Below are positions 1 through 43,952 of a DNA stretch of 43,952 bases, piece by piece. Made by a program: the position numbers and the translations under genes. The DNA is from Pseudomonadota bacterium (GTDB lineage Bacteria > Pseudomonadota > Alphaproteobacteria > Acetobacterales > Acetobacteraceae). Numbering within the stretch: the first letter of the stretch is position 1; each line of letters begins with the position of its first letter. The notes under the pieces were generated by a model. It saw nothing but the letters and a program-made list of their open reading frames with translations, made no database searches and had not been told where the DNA came from. The stretch lies in contig JAJZGI010000012.1 in the NCBI GenBank assembly GCA_021798575.1, positions 1-43,952 of the forward strand, given 5' to 3'.

Positions 1-158
1 TAGGATAATTGCGTCCAAAGCATGGAAAAATAGAAAACTTTGCCAAAAACTAAGTAAAAACATGAAGAAAAGCCGATGTATCTCAAAATAGGCCTGATCC
101 AATCAGACTACGCAGAGGTTCCCTAGCATTAAGTTTTCAAAAAAACCGACAATGGCGA

Positions 159-193
159 GTCATGCGCAATTCGCGCATGACGAAGCAATCCAT
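159..193 (+). repeat. GTCAT...GAAGCAATCC palindromic repeat, copy 1
   Basis: A 9-bp perfect inverted repeat (159-167 GTCATGCGC and 173-181 GCGCATGAC, 5-nt loop) is followed at once by GAAGCAATCCATT. The same layout, GTCATT... then GAAGCAA, recurs at 42157 and 43157. It resembles the GTCATTGCGAG...GAAGCAATCC short palindromic repeats seen in many bacterial genomes (from memory, not searched). It sits 42 nt upstream of a TTGACT promoter box. Confidence 0.6.
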
Positions 194-223
194 TCTTTTC
201 GCAACGAACCGCATTATTCCCCC

Positions 224-262
224 TTGACTCCCCCACAAAATGTCATTACAACTAACAACATG
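224..262 (+). promoter_or_regulatory. Leaderless promoter-start module, copy 1
   Basis: TTGACT (224-229), a 17-nt spacer, TACAAC (247-252), then ATG at 260. The 7-nt gap between the -10 box and ATG puts the expected transcription start at or next to the A of the start codon. Copies at 42229 and 43210 keep the same 36-nt distance from -35 box to ATG and share TAACA-NN-ATGTC. TGTCATTA around the -10 box is shared with copy 3. Confidence 0.55.
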
Positions 263-859
263 TCCGGTGAGCCCATCAACACCCGCCTCTACCACATCGT
301 CATGTACCTGGTGCATACGCTGGGCGACCATGCGCGGCGCGTCAACATGCCGCACTCGCTCTGCCAACTCCTCACAATCCATCTGATCCGCCTGACCCAC
401 CGGCTGCGCATCCTCATCGAGCGCGGGCCGCTCCCCGCGCGCCCACCCCGCACCACGCCGCGCGCAACGCCCGCAAACCCAAAACCCAGCACGATTGAAT
501 ACTACCCACCCACCAGCTTCGCCTGGCTGCTCCGCCTGTTCCCCAACTCCGGGGTCGCCGTCGCCCATTTCCAGCTCAAAACCTTGCTGGACGAGCCCGA
601 GACCCAATCCCTCATCGCCGCCCACCCGACTCTCGCCCGCAGCCTGCGGCCCTTGTGCCGCATGGTCGGCCTCAAAACCCCCGCCTGCCTCAAACTGCCC
701 AGAAAACCCCGCACCAAGCGCCAATCACCCCCCACGCCACAACCGCCAAAACCCGCCCGAAAAATCTGGCACCCGGCGCCACCGCCCAGGCCGATGACCC
801 CGGCCGAGGCGCAACTCGCCGCCCGCCAATTCTTCAACCCCCGTGATTTTTACCTCTGA
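260..859 (+). CDS. Hypothetical protein, basic and proline-rich C-terminus
   Basis: This 199-residue protein has no recognised catalytic domain. Residues 1-60 (MSGEPINTRLYHIV...) are helical and rich in His, Leu and Arg. The middle contains SFAWLLRLFP and a segment ending LRPLCRMVGL, which recall conserved hypothetical proteins common in Acetobacteraceae (family impression only). The last 60 residues are rich in Pro, Lys and Arg. The frame is open back to 152, but that extension would translate the palindromic repeat and promoter, so ATG 260, the conserved ATGTC of the module, is preferred. No Shine-Dalgarno sequence is present, as expected for a leaderless message. Cellular location and function are unknown. 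Confidence 0.6.
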   Translation: MSGEPINTRLYHIVMYLVHTLGDHARRVNMPHSLCQLLTIHLIRLTHRLRILIERGPLPARPPRTTPRATPANPKPSTIEYYPPTSFAWLLRLFPNSGVAVAHFQLKTLLDEPETQSLIAAHPTLARSLRPLCRMVGLKTPACLKLPRKPRTKRQSPPTPQPPKPARKIWHPAPPPRPMTPAEAQLAARQFFNPRDFYL

Positions 860-885
860 ACCCACCCATGCCCACCCACGCCTAA

Positions 886-907
886 ATTGTTACGATATCG
901 CAACAAT
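886..907. promoter_or_regulatory. 22-bp near-perfect palindrome between convergent genes
   Basis: ATTGTT-ACGATATCGC-AACAAT reads the same on both strands except for one mismatched pair (892/901). It has no loop, so it looks more like a protein-binding dyad than a hairpin terminator. Its form recalls Fur/Zur- or TetR-type operators. It lies between the end of the hypothetical gene (859) and the end of the minus-strand GST gene (938), where no gene start is expected, so its role is unclear. Confidence 0.4.
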
Positions 908-937
908 ACAGACAAGCCAGGCATGATACCGCGCCTC

Positions 938-1606
938 TCAAAAATCCAAATCAGCATAGTGCGGCGGCGGCGCCTGACCGTTCACCCGGTCCGCCAGAAT
1001 AGCGCGGAACGACGGGCGGGACTTCATCCTGGCATACCACTCGCGCGCGGCGGGAGCGGCGGACCAGTCCACATCACCGATAAAATCCAGCGCCGAGAGC
1101 TGCGCGGCGGCGGCAAAATCCGCGACCGACAGGCTGGCGCCCGCCAGCCATTTGCGGTGCTCGGCCAGCCAGCCGATATAGGTCAGATGCTGCTTGAGGT
1201 TGGTATAGCCGGCGCGCAGCGCCCCGGCGTCCGGCGCGCCCAGCCGCAGCGCCTGCTTCATGGTCTTCTCCCACAGCAGGTTGCGGGTCACCTCGGCGGC
1301 GAATTTCTCGTCAAACCAGGCGACCAGCCGCCTGGTCTCCACCCGCTCGCCGATACTCCGGCCCAGAAGGCCGGTGTCCGGATATGCCTCCTCTAAATAT
1401 TCGCAGATCACGCGGGAATCTGGCACCACGAGGCCATTATCCTCCACCAGCGTGGGCACGGTGCAGGCCGGGTTCAACTCCAGATATTCGGGCCGGCGCT
1501 CCCACACCTTCTCCGATCGCAGCTCGAACGGCAGGCGCTTTTCGGCCAGAATCAGCCGCACCTTGCGGGCATAGGGGGAGAGCGGCAGATGATACAGGAT
1601 TCGCAT
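938..1606 (-). CDS. Glutathione S-transferase family protein
   Basis: This 222-residue cytosolic protein has the two-domain GST fold. The N-terminal thioredoxin-like domain has SPYARK (Ser10 as candidate glutathione-activating residue), the cis-proline motif VPTLV (Pro51) and the glutathione-contacting pair Asp63-Ser64. An all-helical C-terminal domain follows, with the typical SVADFAAAAQL segment near residue 170. The open frame extends far upstream through the permease gene, but homology begins at MRILYHLPLS, so ATG at 1606 is chosen. It is the last gene of the minus-strand transporter run, 47 bp after the permease, and is probably co-transcribed. Its substrate cannot be read from sequence. 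Confidence 0.85.
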   Translation of the reverse strand: MRILYHLPLSPYARKVRLILAEKRLPFELRSEKVWERRPEYLELNPACTVPTLVEDNGLVVPDSRVICEYLEEAYPDTGLLGRSIGERVETRRLVAWFDEKFAAEVTRNLLWEKTMKQALRLGAPDAGALRAGYTNLKQHLTYIGWLAEHRKWLAGASLSVADFAAAAQLSALDFIGDVDWSAAPAAREWYARMKSRPSFRAILADRVNGQAPPPHYADLDF

Positions 1607-1653
1607 GGGCAGCGTTATGCCACGCGCAAACGCTGACATAAAGCCATCAGAGT

Positions 1654-2580
1654 CTATCGCCGCTCCTCGCGCAAATAGGGCCGCGTGAGGTCGGCCGGCC
1701 GGGCGTCCGCGCCGGTCTGGAACAGCCCGGCGATGAGCAGATAGGCCAATGTGGCGAGGTAGGGCGACATCTCGATGAAGTACACCGGCACGTTCATTCC
1801 GCTGGAGAGCAGTTGCGGCACCAGCGCCTCCACCGCGCCGAACAGCAGCGCGGCGGCGATCGCGCGCAGCGCGCTCCAGCGGGAGAGCGTGACCATGGCA
1901 ACCGCGATCCAGCCGCGCCCGGCCACCATGCCATCCACCCATAAATGCGCCCCTATGAGCGAGAGATGACAACCCGCCAGCGCGCAGAACACCCCACCCG
2001 TCAGCACCGCGCCCATCCGGTAGGCCATCACGGGAACACCAGCGGCGTCGGCGGCGGGCGCGTCCTCGCCCACCGCGCGCAGGCGCAGGCCAGGCCCGGT
2101 GCGCGTCAGCACGAACCACACGATAACAGCGGCGATGAAGGCGAACCAGGTCAGAAAATCCTGGTCCAGAATCCCCGCCGCAAATGTCGGCAGGCGCGCA
2201 AACCAGGCGGCGGGCAGGGGGGAAATGCCGGCGACAGGCTGGTTCTGGAAACCATCCCCCAGATACCCCGAAACCCCGATGCCGAGCGCGAAGGTGACGA
2301 GCCCGGCCAGCACCTGCTCCACCCGCAGCACCACCGCCATGAAGCCGAACAGTGCGGTCAGCGCCACGCCAGCCCCAACACCGCCGATAATCGCCAGCGC
2401 CACATCGCCGCCGGAAAGGTTGATGATCACGGCCACCACGGCGGCGATCGCCATGATCCCCTCAACCCCGAGATTCATGACCCCCGCGCGCTCATTGATG
2501 ATCAGCCCGATCGTCGCGAGCAGGAACGGCGCGGCGAAAGCCGGCGTCGTCGCCGCCCAGGCGCTGAGCAGCTCGCTCAT
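1654..2580 (-). CDS. ABC transporter permease, BMP/nucleoside-type (second subunit)
   Basis: This 308-residue inner-membrane protein has about eight hydrophobic segments. It carries the branched-chain/sugar permease family signature IINERAGVMNLGVEGIM near the N-terminus and the EAA-like region GLRLRAVGEDAPAADAAGV. It matches the NupQ/YufQ type of permease that pairs with a second permease for nucleoside or purine uptake. Its ATG overlaps the stop of the other permease by 4 bp (2577-2580), so translation is coupled. The C-terminus is short and charged (YLREERR). Confidence 0.85.
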   Translation of the reverse strand: MSELLSAWAATTPAFAAPFLLATIGLIINERAGVMNLGVEGIMAIAAVVAVIINLSGGDVALAIIGGVGAGVALTALFGFMAVVLRVEQVLAGLVTFALGIGVSGYLGDGFQNQPVAGISPLPAAWFARLPTFAAGILDQDFLTWFAFIAAVIVWFVLTRTGPGLRLRAVGEDAPAADAAGVPVMAYRMGAVLTGGVFCALAGCHLSLIGAHLWVDGMVAGRGWIAVAMVTLSRWSALRAIAAALLFGAVEALVPQLLSSGMNVPVYFIEMSPYLATLAYLLIAGLFQTGADARPADLTRPYLREERR

Positions 2581-3656
2581 GGCGTCTCCATCCGCCCGCG
2601 CTTCACGAAGCTGAGCCGATAGCGCAGGAAGAATTCAAAGCAGGAGACACAGAACAACAAAGTCGCCTCGATGGTCAGCACGGTCGCACCCGGCAGCTCG
2701 AAGAACGCTTTCAGACTATCCCCCGCCGTATAGAGCGCCGCGATGCCGATCGCCGCCACGACCACGCCGAGCGGATTGGCCCGCGCCAGATACGCGATGA
2801 CGATAGAGGGAAAAATATAGTCGTTGCCGACAAATTGCGTGAGCTTATACTCCTCACCCGCGACGATCGAAAATCCGGCGAGGCCCGAGAGCGCACCGCC
2901 GAGGCAGGCCATCAGCAGCACCACGCGCGCCACCGGCACGCCCACAGCCCGCGCCGCCAGCGGATTGGCGGCGATGGCGTGGGCCATGCTCCCAACGCGG
3001 GAATAGGTACAGAGCCAGAAGCAGAACGCCGCGGCGCCGAGCGCGATGAAAATCCCGGCATGGACATGCCCGAAGCCCAGCAATGCCAGCCGCGCCCCGT
3101 GCGGGAAGCTCTGCGAAACCGGGAAGGAGTCCCGCGGGTTGCGCCACGCGCCATACAGCAGCTGCTGGGCCAGCATCGCGCCGACATAGTTCATCAGCAG
3201 CGTGGTGATCACCTCATTGGCGCGCAGATACAGCCGGGCGGCGGCGCACACGCCGCACCACAGCCCGCCGCCCAGCATGGCGGCCAGGAACATCGTCTCC
3301 AGCCGCAGCGCCGCCGGGCCGATATGGTAGAGCACCACGGCGGTGGCAGCCATCGCGCCCGCCCAGATCTGCCCCTCAACCCCAATGTTCCAGAATTTGA
3401 CCCGCAGGCATAAAGTAACGGAGAGCCCGACGAGCATGAGCGAGATGGCGCGGGTGAGCGTCTCGTCCAGCCCTTCCGGATTGCCGAACGTATAGCCGAT
3501 GAACTGGCTGGCGAGGTCCGAGAGCCCCATGCCCTGGGTAAGCAGGAACAGGGTGCAGAGCACGAGCCCGGTGCCGATACCGCCGAACAGCGTGAGCAGC
3601 GCCAGGCGGCGGGTGACGACGAGCCGCGGCGAGACCAAGGGTTTGTAGCGCCACAT
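2577..3656 (-). CDS. ABC transporter permease, BMP/nucleoside-type (first subunit)
   Basis: This 359-residue inner-membrane permease of the NupP/YufP type starts with a short cytosolic MWRYKPLVSPRLVVTRR segment and has 8-10 membrane spans. The family features LRVKFWNIGVEGQIWAGA and the long loop GSMAHAIAANPLAARAVGVPVARV (partner of the ATPase) are present. Its start codon shares one base with the ATPase stop (TGATG at 3656) and its end overlaps the second permease by 4 bp. With the ATPase and the BMP-type binding protein it forms a complete importer. Confidence 0.85.
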   Translation of the reverse strand: MWRYKPLVSPRLVVTRRLALLTLFGGIGTGLVLCTLFLLTQGMGLSDLASQFIGYTFGNPEGLDETLTRAISLMLVGLSVTLCLRVKFWNIGVEGQIWAGAMAATAVVLYHIGPAALRLETMFLAAMLGGGLWCGVCAAARLYLRANEVITTLLMNYVGAMLAQQLLYGAWRNPRDSFPVSQSFPHGARLALLGFGHVHAGIFIALGAAAFCFWLCTYSRVGSMAHAIAANPLAARAVGVPVARVVLLMACLGGALSGLAGFSIVAGEEYKLTQFVGNDYIFPSIVIAYLARANPLGVVVAAIGIAALYTAGDSLKAFFELPGATVLTIEATLLFCVSCFEFFLRYRLSFVKRGRMETP

Positions 3657-5158
3657 CAGTGCATCTCTAGCATCAGCCGGCCGATCCTGCCCCGGTCCAC
3701 CTGGCCGATCGCCTCGGCCTCGCTGAGGCGGCCACGGCTCATCACGGCGACCCGGTCGGAGAGCTCCATGATCTCATCCAGGTCTTCGGAGATCAGCAGC
3801 ACCGCGACATGGCGCGCGCAGGCGGCGCGCAGCCGCGCCTGCACGGAATGCACGGCGCGGATATCCAGCCCGCGCGTGGGGGAGTGCGCGATGAGGATGG
3901 AAAAATGCCCGGCGAACTCGCGCGCCAACATGAGCTTCTGCGCGTTCCCGCCGGAGAGCAGGCGCGCCGGGGTCTGCGGCGCGGCACCCGCGACCTCGAA
4001 CTCCGTAATCGCGGCCCGAGCCAGGCCATCCATCCATCCATTGCGCACCCACCAGCGTCGCTCCGGCTTCTTGCCCAGCAGCCGGGGCAGTGCGAGGTTC
4101 AACCCCAGGCTCAGCTCGCCAAACAGCCCCATGCCCATGCGGTCGGCGGGGATACAGCGGATGCCGGCCTCCCTGCGCGCCTCGGTGCCGGGTGGGGCCA
4201 GGCTCTCGTTGATCAGCATCTTGCCGTGCGTGGCCCGGCGGATCCCGATCAAAGCCTCCACCAGTTCCGCCTGGCCATTGCCGCCCACCCCGGCGATGCC
4301 GAGAATCTCTCCACCACGCACATCCAGGCTGATCTCCCGCAGCCCGACCCCGTGCGCGCTGGCGGCGGCGGATAGCCGGATCAGCCGCAGGATCTCCCGC
4401 TGCGGCCGGGCGCTGGCGCGCGGCGCCACCACCACCGGCTGCTCCCCCACCATGGCCAGGGCGAGGGACTGCGCGGTCATGCCCGCCGAATCGGCGGCGT
4501 CGATCACGGTCCTGCCCGCGCGCATCACGGTCACGCGGTCGCTATAGCCCAGCACGTCGCGCAGCTTGTGGGTGATCAGCACCACGGCGCGGCCCGATTG
4601 CGCGAGCTGCCGGGCCAGCCCCAGCGCGGCCTTGGCCTCCACCTCGGTCAGCACCGCCGTCGGCTCATCCATGATGAGGATACGCGCCCCGGCCAGCAGC
4701 ACCTTCATGATCTCGAGCTTCTGCCGGTCGGAGATTTCCATCTCATCCACCCGCCATTTCGGGTTGAGATGAAAACCAAGCTGCGCGGCCAACTCCGCCA
4801 TGGCTTGCAGCGCGGCACCCTGGTTTTTCCACCCGGCGGCGCGCGCGCAGGCGAGGCGCAGATTTTCGATGACGGTGAGCGGTCCCACGAGCTTGAAATG
4901 CTGATGGATCATGCCGATGCCAGCATCCGCCGCCGCCGCCGGGTTGGCATAGCGCGCGCCCTGGCCGCCCACCTCCAACACGCCCGCATCCGCCGTATAG
5001 AAGCCTGAGAGTATATTCATCAGCGTGGATTTGCCGGCGCCATTCTCCCCCAGCAGCGCATGGACCTCGCCCCAGCGCAGGGTGAAATCCGCCCCAAGCA
5101 GGGCCGACCGTGACCCGAAGGATTTTTCGATCGCTTCGAGTTTCACGGCCTCGCTCAT
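3656..5158 (-). CDS. ABC transporter ATP-binding protein, duplicated cassette (BMP/nucleoside importer)
   Basis: This 500-residue cytosolic ATPase has two ABC domains in tandem, as in NupO/YufO and sugar importers. Domain 1 has Walker A GENGAGKST (residues 37-45) and Walker B ILIMDEPT. Its signature is atypical (EISDRQKLEI instead of LSGGQ). Domain 2 has a degenerate Walker A (GVGGNGQAEL), a good signature LLSGGNAQKL and a Walker B with His in place of the catalytic acidic residue (IAHSPTRGLD). This asymmetry is usual in the family. Upstream in-frame codons exist, but MSEAVKLEAIEKSFG at 5158 fits the family start. It lies 35 bp after the binding-protein gene. Confidence 0.88.
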   Translation of the reverse strand: MSEAVKLEAIEKSFGSRSALLGADFTLRWGEVHALLGENGAGKSTLMNILSGFYTADAGVLEVGGQGARYANPAAAADAGIGMIHQHFKLVGPLTVIENLRLACARAAGWKNQGAALQAMAELAAQLGFHLNPKWRVDEMEISDRQKLEIMKVLLAGARILIMDEPTAVLTEVEAKAALGLARQLAQSGRAVVLITHKLRDVLGYSDRVTVMRAGRTVIDAADSAGMTAQSLALAMVGEQPVVVAPRASARPQREILRLIRLSAAASAHGVGLREISLDVRGGEILGIAGVGGNGQAELVEALIGIRRATHGKMLINESLAPPGTEARREAGIRCIPADRMGMGLFGELSLGLNLALPRLLGKKPERRWWVRNGWMDGLARAAITEFEVAGAAPQTPARLLSGGNAQKLMLAREFAGHFSILIAHSPTRGLDIRAVHSVQARLRAACARHVAVLLISEDLDEIMELSDRVAVMSRGRLSEAEAIGQVDRGRIGRLMLEMH

Positions 5159-5193
5159 GGGGGAATCTCTGTGCCGCAAATCGCCGCCGCTGG

Positions 5194-6273
5194 CTACTTC
5201 ATCGAGCCTTTCACGTTGGCCACCAGATAATCCATGTTCCACAGATCATCCTGGGAGATCCTGGTGCCAGTCGCGGCCTCCACCTTGCCGGACTGGTCCA
5301 CGATCGGCCCCATCCAGGGCGAGAACGTGCCCGCGATCATCTTGGCCTTTACCGCTTCGATTTTGGAGATATCGGCGGCGGGAATATGCTCGAACGGCGC
5401 ATCCACCACCACGCCAGATTTCATGCCATACAGCGGGGTGCCACTGCTCTTCCAGGTGCCGGACGCCATCTCCTTCACCATCGGGACGAGTTTTTTGCCC
5501 CAGTGGAAGATCACGGAGGTGAGAATGCCATTGGGCACGCTCTTTGCCATGTTCACCTGGTAGCCCACGGAGTATTTCCCGGCTTTTTCGGCGACCAGCA
5601 GGGCGGCGTCGGTGTCCATGTCGGTGGCGATCACATCGGCGCCCTGGCCGATCATCGCAGCCGAGATCTGGGCCTCCTTCACCGGATCGGACCAGGCGTT
5701 GATATAGGCGACCTTCACCACCGTGCCGGGGTTGGCCGCCTCTGCACCCAGCGCGAAGGAATTCACATCCCATAGCACATTGGGGATGGGGAAGGCTTCG
5801 ATCATGCCCAGTGTCTTGGTTTTCGTGGCGTAGCCCGCCGCCATGCCCGCCAGGTACCAGCCCTGGTAGGTCTTGGCGTAGAAACTCTCGAGGTTCGGCG
5901 CGGAGGAAATCCCTGCGATGTTGATAAAGGCGGAATTGGGGTGCGCCTTTGCCTCGGCGGTGAAGGCGTCTGAATAGCCATAGGATCCGGCGATGATGAT
6001 ATTATCGCCGTGGTTGATGAACAGGTCGATCGCCTGCTCCACCTTCTCGGTCACCTCCGGCACGTTCTCGACAAACGGGATACGCTGGTCATAGGCCTTC
6101 ATCAGCGAGAGGCGGGCGGCATTCTGCGCATCGGCCCAGCCGCCATCGTTGGTGGTGCCGAAAAAAATAAAGGCGATTTTCGGCTTGCCCGAGAGCTTCA
6201 CCTGGGCGTGCGCCACACCGGTAGCGCAAATGGCGAGAAAAGAGGCACAGGCGGCGAGATTTTTGAGCTTCAT
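5194..6273 (-). CDS. BMP family ABC transporter substrate-binding protein
   Basis: This 359-residue protein begins with a cleavable signal peptide (MKLKNLAAC...GVAHA, probably cut before QVKL). There is no lipobox, so it should be a soluble periplasmic protein rather than a lipoprotein. The mature part has the basic-membrane-protein fold typical of purine and nucleoside binders: KIAFIFFGTTNDGGW at the start, INHGDNIIIAGSYGYSDA, a YQGWYLAGMAAGYATKTK segment, and DVIATDMDTDAALL. The ATG overlaps the stop of the dioxygenase gene by 4 bp (6270-6273). The ligand is inferred only from the family. Confidence 0.88.
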   Translation of the reverse strand: MKLKNLAACASFLAICATGVAHAQVKLSGKPKIAFIFFGTTNDGGWADAQNAARLSLMKAYDQRIPFVENVPEVTEKVEQAIDLFINHGDNIIIAGSYGYSDAFTAEAKAHPNSAFINIAGISSAPNLESFYAKTYQGWYLAGMAAGYATKTKTLGMIEAFPIPNVLWDVNSFALGAEAANPGTVVKVAYINAWSDPVKEAQISAAMIGQGADVIATDMDTDAALLVAEKAGKYSVGYQVNMAKSVPNGILTSVIFHWGKKLVPMVKEMASGTWKSSGTPLYGMKSGVVVDAPFEHIPAADISKIEAVKAKMIAGTFSPWMGPIVDQSGKVEAATGTRISQDDLWNMDYLVANVKGSMK

Positions 6274-7322
6274 TTTGGGTCCTCGGTTAGGGTTTTTCGG
6301 GTAATAACTTTGCGGTAGCCATAGGTCGCGTCGAACCGGCTCTGCACATAGGCGTCGGCGCGCACCGGGTCGTATCTGCGGGGGCGTTCCGGCGTGATGC
6401 AGCGGGGCAGCGTGTCGATCATTGTATCCTCGTTCACGCCCAGAAAAAACGGGATGGAGTAGCGTGCCCGGCCGCTGGTGTTGACCGCGCGGTGCAGGGT
6501 GGATGCGAACAGATCGTTGCTCCAGCGCGCCATCATGTCGCCGATATTCACGACAAACGTGCCGGGGATCGGCGGTGCCTCGATCCATTCGCCGGCGGCG
6601 TTGTGCACCTGCAATGCCGGCACCTCGTCCTGCGCCAGGATGGTGAAACATTCATAGTCTGAGTGCGCGCCGATGCCGATCTGCTCGGGGTCGATCGCGC
6701 CATCCTGGCTCGGGTAGTGCACCACGCGTTGGGTACAGGCGGGCCGGGTCGTGCACGGCGTGAAGAAATCCTCGGACTCGCCCAGCGCCAATGCAAAGGC
6801 ACGGAACAAGGCCCGGCCGAGGGTGAGCATATGCGCATGATAGGTCAGCATCGCGGCGCGGAACTCCGGCAGGTTTTCGGGCCAGATATTTTTCGGCGCG
6901 GGCGCATCGGGCGGCTCGGCTGCCATGTCATAGGCCTCATGCAGGTCCCCGCGCGCGGCTGGGTTCACATTTTCCTCCAGCAGCGGGGTGTAGCCGGAAT
7001 GGTTGCTCGAGCGGCTCACATGGCTCCTCATCTTCTCGGCCAAAGGCTGCGCGAAAAACCCCGGCGCGGTATCGAACAACGTTGTGATAGCGCCAGGCGG
7101 CACGCCGTGGTTCCGGATGTAGAAAAACCCGACCTCCTGGGCGGCCTGGCGCAGAAGTTCGGCCAACACCTGTCGCGCGGCCAGGTCGTCGCCCAGTATG
7201 GGGGCGAAGTCGATGACGGGAATCTCCCGGAACGCGGCGAGCCTAGCACCGAGCGCGCCGTCTGTTTGGCGCGGACCATTGCCGGTATCCAAAATATGAG
7301 AGGAGGGCCAGGCGCTATTCAC
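6270..7322 (-). CDS. 2-oxoglutarate/Fe(II) dioxygenase, isopenicillin-N-synthase family
   Basis: This 350-residue cytosolic protein has the DIOX_N region (REIPVIDFAPIL... GFFYIRNHGV) followed by a 2OG-Fe(II) oxygenase double-stranded beta-helix. The iron ligands are visible as His220-x-Asp222 (AHSDYE) and His277 (LHRAVN), and the 2-oxoglutarate carboxylate ligands as Arg287-x-Ser289 (RYSIPFF). The start is GTG at 7322, 34 bp after the MFS gene. It overlaps the binding-protein gene by 4 bp, so enzyme and importer are made together, suggesting oxidation of the imported compound. The substrate is unknown; family members oxidise nucleobases, amino-acid derivatives and other small molecules. Confidence 0.82.
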   Translation of the reverse strand: MNSAWPSSHILDTGNGPRQTDGALGARLAAFREIPVIDFAPILGDDLAARQVLAELLRQAAQEVGFFYIRNHGVPPGAITTLFDTAPGFFAQPLAEKMRSHVSRSSNHSGYTPLLEENVNPAARGDLHEAYDMAAEPPDAPAPKNIWPENLPEFRAAMLTYHAHMLTLGRALFRAFALALGESEDFFTPCTTRPACTQRVVHYPSQDGAIDPEQIGIGAHSDYECFTILAQDEVPALQVHNAAGEWIEAPPIPGTFVVNIGDMMARWSNDLFASTLHRAVNTSGRARYSIPFFLGVNEDTMIDTLPRCITPERPRRYDPVRADAYVQSRFDATYGYRKVITRKTLTEDPK

Positions 7323-7356
7323 CCTTACGGCTTAGCAATTAGAGTGCCATGAGCCA

Positions 7357-8508
7357 TCACGCCGCCACGGCGCGCGCGGCGAAAAAACTGGCGCCGAGCA
7401 GCACGGCGTCCAGCCCCAGCGCGGTGGCGAGGCTGAAGTGGTTGGCGAGCAGGCCAATCATCACCGGCCCGACCAGAAAACCGATATATCCCAGCCCGAC
7501 CACGGCTGGCACCGAGTGGCTGGCGGACATGCCCGGCACCCGGGCGGCGGCGCTGAACACCAGCGGCGCGATGTTGCCGGTGCCAAGGCCGACCAGGCCA
7601 AAACCGGCGATTCCCGCGATGCCTGAGGGGACGAAGATCACCAGCCCGAAGCCGCTCACGGCCACGGCGCAGCCCAGCCGCATCACCTGCGCCTGGCCCA
7701 GCCGGGTTGCCAGCCGGTCTCCGCCCAGGCGCGCGGCGGCCATGCACACCGCGAAGGCGGCGTAGCCGAGCGCGGCGCTGGCCAGCGGCATCCCGCGTGA
7801 GAAGCGCAAGAAAATAGTGCTCCAGTCGGTCGCCGCGCCCTCGGTGAGGAAGCAGGTGAAGCAGCACAGGCCAAGCACGATCGTGGCGCGGTTGGGCAGC
7901 ACGAGGCGCGGGCCGCGCGGGTTCTCCTCCGGCCTGTGCGGCAGCAAGTATCCGCACCGGGTGAGGATGAGCAGGATGACGGCGGAGTCGAACAGCGCGC
8001 AGCCGACATACGACACGCCAAAACGCAGCAGCAGGCTGCTCGCCAGCGCCACACCCAAACTGCCCAGGCTGTAGCTGGCGTGAAAGCCCGACATCTGCAA
8101 CCGCCCGCTCAGCCGCTCCACCATGCTGCCCTGCGCGGTCAGCGCGATATCCAGCGCGCCGAACAAACCGCCATAGATGAACAAAAGCAGGGTGAAATCC
8201 TTGGGCGATGGCGCCATGCTGAGCAGAGGCAACAGCAGGCCAAAACCAAGGCCAACAGCGATGATGACCGCCCGGCTGCCGAATTTCGCGATGCTCATGC
8301 CGGCAAAGGGCATCATCAGCACCCCGCCGCTGCCACCCGCCAGCAGCATCAGCCCGAGCGTGCCGTCATCCAGATGGAACTTTATTTTGGTGAACGGCAC
8401 GGTAATGGCCCAGACCGAAATCCCGATCCCGGTCATGATGAACATCAGCCGGGTGGTCCAGATCCGGTGCCCCAATATGCTGGAGCATGATTGGTTTCGA
8501 TCAATCAT
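7357..8508 (-). CDS. MFS transporter (YbjJ-like), start inside a dispersed repeat
   Basis: This 383-residue inner-membrane transporter has about 12 hydrophobic segments. The first conserved part is TTRLMFIMTGIGISVWAITVPF and the family-typical loop GCGLL-like region is around FGSRAVIIAVGLGFG. The first ten codons (MIDRNQSCSS) lie inside the right and left arms of the 8479-8584 double-hairpin repeat. The chosen ATG at 8508 is thus supplied by the repeat; an in-frame TTG a few codons later (ILGHRIW) is the alternative. It heads the minus-strand run with the dioxygenase and BMP importer. The substrate is unknown, perhaps efflux of a pathway product. Confidence 0.78.
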   Translation of the reverse strand: MIDRNQSCSSILGHRIWTTRLMFIMTGIGISVWAITVPFTKIKFHLDDGTLGLMLLAGGSGGVLMMPFAGMSIAKFGSRAVIIAVGLGFGLLLPLLSMAPSPKDFTLLLFIYGGLFGALDIALTAQGSMVERLSGRLQMSGFHASYSLGSLGVALASSLLLRFGVSYVGCALFDSAVILLILTRCGYLLPHRPEENPRGPRLVLPNRATIVLGLCCFTCFLTEGAATDWSTIFLRFSRGMPLASAALGYAAFAVCMAAARLGGDRLATRLGQAQVMRLGCAVAVSGFGLVIFVPSGIAGIAGFGLVGLGTGNIAPLVFSAAARVPGMSASHSVPAVVGLGYIGFLVGPVMIGLLANHFSLATALGLDAVLLGASFFAARAVAA

Positions 8509-8584
8509 GCTCCAGCCATGTCTTGGCGAGCAAGTTGGCCGCTTTTGGTCGAGGCAAATGATTCGACCAAAAGCTATCTTGCTC
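8479..8584. repeat. Double-hairpin dispersed repeat, copy A
   Basis: Hairpin 1 is a perfect 15-bp stem (8479-8493 with 8502-8516, core GAGCATGATTG/CAATCATGCTC). Hairpin 2 is a perfect 12-bp stem (8541-8552 GCTTTTGGTCGA with 8563-8574) inside an outer 7-bp stem GAGCAAG (8528-8534)/CTTGCTC (8578-8584). The linker CCATGTCTTGGCGAGCAAGT is shared exactly with copy B at 36128-36234. Loops differ between copies while stems are kept, so structure appears to be conserved. Copy A overlaps the start of the MFS gene. Confidence 0.8.
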
Positions 8585-8657
8585 TGGCCGGTTGCGGCGT
8601 CATGAACATCCGGACCCCGCTATCGCACGCGCGATGGCGGGGTCAAGTCGTGCGGGG

Positions 8658-8918
8658 TTAAATTATGCGGCGCCGCCCGGCGACGGCATGGTAGATGACC
8701 AGCACGACCACCGCGCCCACCACGGAGACGAACAGGCTGTAGAGGTTGAATCCGGTGACCGGCATGGCCCCCAGCGCGCTGAAAATGAACCCCCCGACGA
8801 CGGCCCCGACGATACCTAAAAGCATATCCAGCAGCGGGCCCTTGCCGCCATTATCGACGATATGGCTGCCGATCCAGCCCGCGATGAGGCCCAGAACAAT
8901 CCATGCGATAACAGACAT
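8658..8918 (-). CDS. GlsB/YeaQ/YmgE family stress-response membrane protein
   Basis: An 86-residue protein with three hydrophobic segments and the family pattern: an N-terminal IAWIVLGLIAGWIGSHIV, a central GIVGAVVGGFIFSALG, and a last span ending in a short basic tail (GRRRII). This small inner-membrane family ('transglycosylase-associated') is linked to general stress; its molecular role is not settled. The start MSVIAWIV has AGGGAGCG just upstream on the minus strand, a plausible ribosome-binding site. It stands alone between the repeat and the hpnL gene. Confidence 0.85.
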   Translation of the reverse strand: MSVIAWIVLGLIAGWIGSHIVDNGGKGPLLDMLLGIVGAVVGGFIFSALGAMPVTGFNLYSLFVSVVGAVVVLVIYHAVAGRRRII

Positions 8919-9001
8919 CTAACGCTCCCTATTAGTTGAACGTCTCATAAATATGCCGTCGCGTCGCGCGAACAAGGTCATTCGCAGATGCTTCATAAAA
9001 C

Positions 9002-9985
9002 TTACAGCGCGCGCTTAAGGCGTCTGGCTTCGATCCCCTGCCAAATCAGCAGCACCGGGATGGCGATGATGAAGTCCCGGGCGCGGCGCAGCAGCGAGAG
9101 CGAGAGCGCCAGGTCCGGCGGGATGCCGAACATTCCGCCCAGCAAAGTATAGGCCGCCTCCTGCACGCCGATCCGCCCGGGGATGAAGAATGCCAGCGCC
9201 ATGATGCCGTGGAGCAGGGACTCGATGCACAGGGCATCCAGGAAGCTGAGCGGCACCCCCAGCGCGTGGAAGCCGATGAAGGAGGCAGTCGCGGTGCCGA
9301 ACCAGCAGACCAGATGAAAAAATGAGGCGACGGCCAGGCGGGTGCGTTCAGCGTACATCGTATTGAGCGAGGCCTGTAGCCGGTCCACGCTGAGCGCGGC
9401 GTTTTCCCCGGCGCTGCCCGCCACGCGCCGCACGATCCCGCCGAACACCCGCGCGCCGGAGCCGCGCTGCACCAGCACCAGCCCGACCCCCATGAGCACG
9501 GCGAAGCAGAGCCCGATGGCGACCGGCAGGAGCAGGCGGCTGCTGGGTACCTTATGCGCCAGAATCGCGAGGCCGAGGGCCACGAACATGAGCTGCGCCA
9601 GGAACTCGGTGGTGATATCCGCCAAGGTGGAGGCCGCGGCGTCGGCGATATTCACGCCGCCCAGCGTGATCACGCGCGCACCCAGCACATAGCCGCCGAC
9701 TTGGCTGAACGGCAAAAACTCACCCGTGGCGTCGCGTACCAGCCGACCCCACACGCATAGCAGATAGCTGCCCTTCATGTAGCCGCGCAGCAGCACCCGC
9801 CAGCACAGGGCAAGCCCGAGCACGATGACCAGTTGCGCGGCGATATAGGCGAGAAACCCCCGGATATTGACCGAGGCGAGCGCGCGCAGCACGTCCCCCG
9901 CGCCGTAATAGGCGACCAGCCCGGTGACGACCGCCACGCCGGCCAGCGCGAAGATCGCCGGTAGAAGCCTCAGATGCCGCTTCAA
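9002..9985 (-). CDS. hpnL: Hopanoid-associated membrane protein HpnL (lysylphosphatidylglycerol synthase TM family)
   Basis: This 327-residue polytopic membrane protein begins MKRHLRLLPAIFALAGVAVV and has 7-8 spans typical of the LPG synthase/flippase TM family. Conserved parts include LPFSQVGGYVLGARVITLGG and the late segment FFIPGRIGVQEAAYTLLGG, the PxxxGxxE motif of the family. Proximity to hpnABCDEF supports the HpnL assignment, a protein proposed to act in hopanoid localisation or transport. Its ATG overlaps the stop of the diiron-type gene by 4 bp (9982-9985), so the two are translated together. Confidence 0.8.
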   Translation of the reverse strand: MKRHLRLLPAIFALAGVAVVTGLVAYYGAGDVLRALASVNIRGFLAYIAAQLVIVLGLALCWRVLLRGYMKGSYLLCVWGRLVRDATGEFLPFSQVGGYVLGARVITLGGVNIADAAASTLADITTEFLAQLMFVALGLAILAHKVPSSRLLLPVAIGLCFAVLMGVGLVLVQRGSGARVFGGIVRRVAGSAGENAALSVDRLQASLNTMYAERTRLAVASFFHLVCWFGTATASFIGFHALGVPLSFLDALCIESLLHGIMALAFFIPGRIGVQEAAYTLLGGMFGIPPDLALSLSLLRRARDFIIAIPVLLIWQGIEARRLKRAL

Positions 9986-10893
9986 ATCGTGGCGGGCCGC
10001 TTTTTGGGGCGGATGAACCGCCGGGCGAAACGCGCCAGCCTGGGCATGGTGGTGGGCCGCAGCAGCCGCTCGTCATAGCCCGCCATCCGGCGCTTGTCCT
10101 CCGCCAGGCAGATATCCAGCAGCACCGCCGGGTCCATCTCGTCGGCCAGCGCCTTGGAGCCCGTCATGGTAAAATTCGCATCCGCATTCTCCAGCCCGTC
10201 CACACTGCGCGCGATCCCGATACGCTCCCAGATGAGAAAAACCCAGACCGCGGCGGTTTTCAGCGCAAACCAGGGCCGCCGCCAGCCCGGCATGGTGGCA
10301 CGGTGCCAGGCCATCCAGTTGGTGAAGAACAATATATGCCGACCCTCCTCCTGCACCACGGGCTCGAAGGTCTCCACCAGCTCGGGCGGGAAGTAGCCGG
10401 AGCGTTTCGCCATCTCGAACAGCCCATAGGCGAAGAAACTATCGATGCACTCGGAATAGCCGGTGACCATGAACCCCCATTCGGCATCGCGCGGCGGGGT
10501 GTAGCTGGGTTCGGGCTGCATCGGGATATCATAGGCCGCCACCAGCCGGGAGAGCACGTCGCGGTGGCGCGATTCCTCGCCCGCCATGTGCAGCAGCGCG
10601 TCGCGCAGGGCCGGGTGTTCGATGGTCCGGGCATAGGCCTCGATCCGCATGGCGGCCTTGATCTCGGTCTGCACCGCGATATCCCAGATCGGCAGGGAGA
10701 CGATCCGCTCGCGCGTCGGCGCGTCGAGCTTCGGCCAGTCCAGCACCGCGGGCTTATAGGGGTTATAGGTCTCGCGCAGCAGCTGCGTCAGCATCAGCAG
10801 ATACGCCGGCGCACCGGGCGCAATGGGCCCCGGCGTGGCAAATCGCCAGTGCCTGGCGTTGAAATCGGCGGTTACAACGGCGCTATCGTCCAT
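9982..10893 (-). CDS. Ferritin-like diiron-carboxylate protein, divergent from hpnA
   Basis: This 303-residue protein is mostly helical and carries two ExxH motifs in a ferritin-like arrangement: Glu77 ... Glu107-x-x-His110 (EESRH) and Glu148 ... Glu183-x-x-His186 (EEGRH). These could ligate a di-iron centre. The C-terminal third is basic and ends KKRPATI. One more hydrophobic stretch lies near residue 210 (ALKTAAVWVFLIWERIG), so membrane association is possible. ATG 10893 is chosen; upstream in-frame codons run into the divergent promoter region. It is coupled to hpnL. Whether it is a hopanoid- or lipid-modifying oxygenase is inference; the reaction is unknown. Confidence 0.7.
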   Translation of the reverse strand: MDDSAVVTADFNARHWRFATPGPIAPGAPAYLLMLTQLLRETYNPYKPAVLDWPKLDAPTRERIVSLPIWDIAVQTEIKAAMRIEAYARTIEHPALRDALLHMAGEESRHRDVLSRLVAAYDIPMQPEPSYTPPRDAEWGFMVTGYSECIDSFFAYGLFEMAKRSGYFPPELVETFEPVVQEEGRHILFFTNWMAWHRATMPGWRRPWFALKTAAVWVFLIWERIGIARSVDGLENADANFTMTGSKALADEMDPAVLLDICLAEDKRRMAGYDERLLRPTTMPRLARFARRFIRPKKRPATI

Positions 10894-10961
10894 CCTCAAT
10901 CCTAAAGTTGCGTCACAGACCGCAATGCGTTCTACAGCAAGGTCTCGCCCAACCATATGGC

Positions 10962-11990
10962 ATGGGATACGGTGTTGTGAATGCGGGGGGTCGATTGGGG
11001 CAGGGGGATCGGGTGCTGGTGACCGGCGCCACCGGGTTTGTCGGCGCGGCGGTGGCGCGCGCGCTGGCGCAGGCGGGTTATTCCCTGCGTCTCACCGCGC
11101 GCCCGGGGAGCGACAGGCGCAACCTGGCCGGGCTCTCGGCCGAGGTCGTGGCGCTCGACCTCGCCGAGCCCGCGAGCTTCGCCCCGGCATTGGCGGGCTG
11201 CCGTTATCTGTTCCATGTCGCGGCGGACTACCGGCTCTGGGTGCCCAATCCGGAGGCGATGCGCCGGGTGAACGTCGATGGCGCGGTCGCCCTGCTGCGC
11301 GCCGCTGCCGCCGCCGGGGTGGAGCGCAGCGTCTATACCAGCTCGGTGGCCGCACTTGGCCTCAGCGCGGACGGCACACCGGCGGACGAGACGACTCCGG
11401 TGCGCCCCGAGCATCACGTCGGGGCCTATAAACAGTCCAAATACGACGCGCAGGTCGCGGTCGCGGCGCTGGCCCGCACGCAGGACATCGTCATCGTCAA
11501 CCCGTCCACGCCGGTCGGCCCGGGCGACGTAAAACCGACCCCCACAGGCCAGATGATCCTGGACGCCGCGCGCGGCAGAATGCCGGCCTATGTCGATACC
11601 GGGCTCAACCTCGTGCATGTGGATGACGTCGCTTCGGGCCACCTGTTCGCGCTGCAAAAAGGCCTTACGGGTGAGGCGTATATTCTGGGCGGCGAGGACA
11701 TGATGCTTCGCCGGATGCTGGCCGATATCGCGGCACAGATGGGCAGGCGCGCACCCGCTTTGCGCCTGCCGATCACGCCGCTGATGCCGCTCGCCTGGGC
11801 GATGGAGCGGGTGGCCGAGCGCACCGGAAAAACCCCGCTGATGACGCCGGATATCCTCACCATGGCGCGCAAAAAGATGTTCTTCTCATCAGCCAAAGCC
11901 ATCCGCGTCCTGGGCTATGCGCCGCGCCCGGCGGTGGCAGCGCTCAACGACGCATTGGCCTGGTGGCGGGCGCAGGGCGCACTCGGATGA
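10962..11990 (+). CDS. hpnA: Hopanoid-associated sugar epimerase/reductase HpnA
   Basis: This extended short-chain dehydrogenase (342 residues from this start) has the Rossmann motif VLVTGATGFVGAAVA near the N-terminus, FHVAADYRLW, the catalytic YKQSKYDAQ (Tyr-x-x-x-Lys type) and NPSTPVGPGD, all diagnostic of the HpnA family. The start is uncertain. ATG 10962 is given, while GTG 11013 (VLVTGATGF, preceded by purine-rich GGGGCAGGGGG) matches the usual family length and may be the true one. A TTG at 10908 is unlikely. It is the first gene of the hopanoid operon and overlaps hpnB by 4 bp. Confidence 0.88.
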   Translation: MGYGVVNAGGRLGQGDRVLVTGATGFVGAAVARALAQAGYSLRLTARPGSDRRNLAGLSAEVVALDLAEPASFAPALAGCRYLFHVAADYRLWVPNPEAMRRVNVDGAVALLRAAAAAGVERSVYTSSVAALGLSADGTPADETTPVRPEHHVGAYKQSKYDAQVAVAALARTQDIVIVNPSTPVGPGDVKPTPTGQMILDAARGRMPAYVDTGLNLVHVDDVASGHLFALQKGLTGEAYILGGEDMMLRRMLADIAAQMGRRAPALRLPITPLMPLAWAMERVAERTGKTPLMTPDILTMARKKMFFSSAKAIRVLGYAPRPAVAALNDALAWWRAQGALG

Positions 11991-13084
11991 TCGCGTTTCT
12001 TGCGCTTTGCATCTGGCTGTATCTGTTTTTCCTGCATGGGAAATTCTGGGAATCAGGGCCGGAGCTGCCCGTTGCTTTGCCGACATCCCTGCCGGAGGTG
12101 GACATCATCGTCCCCGCGCGTGACGAGGCGGGGAGCATCGCGCCGGTCATCGCCTCGCTGCTGGCGCAGGATTATGCGGGCGTCTTCCGGGTGACCCTGG
12201 TGGATGACAACTCCACCGACGGCACGGCGGCGCTGGCCGGGGTCCATCCCCGCTTGCGCATCGTCACCGGCAGCGCCAAGCCGCCCGGCTGGTCCGGTAA
12301 ATTATGGGCATTGCAGCAAGGCGTGGCGGTGAGCACGGCGGAGGTGCTGTGCTTCGCCGATGCGGACATCACCCACGCGCCGCAGCATCTCTCGGCGCTG
12401 GTCGCCCGGCTGCTTAGCCCGCGCGTGGAGATGGTCTCCGAGATGGTGCGCCTGAACTGCACCGCCTGGCCGGAGCGTTTCCTGATCCCGGCTTTCGTGT
12501 ATTTTTTCCAGATGCTGTATCCGTTCTCGCGGGTGAACAACCCGCATTCGCGCACCGCCGCCGCGGCGGGCGGCACCGTGCTCATCCGCGCGGCGGCCCT
12601 GGGGCGAATCGGCGGGCTGGAGCGGATCAAAGGCGCGCTGATCGATGACGTCTCGCTGGCGCGCGAGGTGAAGAAGACCGGCGCCATCTATCTCGGCCAC
12701 TCCGGCCTTGCCACCTCCATCCGCCCCTATCCGCGTGTCGCCGATATCTGGCACATGGTCACCCGCACCGCCTTCACGCAGCTGAACTATTCAGCCTCAA
12801 TTCTCGCCGGAACGCTCATCGGCCTCACCCTGGTCTGGCTGGTCGCACCCTATGAGCTGCTGTTCGGCCACGGCTGGCGGTTCCTCTTTGGGGCGGCGGC
12901 ATTTGCTTTGGCGATGGTCAGCTATTTCCCCACGCTGGCGCGCTACCGCCAGTCCCGGGTCTTCGCCCTCGCGCTGCCGTTTGTCGCTTTGTTCTACATG
13001 GCCGCCACGCTGGCCTCGGCGGCGCTGCACTGGCGCGGCGCTGGCGCGCAATGGAAGAACCGCGCCTATGGTGCAATGCCATGA
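11987..13084 (+). CDS. hpnB: Hopanoid-associated glycosyltransferase HpnB
   Basis: This 365-residue family 2 (GT-A) glycosyltransferase has a membrane span at the extreme N-terminus (IAFLALCIWLYLFFLHG), a nucleotide-sugar domain (VDIIVPARDEAGSI, LVDDNSTDGT, FADADI as the DxD metal motif) and two or three C-terminal spans. It is anchored in the inner membrane facing the cytosol. ATG 11987 overlaps the hpnA stop (ATGA), ruling out the upstream in-frame start. The exact acceptor of HpnB is not established in general; it is a constant member of hopanoid clusters. Confidence 0.88.
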   Translation: MIAFLALCIWLYLFFLHGKFWESGPELPVALPTSLPEVDIIVPARDEAGSIAPVIASLLAQDYAGVFRVTLVDDNSTDGTAALAGVHPRLRIVTGSAKPPGWSGKLWALQQGVAVSTAEVLCFADADITHAPQHLSALVARLLSPRVEMVSEMVRLNCTAWPERFLIPAFVYFFQMLYPFSRVNNPHSRTAAAAGGTVLIRAAALGRIGGLERIKGALIDDVSLAREVKKTGAIYLGHSGLATSIRPYPRVADIWHMVTRTAFTQLNYSASILAGTLIGLTLVWLVAPYELLFGHGWRFLFGAAAFALAMVSYFPTLARYRQSRVFALALPFVALFYMAATLASAALHWRGAGAQWKNRAYGAMP

Positions 13085-13953
13085 GCGCCAACGACAATGC
13101 AGAGATCATCACGGCGCAGCAGCCCGAGCCCGGCGTGGAGGCATGGTCCGGCAAGGATAAGCAGGACGAGAATTTCCCCGTTGGCTCCTGGCTCATCCGG
13201 CGGGATCTGCGCGAGCATGTCCATGCGTTCTACGCCTTTGCCCGCAACGCCGATGATATCGCGGACAGCGCAGCACTGGAACCTGCGGAGAAGATCGCGC
13301 GGCTGGATATTATGGAAGCGGTGCTGGCTGGCGCGCGCGTTGAGGGCTCGCCCAGCGCCACCCGGCTGCGCGCCAGCCTCGCGGCCTCCGGCGTTCCTTC
13401 CATCCACGCGCGGGAGCTGCTCGTCGCCTTTCGCCAGGATGCGCGCAAAAACCGCTATGCGGACTGGGCGGATTTAATGGACTATTGCCGCTATTCGGCG
13501 GCCCCGGTCGGGCGCTATGTGCTGGACCTGCACGGGGAGGACCAGCAGACCTGGCCCGCGTCGGACGCGCTCTGCGCCGCCCTGCAGGTGCTCAACCATG
13601 TTCAGGACTGCGCGGGCGATCTGCGCGCGCTGGACCGCTGCTACGTCCCGCAGGACTGGATGGCGCAGGCGGGCACCAGCGTGGACGACCTGGCGCGCGG
13701 GGAAACCACCCAAGCGATGCGCGCGGTGCTGGACAGAATGCTGGCCGCCACGATGGGCCTGAACGTCACCGCCGCACCTCTGCCAGCGCTGGTGCGCGCG
13801 CGGCGGCTGCGCATGGAAACGGCGATCATCACGCGTCTCGCGCGCCGCCTCACGGTATTGTTGCAAAACGGGGACCCGCTGGCCGGGCGGGTAAAACTGC
13901 GAAAGGCGGATTTCATTGCCGCCAGCCTGTTCTCGCTGGGGCGGATTCTATGA
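13081..13953 (+). CDS. hpnC: Hydroxysqualene synthase HpnC
   Basis: This 290-residue trans-isoprenyl synthase of the squalene/phytoene synthase family has a first aspartate-rich motif DDIAD (residues 58-62) and a second in NHVQDCAGDL. In the HpnCDE route, HpnD makes presqualene diphosphate and HpnC converts it to hydroxysqualene. The start ATG 13081 overlaps the hpnB stop by 4 bp and the end overlaps hpnD by 4 bp, so the pair should be made in balance. The N-terminus carries about 30 poorly conserved residues before NFPVGSWL. Confidence 0.92.
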   Translation: MSANDNAEIITAQQPEPGVEAWSGKDKQDENFPVGSWLIRRDLREHVHAFYAFARNADDIADSAALEPAEKIARLDIMEAVLAGARVEGSPSATRLRASLAASGVPSIHARELLVAFRQDARKNRYADWADLMDYCRYSAAPVGRYVLDLHGEDQQTWPASDALCAALQVLNHVQDCAGDLRALDRCYVPQDWMAQAGTSVDDLARGETTQAMRAVLDRMLAATMGLNVTAAPLPALVRARRLRMETAIITRLARRLTVLLQNGDPLAGRVKLRKADFIAASLFSLGRIL

Positions 13954-14786
13954 CCCCGTCGGATGTCAAAACCGTCACCGCGATGGTGAAGCGCGCAGGC
14001 ACCTCGTTCTACCGGGGCATGCGCATTCTGCCCGCCGCGCGGCGGGACGCGATGTACGGCATCTACGCTTTCTGCCGGGTGGTGGATGATATCGCCGACG
14101 AGCCGGGCAGCCTTGAAGCCAAGCGCGCCGCGCTGGACGCCTGGCGCGCGCGCATCGCCGGGCTCAGCCGGGGCGAGGCCGATGAGCCGATCACCCGGGT
14201 GCTGCATGTGGCCTCCGTCGCCTATGGGCTCCGCGCGGAGGATTTTCTCGCCATCATCGATGGCATGGAGATGGACGCGGGCGAGCCCATCATAGCCCCC
14301 AGCCTCGCCACGCTGGACCTCTATTGCGACCGGGTGGCCTCGGCGGTCGGCCGGCTCTCGGTGTGCGTGTTCGGCGACGCCAGCGCGGCAGGGCAGGAGG
14401 TGGCGCACGCGCTTGGCCGGGCGTTGCAGCTCACGAATATTCTGCGCGATGTGGGCGAGGATGCGGCGCGCGGGCGGCTCTATCTGCCGCTTGAATTCCT
14501 GCGGGACGCTGGCGTGCCGCCCTACCCCGCGCTAGTGCTGCAATCCACCGCGCTGCCGGTCGTCTGCGCGCGGCTGGACGCGATGGCGGTGGAAAACTTC
14601 CGCTTGGCCGAGGCGGCGATGGCGCGGGCCGACGCCAAAGCGATGCGCCCGGCGCGGCTCATGGCGGCGAGCTACCGCCCGCTGCTGAAGCTGCTGCGCA
14701 GGCGAAACTACGACTATTCGGGCGCGCCGGTGCGCCTGCCGACATGGCGCAAACTGGCGCTGGCGGGCCGGCTGCTGCTCTCATGA
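13950..14786 (+). CDS. hpnD: Presqualene diphosphate synthase HpnD
   Basis: This 278-residue squalene/phytoene synthase family enzyme condenses two farnesyl-PP to presqualene diphosphate. The two Mg-binding aspartate motifs are intact: DDIAD (residues 46-50, within YAFCRVVDDIADE) and DVGED (167-171, within NILRDVGEDAARGRLYLP). SFYRGMRILP at the N-terminus is also typical. ATG 13950 overlaps the hpnC stop; a longer in-frame extension back into hpnC is rejected because homology starts here. The end overlaps hpnE by 4 bp. Confidence 0.93.
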   Translation: MTPSDVKTVTAMVKRAGTSFYRGMRILPAARRDAMYGIYAFCRVVDDIADEPGSLEAKRAALDAWRARIAGLSRGEADEPITRVLHVASVAYGLRAEDFLAIIDGMEMDAGEPIIAPSLATLDLYCDRVASAVGRLSVCVFGDASAAGQEVAHALGRALQLTNILRDVGEDAARGRLYLPLEFLRDAGVPPYPALVLQSTALPVVCARLDAMAVENFRLAEAAMARADAKAMRPARLMAASYRPLLKLLRRRNYDYSGAPVRLPTWRKLALAGRLLLS

Positions 14787-15961
14787 GCGTGCATGTCATC
14801 GGCGCCGGGCTGGCCGGTCTGGCGGCGGCCTGCACCCTGACCGAGCGCGGCCGGCATGTGGTGCTGTCCGAATCCGCCCCGGCGGCGGGTGGCCGCGCGC
14901 GCTCCTATCATGACAAATCCCTGGGCTGCCGGATCGACAACGGCAATCATCTGCTGCTCTCGGGCAACCGCGCGGCGATGGATTTTCTGGCCCGCATCGG
15001 CGCGCAGCACAGCCTCACCGGCCCGGCGCGGCCGATATTTCCGTTCATCAACCTGGCCGATGGCGCGCCGTGGTGCCTGCGGCTCAACCATGGCAGAATC
15101 CCCTGGTGGATCGCCGTGCCATCGCGGCGTGTGCCGGGCACCCGCCTCGGGGATTATCGGGCGCTGCTCAGGCTCCGCCTGGCCGGGGCCGATGCGCGGG
15201 TGGCGCCACTGCTGGGCGCTTGCGGCCCGTTGTATCGCAACCTGCTGGAGCCTCTGGCCATCGCGGCGCTCAACACGATGCCCGAGGTCGCCGCCGCCCA
15301 GCCTTTGCAACAAGTGGTGGCGCAGAGCATCGGGCGCGGCGGGTTCGCCGCCATCCCGCGCTTTGCCAGCATCGGCCTGTCGGAGAGCTTCATCGACCCG
15401 GCTTTGGCCTGGCTGCAAGCGCATGGGGCGGAAATCCGCCTTGGCCACCGCGTGGCGGAAATCTCTGACCACCAGCCCACCGTGCTCGCGGTGCCGCCCT
15501 GGGCGGCGGCGGAGCTGGTGCCGGGGCTGGTCGTGCCAAATCAGTTCGAGTCCATCTGCAACCTGCATTTCAAACATACACTCCCACCGGGCGAGGCCGG
15601 ATTCTGGGGGCTGATCGGCGGCATGGCCGAATGGGTGTTCGCCCGGCCGGAGATCATCTCCGTCACCATCTCGGCCGCCAACCGCTACGCTGAAATCCCC
15701 GCCGAGGATATTGCGATAAGGGTCTGGGCGGAGCTCGCGCGGGCCTTCGGCCTGGGCGCGATGCCGGCGCACCGGGTGGTGTGGGAGCGCCGGGCAACCT
15801 TGCTCGCCACGCCCGAGCAACTGGCGCGCCGCCCGCAAACCCGCACGGCGAACCCGAACCTCGTGCTGGCCGGGGACTGGACGGACACCGGCCTGCCCGC
15901 GACCATCGAGGGCGCCATCCGTTCCGGCAATAAAGCCGCCCTGGCTCTGGCAAAATCCTGA
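14783..15961 (+). CDS. hpnE: Hydroxysqualene dehydroxylase HpnE
   Basis: This 392-residue FAD-dependent amine-oxidase-type protein begins with the dinucleotide-binding motif HVIGAGLAGLAAACTL and has GGRARSY, the family segment NHLLLSGNRAAMDFL, and a C-terminal FAD motif AGDWTDTGLPATIEGAIRSG. It reduces hydroxysqualene to squalene. It appears compact: the segment between GHRVAEISD and TVLAVPPW is shorter than I expect for the family, suggesting loss of about 20 residues in the substrate domain. The start overlaps hpnD; the end is 19 bp before the cyclase gene. Confidence 0.9.
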   Translation: MSVHVIGAGLAGLAAACTLTERGRHVVLSESAPAAGGRARSYHDKSLGCRIDNGNHLLLSGNRAAMDFLARIGAQHSLTGPARPIFPFINLADGAPWCLRLNHGRIPWWIAVPSRRVPGTRLGDYRALLRLRLAGADARVAPLLGACGPLYRNLLEPLAIAALNTMPEVAAAQPLQQVVAQSIGRGGFAAIPRFASIGLSESFIDPALAWLQAHGAEIRLGHRVAEISDHQPTVLAVPPWAAAELVPGLVVPNQFESICNLHFKHTLPPGEAGFWGLIGGMAEWVFARPEIISVTISAANRYAEIPAEDIAIRVWAELARAFGLGAMPAHRVVWERRATLLATPEQLARRPQTRTANPNLVLAGDWTDTGLPATIEGAIRSGNKAALALAKS

Positions 15962-15980
15962 CAAATTTGCCTATAAAAAA

Positions 15981-17894
15981 ATGATGACGATTCTGGACCA
16001 GACGATCGAGCGTGCCGACGCCGCCCTGCGCGCCGAGCAGCGGGCTGACGGGCATTTTGTCTATGAGCTGGAGGCCGATGCCACCATCCCGGCGGAATAT
16101 GTGCTGCTGGAGCATTATCTGGACAATATCGACGCCCCGCTGCAACAAAAAATCGGCGTCTATCTGCGCCGGATCCAGGGGGATCACGCCACCAACCCGG
16201 GCGGTTGGCCGCTGTTCCACGGCGGCAAATTCGACCTCTCAGCCAGCGTGAAGGCATATTTTGCCCTCAAGGCCATCGGCGATGACGTGGATGCGCCGCA
16301 TATGGCCAAGGCCCGCGCGCTGATCCTGGCGCATGGCGGCGCGGCCCGCAGCAATGTGTTCACCCGCCTCCAGTTGGCGCTGTTCGGCGCGGTTCCCTGG
16401 GCCGCCTGTCCGGTGGTGCCGGTGGAACTGATGCTGATGCCAGGCTGGTTCCCCATCAACATGCGCAAGGTCTCCTATTGGTCGCGCACGGTGATGACCC
16501 CGCTGATGGTGCTGGCGGCCAAAAAGCCCGTGGCGCGCAACCCGCGCGGCGTGCGGGTGGATGAGCTGTTCACCACCCCGCCCGCGCGGGAGCGGGCCTG
16601 GATCAGCGGCCCCTATAAATCCGCCTGGGGATATTTTTTCAAAGCGCTGGACAGTGTGCTGCGCGTCGCCGAGCCCCATTTTCCGCGCGCATTGCGCGAG
16701 AAATCCATCCGCAAGGCCGTGGCGTTCACGGTTGAGCGGCTGAACGGTGACGACGGGCTGGGCGCCATCTACCCGGCCATGGCGAACGCCACCATGATGT
16801 TCGACCTGCTGGGCGATGCCGAGCATTTCCGCGTCGCCTTCGGCTCAGTGCGCAAGCTGCTCGTGGTGGGCAACGCGGAAGCCTATTGCCAGCCCTGCCT
16901 CTCGCCGGTGTGGGATACCGCGCTGGCCGCCCACGCGCTGCTGGAGGCGGGCAGCGCCGCGCCGGCTACCGCCGCCTGCGACTGGCTGGTGCCAAAACAG
17001 GTGCTAAATGTAGCAGGGGACTGGGCGGACAACACGCCGGGCACGCGCCCCGGCGGCTGGGCCTTCCAGTATAACAACCCGCACTATCCGGACGTGGACG
17101 ACACCGCCGTGGTCGGCATGATCCTGCACCGCTTGAACAATCCGGCCTATGAGCACGCCATCGCCCGGGCGCGCGAGTGGATCCTCGGCATGCAATCCAG
17201 CAACGGCGCGTGGGGCGCGTTCGATATCAACAACGACCGGCAATATCTCAATCATATCCCCTTTGCCGACCATGGCGCGCTGCTCGACCCGCCGACGGAG
17301 GACGTCACGGCGCGCTGCATCTCTTTCCTCGCGCAACTGGGCGATGCGCGGGATACCGCCGCCATCGCGCGCGGCGTGGATTATCTGCGCCGCACCCAGA
17401 TGCCCGATGGCGCCTGGTTTGGCCGCTGGGGGACCAACTATATCTATGGCACCTGGTCGGTGCTGTGCGCGCTCAACGCCGCCGGGGTGGACCCTGCGGA
17501 TTCCATGCCGCGCCGCGCCGCCGCCTGGCTGATCGCCAGACAGCGCCCGGATGGCGGCTGGGGGGAGGATTGCGAGAGCTACGCCGGCGCACCCCCCGGT
17601 GAGTTCCACGGCCACGCCGCGCAGAGCCTGCCGAGCCAGACGGCCTGGGCCATGCTGGGGCTGATGGCGGCTGGCATGGCAGACCATGCGGCGGTGGCGC
17701 GCGGCGCGGCGTTCCTGCAATCGGCGCAGGATACGCAGGGTAGCTGGACGGAGCAGGCCTATAACGCCGTCGGATTCCCGCGCGTGTTCTATTTGAAATA
17801 CCACGGTTACCCGCGGTTTTTCCCTTTGCTGGCGCTGAGCCGCTACCGGAATCTGCTCGCCAGCAACGACCGCCGGGTGAAGTTCGGCTTCTGA
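15981..17894 (+). CDS. shc: Squalene-hopene cyclase
   Basis: This 637-residue membrane-associated triterpene cyclase converts squalene to hopene and hopanol. The catalytic acid motif DVDD is at residues 371-374 (HYPDVDDTAV). Several QW-type repeats are visible: MQSSNGAWGAF, RTQMPDGAWFGRWG, ARQRPDGGWGEDCESY and QSAQDTQGSWTEQ. Length is normal for bacterial SHCs. It ends the hpnA-F run (hpnF in that naming). Two adjacent ATGs (15981, 15984) are possible; neither has a strong ribosome-binding site. Later hopanoid genes (hpnG, hpnH and others) are not in this window. Confidence 0.95.
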   Translation: MMTILDQTIERADAALRAEQRADGHFVYELEADATIPAEYVLLEHYLDNIDAPLQQKIGVYLRRIQGDHATNPGGWPLFHGGKFDLSASVKAYFALKAIGDDVDAPHMAKARALILAHGGAARSNVFTRLQLALFGAVPWAACPVVPVELMLMPGWFPINMRKVSYWSRTVMTPLMVLAAKKPVARNPRGVRVDELFTTPPARERAWISGPYKSAWGYFFKALDSVLRVAEPHFPRALREKSIRKAVAFTVERLNGDDGLGAIYPAMANATMMFDLLGDAEHFRVAFGSVRKLLVVGNAEAYCQPCLSPVWDTALAAHALLEAGSAAPATAACDWLVPKQVLNVAGDWADNTPGTRPGGWAFQYNNPHYPDVDDTAVVGMILHRLNNPAYEHAIARAREWILGMQSSNGAWGAFDINNDRQYLNHIPFADHGALLDPPTEDVTARCISFLAQLGDARDTAAIARGVDYLRRTQMPDGAWFGRWGTNYIYGTWSVLCALNAAGVDPADSMPRRAAAWLIARQRPDGGWGEDCESYAGAPPGEFHGHAAQSLPSQTAWAMLGLMAAGMADHAAVARGAAFLQSAQDTQGSWTEQAYNAVGFPRVFYLKYHGYPRFFPLLALSRYRNLLASNDRRVKFGF

Positions 17895-17973
17895 ACCGAA
17901 GCTCGGCCATTGCCTTCTACAAGGTTTTTGCGCCAAGGTCCTTGACGATTCGATGACATCTCAAGGAAACCGC

Positions 17974-18633
17974 ATGGTTGATTCTCTAGGCGTCGCGGCG
18001 CGCGGCCCCCACGCACCGATGGATGCGCAGGATATTCTGGCCGCCTACAAGCGCCAGGCGGACATCTACGACGGCTGGTTCGGCTTCATCTCGCGCTCTG
18101 CGAGAACCGCCACGGTGGCGGCAGTGAACGCTGCGCCGGGTGAGCGGGTGCTGGAGGTGGGGGTCGGCACCGGCCTCGCGCTGCCGATGTACGGCGCGCA
18201 CAAGCGTGTCACCGGCATCGATCTCTCGGGCGCCATGCTGGGCAAGGCGCGCCTCAAAGCCGCCGCGCTTGGCTTGCATAATGTCGAGGCGCTGCTCGAG
18301 ATGGACGCGCAGGCGACCAGCTTTGCCGACGGCCAGTTCGACATCGCGGTGGCCATGTTCGTCGCCTCCGTGGTGCCGGATCCGCGCGCGCTGGTGGCCG
18401 AGCTGCGGCGCGTGGTGCGGCCGGGCGGCAAGATCGTGTTCGTCAACCACTTCGCGCAGGACCGGGGTATCGTCTGGTGGTGTGAGCGCGCGCTGGCACC
18501 CGCCTCCTCGCTGCTCGGCTGGCATCCGGACTTCAAACTGGCGCATATTTTCTCCGGTCAGGACCTGCAAGCGGCGAAGATCACTTGCATGAAGCCGTTC
18601 GGGCTGTTCCGCCTCGTGGAGCTTGTGAATTAA
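17974..18633 (+). CDS. pmtA: Phosphatidylethanolamine N-methyltransferase, PmtA-like
   Basis: This 219-residue class I SAM-dependent methyltransferase has motif I VLEVGVGTG (Gly63, Gly65 and Gly67 of the SAM loop), the acidic end of strand 2 in VTGIDLS, and the late segment VFVNHFAQDRG...WHPDFKL, which resembles Rhodobacter-type PE methyltransferases. It probably methylates phosphatidylethanolamine towards phosphatidylcholine at the inner membrane. ATG 17974 has AAGGAAA 4-10 nt upstream; an in-frame ATG at 17953 is possible. It follows the cyclase by about 80 bp, grouping two membrane-lipid functions. Confidence 0.75.
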   Translation: MVDSLGVAARGPHAPMDAQDILAAYKRQADIYDGWFGFISRSARTATVAAVNAAPGERVLEVGVGTGLALPMYGAHKRVTGIDLSGAMLGKARLKAAALGLHNVEALLEMDAQATSFADGQFDIAVAMFVASVVPDPRALVAELRRVVRPGGKIVFVNHFAQDRGIVWWCERALAPASSLLGWHPDFKLAHIFSGQDLQAAKITCMKPFGLFRLVELVN

Positions 18634-18652
18634 ACGGAGTTTGGCTCCCGCC

Positions 18653-18681
18653 TTGCCTGCGCCGCGCAAGCATTCTATGAA
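18653..18681 (+). promoter_or_regulatory. Probable sigma-70 promoter of tRNA-Val
   Basis: TTGCCT (18653-18658), a 17-nt spacer and TATGAA (18676-18681) lie 12 nt before the tRNA. The spacing is ideal and transcription would begin a few bases upstream of the mature 5' end. Read by eye only. Confidence 0.45.
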
Positions 18682-18693
18682 GCGCCCAGGCAT

Positions 18694-18768
18694 GGGCGCG
18701 TAGCGCAGCGGTAGAGCACCACCTTGACATGGTGGGGGTCACAGGTTCAATCCCTGTCGCGCCCACCA
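18694..18768 (+). tRNA. tRNA-Val (anticodon GAC)
   Basis: Complete cloverleaf. The acceptor stem is GGGCGCG (18694-18700) with CGCGCCC (18758-18764), followed by discriminator A and an encoded CCA (18766-18768). The D arm is GCGC-AGCGGTA-GAGC with one G-A mismatch. The anticodon stem CCACC/GGTGG encloses loop TTGACAT, and the T arm is ACAGG-TTCAATC-CCTGT. Anticodon GAC reads GUC and GUU valine codons. Confidence 0.97.
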
Positions 18769-18785
18769 AATTATGCCTCGGAAAT

Positions 18786-18829
18786 CAATAGGTTAGAGTA
18801 TTACCGCGAGATACGGTTCTAACCTGTTA
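18786..18829 (+). promoter_or_regulatory. Inverted repeat before the dienelactone hydrolase gene
   Basis: AGGTTAGA (18790-18797) and TCTAACCT (18818-18825) form a perfect 8-bp inverted repeat with a 20-nt spacer, extended by three more pairs including one G-T. It ends 14 nt before the start codon. It could be an operator or a weak tRNA transcript terminator, but there is no T run. Confidence 0.3.
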
Positions 18830-18839
18830 AGGGGAACAT

Positions 18840-19619
18840 ATGATGCCGAACCAGCAGGTCACGATCCGCACACGCGATGGCGAATGCCCATGCCATGTCA
18901 TGACCCCGGCGCATGAGGCGGGCAAAGCATGGCCTGCGGTGATCTTCTACATGGATGCTGGCGGAATCCGCCCGGCAGTGGTCGACATGGCCGGGCGGCT
19001 GGCCGACGCTGGCTATGTCGTGCTGCTACCAGACGTCTTTTATCGCTTCGGCCCCTACGGCCCGTTCGTGCCCCGCGAGCTCTTCGCGGGTGATTTTCGT
19101 GCTGTTCTGGGCCCGCTGATCGCGACGACCGGCAACGACAAGGCCGCTGAAGACACGCAGGCCTTGTTCGCCTATCTCGACACGCGCGACGATGTCACGG
19201 GCCGCCAGGTGGGCGCGGTCGGCTTCTGCATGGGCGGCGGCATGGCGCTCGCCGCGGCGGGAACCTACCCCGATCGCTTTGCGGCGGTTGCCAGCTTCCA
19301 TGGCGGCAATCTCGCGACCGATGTGCCCACAAGCCCGCACCTAATGGCGCCAAGGCTCAAGGCCGAGATCTACATCGCCGTCGCCGAGAACGACCAGAGC
19401 TACCCGCCCGCCATGGCCGAACGGTTCGAGAAGGCGCTGGCCCAATGCGGCGTGCGCTACAGTACGGAGACCTACCCTGCCGCGCACGGCTGGATGAAGC
19501 CAGACTTTCCCGTGTACGACCACGCTGCCGCTGAGCGCGGCTGGTTGGCGATGCTGGCACTTTTCGCCCGGAACCTGCGCTATCAAACTAACGGTTGTTC
19601 TACTCCCCCATCGCCGTGA
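18840..19619 (+). CDS. Dienelactone hydrolase family protein
   Basis: This 259-residue alpha/beta hydrolase has a likely catalytic triad of Cys130 (nucleophile elbow GFCMGGG), Asp185 (in AENDQS) and His216 (AAHGWM). The Cys nucleophile is characteristic of dienelactone hydrolases rather than serine esterases. The start ATG 18840 follows AAGGGGAA; a second ATG comes next. The protein is cytosolic. The last codons overlap the 3' end of the convergent UbiH-type gene by 20 bp (19600-19619), and the C-terminal tail CSTPPSP is probably not conserved. The natural substrate is unknown; no chlorocatechol genes are nearby. Confidence 0.85.
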   Translation: MMPNQQVTIRTRDGECPCHVMTPAHEAGKAWPAVIFYMDAGGIRPAVVDMAGRLADAGYVVLLPDVFYRFGPYGPFVPRELFAGDFRAVLGPLIATTGNDKAAEDTQALFAYLDTRDDVTGRQVGAVGFCMGGGMALAAAGTYPDRFAAVASFHGGNLATDVPTSPHLMAPRLKAEIYIAVAENDQSYPPAMAERFEKALAQCGVRYSTETYPAAHGWMKPDFPVYDHAAAERGWLAMLALFARNLRYQTNGCSTPPSP

Positions 19620-20784
19620 GCATGAATCTTCGTTTCAGCCCCGGCATCCGCTCCACCGCCGCCAGCCCGAGGTCGCGCGCCAGCCGCAGCACCGGGTTGC
19701 TGGTCGAAAACAGCCGGTCCAGCGCGTCGGTCGCCAGCAGCATGGCCATGTTCGCGGGCCGCCGCGCCGCCTGGTAGGCGGCCAGCAGGGCGGCATCGCC
19801 GCAGTCAGGCGCGCCCGCCAGCAGGCTGAGCAGCGCCTGGGCGTCGCGCAGGCCTAGATTCAAGCCCTGGCCCGCAATGGGGTGGACGCCGTGCGCGGCA
19901 TCCCCCACCAGCGCCAGCCGCGTATCGAAATAGCGGGCAGCAAACATCGCCGAGAGCGGATAGGTCCAGCGCCGCCCGGCCAGCGCCACCGCGCCCAGAT
20001 GCGGGCCGAGGCGCTTCTTCACCTCGGGTAAAAACCGCGCATCCTCCAGCGCCGCCAGCCGGTCCACCACCTCCGTACGGTCGGTGAAGACGATGGCCGA
20101 GAGGTTGGGATGTTCGGCGGTGCCGCTCATGGGCAGTTGGGCGAACGGGCCGCCGGGCAAAAAATGCTCCAGCGCCACGCCCTGGTGCGGCTCCTCGTGC
20201 GCCAGGGCGCACACCACGGCGGACTGGCGGTATTTTATGTTCGTCACCGGGATTCCCGCCTGCGCGCGGGTCCGGGAGTTGCGGCCATCCGCGGCGACCA
20301 CCAGCGCGGCGGTGAAGACCTCATCGCCAATCTCCACCCGCGCGCCATCCTCAGTGCGGGTGAGGCGCGCCTGCGCCGGTGCGCGCAGTGTGATGCCGGG
20401 TGCGCCGTGGATCTGCGCATTGAGGGCGATGCGCAGGGCGCGCGCCTCGATGATCCAGCCGAAGGCCTGCGCATCCACCGCCTGGCTGCTGAAATGCAGG
20501 CGCAATGGCGAGGCCGGACGGCCAGGCTCGCCGTCCGTCACGTCGATCTTCAGGATCGGGCAGGGGGGATAAGGCAATGCGTCCCACAAGCCGGCCTCAA
20601 CCAGCAGGCTGCGGCTGCCAGCGGCGATGGCATAGCCCCGGCCGTCGAAATCCGGGTGCGCCATGGGCGGCAGGGCCGCCTGGTCAACCAGCAGCACGCG
20701 CCGCTCCTGCCGCGCCAGCGCACAGGCCAGCGCCCCGCCGACCGGCCCGGCCCCGATGATCGCCACGTCAAATTCGGTCTGCAT
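19600..20784 (-). CDS. FAD-dependent ubiquinone-biosynthesis hydroxylase, UbiH/UbiF/VisC family
   Basis: This 394-residue flavoprotein monooxygenase has FAD motif DVAIIGAGPVGGALACALA at the N-terminus, the NAD(P)H/FAD motif ADGRNSRTR mid-protein and the second FAD motif GDAAHGVHPIAGQGLNLGLRD near residue 290. It is a class A aromatic hydroxylase, most likely acting on a ring carbon of ubiquinone precursors at the inner membrane. Which carbon cannot be told from sequence alone. It is divergent from the ammonium transporter, with a 260-bp spacer, and convergent with the hydrolase gene. Confidence 0.85.
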   Translation of the reverse strand: MQTEFDVAIIGAGPVGGALACALARQERRVLLVDQAALPPMAHPDFDGRGYAIAAGSRSLLVEAGLWDALPYPPCPILKIDVTDGEPGRPASPLRLHFSSQAVDAQAFGWIIEARALRIALNAQIHGAPGITLRAPAQARLTRTEDGARVEIGDEVFTAALVVAADGRNSRTRAQAGIPVTNIKYRQSAVVCALAHEEPHQGVALEHFLPGGPFAQLPMSGTAEHPNLSAIVFTDRTEVVDRLAALEDARFLPEVKKRLGPHLGAVALAGRRWTYPLSAMFAARYFDTRLALVGDAAHGVHPIAGQGLNLGLRDAQALLSLLAGAPDCGDAALLAAYQAARRPANMAMLLATDALDRLFSTSNPVLRLARDLGLAAVERMPGLKRRFMLTAMGE

Positions 20785-20867
20785 GGGTTCAATCTGGCAG
20801 AGCCAGGCGCCGCCGCCAAGCAGGTCAAGCCAGCGAATCGAGGTTGCCTACATATTCCCCAAAAATC

Positions 20868-20894
20868 CGCCCATTATTTGGGCGTTTTCGTTTT
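20868..20894. promoter_or_regulatory. Small hairpin followed by T-rich stretch upstream of ubiH-type and amt genes
   Basis: CGCCCA (20868-20873), a 5-nt loop and TGGGCG (20879-20884) form a perfect 6-bp stem followed by TTTTCGTTTT. On the plus strand it looks like a short intrinsic terminator, but no plus-strand gene precedes it. It may be a leader structure or protein site in the divergent region. Confidence 0.3.
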
Positions 20895-20946
20895 AATGAA
20901 CAGAGAGTAATCCGCGCGAGCCCGCCGATAAAAAATTGCGCGGCGT

Positions 20947-20964
20947 TTGGCACGGAAGCTGCAA
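20947..20964 (+). promoter_or_regulatory. Sigma-54 (RpoN) promoter of the ammonium transporter gene
   Basis: TTGGCACGGAAGCTGCAA carries the invariant GG (-24) and GC (-12) separated by exactly 10 nt, matching TGGCAC-N5-TTGCA with one change. It lies about 85 bp before the amt start. This predicts NtrC-dependent expression under nitrogen limitation. Confidence 0.7.
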
Positions 20965-21048
20965 GGCTTGGTGTGGCGTGACGTGGCCGTGAACCCACGC
21001 AGCGCCTTTGTGCAACACACACGGCTGGGACGTTATGGAGACAATAGA

Positions 21049-22422
21049 ATGAGTATAGTTCAAGCTTTACCGGGCGGCTGGCTCGATACAGGTGACAATG
21101 CCTGGCAGCTCACGGCGGGCGTTCTCGTCGGGCTCATGAGCATTCCGGGCCTGGCCTTGCTCTATGGCGGCGTGGTCAAGAAGAAATTCGCGATCAACTC
21201 CGCCTTCATGGTGTTCTATGCCTTTTCCATTGTGCTCATCGTCTGGGTCCTGTGGGCCTATAACATGTCCTTCGGCAAACCCTGGTTCATCATGCCCGGC
21301 ACCGGCGGCAACGCGTTTCTCGGCCATCCGTGTCCGACCACCTCGGCCTACAACATGGAACGCGAGGCGATCATCCCCTCGGCCGCGTCCGGCGAGCCCA
21401 ACCTGGGCTATGGCATGGCGACCATGGTGTGGTTCCAGTTCGTGTTTGCCGCCATCACCCCTATCATTCTGCTGGGGGCGATTCTCGGCCGTGTGAGCTT
21501 CCGCGCCTGGATGGTCTTCGTCCCGCTATGGACCACCTTCATCTACACCGTGGGCGCCTACTCGCTCTGGGGCGGTGGTTGGCTCGGGCAGATGGGCGTC
21601 GTGGACTATTCCGGTGGGTACGTCATCCATCTGGCCTCCGCCGTCTCGGGCTTCACCGCCGCCGCCGTCATCGGCCCTCGGTTGCCGCGTGACCGCGAGA
21701 GCTTCCACCCGAACTCCCTGCTCATCACCCTGGCGGGCGCCGGGCTGCTGTGGCTCGGCTGGTCCGGCTTCAACGGCGGTGACCCGTTCACCGTGAACGT
21801 GGACGCGGGCGTCGGCGTGCTGAATACCCACACCGCAACCGCCGCTGCGCTGCTGACCTGGATGATGTGTGACGTCTTCGTCTATAAAAAACCGTCGGTC
21901 CTGGGCGCGGTGAACGGCATGATCTGCGGCCTGGTCGCGATCACACCGGCGGCGGGTTATGTTAACGGCACCGGCGCCATCATCCTGGGCATCATGTCGG
22001 CGCTGTTGCCCTGGTTCACCTGGAATATCCTCGGCAAAACCTGGCTGTTCCGCAAGGTCGATGACACGCTGGGCGTCATCCACACGCATGGTGTGGCGGC
22101 GCTCGTCGGCGGCATCGGCGTGGGCATCCTGGCAGACCCGGGGATGATCGAATATTTCGGCATGGGCACCGGCTCCAGCAACGTCAACGTCACCGGCTGG
22201 TGGTACGGCAACTTCCACCAGGTGGTGCTCCAGCTCTATGGCGCCGGCTTCATCATCGTCTACAACGTCATCGGCACCTTCATCCTGCTCAAGCTGATCG
22301 GCCTGTTCATGCCGCTGCGCTACGATGACGAGACCCTGCTGATTGGCGATGACGCGATGCATGGCGAGGAAGCCTACGCGATCTTCGCGGACGGCCAGAA
22401 AATTCCGGTGATGGGCGACTGA
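21049..22422 (+). CDS. amtB: Ammonium transporter, Amt family
   Basis: This 457-residue polytopic inner-membrane channel for ammonia/ammonium has 11 predicted spans. Typical features include ADNAW-like start GDNAWQLTAGVLVGLMSIPGLALLYGG, YSGGYVIHLASAVSGFTAAAVIGPR (with the first pore His), LWLGWSGFNGGDPF, and IHTHGVAALVGGIGVGI (second conserved His region). ATG 21049 is preceded by GGAGACAA; an upstream in-frame extension would start inside the sigma-54 promoter and is rejected. No glnK lies next to it, unlike the usual glnK-amtB pair. An intrinsic terminator follows. Confidence 0.93.
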   Translation: MSIVQALPGGWLDTGDNAWQLTAGVLVGLMSIPGLALLYGGVVKKKFAINSAFMVFYAFSIVLIVWVLWAYNMSFGKPWFIMPGTGGNAFLGHPCPTTSAYNMEREAIIPSAASGEPNLGYGMATMVWFQFVFAAITPIILLGAILGRVSFRAWMVFVPLWTTFIYTVGAYSLWGGGWLGQMGVVDYSGGYVIHLASAVSGFTAAAVIGPRLPRDRESFHPNSLLITLAGAGLLWLGWSGFNGGDPFTVNVDAGVGVLNTHTATAAALLTWMMCDVFVYKKPSVLGAVNGMICGLVAITPAAGYVNGTGAIILGIMSALLPWFTWNILGKTWLFRKVDDTLGVIHTHGVAALVGGIGVGILADPGMIEYFGMGTGSSNVNVTGWWYGNFHQVVLQLYGAGFIIVYNVIGTFILLKLIGLFMPLRYDDETLLIGDDAMHGEEAYAIFADGQKIPVMGD

Positions 22423-22448
22423 TCTAGCTCAAATAGCCGACTTTCAGG

Positions 22449-22474
22449 AAAACAGCGCCGCGAGGCGCTGTTTT
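22449..22474 (+). terminator. Rho-independent terminator after amtB
   Basis: AAAACAGCGCC (22449-22459), a GCGA tetraloop of the stable GNRA class, and GGCGCTGTTTT (22464-22474) make a perfect 11-bp stem whose 3' arm ends in four Ts. It is 27 bp after the amtB stop and separates it from ftsK. Confidence 0.8.
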
Positions 22475-22527
22475 CACATGCGCAGATTAACTTTGAAAAT
22501 CAGGGCGATCCAAACTATAACGATAAA

Positions 22528-24894
22528 ATGGCGGTAAAATTCGAGGCCCAGCGATTCATCTCCCCGGCGATCCGCGCGCAGCTGAGCCGGCGGCTGGCGG
22601 AGCTCGCGGCTGTGTCCTGCGCGCTGCTCGGCCTCACGCTGCTGCTCGCCCTGGTCTCCTATCATCCGGGCGACCCGTCTTTCGATACGGCGACGAGCCT
22701 GCCGCCCGCCAACCTGCTGGGCACGCTGGGTGCGGGCTTCGCGGATCTGCTGTTGCAGGGCTTCGGCATCGCTGGGGTGATCCCGCCGCTGATTCTCCTG
22801 GCCTGGGCCTACCGGCTGGGGATGCGGGGCGCCATCGGGCATCTGCGGCTGCGCATCGTGCTGGGCGGTGCTTCCCTGCCCATGGTGGCGATGTCGATGG
22901 CCATGGCGATGGCGGTCATCCCCGGGCCGCCGGTGGCCTGGCCCGTGCCGTCGGGCATCGGCGGCACGGCCGGCTTCATGTTTTCCGCGGCGACGAGCGG
23001 GCTGGGCACCTCCATGGTCGGCCATGTCGGCGCTGGCATCGGCATGGTCGTCATGCTGCTGCTGGCCTTTCTGGCGTTCGGCTTCGCCCTGGGCTTCACG
23101 CCGAATGAATGGCGCACGGGCGGCGCACGGGCGGCGCGCGTGGCGGTCGCCTCGGTCGGCCAGGGGCGGCGCGGTGCGGAGGCGGTCACCTCCTGGATCA
23201 CCCCGCTGCTCGCCAATACGGGCGCCGCGGAGAACTGGCTGCCCGGCCCAGAGCAAAATGCCGCAGACGAGAGCGTCGAGATATCGCCGTTTTTGCCCCT
23301 GCGCGCCAAACCGGCCATTAAACCCGCCATAACGCCCAAAAAAGCGCCACCCAGGCAGGAACGCCTGCCGCTGCTGGACGCTGGCTGGAACATCCCGTCG
23401 CTCGACCTGCTGCGCCCGGCACCCCAGCGCGCCGCCAGCGGCCCGGCGCCCGAGTCCCTCCAGAGCAACGCCCGCCTGCTGGAGACCGTCCTGCAGGACT
23501 ACGGCGTGCAGGGTAAAATCGTGGAAATCCGGCCCGGCCCGGTGGTCACGCTCTATGAGCTGGAGCCCGCACCCGGCATTCGCTCCTCCCGCGTCATCGG
23601 CCTCGCCGACGACATCGCCCGCTCGCTCTCCGTGGTCGCGGTGCGAATCGCCACGGTCTCCGGCCGCAACGTCATCGGCATCGAGGTGCCGAATGCCAGG
23701 CGGGAGACGGTGTTTCTCTCGGAGCTTCTGGGCTCGGAGCTATGGGAGAGCCAGGCGGGCAAGCTCTCCATCGCGCTGGGCAAGGATATCTCAGGCGCGC
23801 CGATCATCGCGGACCTTGCGCGCATGCCTCATCTGCTCATCGCGGGCACCACCGGCTCGGGCAAGTCCGTCGGCGTGAATGCGATGATCATGAGCCTGCT
23901 GTTCCGGCTCTCGCCCGAGCAGTGCCGGCTCATCCTCATCGACCCGAAGATGCTCGAACTCTCGGTGTACGACGGTATCCCACACCTGATGGCGCCTGTG
24001 GTGACGGAGCCTGCAAAGGCGGTCGCGGCGCTGAAATGGGTCGTGCGCGAGATGGAGCGGCGCTACCGGGCGATGAGCCAGCTCGGCGTGCGCAACATCG
24101 CGGGCTATAACGAGCGGGTGATCGAGGCGCGCGGGCGCGGCGAGGTGGTCTCCCGCCGCGTCCAAACAGGCTTCGATTCGGAGACGGGCAAGCCGATCTT
24201 CGAGGACCAGCCGCTCGCCCTGGAGCCACTGCCGTTCATCGTCGTGTTCATCGATGAGATGGCGGACCTCATGATGGTCGCGGGCAAGGAGATCGAGATC
24301 GCGGTGCAGCGCCTGGCGCAGATGGCGCGCGCGGCGGGGATCCACGTGATCATGGCGACCCAACGCCCCTCGGTGGATGTCATCACCGGCACGATCAAGG
24401 CGAACTTCCCCACGCGTATCAGCTTCCAGGTCATCTCCAAGTTCGACAGCCGGACGATCCTGGGCGAGCAGGGCGCCGAGCAACTGCTGGGGCAGGGCGA
24501 CCTGCTCTATATGCAGGGCGGCGGTCGGATCACCCGCGTGCACGGGCCGTTCGTCTCGGACCAGGAGGTCGAGGATGTGGTCGCGTTCCTGCGTGAGCAG
24601 GGCGAGCCCGCCTACCTGGATGAGGTGACCGAGCCGATGGAGGACGACACCCAGGCGACAGCCGCCAGCATCGGCGGCAACACAACGGGCGAGAACGCGC
24701 TGTATGACCAGGCGGTGGCGGTGGTGGCGCGGGAGGGCAAGGCGAGTACCTCCTTCATCCAGCGGCATCTGCAAATCGGCTACAACCGTGCCGCCAAACT
24801 CATTGAGCAGATGGAGAAAGAGGGCGTGGTGAGCCAGGCCAACCATGTCGGCAAGCGCGAGGTGCTGGTGCGGCGCGAGCGCGACGAGGAGTGA
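22528..24894 (+). CDS. ftsK: DNA translocase FtsK
   Basis: This 788-residue protein begins with an inner-membrane domain of about four spans (residues 25-185), followed by a short linker rich in Pro, Ala and Lys (245-300), shorter than in E. coli. The alpha/beta motor domain has Walker A GTTGSGKS (440-447), Walker B VVFIDEMADLMM near 574, and the conserved MATQRPSVDVITG. The C-terminal gamma winged helix (EGKASTSFIQRHLQIGYNRAAKLIEQMEKEGVV) reads KOPS sites. It pumps DNA at the division septum and activates XerCD recombination. It has its own region after the amtB terminator. Confidence 0.95.
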   Translation: MAVKFEAQRFISPAIRAQLSRRLAELAAVSCALLGLTLLLALVSYHPGDPSFDTATSLPPANLLGTLGAGFADLLLQGFGIAGVIPPLILLAWAYRLGMRGAIGHLRLRIVLGGASLPMVAMSMAMAMAVIPGPPVAWPVPSGIGGTAGFMFSAATSGLGTSMVGHVGAGIGMVVMLLLAFLAFGFALGFTPNEWRTGGARAARVAVASVGQGRRGAEAVTSWITPLLANTGAAENWLPGPEQNAADESVEISPFLPLRAKPAIKPAITPKKAPPRQERLPLLDAGWNIPSLDLLRPAPQRAASGPAPESLQSNARLLETVLQDYGVQGKIVEIRPGPVVTLYELEPAPGIRSSRVIGLADDIARSLSVVAVRIATVSGRNVIGIEVPNARRETVFLSELLGSELWESQAGKLSIALGKDISGAPIIADLARMPHLLIAGTTGSGKSVGVNAMIMSLLFRLSPEQCRLILIDPKMLELSVYDGIPHLMAPVVTEPAKAVAALKWVVREMERRYRAMSQLGVRNIAGYNERVIEARGRGEVVSRRVQTGFDSETGKPIFEDQPLALEPLPFIVVFIDEMADLMMVAGKEIEIAVQRLAQMARAAGIHVIMATQRPSVDVITGTIKANFPTRISFQVISKFDSRTILGEQGAEQLLGQGDLLYMQGGGRITRVHGPFVSDQEVEDVVAFLREQGEPAYLDEVTEPMEDDTQATAASIGGNTTGENALYDQAVAVVAREGKASTSFIQRHLQIGYNRAAKLIEQMEKEGVVSQANHVGKREVLVRRERDEE

Positions 24895-24997
24895 AAGCCC
24901 GAGTCCATACCTGATGTTTGTGCAGTGCAAAAAAATTCTGGCGATTGACGCCGGAATCTGCCATAGATGAGGCTCATTCAACCCATGGAGCCCGCCC

Positions 24998-25432
24998 ATG
25001 CTGGACAAAACGGTGGTCAATCTGTTCTCGCACAACAAGCCGGAGGACACCGCCTGGCGCAGCGATGGCCTGCGGGATTTTTTCCTCTACCGGGACATGG
25101 GCATCGCCGATGCCACCGGCGGGCGCGTGATCTGCCAACTGGTGAAGGCCAACCCCGCCCGCCCGCCAGAGCACGGCACCGGTTGGCACCTGCATATCGC
25201 GGATTTTCATATCGTGATCATGACCAAGGGCTGGGCGCGGTTCATGTACGGAGACAAGGAGCATCTGGTGAACACGGGGGACTGCGTACATCAGCAGCCG
25301 GGGATCACGCATTATCTGTTCGACTACTCACCGGACATGGAATATATCGAGATCACCTCGCCGGCGGATTTCGGCACACAGGATGTGGATGGCCCGTGCG
25401 CGGTGCCACCGCCCACGCCCTGGAGCAATTAG
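24998..25432 (+). CDS. Cupin domain-containing protein
   Basis: This 144-residue single-domain cupin has metal-ligand candidates His64-x-His66 (GWHLHIADFH) in cupin motif 1 and GDCVHQQPGITHYLFDYS in motif 2 (His ligand plus following His). It is cytosolic, with no signal peptide. The beta-barrel probably binds a divalent metal; the function could be enzymatic or ligand sensing and cannot be decided. It stands alone, 103 bp after ftsK, and convergent with the GST gene. Confidence 0.75.
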   Translation: MLDKTVVNLFSHNKPEDTAWRSDGLRDFFLYRDMGIADATGGRVICQLVKANPARPPEHGTGWHLHIADFHIVIMTKGWARFMYGDKEHLVNTGDCVHQQPGITHYLFDYSPDMEYIEITSPADFGTQDVDGPCAVPPPTPWSN

Positions 25433-25514
25433 CTATTTTTCGCAGCGCGATTCACGTCTTTGGCTCGCTCAACCGAGCGAACCTCCGACGATTGCCCTCC
25501 AGCGCCCGAAACAG

Positions 25515-26186
25515 TTAGAAATCCAGGTCCAGCTCGATGATCTCCTGTGGCTCGTCGTGCGAATCCTCAACCCACTCCTTCATCGGCGCCCAACTCATGA
25601 TCGTGTCGCAATAATCCTGGCAAACCGGGCCGACCGCGACATCATAGCTTGAGAACCGCGTGACCACCGGCGCATACATCGCATCCGCGATGGTGGGTTT
25701 CTTGCCGAACAGAAAGGGGCCCTTGTAGGTGCTGATACATTCGCGCCAGATCGAGGTGATGCGGTCGATATCCGCCTGCGCGGAGGACCAGACGGTGAAG
25801 CCAGGCTTATGGAAGCGCAGATTCATCGGCAGGGAGGAGCGCAGCGCCGCGAAACCCGAATGCATTTCACCGGAGATGGAGCGGCAGCGCGCCCTGGCGG
25901 ATTTTTCAGTGGGCAGCATCTGCGCCTCGGGGAATTTCTCGTTCAAATACTCCGCGATCGCCAGCGTATCCCAAACCGAGACACCCTCATGCAGGAGGCA
26001 AGGTACCAGGATCGAGGAGGTGCGCATCAACAGCTCTTCCTTGGCGCGGGCGTCATCCGGGGAGACCCGTTCTTCCGAGAATTCAATGCCGGACAGCCGG
26101 GCGAGCAGAAAGCCGCGTAATGACCAGGAGGAGTAGTTTTTGCTGCTGATGAGCAAGGTCGCCTTTTGGCCCGGGGAGTCGCTCAT
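25515..26186 (-). CDS. Glutathione S-transferase family protein
   Basis: This 223-residue cytosolic GST has an N-terminal thioredoxin-like part, SSKNYSSWSLRGFLLARLSG (Ser in the active-site loop), the cis-Pro region ILVPCLLHEG and the glutathione-binding VWDTLAIAEYL. The C-terminal helical domain includes FLFGKKPTIADAMYAPVVTRF. The tail is acidic (EPQEIIELDLDF). The NYSSWSLRG pattern is typical of a bacterial GST subgroup related to maleylacetoacetate isomerase-like proteins; the activity is not assignable. It is divergent from phaZ. Confidence 0.85.
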   Translation of the reverse strand: MSDSPGQKATLLISSKNYSSWSLRGFLLARLSGIEFSEERVSPDDARAKEELLMRTSSILVPCLLHEGVSVWDTLAIAEYLNEKFPEAQMLPTEKSARARCRSISGEMHSGFAALRSSLPMNLRFHKPGFTVWSSAQADIDRITSIWRECISTYKGPFLFGKKPTIADAMYAPVVTRFSSYDVAVGPVCQDYCDTIMSWAPMKEWVEDSHDEPQEIIELDLDF

Positions 26187-26305
26187 AACCGCTCTTTCCT
26201 TTTCATTAAAATAGACACATGATTAACAAACCCGACTCAGCCCTACAATAACGCAGTGTGATGGAGTTTGAATTTCGCGGATAGTTTTTTGTTTGGGATA
26301 AAAGC

Positions 26306-27523
26306 ATGAATTACCAGATGTACCAGGCCCAGGCCGATATCATGGACCCGTTGCGGGCGATGGCGCGCACGAGCAGCTCGCTCCTGCGGACGATCATGCC
26401 GAGCCAGCCCTACGGCATCGGGCTGCGCCACATCAATGCAGCACTCGAGGTCTTTGGCCACGCGGGGACCACGCATAAGCGCCCGCCCTATGCCATCAAC
26501 AAGGTCATGGTCGGCAACAGCCTGGTCGCGGTGGAGGACGTAGTGGTAAGCGCGACACCCTTCGCCAGCCTCGTGCATTTCCGCAAGGACTCCGACCGCA
26601 AGCAGCCAAAGGTGCTGCTGGTCGCCCCGCTCTCGGGCCACTTTGCCACCCTGCTGCGCAGCACCGTGGAAGCGCTGCTGCAGGACCACGACGTCTACAT
26701 CACCGACTGGCATAACGCCCGCGACATGCCCGTGGAGGCCGGCGTGTTCGGCTTCGATGAATATGTCGAGCATGTCATCAGGTTTCTGGAGTTTCTCGGC
26801 CCGCGCAGCCATGTCGTCGGCGTGTGCCAGCCGACCGTCGCGGTGCTCGCGGCGGTCGCGGTGATGGCGGAGGATGAAAACCCGGCGACCCCGCGCAGCA
26901 TGACGCTGATGGCCGGGCCGATCGATACGCGCCGCAACCCGACGCGCGTGAACAGGCTTGCAAAAACCAAGGATATTTCCTGGTTCGAGGATAAGATGAT
27001 CAGCGTCGTGCCATGGCGCTACAAGGGCGCCGGGCGGCGCGTCTATCCGGGTTTCATGCAGCTCAGCGCGTTCGTCTCGATGAACCTGGACAAGCATATC
27101 GGCGCGCATATCCGACAGTTCCGCTCCATCGCCTCGGGGGACAAAGCGGCGGCCAACACCCACCGTGAATTCTACGATGAATATCTGGCGGTGATGGACC
27201 TTCCGGCGGAGTTCTATCTGGAGACCGTGCAGCGCATCTTCATGGACCATGAACTCCCCCGGGGCGAGCTGAAATATAAAGGCCGCCCGGTGCGCCCGGA
27301 GAGGATCAAGAAAACCTTCGTCTTCACGGTGGAGGGCGAGCGGGACGACATCTGCGGCCTGGGCCAGACCTCCGCGGCACTAGACCTATGCTCCAGCCTG
27401 CGCCCGCTGCTCAAGCGCCACCACGTGCAAACCGGCGTCGGGCACTATGGCGTGTTCTCGGGCAAGCGCTGGGCGAATGAGATCTACCCCCGCGTGCGCG
27501 AGGTGATCCAGTTCAGCGTGTGA
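26306..27523 (+). CDS. phaZ: Intracellular polyhydroxyalkanoate depolymerase PhaZ
   Basis: This 405-residue cytosolic alpha/beta hydrolase matches Ralstonia-type PhaZ1. The catalytic cysteine is Cys174 in the lipase-like elbow VVGVCQPT, replacing the usual serine. Other conserved parts are VLLVAPLSGHFATLLR, VYITDWHNARDMP, TLMAGPIDTRRNPT and the C-terminal GVGHYGVFSGKRW, which contains the catalytic His. It releases hydroxyalkanoate from native granules, so the organism probably stores PHB. The start is ATG 26306 after GGGATAAAAGC. No phaC or phasin gene is in the window. Confidence 0.93.
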   Translation: MNYQMYQAQADIMDPLRAMARTSSSLLRTIMPSQPYGIGLRHINAALEVFGHAGTTHKRPPYAINKVMVGNSLVAVEDVVVSATPFASLVHFRKDSDRKQPKVLLVAPLSGHFATLLRSTVEALLQDHDVYITDWHNARDMPVEAGVFGFDEYVEHVIRFLEFLGPRSHVVGVCQPTVAVLAAVAVMAEDENPATPRSMTLMAGPIDTRRNPTRVNRLAKTKDISWFEDKMISVVPWRYKGAGRRVYPGFMQLSAFVSMNLDKHIGAHIRQFRSIASGDKAAANTHREFYDEYLAVMDLPAEFYLETVQRIFMDHELPRGELKYKGRPVRPERIKKTFVFTVEGERDDICGLGQTSAALDLCSSLRPLLKRHHVQTGVGHYGVFSGKRWANEIYPRVREVIQFSV

Positions 27524-27551
27524 ACTACTGATAAATGGCCACCCCGGCGGA

Positions 27552-27794
27552 CTATTCGCCGATGTCGGCATCCGGCGGGTTATCTGCCGCGCCGTCCAAA
27601 AATGTCAGAAACGACGCACGACTACCTTTGCGGGCGCGCTCCGTAAAATACACCTCCGTCTCCATCGCCGCGATTTTCTCCGCCACCGCGACGTTGATGA
27701 ATTGGTTTACGCTGGTCCCCTCCGGCATCGCGATTCGCTGGGCCGCGCTCTTGAGTGAGGGTTGCAGGCGCAACGGGTAGTTTGCCTTCGTCAT
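27552..27794 (-). CDS. Orphan ribbon-helix-helix (HicB/CopG-like) antitoxin-type protein
   Basis: This 80-residue protein begins TKANYPLRLQPSLKSAAQRIAMPEGTSVNQFINVAVAEKIAAMET, a ribbon-helix-helix pattern: a short beta strand with alternating hydrophobics, then two helices. The start has AGGAGAA 7 nt upstream on the minus strand. Such proteins are usually antitoxins that repress their own promoter. A 16-bp inverted repeat overlaps its ribosome-binding site, consistent with autoregulation. No toxin gene is adjacent on either side, so it may be a stand-alone regulator or a remnant. Confidence 0.7.
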   Translation of the reverse strand: MTKANYPLRLQPSLKSAAQRIAMPEGTSVNQFINVAVAEKIAAMETEVYFTERARKGSRASFLTFLDGAADNPPDADIGE

Positions 27795-27803
27795 GATCCG
27801 GTT

Positions 27804-27846
27804 CTCCTAAGAGTGTTTTTCATCAAATAGAAAACACTCTAAGGAG
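27804..27846. promoter_or_regulatory. 16-bp inverted repeat, probable operator of the RHH protein
   Basis: Arms 27804-27819 and 27831-27846 (cores AGAGTGTTTT and AAAACACTCT) match at 15 of 16 positions with an 11-nt spacer. It lies between divergent starts and overlaps the minus-strand ribosome-binding site. The symmetry also creates AAGGAGG on the plus strand (27841-27847). Confidence 0.6.
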
Positions 27847-27894
27847 GTCACAGGGTGATTCCATTAAATATCATCCGGCTCTAGAATAGGCACC

Positions 27895-28353
27895 ATGGAG
27901 TTCTGGCGCAGCAAAAGCCTCTCGGAGATGACCAAGGCGGAGTGGGAATCCCTCTGCGATGGCTGTGGCCGCTGCTGTTTGCATAAATTGCGCGACGAGG
28001 ACACCGACGAGGTCAGTTTCACCAACGTCGCCTGCCGGCTGCTCAATCTGGAAACGGCGCGGTGCTCGGATTACGCCAACCGGCGGGTAAAAGTCCCCGA
28101 TTGTGTGCAGCTCACCCCCAAAAAGCTGAAAAAGGTGGATTGGCTGCCGCCCACCTGCGCCTATCGGCTGATCGATGAGGGCAAGGATCTGTTCCCCTGG
28201 CACCCGCTCATCTCCGGCCGGGCGGATTCGGTGGCGCAGGCGGGCGTCGGCGTGGCCGGGCGGGCGCTGAGCGAGCGTGACGCGGGGCCGCTTGAGCACC
28301 ATCTGGTGGAGTGGCCGGGCCAGTCGCCAAAACCTCGGCGCGCGCCGCGATGA
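27895..28353 (+). CDS. YcgN family cysteine-cluster protein
   Basis: This 152-residue cytosolic protein has the UPF0260/YcgN cysteine pattern CDGCGRCC (Cys21, 24, 27, 28), VACRLLNLETARCSDYANR with two more cysteines, PDCVQLTP and LPPTCAYRLI. The eight or so cysteines may bind zinc or an iron-sulfur cluster. The family is widespread and uncharacterised. The tail after HPLISG is variable. Its stop overlaps the start of the metalloprotease-like gene by 4 bp, so the two are co-translated. Confidence 0.88.
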   Translation: MEFWRSKSLSEMTKAEWESLCDGCGRCCLHKLRDEDTDEVSFTNVACRLLNLETARCSDYANRRVKVPDCVQLTPKKLKKVDWLPPTCAYRLIDEGKDLFPWHPLISGRADSVAQAGVGVAGRALSERDAGPLEHHLVEWPGQSPKPRRAPR

Positions 28354-29054
28354 CCCCCGCCCTCACCACCGAGCTGGTGCCGGTCCAGGGCGCGCTGGCG
28401 CAGGTGGCGTTCCGCCGCTCGGCCCGGGCGCGTAAAATCTCCCTGCGGATCGACCCGGCGCAGGGTGGCATCGTCATCACGCTGCCGCCGCGCGCCTCGC
28501 GCCGTGCCGGCCTCTCCCTGTTGCAGACGCACGAAGCCTGGGTGGCGCAAAAACTCGCGCAGTTGCCCGTGGCCCAGCCCTTCGTGCCGGGCGCGGTGGT
28601 CCCGGTGCATGGCCATGGCCATGTCATCTGCCCGCGCGCGGGCGGCCAGGGTGGCGCCTGGGTGGACGATGGCTGCATTTACGTAAGCGGCGCTCCGGAG
28701 TTTCTGGCCCGCCGCGTGACCGATTGCCTAAAGCGCCTGGCCCGCCAGAGGCTCACCGCACTGGCGGCGGAAAAAGCCCAGCGCTGTGGCCTCACACCAA
28801 AGCGCGTTCGAGTGAAGGACACGCACACCCGCTGGGGCTCGTGCGCGCCGGATGGCACCCTCGCCTTCTGCTGGCGGCTCATCTGCGCGCCCGAGTTCGT
28901 GCAGGACTACGTGGTGGGGCACGAGGTCGCGCATCTGCGCCACATGAACCACGGGCGGCAGTTCTGGGCGCTCACCGAGCAACTCACCCCGCACCGGACT
29001 GCCGCCAGCGCATGGCTGGGCACCCACGGGCAGGCACTGTTGAGAATCGGATGA
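28350..29054 (+). CDS. YgjP/WSS1-type zinc metallopeptidase-like protein
   Basis: This 234-residue cytosolic protein of the YgjP (DUF45, M48-like) family has the zinc motif HEVAH (His191, Glu192, His195) followed by HMNH with a third ligand candidate near His201, and the typical upstream segment KDTHTRWGSCAPDGTLAFCWRLI. The N-terminal part, RRSARARKISLRIDPAQGGIVITLP, is the usual beta-rich region. ATG 28350 overlaps the YcgN stop; an upstream in-frame start lies within ycgN and is rejected. The biological substrate is not known. Confidence 0.87.
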   Translation: MTPALTTELVPVQGALAQVAFRRSARARKISLRIDPAQGGIVITLPPRASRRAGLSLLQTHEAWVAQKLAQLPVAQPFVPGAVVPVHGHGHVICPRAGGQGGAWVDDGCIYVSGAPEFLARRVTDCLKRLARQRLTALAAEKAQRCGLTPKRVRVKDTHTRWGSCAPDGTLAFCWRLICAPEFVQDYVVGHEVAHLRHMNHGRQFWALTEQLTPHRTAASAWLGTHGQALLRIG

Positions 29055-29103
29055 ACAACCATAATCCATAAAAACCACCCGCCCAGGAAGGAACCATCCG
29101 CGC

Positions 29104-30114
29104 ATGAAAGCCATCGCCTTCACCCACGCCAGACCAATCACCGAATTCGACGCACTGGAGGATTGCGACCTGCCAATGCCCGAACCCCGCCACCATGACC
29201 TGCTGGTCGAGGTGAAGGCGGTTTCGGTCAATCCGGTCGACATCAAGCTGCGGAAGGGCTCGGAGCCATTGGGCGAGCGCCGGGTGCTGGGTTTCGACGC
29301 TGCCGGGGTGGTGCGCGGCATCGGCCCTGAGGTGCAGAATTTCTCGGTGGGCGATGAGGTCTTCTACGCCGGGGTTTTCAACCGCCCCGGCACGAATGCC
29401 GAATATCATCTGGTGGACGACCGGATCGTCGGCCACAAGCCAAAAACCCTGGGCTTCGCCGAGGCGGCGGCGTTGCCGCTCACCGCGTTGACCGCCTGGG
29501 AGATGCTGTTCGACCGTTTCAAGATCCCGCGGGACCAGGCGGCGGGCGGCCATCTGCTGATCGTCGGTGCCGCGGGCGGTGTCGGCTCCATGGCGGTTCA
29601 GCTCGCCGCTCAGCTCACCGATCTCACCATCATCGCCACCGCCTCCCGCCCGGAATCCACCGACTGGTGCCGCGCCATGGGGGCGCATCACGTGCTCAAC
29701 CATCATCACGAGCTGGCCGGGCAGCTCGCCACCTTCAACCTGCCAGCACCGGAGTATGTCTTCTGCGTGGTGTATGAGCGCCAGCATTTCAAAAAACTCA
29801 GCCAGTTGCTGGCGCCAGAGGGCGCGATCGGCATCATCGAGGGTAATTCGGGCCCGTTGGATATCTCCGCGCTGTTCCAGAAAAGTGCTGCCCTGCATAC
29901 TGAATCGGTGTTTTCCAGGGGGGTTTTGAAAAGCGCGAACATCTCGGCGCAGCACCGCACGCTGGAGGCGATCGCGCATCTGGTCGATAACGGCACGCTG
30001 AAGAGCACGATGACGACGCATTACGGCACCATCAACGCCGCGAACCTAAAGCGCGCCCACGCCGCGATCGAGGCCGGGTCGGTGCATGGCAAGATCGTCC
30101 TCGAAGGTTTTTGA
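29104..30114 (+). CDS. Zinc-binding-type alcohol dehydrogenase family protein / quinone oxidoreductase
   Basis: This 336-residue medium-chain dehydrogenase (MDR) has the GroES-like N-terminus (AVSVNPVDIKLRKG, RVLGFDAAGVVRGIG) and a Rossmann NADPH-binding motif LIVGAAGGVGSMAVQLAAQ near residue 158. It lacks the structural-zinc cysteine set and the catalytic Cys, so despite the family name it is more likely a zinc-independent quinone oxidoreductase. It is cytosolic. AGGAAGG lies 10 nt before the ATG. It is convergent with the YeiH-type gene, with a 5-bp gap. Confidence 0.83.
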   Translation: MKAIAFTHARPITEFDALEDCDLPMPEPRHHDLLVEVKAVSVNPVDIKLRKGSEPLGERRVLGFDAAGVVRGIGPEVQNFSVGDEVFYAGVFNRPGTNAEYHLVDDRIVGHKPKTLGFAEAAALPLTALTAWEMLFDRFKIPRDQAAGGHLLIVGAAGGVGSMAVQLAAQLTDLTIIATASRPESTDWCRAMGAHHVLNHHHELAGQLATFNLPAPEYVFCVVYERQHFKKLSQLLAPEGAIGIIEGNSGPLDISALFQKSAALHTESVFSRGVLKSANISAQHRTLEAIAHLVDNGTLKSTMTTHYGTINAANLKRAHAAIEAGSVHGKIVLEGF

Positions 30115-30119
30115 ACGGA

Positions 30120-31142
30120 TCAGCCGATATGCAGCAGGCGGATCATCACCAGGCTGAGTACGCCCAGCAGGAGCAATGACAAAGTCACGGCGCTGCTCAC
30201 CCGCAGCCCGGCGCGCGCCACCGTCCGTATATCCACCCCCAGGCCGAGCGCCGCCATCGAGACCGTGGTGAGGAAGTCCGCCGTGCGGTTCACCGGTGCC
30301 AGCAGCACCGCCGGGATCAGCCCCAGCGAGCGCAGCGTGAGCATGGCGAGGAATCCCACGATGAACCACGGCACGAGCTGATGCAGCTTTGGCATCGCCG
30401 TAGGGCGTTGGCCCGGTTCCCCACGCAGCCGCGCCGCGATGAGCGAGAGCGCAAACACCACCGGCCCCAGCATGAGCACCCGCACGAGCTTGACCACCGT
30501 GCCGATCTGGTTGCTCAGCGCCCCAATGGGCAGGGTAGCCGCCAGCACCTGCGGCACCGCATATACGGTGAGACCGGCCAGCACCCCATATTGTCGCAGG
30601 CTGAGGGAGAGCAACGGCACCAGCACCGGCAGCAGGAGCACCACGACAACCCCCAGCACCGCGGTGAAGGCGATGGAGGTGGTGATATCCTGCGCCTCCG
30701 CGCCGATCACCGGCGCCACGGCGGCAATGGCGGAATTGCCGCAGATGGAATTGCCACAGGCCACCAGCAGCGCCATGCGGGGCGGCAGGCTCAGCGCCCG
30801 GCAGATGCCATAGCTCGCGGCGATGGAGATAGCGACGATGCCCATGATCCCGCCCAGCAAGGCCGGGCCGAGCGCCAGCACGGTGCCGGTACTCACCCCC
30901 GCGCCGAGCAGCAGAACCGCCGTCTCCAGCAGTATCTTTGCCGAAAACGCGATGCCCGGCTGCCAGAATCTCCCCGGCGTCCAGAGTGTGCGTAAAATAA
31001 GCCCGAGCAGGATGGCGAGCACCAGCGCCTCCAGATACGCCTGCCCAACGAGATACACCTCCACACGCTGGGTGAGCGAGGCCAAAGCGGTGAGCACAAT
31101 GCAGAGTAGAATACCTGGCGGGAGCGATTTGATGAAATTCAT
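30120..31142 (-). CDS. YeiH family putative sulfate/anion exporter
   Basis: This 340-residue polytopic inner-membrane protein has about ten spans, with the family segments ILLETAVLLLGAGVS, ACGNSICGNSAIAAVAPVIGA (highly conserved in YeiH/UPF0324) and ALGLGVDIRTVARAG near the C-terminus. ATG 31142 (MNFIKSLPPGILL) is preferred over upstream in-frame codons that overlap the divergent regulator gene. It is divergent from a LysR gene, the usual yeiH-yeiE arrangement, so that regulator probably controls it. The transported ion is not proven. Confidence 0.85.
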   Translation of the reverse strand: MNFIKSLPPGILLCIVLTALASLTQRVEVYLVGQAYLEALVLAILLGLILRTLWTPGRFWQPGIAFSAKILLETAVLLLGAGVSTGTVLALGPALLGGIMGIVAISIAASYGICRALSLPPRMALLVACGNSICGNSAIAAVAPVIGAEAQDITTSIAFTAVLGVVVVLLLPVLVPLLSLSLRQYGVLAGLTVYAVPQVLAATLPIGALSNQIGTVVKLVRVLMLGPVVFALSLIAARLRGEPGQRPTAMPKLHQLVPWFIVGFLAMLTLRSLGLIPAVLLAPVNRTADFLTTVSMAALGLGVDIRTVARAGLRVSSAVTLSLLLLGVLSLVMIRLLHIG

Positions 31143-31171
31143 GGCGCGATAGGTAGCAGCCGCGATATAAC

Positions 31172-31198
31172 ATTCAAAATCGATTATTCTGTTTGAAT
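31172..31198. promoter_or_regulatory. LysR-type operator dyad
   Basis: ATTCAAA (31172-31178) and TTTGAAT (31192-31198) form a perfect 7-bp inverted repeat with a 13-nt spacer, including a T-N11-A core. It lies between the divergent YeiH-type and LysR genes, where a LysR regulator would bind both promoters. Confidence 0.6.
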
Positions 31199-31251
31199 TG
31201 AACATAATTTTTGATAAGCAAGGCCGATCATCACAACCCGGAATCTCTGCC

Positions 31252-32130
31252 ATGACCCTGGACCAGTTGCGCGTGTTTCTCGCCGTGGCGGAGCGCCAGC
31301 ACGTCACGCGCGCGGCCCAGGCGCTCGGGCTCGGCCAACCGGCGGTGAGTGCGGCCATCGCCGCGCTGGAGGCGAGCCACGGCGTAAAACTCTTCAACCG
31401 GGTGGGCCGGGGCATCAGCCTCACTCAGGCGGGGGAGGCGTTTCTGGGCTCGGCGCGGCTCATCCTGGCGGAGGCGGACGCCGCCGCGCTCCTGCTGGGC
31501 GATCTGGGCGCCGCCCGGCGCGGCCGGCTCATCGTGCAGGCCAGCCAGACGATCGCCAGCTACTGGCTGCCCCGGCATCTGGTCGAGTTCCGGCGCGGCC
31601 ATGCGGGTATCGAGATCCGCCTGACGGTGGGCAACACCGCGCAGGTCGCGGCGGCGGTGCACCAGGGCGTGGCGGAACTCGGCTTCGTCGAGGGCGCGGT
31701 GAATAACTCGGCCCTAAAAAGCGCCGCCGTGGCGCGGGACCGCATGATGGTGGTCGTGGGCCATGAGCACCCCTGGGTCGGCCGACCGGCGATCACCCCG
31801 GCGCAACTCCCACACAGCGCCTGGGTGCTGCGAGAGCCAGGCTCGGGCACGCGCTCGGCGTTCGAGGACGCACTGGCGGGTTTTGGGATGTCCGTGCGAG
31901 ATTTGCAGGTTGCCATGGAGCTACCCTCCAACGAGGCGGTACGCGCGGCGGTGGAGGCCGGGCTGGGCGCGACTTCGATCTCAGCCTCGGTGGCCGCACC
32001 CAGCCTGGAGGCCGGCCTGCTGCACGCCGTCAACCTGCGCCTGCCGGAGCGCAGCTTTCATGCGCTCTGGCACCGGGAGCGCTTCCTCAGCCCCACCGCC
32101 AAGGCGTTCCTGGCGCAGTTCTCATTTTGA
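31252..32130 (+). CDS. LysR family transcriptional regulator (YeiE/CysB-like)
   Basis: This 292-residue cytosolic regulator has an N-terminal winged helix-turn-helix (residues 1-60, MTLDQLRVFLAVAERQHVTRAAQALGLGQPAVSAAIAALE...) and a periplasmic-binding-protein-like effector domain (90-290; GRLIVQASQTIASYWLP, ELGFVEGAV). ATG 31252 starts the conserved TLDQLRVF; an upstream start at 31198 would lie within the operator dyad. It is divergent from the YeiH-type exporter, which it probably regulates. Its 3' end overlaps the convergent EAL gene by 9 bp. Confidence 0.9.
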   Translation: MTLDQLRVFLAVAERQHVTRAAQALGLGQPAVSAAIAALEASHGVKLFNRVGRGISLTQAGEAFLGSARLILAEADAAALLLGDLGAARRGRLIVQASQTIASYWLPRHLVEFRRGHAGIEIRLTVGNTAQVAAAVHQGVAELGFVEGAVNNSALKSAAVARDRMMVVVGHEHPWVGRPAITPAQLPHSAWVLREPGSGTRSAFEDALAGFGMSVRDLQVAMELPSNEAVRAAVEAGLGATSISASVAAPSLEAGLLHAVNLRLPERSFHALWHRERFLSPTAKAFLAQFSF

Positions 32131-33474
32131 AGGGAATCGGTGGGTGAACCATTCGATGAACGCTTCGGCGGGCATCGGGCGGTTGATCAAATATCCCTCG
32201 GCAAAATCGCAGCGCCAGGCGAGCAGCATCTCCAGCATCGCCTGGTTCTCCACACCTTCCGCCACCACATAAATGTCCAGCTCATGGGCCATATGGATCA
32301 GGGCTTTCACCAGCGCCTGCTGCCGCGCGTTGTCGACCACGGAGTGCACCAGCCGCCGGTCGAGTTTCAGCGCGCTGACGGGCAGATTCTCGAGCGAGCT
32401 GAGGCTGTTGATCCCGGTGCCGAAGTCATCGATCGAGACGCTGACACCCATCTGCCGCAGTTCCCGCAGTCTGGTCCGGGTGAGCTCCATATCCGTGAAT
32501 TTATGCCGCTCCGAAAATTCGAGTTCGAGAAAACTGGGCGCGATGCCGTGGGTCTTCAGTAATTCTTCCAGGCGCAGGACAAAATCGACCTCTTCCAGGT
32601 TCTTCGGTGAAATTTTCACCGAGATTCGCAGTTTGAAACCGAGCGAATGCCAGCTCGCCAACTGGGTGAGCGCGTTGGCCAGCACCCAGCTGGTCAGCTC
32701 CCGCATCAGCCCCGTCATCTCGATCAGGGGGATGAATTCATCGGGCATCACCATGCCGAGCGTGGGGTGACGCCAGCGCAGAAACGTCTCCACCGCATTC
32801 GCGCGGCCGGTCTTCAGGTCGATCCGCGCCTGGTAGCGCAGGGAGAATTCATGCGCCGTGGCGAGCGAATTTTCGGCATCGGCGATCAGGGTGAACGCCC
32901 GCTGATGCCCCGTCGTCAAATCATAGTTGCACTCCGCCCAGCCGGCCGCGGATTTAGCGCCAACCTGCCCGGCCAGATAGGCCGCCTGCAACAAATCTTC
33001 CGCGGCGCCGGTGGACTTCATCAGGTCGCATATGCCGACGCCGGCCCTGATCCCGACGGGAATGCCCCGGCAGATGACGGGCTTGGCCAGCACGCGGATG
33101 AGCTTCTCCAGCGCGGCCTGATACTCCGGCGTATTCTGTGCGCGAAACACGAGGCCGACGCTCCAGAAGCCGACACGATAGGTAGGCTGCCGGGCGCTGA
33201 GGAATTCAATGTCGGCGAGCCGGATGTTGAGCAGATCATCGGCCAACTTGTACCCGAAGATGCTGATGATCTCATCGTAGTTGTTGGTATCGGCCATGTT
33301 GATGACGACGAGAAAAACCTGCCCCACCGGGCGCTTCTCTTGGCAGGCGAGGTTAATCTCCCGCAGCAGCAGCGGACGGTCCTGGAGCGACGCGGAGGAC
33401 GTCATGAACGCGGCCACCCCGCTCTGCTCGCGCAACAACAAGGTCTCTCCGCCGGAAGTGGAAGGTTCGGTCAA
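32122..33474 (-). CDS. EAL-domain protein with degenerate GGDEF-like domain
   Basis: This 450-residue protein has an N-terminal domain of GGDEF fold that lacks the GGDEF motif (RVGFWSVGLVF in its place), so it should not make c-di-GMP. A C-terminal EAL domain (about 210-445) follows. Metal and catalytic features mostly remain: ELEFSE in place of ELTES, DDFGTG, KLDRRLV and AEGVEN. The EAL triplet itself reads ETF. It may be an active phosphodiesterase or a c-di-GMP sensor. No signal peptide or membrane span. The start is TTG with GGAG 8 nt upstream; an ATG at residue 24 is the alternative. Confidence 0.82.
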   Translation of the reverse strand: MTEPSTSGGETLLLREQSGVAAFMTSSASLQDRPLLLREINLACQEKRPVGQVFLVVINMADTNNYDEIISIFGYKLADDLLNIRLADIEFLSARQPTYRVGFWSVGLVFRAQNTPEYQAALEKLIRVLAKPVICRGIPVGIRAGVGICDLMKSTGAAEDLLQAAYLAGQVGAKSAAGWAECNYDLTTGHQRAFTLIADAENSLATAHEFSLRYQARIDLKTGRANAVETFLRWRHPTLGMVMPDEFIPLIEMTGLMRELTSWVLANALTQLASWHSLGFKLRISVKISPKNLEEVDFVLRLEELLKTHGIAPSFLELEFSERHKFTDMELTRTRLRELRQMGVSVSIDDFGTGINSLSSLENLPVSALKLDRRLVHSVVDNARQQALVKALIHMAHELDIYVVAEGVENQAMLEMLLAWRCDFAEGYLINRPMPAEAFIEWFTHRFPSK

Positions 33475-33697
33475 CTTGGTCTCCAGTGCGGGCCATCGGG
33501 ACGGTTTGTCAAAGCTTTAGCGCCCAGACCGGCCCGACGCATTAACGCAACCTACAGTGGGTGCATGACGGGAATATGTCAAGATTCTTAATCTTTTGTT
33601 TCTTTCAACGAATGGTGAGTGCGTCCGGCAACCGCATTCGCGCTCTGGAAAATGCGGAATCAGCCCCATATGATGCGCAGACCAGAAGGGGAAGACC

Positions 33698-34741
33698 ATG
33701 AAATACCATCAACTCGGGCGCTCGGGCCTGTTCGTGTCCCAGATCTGCCTGGGTGCCATGACCTTCGGCGGCAATCCGGACGCCGGGATGTGGGCCGCGA
33801 TCGGCACGCTCGGCCAGAGCGACGTGGACGCGATCATCGGCCGGGCGCTGGCCGCCGGGGTCAACTTCATCGATACGGCGGATATCTACTCCTTCGGCCA
33901 GTCGGAGACGCTGGTCGGCCAGGCGCTGCGCAACCTCGGCGTCGCGCGCAAAAATGTCGTGGTCGCCACCAAGGTCTTCGGCCAGATGGGCGATGGGCCG
34001 AACGACCGTGGCGCCTCGCGCGCGCATATCATGGACAGCGTCCACGCCAGCCTGGCGCGGCTGCAAACCGACCATATCGACCTCTACCAGATCCACGGCA
34101 ACGACACGGTAACCCCCATCGAGGAGACGCTGCGCGCGCTGGACGATCTCGTCACCCAGGGCAAGGTGCGCTACATAGGCGTGTCCAACTGGGCCGCCTG
34201 GAAGATCGCCCGGGCGCTGGGCCTCAGCGAGGCCAAGGGCTACGCGCGGTTCGAGACGCTCCAGGCCTATTATTCCGTCGCCGGGCGAGATCTGGAGCGC
34301 GAGCTGGTGCCGATGCTCACGCAGGAGAGGCTCGGCCTGATGGTCTGGTCGCCGCTCGCCGGCGGCCTGCTCTCGGGCAAGTTCGGCCCTGGCGCGCCGA
34401 CCGCGGAGGGCGCGCGACGCACCACGTTCGACTTCCCGCCGGTCGAGCAGGACCGCGCCTGGGCCTGTGTGGCGGCAATGCGCGAGGTGGGGGATTCGCA
34501 CGGCGTCTCGGTGGCGCGCGTGGCGCTGGCCTGGCTGCTCGCCAGACCGCACGTCATGAGCATCATCGTCGGCGCCAAGACCGTCGCGCAGCTGGAGGAT
34601 AATCTGGCGGCGGTGGAACTCACGCTCAGCGCCGATGAAATCGCCAAGCTCGACGCGGTAAGCGAACTGCCCTCGGAATATCCCCAATGGATGCTGGCCA
34701 GGCAGGGCGACCGGGTCCCCAAGCCCTTCGTGAAGTCCTGA
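33698..34741 (+). CDS. Aldo/keto reductase
   Basis: This 347-residue cytosolic (beta/alpha)8-barrel NADPH oxidoreductase has the catalytic tetrad visible as Asp59, Tyr64, Lys92 and His133 (FIDTADIYSFG, ATKVFG, YQIHG). The C-terminal NADPH pocket includes SIIVGAKTVAQLEDN. It belongs to the YajO/Tas-like group. AGAAGGGGAAGACC precedes the ATG, a strong ribosome-binding site. It is followed after 2 bp by the zinc alcohol dehydrogenase, so the two form a carbonyl-reduction pair, probably co-transcribed. Confidence 0.9.
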   Translation: MKYHQLGRSGLFVSQICLGAMTFGGNPDAGMWAAIGTLGQSDVDAIIGRALAAGVNFIDTADIYSFGQSETLVGQALRNLGVARKNVVVATKVFGQMGDGPNDRGASRAHIMDSVHASLARLQTDHIDLYQIHGNDTVTPIEETLRALDDLVTQGKVRYIGVSNWAAWKIARALGLSEAKGYARFETLQAYYSVAGRDLERELVPMLTQERLGLMVWSPLAGGLLSGKFGPGAPTAEGARRTTFDFPPVEQDRAWACVAAMREVGDSHGVSVARVALAWLLARPHVMSIIVGAKTVAQLEDNLAAVELTLSADEIAKLDAVSELPSEYPQWMLARQGDRVPKPFVKS

Positions 34742-34743
34742 TC

Positions 34744-35811
34744 ATGCTGAGATGCGATGGTTTCGGGACCCGTGGGGCTGACCAGCCGCTGGGGCCCATC
34801 AGCTTCAACCGCCGCGATGTCGGCGCGCAGGACGTCCAGATCGAGATCCTGTTCTGCGGCGTCTGCCACTCAGACCTACATTTTGCCCGTAATGAGTGGA
34901 AATTCACGGTCTATCCGGCGGTTCCCGGGCACGAGATCGTGGGGCGCGTGACCAAAACTGGCCCGGGTGTGAGCAGGTTCAGCGTCGGCGACCGTGTCGG
35001 CGTCGGCTGCCTCGTCGATTCCTGCCGCACCTGCCCCGCCTGCCGCCAGGGGCTGGAGCAATATTGCGAGACCGGGTCCATCGGCACCTATGGCGGCACC
35101 GAGCCGGTCATCGGCGGGCAGACCCATGGCGGCTACGCCAGCCACATCGTCGTGGATGAGAATTTTGTCCTGAATATCCCGGACGCGCTGGAATTATCCG
35201 CCGCCGCGCCGCTGCTCTGCGCGGGCATCACCCTCTACTCGCCGTTGAAGCACTGGCAGGCCGGGCCGGGCAAAAAAGTCGGCATCATCGGCCTGGGCGG
35301 GCTCGGCCATATGGGCGTCAAGCTGGCCCACGCGATGGGTGCGCACACGGTCCTGTTCACCACCTCACCCGGCAAGGTCGAGGACGGAAAAAAACTTGGC
35401 GCGGACGAGGTCGTCATTTCAAAAAACACCGAGGAGATGGCGCAACACCGCGCCAGCTTCGACCTGATCCTGGACACGGTCGCGGCGACGCATGACCTCT
35501 CGCCCTACTTCGCGCTGCTCCGGCGCGATGCAACGCTGGTGCAGCTCGGCGCACCCGGGGAGCCGCTGGCAATCCCGGTGCTCCCGCTCATCATGAACCG
35601 GCTGCGCTTCGCCGGCTCCATGATCGGCGGAATCGCAGAGACCCAGGAGATGCTGGATTTCTGCGCCGCGAAAAATATTGCCGCCGAGGTCGAGGTGATC
35701 GCCATGCAACAGATCAACGAGGCCTATGAGCGGATGCTGAAAAGCGACGTGAAATATCGCTTCTCGATCGATATGTCCTCGCTTACTGGCGTATCCACAC
35801 AAAATCCGTGA
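34744..35811 (+). CDS. Zinc-dependent NAD(P)H alcohol dehydrogenase, YahK/CAD-like
   Basis: This 355-residue MDR dehydrogenase has catalytic zinc ligands in CGVCHSD (Cys41, His42) and PGHEIVG, the structural-zinc cysteines CRTCPACRQGLEQYC and the Rossmann motif GIIGLGGLGHMGVKLAH. This pattern is that of broad-range aldehyde reductases of the cinnamyl-alcohol-dehydrogenase type. ATG 34744 lies 2 bp after the aldo/keto reductase stop. The C-terminal end overlaps the convergent pterin dehydratase gene by 29 bp (35783-35811). Confidence 0.9.
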   Translation: MLRCDGFGTRGADQPLGPISFNRRDVGAQDVQIEILFCGVCHSDLHFARNEWKFTVYPAVPGHEIVGRVTKTGPGVSRFSVGDRVGVGCLVDSCRTCPACRQGLEQYCETGSIGTYGGTEPVIGGQTHGGYASHIVVDENFVLNIPDALELSAAAPLLCAGITLYSPLKHWQAGPGKKVGIIGLGGLGHMGVKLAHAMGAHTVLFTTSPGKVEDGKKLGADEVVISKNTEEMAQHRASFDLILDTVAATHDLSPYFALLRRDATLVQLGAPGEPLAIPVLPLIMNRLRFAGSMIGGIAETQEMLDFCAAKNIAAEVEVIAMQQINEAYERMLKSDVKYRFSIDMSSLTGVSTQNP

Positions 35812-36070
35812 TCGCCCGCGCCAGCGCGATGTCATTCGCCGTAACCCCGCCTGCGTCATGCGTCGAGAGGCGGATCTCTACCTTGTTATACACATTGGAC
35901 CAATCCGGGTGGTGGTCCATCTTTTCCGCCAGCAGCGCGACATGGCTCATGAACGACCAGGCCTCGGCGAAGCTTTTGAAACTGAAGGACTGATGGATGG
36001 ATTTTCCATCCGCCGCCAGCGCCCATTTGCCGGGCAGACTGTTCAGCTCTTCGCGCTTGAGTACCTGCAT
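35783..36070 (-). CDS. phhB: 4a-hydroxytetrahydrobiopterin dehydratase (PCD)
   Basis: This 95-residue cytosolic enzyme has the family motif DHHPDWSNVYNKV (His53, His54, Trp57) and STHDAGGVT with a third catalytic His. It dehydrates the carbinolamine form of pterin cofactors and normally serves phenylalanine hydroxylase, though no phhA is in the window. ATG 36070 (MQVLKREEL) is chosen; GGAGG precedes it on the minus strand, and the upstream extension is rejected. Its 3' end overlaps the convergent dehydrogenase gene by 29 bp. Confidence 0.9.
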   Translation of the reverse strand: MQVLKREELNSLPGKWALAADGKSIHQSFSFKSFAEAWSFMSHVALLAEKMDHHPDWSNVYNKVEIRLSTHDAGGVTANDIALARAITDFVWIRQ

Positions 36071-36127
36071 GGAATCCTCCTTGGTTGCCAATGATGTAGG
36101 TATGGTCATGGGCCAGCACAACGGCGT

Positions 36128-36234
36128 CCAGAGCATGATTGCGCTACATCAATCATGCTCTGGCCATGTCTTGGCGAGCAAGTTGGCCGCTTTTGGTCGA
36201 AGTAGATGGTTCGACCAAAAGCTACCTTGCTCTA
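36128..36234. repeat. Double-hairpin dispersed repeat, copy B
   Basis: Same design as 8479-8584. Hairpin 1 has a 14-bp stem (36128-36141/36150-36163, GAGCATGATTG/CAATCATGCTC core). The linker is GCCATGTCTTGGCGAGCAAGT. Hairpin 2 is GCTTTTGGTCGA (36189-36200) with TCGACCAAAAGC (36211-36222), closed by GAGCAAG/CTTGCTC. It is intergenic between the pterin dehydratase and carbonic anhydrase genes, both on the minus strand. Confidence 0.8.
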
Positions 36235-36238
36235 AAAT

Positions 36239-36838
36239 CTACACCACCGTCTCCAGCCGCCCATTCTGCACGTTGAAATGCAGCCCGCCCAGGCTGAGGC
36301 TGCCCTGGCCGACACGCTCGGCGATCCAGGGAAAAGTAAGCAGGTTTTTCAGCGACTCGCGGATCGATTCATGCTCGCAGCGGTGGCAGAGCGCCTCAAA
36401 ACTCTGCGCCTGCGCATCCGGCACGTCGCACACACGCGCCCGGGCCTTCTGCGCGATCTTCATCCAGGATTCGATGAAATCGCCATGCCCGCCATCCGGC
36501 CCACGCATCAGGGCGCGGATGCCGCCGCACTGGCTATGGCCGAGCACCACGATGCTGCGTACCTGCAATGCGGTAACGGCGAATTCCAGCGCCGCCGAGG
36601 TGCCGTGCCGTCCCGCGTCGGGCTCATAGGGTGGCACCAGGTTGCTGACATTGCGCACCACGAAGATCTCGCCCGGCGCGCAGTCGAATATCAGCTCCGG
36701 GGCCACGCGCGAGTCCGCACACGCAATCACCATGGCAGGCGGGGACTGGCCGTCCCGTGCGAGGTCGTTGAAGCGCTTGCGGTGGCGCCGCCAATAGCCT
36801 TTGAGGAATCGCGCGTGTCCGGTCAGCAATGTGTTCAT
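36239..36838 (-). CDS. Beta-class carbonic anhydrase
   Basis: This 199-residue cytosolic zinc enzyme has the zinc ligands and catalytic dyad: Cys40 and Asp42-x-Arg44 in IACADSRVAP, then His101 and Cys104 in VLGHSQCGGI. It interconverts CO2 and bicarbonate. The C-terminal GGLHFNVQNGRLETV is typical. ATG 36838 overlaps the mazG stop by 4 bp, so it is co-translated with mazG. The copy B repeat begins just 4 bp after its stop codon. Confidence 0.92.
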   Translation of the reverse strand: MNTLLTGHARFLKGYWRRHRKRFNDLARDGQSPPAMVIACADSRVAPELIFDCAPGEIFVVRNVSNLVPPYEPDAGRHGTSAALEFAVTALQVRSIVVLGHSQCGGIRALMRGPDGGHGDFIESWMKIAQKARARVCDVPDAQAQSFEALCHRCEHESIRESLKNLLTFPWIAERVGQGSLSLGGLHFNVQNGRLETVV

Positions 36839-37635
36839 GCGTTCTGTTCTTTCGCCTGTTTCCAGAATTTTTCCATCTCCGCCAGGCTGGCCTGGGCGGG
36901 CGTCCGGCCGGTCTCGGCCAGCGCGCGCTCCACAAAACCAAACCGCCGGGTGAATTTGTCGTTGGCCCCAGCCAGGCAAGCCTCGGCGCGGAGCCCGAGC
37001 TTGCGGGCGAGGTTGGCCAGCACGAACAGCATGTCGCCCAGCTCATCGGCGAGCCGCACCGGGTCAGCGCCGGGCAGCTCGGCGCGCAGCTCGGCCACTT
37101 CTTCCTCCAGTTTCTCCAGCACCGAAGGCGCGTCCGGCCAGTCGAACCCAACGCCCGCCGCCCGGGCGCAGAGCTTCTGGGCGCGCGCCAAGGCGGGCAG
37201 CGCGGTGGCGATTCCCGCCAGCACGCCGGCCTCCGCGCGGGCCAGCCGCTCTTCTGTCTTTTGGGCCTCCCAGGCTTGGCTCTGCGCGGCGGCATCACGC
37301 CCGGGCGCCTCACCAAACACGTGCGGGTGCCGGCGGATCATCTTGTCCGTGATCCCATCGGCGACGTCGTCAAATCCAAACCACCCGCGCTCTTCCGCCA
37401 GCCGCGCATGATACACCACCTGGAACAGCAAATCCCCCAGCTCGTCGCGCAGGTGCGCAGGGTCGCCCGTGGCGATGGCGGACTGCACCTCATAGGCCTC
37501 CTCGACTGTATAAGGCGCGATACTGGAAAAGTCCTGCGCCCGGTCCCACGGGCAGCCGGTCTCGGGGTGGCGCAGCGCCGCCATGACATTGATCAGCCGG
37601 GCAATCGGTGGTTCGGTGGTCATACGGAATGTCAT
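36835..37635 (-). CDS. mazG: Nucleoside triphosphate pyrophosphohydrolase MazG
   Basis: This 266-residue cytosolic house-cleaning NTP pyrophosphatase has two MazG domains, as in the full-length enzyme. The N-terminal one has CPWDRAQDFSSIAPYTVEEAYE and DELGDLLFQVVYHA (EExxE and ExxD metal ligands). The C-terminal one has LEEEVAELRAEL and DELGDMLFVLANLA. ATG 37635 is given; an ATG four codons in (MTTEPPIARL) is also possible. Its divergent neighbour, glutathione peroxidase, starts only 18 bp away, so their promoters must overlap. Confidence 0.93.
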   Translation of the reverse strand: MTFRMTTEPPIARLINVMAALRHPETGCPWDRAQDFSSIAPYTVEEAYEVQSAIATGDPAHLRDELGDLLFQVVYHARLAEERGWFGFDDVADGITDKMIRRHPHVFGEAPGRDAAAQSQAWEAQKTEERLARAEAGVLAGIATALPALARAQKLCARAAGVGFDWPDAPSVLEKLEEEVAELRAELPGADPVRLADELGDMLFVLANLARKLGLRAEACLAGANDKFTRRFGFVERALAETGRTPAQASLAEMEKFWKQAKEQNA

Positions 37636-37652
37636 AAATTCGGGAGCGGCAA

Positions 37653-38135
37653 ATGGCCAGTGCGTATGACTTCAGTTTTTCCACCATCCAGGGCAAACCC
37701 TACCCGCTGGCGGACCTCACCGGCCGACCGCTGCTCGTGGTCAACACCGCCAGCAAATGCGGCTTCACCCCGCAATACAAGGCGCTGGAGGCATTGTGGA
37801 CCGCCAACAGGCAGGCCGGTCTGATGGTCATCGGCGTGCCCTCGAACGATTTCGGCGGGCAGGAGCCAGGCTCGAACACCGAGATCGCGGGCTTCTGCGA
37901 GCTCAACTACGGCGTGGATTTCCCCATGATGAGCAAGGAGCACGTCCGGGGCCCCGATGCCCACCCGTTCTTCCAATGGGCGGAGGCACAAGCCGGGTAT
38001 CTCGCCCGGCCGCGCTGGAATTTCTTCAAGTACCTCATCAACCGGCAGGGCCAATTGCAGCGATGGTTCTCCAGCGTCACCGCGCCGGATGCCAAAAAAT
38101 TCACGGCGGAAGTACAGAAACTGCTCGAGCAATAA
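37653..38135 (+). CDS. Glutathione peroxidase
   Basis: This 160-residue thiol peroxidase has the catalytic set Cys36 (NTASKCGFT), Gln70 (GGQEPGS) and Trp122-Asn123 (RWNFFKY). It is of the non-selenocysteine (BtuE/Gpx-like) type, which commonly uses thioredoxin or glutathione to reduce peroxides. There is no signal peptide, so it is cytosolic. It is divergent from mazG and overlaps the convergent Nudix gene by 35 bp at the 3' end (38101-38135). Confidence 0.93.
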   Translation: MASAYDFSFSTIQGKPYPLADLTGRPLLVVNTASKCGFTPQYKALEALWTANRQAGLMVIGVPSNDFGGQEPGSNTEIAGFCELNYGVDFPMMSKEHVRGPDAHPFFQWAEAQAGYLARPRWNFFKYLINRQGQLQRWFSSVTAPDAKKFTAEVQKLLEQ

Positions 38136-38529
38136 CCGCGCAGGCGGCCTCGGTCAGCGCGTAGTCCTCCAGCGCATCCACATCCGCCCAGGCCAGCGCG
38201 GTCACGTCATCGCCCGCCCTGGCCTCGCCCGCCACGTACCGCCCGCCAAAATCCAATATCGTGTAATGATACTCTATCCGCCCCTGCGCATCCCGCTGGA
38301 TCAAATCGACATGGGCGATAAGGGTGAGCGGCCCGGCGGTGAGCCCGGTCTCCTCCAGCAGCTCGCGCCGGGCGCAGTCCTCGGCGCGCTCGCCCAGCTC
38401 CTGCCCGCCGCCAGGGAGCGACCACGTGCCGGCCCCGGGCGGTTTGCCCCGGCGCACGAGCAGCACCTGCGCCCCGCGCAGCAGCACGACCCCTATCCCG
38501 ACGATGGGCGCGCCGGGGTAGGTTCTCAC
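38101..38529 (-). CDS. Nudix hydrolase
   Basis: This 142-residue cytosolic pyrophosphohydrolase has a complete Nudix box at residues 41-63 (G-x5-E-x7-RE-x2-EE-x-G; GGQELGERAEDCARRELLEE...). VVLLRGAQVLLVRRG before the box and TWSLPGGG resemble MutT/ADP-ribose-type members. The substrate is not assignable. Its start overlaps the rsmI stop by 4 bp, giving translational coupling, and its 3' end overlaps the convergent peroxidase gene. Confidence 0.9.
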   Translation of the reverse strand: MRTYPGAPIVGIGVVLLRGAQVLLVRRGKPPGAGTWSLPGGGQELGERAEDCARRELLEETGLTAGPLTLIAHVDLIQRDAQGRIEYHYTILDFGGRYVAGEARAGDDVTALAWADVDALEDYALTEAACAVIARAVSVLPP

Positions 38530-39446
38530 CCGCGCTCGCGCATGTTCTTATGCACCTCCAGCGCCCGCGCATACACCAGCTTTCTGGCTAGGCCCGTCGC
38601 CGTCGCCACGGCCTCCGCCGCGTCCCGCAGGCTCATCTGGCTGAGCGCGCTCACAAGCGCCGCCTCCAGCGCCGCCTCCGTGGCGGGTTCAGCCTCCGCC
38701 GGGCCCATCACCACCGTAATCTCGCCGCGCGCCGGCGCCTCGGCGTAGTGCGCGGCAAGCTCGGGCAGCCTGGCGCGGCGGATCTCCTCATAGTGCTTGG
38801 TCAGCTCCCGGCACACCGCGGCGGGGCGCGCACCGAAGCACGCCGCCGCGTCCGCCAAAAATTCCGCCAGCCGGTGCGGCGCCTCATAAAAAATGAGCGT
38901 GGCGCGCAGCCCGGCCGCCTCCAGCGCGCGCAGCCGGGTGAATTCGCTCCGCCTTGGCCCGGCCTTGGGCGGCAGAAACCCCAAAAACATGAAAGGCTGC
39001 GGCGGCAGGCCGGAGAGTGTGAGCGCCAGCAGCGCCGCGTTCGGCCCTGGCACCGCACCCACGCTCACCCCCGCCGCAATCGCGGCGCGCACCAGCCGGA
39101 ATCCGGGGTCCGAGACCAGCGGCGTCCCGGCGTCCGAGATCAGCGCATAATGCGCCCCGCCCAGCAGCGCGGCGATAAGCCCCGGCGTCCGCTCCGCCTC
39201 ATTATGCTCATGCAAGGCGATCAGCCGGGTCCCAATCCCATGGGCGCGCAGCAGCACGGCGCTGGTCCTCGTATCCTCACATAAAATCGCGTCTGTCCCG
39301 TCCAGAATCTCAAGCGCCCTGGCGGATAAATCTTTGAGGTTGCCGATCGGCGTGGAAACCAGCACAAGGGCGGCGGTTGCCACATGTTGGGTGATACCAG
39401 GGGAGGGCCCAATCCTTGAGTCGCAGGTTTTTTGCTCGTCGGTCAT
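38526..39446 (-). CDS. rsmI: 16S rRNA (cytidine(1402)-2'-O)-methyltransferase RsmI
   Basis: This 306-residue tetrapyrrole-methylase-fold enzyme uses SAM to 2'-O-methylate C1402 in the ribosomal decoding centre. Diagnostic segments are LVSTPIGNLKDLSARALEIL, ILCEDTRTSAVLL, LISDAGTPLVSDPGFRLV and PQPFMFLGFLPPKAG. ATG 39446 has GAGG 9 nt upstream. The N-terminal 25 residues are variable, and a GTG at 39384 is an alternative. Its 5' end overlaps the divergent lipoprotein gene by 31 bp. The rsmI-lpoA divergent pair also occurs in E. coli. Confidence 0.93.
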   Translation of the reverse strand: MTDEQKTCDSRIGPSPGITQHVATAALVLVSTPIGNLKDLSARALEILDGTDAILCEDTRTSAVLLRAHGIGTRLIALHEHNEAERTPGLIAALLGGAHYALISDAGTPLVSDPGFRLVRAAIAAGVSVGAVPGPNAALLALTLSGLPPQPFMFLGFLPPKAGPRRSEFTRLRALEAAGLRATLIFYEAPHRLAEFLADAAACFGARPAAVCRELTKHYEEIRRARLPELAAHYAEAPARGEITVVMGPAEAEPATEAALEAALVSALSQMSLRDAAEAVATATGLARKLVYARALEVHKNMRERG

Positions 39447-40732
39447 GTTTGCGTGCCTCAGTGCCTCTCATCGCCACGCTGGCGCTGGTCGGCTGCGCCG
39501 GTCAAGCCCCAATGGTCAACAACGGCATGCCCTCCATGCTCGGCACCAACGGGCTGCCGCTCCCGTCGGGCAGCGTGGCAGCCTCCGGCCCCGTCATCGG
39601 CAAAACCAGCGGCGATGTGGCGCTGCTGCTGCCGCTGAGCGGCAATCTCGCACCTGTCGGCCAGATCCTTGAAAACGCGGCCAAGCTCGCCTTCCCGCCC
39701 GGCACGCAGCCTGCGCTGGACGTGCGGGACACAGGCGGCACCGCCGCCGGTGCCGCCGCCGCCGCGCAAGCCGCCATCGCCGCGGGGGATGGCATCATCC
39801 TGGGCCCGCTCACCGCCGCCGAGACACAGGCGGTCAGCCCCATCGCCCAGGCCGCCGGCGTCAATGTGCTGGCCTTCACCAACGATTCCACGCTCGCGGC
39901 ACCTGGCGTCTGGGTGCTCGGCATCACCCCCACCCAGCAGGTCCAGCGCATCGTGCAGGCGGCGGCGGGGGAGGGCCGCACCCAACTCGCCGCACTCCTG
40001 CCCGATAGCGACTTCGGCCACCTGCTGAGCGACGCGCTGAACGCCCAGACCAGCGCGCTGAACGAGACCCCGCCGCAGATCACCTTCTACGAACCCGGAT
40101 TCTCCGCCCTCAACCAGGCGGTCGAGCAGCTGTCGGACTTCGCCGATCGCGGCCAGGGGCTGGTGGATAGAATCAAAGCCGCGCGCGCCCTGAACACCGC
40201 CGCGGGCCGCACGCTGGCCCACCGGCTCGAGCGTGAGCCAACCCCGCCGCCCAGCTTCAACGCGCTTTTCATCGGCGCCACGAGCGGGGACAGTCTGGCC
40301 GAGCTCGCCAATTTCCTGCCATACTACGGCGTGGACCCATCCCAGGTGCAGCTCCTTGGGCCCAGCCTATGGGCGGATGAGGCGGTGCACATGGCGGACC
40401 AGTCCGTGCTCCAGGGCGCGCTCTACGCCGCACCGGACCCGGCGGACGCGGTGGTCTTCGACGCCAAATATCAGGCGGCCTACGGCGCACCCCCGCCCGA
40501 TATCGCCAATGTGGCGTTCGATGCGGCGGCACTCGCCCGCGCGGCGGCGGCCTCTGGCGGTTACACGAGCACCGTGCTCACCGCGCCCGCGGGCTTCACC
40601 GGCACGGACGGCGTGATGGCGCTCCAGCCGGATGGCCAGGTGCTGCGCGGGCTCGCGGTGTTCAAGGTGGCGCCCGGCGCGCCGGTCATCACCTCGCCCG
40701 CACCCGCCACGCTGGCCCCACCCCCCGGCTGA
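39416..40732 (+). CDS. Penicillin-binding protein activator (LpoA/YraM-like) lipoprotein
   Basis: This 438-residue outer-membrane lipoprotein has signal peptide MSRRFFARRSCLRA...ALVGC with lipobox LVGC, lipidated Cys27. The rest is a periplasmic type-1 binding-protein fold (VALLLPLSGNLAPVGQILENAAKLA, IILGPLTAAETQAVSP, DSDFGHLLSDAL, WADEAVHMADQSVLQGALYAAP). Family members activate class A PBPs or bind unknown ligands. The start is TTG 39416 with GGGAGG 8 nt upstream; it overlaps the divergent rsmI start by 31 bp. Its stop and the kinase ATG share one base (TGATG). Confidence 0.83.
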   Translation: MSRRFFARRSCLRASVPLIATLALVGCAGQAPMVNNGMPSMLGTNGLPLPSGSVAASGPVIGKTSGDVALLLPLSGNLAPVGQILENAAKLAFPPGTQPALDVRDTGGTAAGAAAAAQAAIAAGDGIILGPLTAAETQAVSPIAQAAGVNVLAFTNDSTLAAPGVWVLGITPTQQVQRIVQAAAGEGRTQLAALLPDSDFGHLLSDALNAQTSALNETPPQITFYEPGFSALNQAVEQLSDFADRGQGLVDRIKAARALNTAAGRTLAHRLEREPTPPPSFNALFIGATSGDSLAELANFLPYYGVDPSQVQLLGPSLWADEAVHMADQSVLQGALYAAPDPADAVVFDAKYQAAYGAPPPDIANVAFDAAALARAAAASGGYTSTVLTAPAGFTGTDGVMALQPDGQVLRGLAVFKVAPGAPVITSPAPATLAPPPG

Positions 40733-42090
40733 TGCCCGAGTCGGCGCTGGGCCGAGCCTGGCCGGCGGCGTTCGCCTTCTTCCTGGCGCTCGCGGCCCTG
40801 CCGACCCTCGTCTTCGGCCTGCTGGTCGGCTTCGGCGAGCTGCACGCCCAGCCCGGCCTGTTCGCCTGGGCGATCTGCACCAGCGTCGCGGTCGGCTTCG
40901 GCGCGCTGCTCGGGCGTGACCTCATGGTGATGACGCGCCTCGTCCGTGCCCTGCAAAACTACCCGCAGCACCTCCCGCGCGACACCTCCCTTCTAGTGCC
41001 GGGGATGCGCACGCTGGGCCAGGAGGCAATCCGGCTGGTCCAGGCCGAGCGCATCTCCCGCGCCCGGCTGTCGGCGAGCGCGGCGGAAGACCGCGCATTG
41101 GTGGAGCGCCTGCCGGATCCGCTGATGAAGCTGGACGCCACCGGCAACCTCATCTGGCGCAACGCCAGCGCCATCACCGCCTTCGGCAACGAGACCGGGG
41201 CGCTGTTGCGCCACCCCACACTGCGCGCCGCGCTGGCGGCGGCGGCAGAAGGCCGCGCCCCGGTGCGGGAAAAAATCGCGCTCGCCGCACCGGTCCCGCG
41301 CGAGCTGGAGGTAACGCTCATCTCCCTGGGCGGCCCGGTCTATATGCTGGTGAACGACCGCACGCACGAGCGCGCGCTGGAGAAGATGCGGGCGGACTTC
41401 ATCGCCAATTCCAGCCACGAGCTGCGCACCCCGCTCGCCAGCCTGATCGGCTTCATCGAGACCCTGCGCGGCCCGGCGGCGAATGACCGCCAGGCGCAGG
41501 CGCGGTTTCTGGGCATCATGACCGAGCAGGCGGCGCGGATGCAGCGGCTGCTGGATGATCTGCTCAGCCTCTCGCGCATCGAGATCTCCGAGCATCAGCC
41601 ACCCGAGGAAATGCAGAGCATCGCGCCGGTGCTGGAGCGCATCGTGGCTTCGCTGGAGCCGGTGTTGCGCGCCAACGACGCGCGGATCGACTGCACGCTG
41701 GCGCCGGACCTGCCGATGATCCCGGCGGACGCCGACCAGCTCGCGCAGATCTTCACGAACCTGCTGGATAACGCCATCAAATACGGCAAACGCGGCGGCA
41801 CGATCCGCCTTCAGGCCGTGCGCGCGGGCGCAGACACCCGCTTCGAGCCAGGCGGCGTGCTGGTGAGCGTGGCGGATGATGGTGCTGGCATCGCGCGGGA
41901 GCATATCCCAAGGCTGACGGAGCGATTCTACCGGGTCGACAAGGGCCGCTCGCGCGCGGTCGGCGGCACCGGGCTCGGGCTTGCCATCGTAAAGCACGTG
42001 GTGAACCGGCATCGCGGCCGGCTGGTGATCGAGAGCGCGGAGGGCCAGGGCTCGGTGTTCATGGTCTGGCTGCCGGGCCGGGGTTTTTAG
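40732..42090 (+). CDS. Sensor histidine kinase, PhoR-like
   Basis: This 452-residue inner-membrane kinase has two N-terminal spans (12-32 and 43-62), a linker, a PAS-like region (about 120-215), the H box NSSHELRTPLASLIGF with phospho-acceptor His229, and an ATPase domain with N box NLLDNAIKYG, G1 DDGAGI, F box RFYRVDKGRSR and G2 GGTGLGLAIVK. It resembles PhoR of phosphate control. No response regulator gene lies next to it on this side, so the partner is elsewhere or absent. It is co-translated with the lipoprotein gene. Confidence 0.9.
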   Translation: MPESALGRAWPAAFAFFLALAALPTLVFGLLVGFGELHAQPGLFAWAICTSVAVGFGALLGRDLMVMTRLVRALQNYPQHLPRDTSLLVPGMRTLGQEAIRLVQAERISRARLSASAAEDRALVERLPDPLMKLDATGNLIWRNASAITAFGNETGALLRHPTLRAALAAAAEGRAPVREKIALAAPVPRELEVTLISLGGPVYMLVNDRTHERALEKMRADFIANSSHELRTPLASLIGFIETLRGPAANDRQAQARFLGIMTEQAARMQRLLDDLLSLSRIEISEHQPPEEMQSIAPVLERIVASLEPVLRANDARIDCTLAPDLPMIPADADQLAQIFTNLLDNAIKYGKRGGTIRLQAVRAGADTRFEPGGVLVSVADDGAGIAREHIPRLTERFYRVDKGRSRAVGGTGLGLAIVKHVVNRHRGRLVIESAEGQGSVFMVWLPGRGF

Positions 42091-42156
42091 AGGCTGGCCT
42101 CGCCTATACGTTTCGATAACAAACTCATTATCGCGAGTCTTACGCAGCGCCCCCGC

Positions 42157-42200
42157 GTCATTGCGAATGCCATACGCAGCATGGCATGAAGCAATCCATT
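42157..42200 (+). repeat. GTCATTGCGA...GAAGCAATCC palindromic repeat, copy 2
   Basis: GTCATTGCGA (42157-42166), a 7-bp inverted repeat ATGCCAT (42167-42173)/ATGGCAT (42181-42187), then GAAGCAATCCATT. The following TTCGCAACGAA is shared with copy 1. It precedes the TTGACA box by 41 nt measured from GAAGCAA. Confidence 0.65.
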
Positions 42201-42228
42201 TTCGCAACGAACGACCAAAATTTCCCCC

Positions 42229-42267
42229 TTGACAACCCCGAAATATATTACTGTAAATAACAGCATG
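42229..42267 (+). promoter_or_regulatory. Leaderless promoter-start module, copy 2
   Basis: TTGACA (42229-42234), a 17-nt spacer, TGTAAA (42252-42257) as a weak -10 box, 7 nt, then ATG 42265. Spacing is identical to copies 1 and 3. CTGTAAATAACAG around the -10 box is itself a short dyad (CTGT-N5-ACAG). Confidence 0.5.
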
Positions 42268-42309
42268 TCTAGCAATACCCGCTCCGCCCGCCCGACAAAG
42301 CCAGATTAA
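42265..42309 (+). other. 14-codon ORF of module copy 2
   Basis: Encodes MSSNTRSARPTKPD then TAA. It matches in length, start context and position the 14-residue ORF at 43246-43290. It is too short for function to be judged; it could be a leader peptide or the remnant 5' end of a longer gene such as the one at 260-859. Confidence 0.35.
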
Positions 42310-42441
42310 TCGGTTACCATCCATGATTCAGCCAAATCAACCCACCAGCGCCCTGTCCCGCATCACGCGCCTGCTTCTCATCATGCCCTGCATAGGTCCA
42401 TCTGTTTCCAAAACGCCCCGCCGGCACCGCAGATGATCTGA

Positions 42442-43140
42442 TTGATTCTCAAAATCATAATAATTGGCGTAGCACTCCTTTTTTGCGCCATTTGCGCCTT
42501 TGCGATTTTGTGGATTTAGGAGGGCTACGTTATATCCAGCTACCCACCGGGGAAATACCAGCCGCCAACCTATAGCAAGACGCCCGCCATATACTATGTC
42601 GGAACGCACGCCTTCAAAGTCCCGCAGGATTATTCGTTCCTTTCGGTCTCCGATTACGGCGGGCCAGGCAATACACATCTCATATTCGATTTCTATTATC
42701 CGGACTTTTCGGCCTTGCTCGACAATCCGGCATTCATTGCGGGCAGTGGCACCTCACGAGACGATAATCGCTCGATCGAAATCTATCTGATGGCGGATAA
42801 CAATACCTCCACCGGATTGCGGGAGCTGCAGGCCATAAAAGCGGGCACCACCACGGACAAAATCAAGCCTGGGCCCTATGGGTTACTCAAAGTTCGTAAA
42901 AAAGACTATCCCGCATGGGACGGTCATGATATCGGCTTGTTCGATAAAACCGCCATCGATATCACATGCGGAGACACGAAAATTCTCCAGCCTGATGGTA
43001 CGCGGGATAACCTCCGTATCGGTTTTTATCCCTATGAAGACCTGGATATAGAAGAAAGTTTCAGCGTGCCAAACCTGCAACACTGGCGGCAGATCGTTCA
43101 AAAGACAATCCATTTCCTGGACATTGATGAGGTCAAATAA
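42442..43140 (+). pseudogene. Membrane-anchored or secreted hypothetical protein, interrupted by an in-frame TAG
   Basis: A single frame from TTG 42442 encodes a short basic start and a hydrophobic segment (IIIIGVALLFCAICAFAILWI), then TAG at 42517-42519, then 206 further codons to TAA 43138 without a stop. The part after TAG starts EGYVISSYPPGKYQPP and includes THAFKVPQDYSFLSV and an FYYPDF segment, typical of a folded extracytoplasmic domain with no ATG of its own; its only later start candidate is TTG 42715. The simplest reading is a membrane anchor separated from its domain by an amber mutation. An AGGAGG sequence overlaps the TAG but is followed by GTTATA, not a start codon. Function unknown. 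Confidence 0.55.
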
Positions 43141-43156
43141 TGCCGCCGGGCAAATT

Positions 43157-43183
43157 GTCATTCTAGCGCAGCGAAGCAACCTA
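43157..43183 (+). repeat. GTCATT...GAAGCAA repeat, copy 3
   Basis: GTCATTCTAGCGCAGCGAAG, then CAACC. It matches the GTCATTGCGAGCG-AGCGAAGCAATCC pattern of the other copies with small changes and lies 37 nt before TTGACA, measured from GAAGCAA. Confidence 0.55.
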
Positions 43184-43209
43184 ATCTCAATAAACCAATT
43201 ATTTTTCCC

Positions 43210-43248
43210 TTGACAAACCTATTAAATGTCATTATAGATAACAAAATG
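43210..43248 (+). promoter_or_regulatory. Leaderless promoter-start module, copy 3
   Basis: TTGACA (43210-43215), a 17-nt spacer, TATAGA (43233-43238), 7 nt, ATG 43246. This is the best sigma-70 match of the three copies. TGTCATTATAGATAACA over the -10 box is an imperfect dyad (TGT...ACA ends), a possible repressor site. Confidence 0.6.
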
Positions 43249-43290
43249 TCTGAAAATACCTCCTCCGCCAGCCGGATAACGCCATATTGA
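43246..43290 (+). other. 14-codon ORF of module copy 3
   Basis: Encodes MSENTSSASRITPY then TGA. Its stop overlaps a TTG (43287) that is in frame with the secreted-protein gene, so translation could be coupled. It corresponds to the ORF at 42265-42309. Confidence 0.35.
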
Positions 43291-43310
43291 TCGGTCAGTA
43301 TTCAGTATTC

Positions 43311-43838
43311 ATGATTCACGCAAACAAAGCGACGAGCAGACTATTCCACATCACGCACCCGCTTCTCATCGCATTGAGCATATTGCCTTTGGCGTTCGCT
43401 TGCCCAAAGGCCAAAGCAGCGACGAACGACAACGCTTTCAACCGATGTGCTCAGGAAATGGATCAGCTTCCAGGCACGCTGACCACAGATCATTGGCATG
43501 AAACGCCGCTGAAACCAGAACTCGCCCAGCTTGAAGACCCGACCCTCTATGGCAGCGTTGTACTCAAATGGATCAGCCTCAAAAACCACAATGGAACGAC
43601 CACCTTTGTAATCTTTACTCGCGACCCAGGACCGCAGTTCGAGGATGATCCGGACGGCTTTGACTTGTTTTATGAAAAAGGCGGCCATGTTTCAGCAAAG
43701 AGCGGAGTCGGCGCCAATGGCTTTGCCTTCTCGAAGGAAAGCAATGAAGGCGTGAACGACCTTTTGTTCTGCACCAAAGACGTAATTTTCAAATGGAAAT
43801 GGAACAAAAACAATTGGAATTTCTATTCTAGTGGATAA
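43311..43838 (+). CDS. Secreted protein of unknown function
   Basis: This 175-residue protein has a signal peptide MIHANKATSR...LPLAFACPKAKA, probably cut after AKA before ATNDNAF. The mature part, about 139 residues, is rich in Trp, Phe and charged residues (HWHETPLKPEL, VVLKWISLKNHNGTT, DDPDGFDLFYEKGG) with two cysteines (NRCAQ, LFCTKD) that could form a disulfide. I do not recognise the family. The start has no ribosome-binding site; TTG 43287, overlapping the stop of the 14-codon ORF, is an alternative. The signal-peptide start is related to that at 42323 but the mature part is not related to the neighbouring broken gene. Confidence 0.6.
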   Translation: MIHANKATSRLFHITHPLLIALSILPLAFACPKAKAATNDNAFNRCAQEMDQLPGTLTTDHWHETPLKPELAQLEDPTLYGSVVLKWISLKNHNGTTTFVIFTRDPGPQFEDDPDGFDLFYEKGGHVSAKSGVGANGFAFSKESNEGVNDLLFCTKDVIFKWKWNKNNWNFYSSG

Positions 43839-43899
43839 AATCATACATTTGAGTCCTGCTTAGGATTCCCCCCATGCCTTGGGTGTGCAAGTCTTGGGG

Positions 43900-43952
43900 A
43901 TGCGCAATGGGATCACATTTACTGTTACCGCCAAGGATCGCGCCAAATTGGA
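43900..43952 (+). CDS. Possible IS630-type transposase, 5' end only
   Basis: From ATG 43900 the frame reads MRNGITFTVTAKDRAKL and runs off the window. This resembles the start of IS630-family transposases (M-R-x-G-I-x-x-x-V-x-x-x-D-R-x-x-L). Only 17 codons are visible and the element ends cannot be defined, so this is tentative. Confidence 0.4.
   Translation, partial: MRNGITFTVTAKDRAKL

Follow-up and report, generated by a model that had tools for sequence, protein, structure and literature searches.

The locus raises the question of whether a short promoter and start codon spread on their own and place unrelated genes under one leaderless start, as the original prediction proposed for three modules in the window (the whole stretch of 43,952 nt that was analysed), or whether they belong to a larger unit. 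The three modules had been placed correctly: TTGAC begins at 224, 42229 and 43210, ATGTC follows 36 nt on (260, 42265 and 43246), and TAACA-NN-ATGTC is found in all three. The -10-like hexamers TACAAC, TGTAAA and TATAGA are separated by 17 nt from the -35 hexamer upstream and by 7 nt from the ATG downstream. A GTCAT...GAAGCAA repeat had been described before each module; it is clear before the first two (159-192 and 42156-42198), but degenerate and without the GAAGCNATCC core before the third (43157-43181). The features of the window are as follows.

150..192, + strand: CGTC-like REP palindrome preceding module 1, with GTCATGCGCAATTCGCGCATGACGAAGCAATCCA at 159-192
220..259, + strand: leaderless-type promoter of the first module, consisting of CCCC, -35 box TTGACT at 224-229, a spacer of 17 nt, -10 box TACAAC at 247-252, TAAC and three free bases before the ATG; operator-like core TGTCATTACAACTAAC
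260..859, + strand: complete gene of the dispersed family; product of 199 aa with pI 11.3, N terminus MSGEPINTRLYHIV, LRPLCRMVG inside, C terminus NPRDFYL
887..906, + strand: 3' dyad of the cassette, TTGTTACGATATCGCAACAA, starting 27 nt after the stop codon; the shared unit ends here
42156..42198, + strand: REP-like palindrome 5' of the second module, CGTCATTGCG...CATGAAGCAATCCA
42225..42264, + strand: captured promoter module 2, TTGACA-N17-TGTAAA
42265..42309, + strand: 14-aa ORF MSSNTRSARPTKPD from the captured start
from 42325: short stretch similar to the 43311 gene at its 5' end, followed by an open frame at 42520-43137
43157..43181, + strand: degenerate REP-like repeat preceding module 3, GTCATTCTAGCGCAGCGAAGCAACC
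43206..43245, + strand: captured promoter module 3, TTGACA-N17-TATAGA
43246..43290, + strand: 14-aa ORF MSENTSSASRITPY opened by the captured start; it precedes the 43311 gene
43311..43838, + strand: 175-aa protein outside the family, with a signal-peptide-like N terminus (by eye)

Promoter modules across the genome

The gene at 43311 is apparently served by the captured promoter at 43206..43245. A search of the window against Rfam returned one tRNA and nothing else. The longest open reading frame over the 260..859 gene would begin at 152, within the repeat.

In the 2.37-Mb genome, TTGAC-N31-ATGTC gives 36 matches (24+12) against 1 (0+1) for the reversed pattern, in agreement with the expectation of many copies with fixed spacing. 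Thirty-three of the matches carry, with variations, CCCCTTGAC-N17-TATAACTAAC-NNN-ATGTC, and the other three are unrelated; the 36 5' ends studied here comprise these 33 and three near-variants (copies on C40, C83 and C25). Identity over the 36 ends is 0.89 at -40..-37, 0.86 at -35, 0.88 at -21..-4 and 0.92 at ATGTCN, and drops to 0.37 at -3..-1 and 0.28 at -100..-61; the spacing stays constant even across positions of unconstrained sequence.

A single paralogous gene family lies behind 32 of the 36 modules (judged from 22 to 205 codons per module). The module is mostly the 5' end of one gene family of ~200 aa and not a start placed on unrelated genes, and the idea of a mobile promoter serving such genes was dropped once all places of the module in the genome had been read. 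The four modules on other genes (42265 and 43246 in the window, 13512 and 14164 on C87) are captured 5' ends, two of them within the window. Each opens an ORF of 14-24 aa, and at least one of these ORFs (MSGDTQSTRL...) resembles the opening codons of the family gene itself; no captured modules were found beyond these four. That REP and promoter form a dispersed element by themselves, with the gene family incidental, fits the two window and two C87 modules that precede other genes; the presence of the same gene on 32/36 modules, and the finding that the two blocks with exceptional modules (window and C87) are duplicates of each other, make it very improbable.

A dispersed gene family and the limits of its unit

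In the window's genome, 33 of the 41 protein match pieces extend to residue 197-199, which gives about 33 copies of the family, and these lie beside unrelated genes. The encoded protein of ~200 codons is basic, rich in Pro and Arg and predicted to be helical, with LRPLC as its core motif. Over 190 pairs of 20 complete paralogs dN/dS has a median of 0.405 and a maximum of 0.618, and, as judged from these substitution rates, the paralogs are under purifying selection. The lowest Ks among the 20 complete copies is 0.16, in a set that is biased against near-identical copies, which break the assembly.

The window protein has no family in Pfam, NCBIfam or PHROGs. Comparison of 64 members with the same collections gave scattered weak matches, none of them named transposase (best Pfam E 0.0094; NCBIfam 0.039; an unnamed PHROG at 0.0015 in one member), and the PADLOC matches were too weak to be believed (PDC-M25B in 4/64, best E 0.006; REase_II in 1/64, E 0.012). 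The structure model is helical with a mean pLDDT of 85.2; Foldseek returned nothing at E <= 0.001 in the PDB or among viral models, VIA rows were tied in the structure comparison, and by sequence the PDB gave two entries whose names suggest designed proteins (E 0.0001 and 0.013). Overall, there is no credible Pfam, NCBIfam, PHROG or structural match for the family protein, and phage, plasmid and viral records held no relatives for the queries tried. Small helical bundles, among them Avd of diversity-generating retroelements, count among the closest known systems and are candidates for a shared fold of the four-helix-bundle kind. Toxin-antitoxin operons differ, since there is no constant partner gene here and the neighbours vary between copies at the loci examined. 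The gene family is apparently undescribed, being absent from the titles and abstract openings listed in the literature on leaderless mRNAs, SOS, REPs and multicopy families in Acetobacteraceae.

Of 249 sampled Acetobacteraceae genomes, 52 contain relatives of the protein, and many of these carriers hold a dozen or more copies. The copies of the window's genome form one clade (100/99), and amplification was in part genome-specific, several relatives having multiplied the family separately. Two protein matches were set aside: the one in G022 lies antisense within a histidine-kinase-like ORF (by eye), and the one in G036, with a nearly equal score and query range, was rejected alongside it.

The unit shared between copies runs from the promoter to the dyad TTGTTACGATATCGTAACAA just after the stop codon, and its ends are sharp. 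Its order is CCCCTTGAC-N17-TATAAC-TAAC-N3-ATG, a gene of ~200 codons and a conserved DNA dyad just past the stop. Homology sets in 40-59 nt upstream of the ATG in 120 of the 243 between-copy alignments and, among the 172 alignments for which a 3' extent is listed, ends 40-59 nt past the stop in 132. The palindrome TTACGATATCGTAA has 15 sites in the genome of the window, all 15 just past a family match, and none in 40 other genomes. A 3' dyad score of at least 13/20 is found in 82/139 family genes (20/20 in the window's genome, 62/119 in others) and in only one of the 137 control stretches. The dyad is not favoured as a terminator or a hairpin in the RNA: inspection by eye shows no run of U, and 28/82 have C.A in place of the C-G pair. 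Co-evolution of the 5' and 3' dyads was also dropped (by eye), JAFAHH pairing GTTC-type 5' sites with GTTAC-type 3' sites.

On the 5' side, a REP-like core lies <=130 nt upstream of the -35 box in 29 of the 36 5' ends. In the stretches searched, all GAAGCNATCC cores are 5' of modules (11/11 in 14 cassette loci covering 117 kb, 2/2 in the window), and no REP cores were seen 3' of the genome's own copies. The GTCAT...GAAGCAA repeat accompanies cassettes in the window's genome and is rare in other genera; therefore it is not part of the general module, and a general REP link outside this genome was rejected. The repeat at 42156, which starts CGTCATTGCG and ends GAAGCAATCC, resembles the CGTC-tagged REPs (PMC3733652, in part), its class being assigned from the CGTC end and not by a tool match; it differs from what that part describes in that, within the stretches searched, the core lies exclusively 5' of a single protein-coding cassette. 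REPtrons/RAYT and other IS200/605-type units likewise have palindromes next to a dispersed gene. However, a REPtron is a Y1 tyrosine transposase gene flanked by GTAG REPs, whereas here there is no transposase match and the repeat is of the CGTC kind, and the units end, unlike those of the IS200/605 type, in a different 3' dyad.

These limits bear on the possibility of an ordinary paralogous family, in which segmental duplication and inter-REP recombination carried the promoter and the 3' site along. REP and linker are indeed common to many copies, 104/243 alignments extending 80-159 nt upstream of the ATG and the pair C87/C70 sharing 534 nt, and purifying selection also speaks for it. However, most alignments stop at the promoter/REP and at the 3' dyad and not randomly in the flanks, no REP cores are seen on the 3' side of the genome's own copies, and amplification took place in other genera despite rare REPs, so that we regard this origin as rather unlikely.

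Promoter geometry, putative operators and a predicted leaderless start

The predicted conservation of spacing in relatives, a check named beforehand, was run with a rule that allows three box kinds, four distances and several starts and thus favours finding matches; by this rule, 115 of the 150 family genes have a -35 box at 35-38 nt from a start in frame. The histogram of distances to 60 nt has its maxima at 36 and 37 (49 each) over a background of ~1-5 per distance, but with 11 at 31 and 14 at 38. By the same rule 35/150 genes have no -35 box at 35-38 nt, and failures are seen in 11/13 JANXSM genes, partly from a too-late choice of start, and in 4/4 JADLHF genes, three with CTTGGC. The promoter distance is preserved in homologs that come under more than 20 genome labels of the Acetobacteraceae type.

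Among the 115 anchored starts, 38 are GTG and none has a Shine-Dalgarno site. Such pentamers are scarce here generally (4.4% of random sites, 4/27 long ORFs), and their absence was therefore dropped as proof of leaderless mRNA. The conserved 5' sequence could still be a mere operator and promoter with a normal leader, transcription starting far upstream or the true start lying downstream, and in line with this the reading frame commonly continues upstream: only 25/115 have a stop codon in frame within the promoter, and in only 42/115 is the anchored start the first one possible. On the other side stand the TTGAC-N17-TATAAC kept 7 nt from the ATG in 36 5' ends, the similar distance under the many genome labels, a LexA box that abuts the start at a single offset, and the lack of any downstream alternative start with a Shine-Dalgarno-like site in the 115. 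We consider a normal leader improbable. The fixed spacing in the 36 5' ends is the promoter geometry of a leaderless mRNA, as had been foreseen, and leaderless transcription of the family copies is strongly predicted from it.

The promoters resemble the alphaproteobacterial sigma-70 leaderless promoters described in parts of PMC5756330 and PMC8407463 in the TTG of the -35 box, the 17-nt spacer, the TATAAC -10 box without -7T and an expected start point <=3 nt from the start codon. In the G. oxydans map of transcription start sites, 62 of 1344 sites lead to leaderless mRNAs, nearly all with ATG (PMC5756330, in part). In contrast to what that part reports, here the geometry is common to dozens of copies of one gene family across many genera, and one third of the anchored starts are GTG.

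A GTTC-N7-GTTC box lies exactly at -15..-1 in 28 of the 115 starts and at none of the offsets 1-39, against 0.003 expected. GTTCN7GTTC is the LexA box of Caulobacter (PMC12700426, in part), and GAAC-N7-GAAC is found upstream of recA in 7/8 genomes, the eighth (G507) being without the 5' region. Whole-genome counts of GTTCN7GTTCRTG against the reversed control are 23:0 in G508, 19:0 in G565, 30:8 in G507, 11:0 in G610, 9:0 in G645 and 7:0 in G596, and near the control in some other family-bearing genomes (G567 5:3, G512 1:1, G443 3:2). Twelve of 30 fetched loci encode family proteins; the rest are apparent chance matches, other genes and cut pieces. The -10 box of the LexA-class promoters is weak. 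The exact box in 28/115 family promoters, and also at recA, is shared with the LexA/SOS regulon of Alphaproteobacteria (PMC12700426, in part), whereas here it is fixed at -15..-1 of a leaderless-type start over many paralogs. No copy in the window's genome has the box, and the only two GTTCN7GTTCRTG of that genome are not at cassettes. On the strength of these motifs, DNA damage probably switches on the copies in some relatives.

It therefore seems to us quite probable that the module represents the 5' end of a cassette dispersed in the genome, with a leaderless mRNA and a repressor at its 5' dyad, which is LexA in some relatives. The primary sigma factor would read the -35 and -10 boxes and RNA would begin at or beside the A of the ATG, so that the mRNA would be leaderless and the ribosome would initiate on a 5'-terminal AUG or GUG. 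A repressor would bind the dyad overlapping the -10 box and the start point. In part of the relatives this repressor may be LexA, in which case DNA damage would induce those copies jointly; in the genome of the window, a different repressor might act at the same place, via GTYA-N7-TAAC. The two window modules on other genes would be promoter captures, in which the 5' end of a copy now stands before other genes.

Possible mobility and significance of the cassette

One insertion site, between icd and an efflux-type gene, is empty in relatives; no target duplication or junction is readable there, and no clean empty site was found for C86 and C48. At contig ends, pieces of distinct copies, each with its own flanks, agree in every base over 104-126 nt (C7/C44, C58/C93, C14/C95, C37/C90), which weakens an earlier view of no recent copying, while three 3' contig-end pairs differ just past the stop (0.32-0.84 identity). 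Insertion sequences and transposons differ from the cassette, as no transposase or recombinase is recognised in the family protein. With regard to integron gene cassettes, the copies here are dispersed, each with its own promoter.

An active mobile element, with the REP or 5' dyad and the 3' dyad as its ends and moved in trans by a transposase or recombinase, has somewhat less than an even chance in our estimate. Sharp unit ends, dispersal among unrelated genes, the conserved 3' dyad, the empty site, genome-specific amplification, REP cores confined to the 5' ends of cassettes over the stretches examined, and the identical contig-end pieces are suggestive of such an element. However, the lowest Ks of 0.16 (in the biased set of complete copies), the shortness of the contig-end identities with three 3' pairs diverging right after the stop, a protein that matches no transposase or recombinase, the absence of any target-site duplication seen and the rarity of the REP link in other genera speak against it.

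We tentatively suggest, at slightly less than even odds, that the dispersed cassette represents a new class: one leaderless gene with its own promoter-operator and 3' dyad and without recognisable transposase, amplified independently in several Acetobacteraceae, entering intergenic or terminator regions, in part of the lineage under LexA control at the start codon, which would make tens of copies respond jointly to DNA damage, and tied in this genome to CGTC REPs, of which it may be the missing protein partner. A large family, present in about one fifth of the sampled genomes (52/249), is without a credible Pfam, NCBIfam, PHROGs or PADLOC model. Its tens of natural leaderless-type promoters, with fixed spacing and free -3..-1, make the rules of leaderless start sites directly testable, and the REP-cassette link in the window's genome does the same for the question of what moves CGTC REPs. 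If the copies with a LexA box are induced jointly, the result would be a genome-wide, SOS-coupled output.

Promoter-start modules and the gene family behind them

All three modules of the original prediction, with TTGAC at 224, 42229 and 43210 and ATGTC 36 nt downstream of each, were confirmed, and the palindromic repeat (REP) proposed to precede them is present at all three, the third being degenerate. Search of the own genome (95 contigs, 2.37 Mb; the window is contig 76) for TTGAC-N31-ATGTC gave 36 matches as compared to 1 for the reversed pattern. Three matches are unrelated (C15:6593, C44:28136 and C63:10101; contig:position) and the remaining 33 share, with variations, the consensus CCCCTTGACnnnnnnnnnnAAATGTCAyTATAACTAACnnnATGTC. 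Identity over 36 5' ends (these 33 modules and three near-variants) is 0.89 at -40..-37, 0.86 in the -35 box, 0.58 at -30..-22, 0.88 at -21..-4, 0.37 at -3..-1 and 0.92 in ATGTCN, falling to 0.28 far upstream at -100..-61. Since TTGACT-N17-TATAAC is followed by 7 nt, RNA would be expected to start at or adjoining the A of ATG, and leaderless transcription from the family promoters is a prediction that we consider highly probable.

A single gene family of about 200 codons lies behind 32 of the 36 modules, the assignment at contig ends resting on as few as 22 readable codons. Protein search of the own genome gave 41 pieces, 33 of them extending to the C terminus and thus about 33 copies, a number that is an estimate because the family breaks the assembly; many contigs terminate within family copies.

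Features of the window and of L026, a locus on contig 87
Window 260-859: copy 1, full family member
Window 938-2119, minus strand: glutathione S-transferase-like gene adjoining the first cassette
Window 18694-18768, plus strand: tRNA-Val(gac)
Window 42520-43137 and 43311-43838: small uncharacterised proteins
L026 1117-1581 and 1723-2265: contig 87 counterparts of these two
L026 2217-3413: 382-aa protein, cell-wall-hydrolase-like by eye, adjoining the duplicated small-protein pair

The window protein is 199 aa in length, with a pI of 11.3 and 16% proline. The longest ORF of copy 1 begins at 152, within the repeat, and a gene finder may therefore misplace its start. Among 20 complete paralogs (190 pairs), a set biased against recent duplicates, median dN/dS is 0.405 (range 0.155-0.618) and the lowest Ks is 0.16; the paralogs are kept as proteins. 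Contig-end pieces of four copy pairs match without a difference over 104-126 nt although their flanks differ, so that recent copying or gene conversion of some copies is possible. A full-length copy on contig 40 has an isoleucine codon (L035 1501-1503) instead of the ATG of the other complete copies, and its promoter is intact.

Four modules lie on other genes (window 42265 and 43246; contig 87 13512 and 14164) and open ORFs of 14-24 aa, one of which (MSGDTQSTRL) is similar to the family's first codons. The window and contig 87 versions of the block holding them are 79% identical over 1 kb. We read the four as captured 5' ends before other genes. The small proteins and their hydrolase-like neighbour possibly form an effector-immunity cluster; Pfam search of the small window proteins and the contig 87 cluster gave no matches. 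One of the two small window proteins has a signal-peptide-like start.

Extent of the unit and its surroundings

Among 24 copies compared, homology begins 40-59 nt 5' of ATG in 120 of 243 alignments and 80-159 nt 5' of it, repeat included, in 104. It ends 40-59 nt past the stop in 132 of the 172 alignments with a listed 3' extent, a count that omits alignments without a stop or ending >200 nt before it. The 3' end of the unit is a dyad, TTGTTACGATATCGTAACAA, whose 14-base core occurs at 15 own-genome sites, all just past family matches, and at none in 40 other genomes. A dyad score of at least 13/20 is reached by 82 of 139 family genes (20/20 own, 62/119 others) and by 1 of 137 control stretches, and in 81 of the 82 the dyad lies 15-28 nt after the stop.

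REP-like cores lie just 5' of cassettes in the own-genome stretches searched (11/11 in 117 kb, 2/2 in the window), and this association is rare in other genera; the REP-cassette link in the own genome is suggestive only. CGTC-tagged REPs reportedly have no dedicated transposase (PMC3733652). In the genomes G567 and G512 (L106-L112, L126, L129-L132) several cassettes adjoin another repeated palindrome (TTTTTTGCTTCTTTTTT...AAAAAAGAAG and similar) in place of REP.

The genes flanking the copies are unrelated (putA, methylthioadenosine phosphorylase, icd and glycosyltransferases are examples), and copies are often convergent with the neighbour. The contig 83 unit has icd on one side and, by eye, an efflux-type gene on the other. 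In three relatives these genes are separated by 83 nt (G035), 121 nt (G017) or 441 nt (G029) and no unit lies between them. Match coordinates give a gap of about 111 nt in G032, 142 nt in G010, 260 nt in G006 and 611 nt in G018; the remaining relatives have a wider gap, have the genes on separate contigs, or did not yield matches to both. The exact junction was not readable at this empty site in the relatives compared, and no clean empty site was obtained for contigs 86 and 48. That the cassette spreads as a discrete unit, moved by an enzyme acting in trans, is a tentative reading, to which we give somewhat less than even weight.

Distribution and descent of the family

Within the genus, only G024 among 36 other genomes searched holds a real homolog, and a class-wide sample (385 genomes) gave, besides G000, weak matches only. 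Matches occur in 52 of 249 genomes of the bacterial family (own genome counted) and 24 of 102 genera, with at least 12 scored matches in several Acetobacteraceae genomes. A named scan detected 261 relatives, of which 80 loci were kept; every one is a MAG record, and the labels are Acetobacteraceae, Acidiphilium, Asaia, Rhodospirillales or Proteobacteria. A scan made before it with an own-genome profile had detected none, and no relatives were found in plasmid, phage or viral-contig records.

In a tree of 149 proteins the own-genome copies (24 rows) fall into a single clade apart from the other groups (100/99), as do those of JAFAHH and JANXSM (12 rows each; 100/100 both). JAKADX (30 rows, 4 changes), G567 (11, 5), G645 (9, 3) and G512 (8, 3) are not single clades, so that these genomes seem to contain several older lineages, amplified locally.

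Promoter spacing and putative operators in relatives

A similar spacing is seen in relatives. Among 150 of 159 distinct ORFs (9 dropped for insufficient sequence), 115 have a TTG[AC]C or TTTC[TC]CAC-type box 35-38 nt before an in-frame start (76 ATG, 38 GTG, 1 TTG). They are spread over 27 genome labels, which exceed the number of genomes: G565 and JAKADX are the same and were merged, and JAFAHH and G507 seem to come from a single assembly. Genes with no box at this distance include 11 of 13 from JANXSM and 4 of 4 from JADLHF. None of the 115 starts has an SD-like pentamer, which is weak evidence because such pentamers are rare in the own genome anyway.

GTTC-N7-GTTC, the LexA motif of Caulobacter (PMC12700426), occupies -15..-1 in 28 of the 115 starts (0.003 expected from shuffling) and is absent at offsets 1 to 39. 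The GAAC-N7-GAAC form is carried by recA in 7/7 genomes with upstream sequence, the window's genome among them. By a loose rule, other starts have a GTTA/TAAC-type dyad (21/23 own, 16/27 JAKADX) or no recognised box. JAKADX has both operator classes in one genome (10 LexA-type and 16 GTTA/TAAC-type of 27 anchored copies), and its L198 (WY1.bin101) is a LexA-box copy in which the codon that follows GTTC, where the start would be, is CTG. The box-bearing copies are very likely under LexA control, and those of the own genome are, with somewhat better than even probability, controlled by another repressor at the equivalent place.
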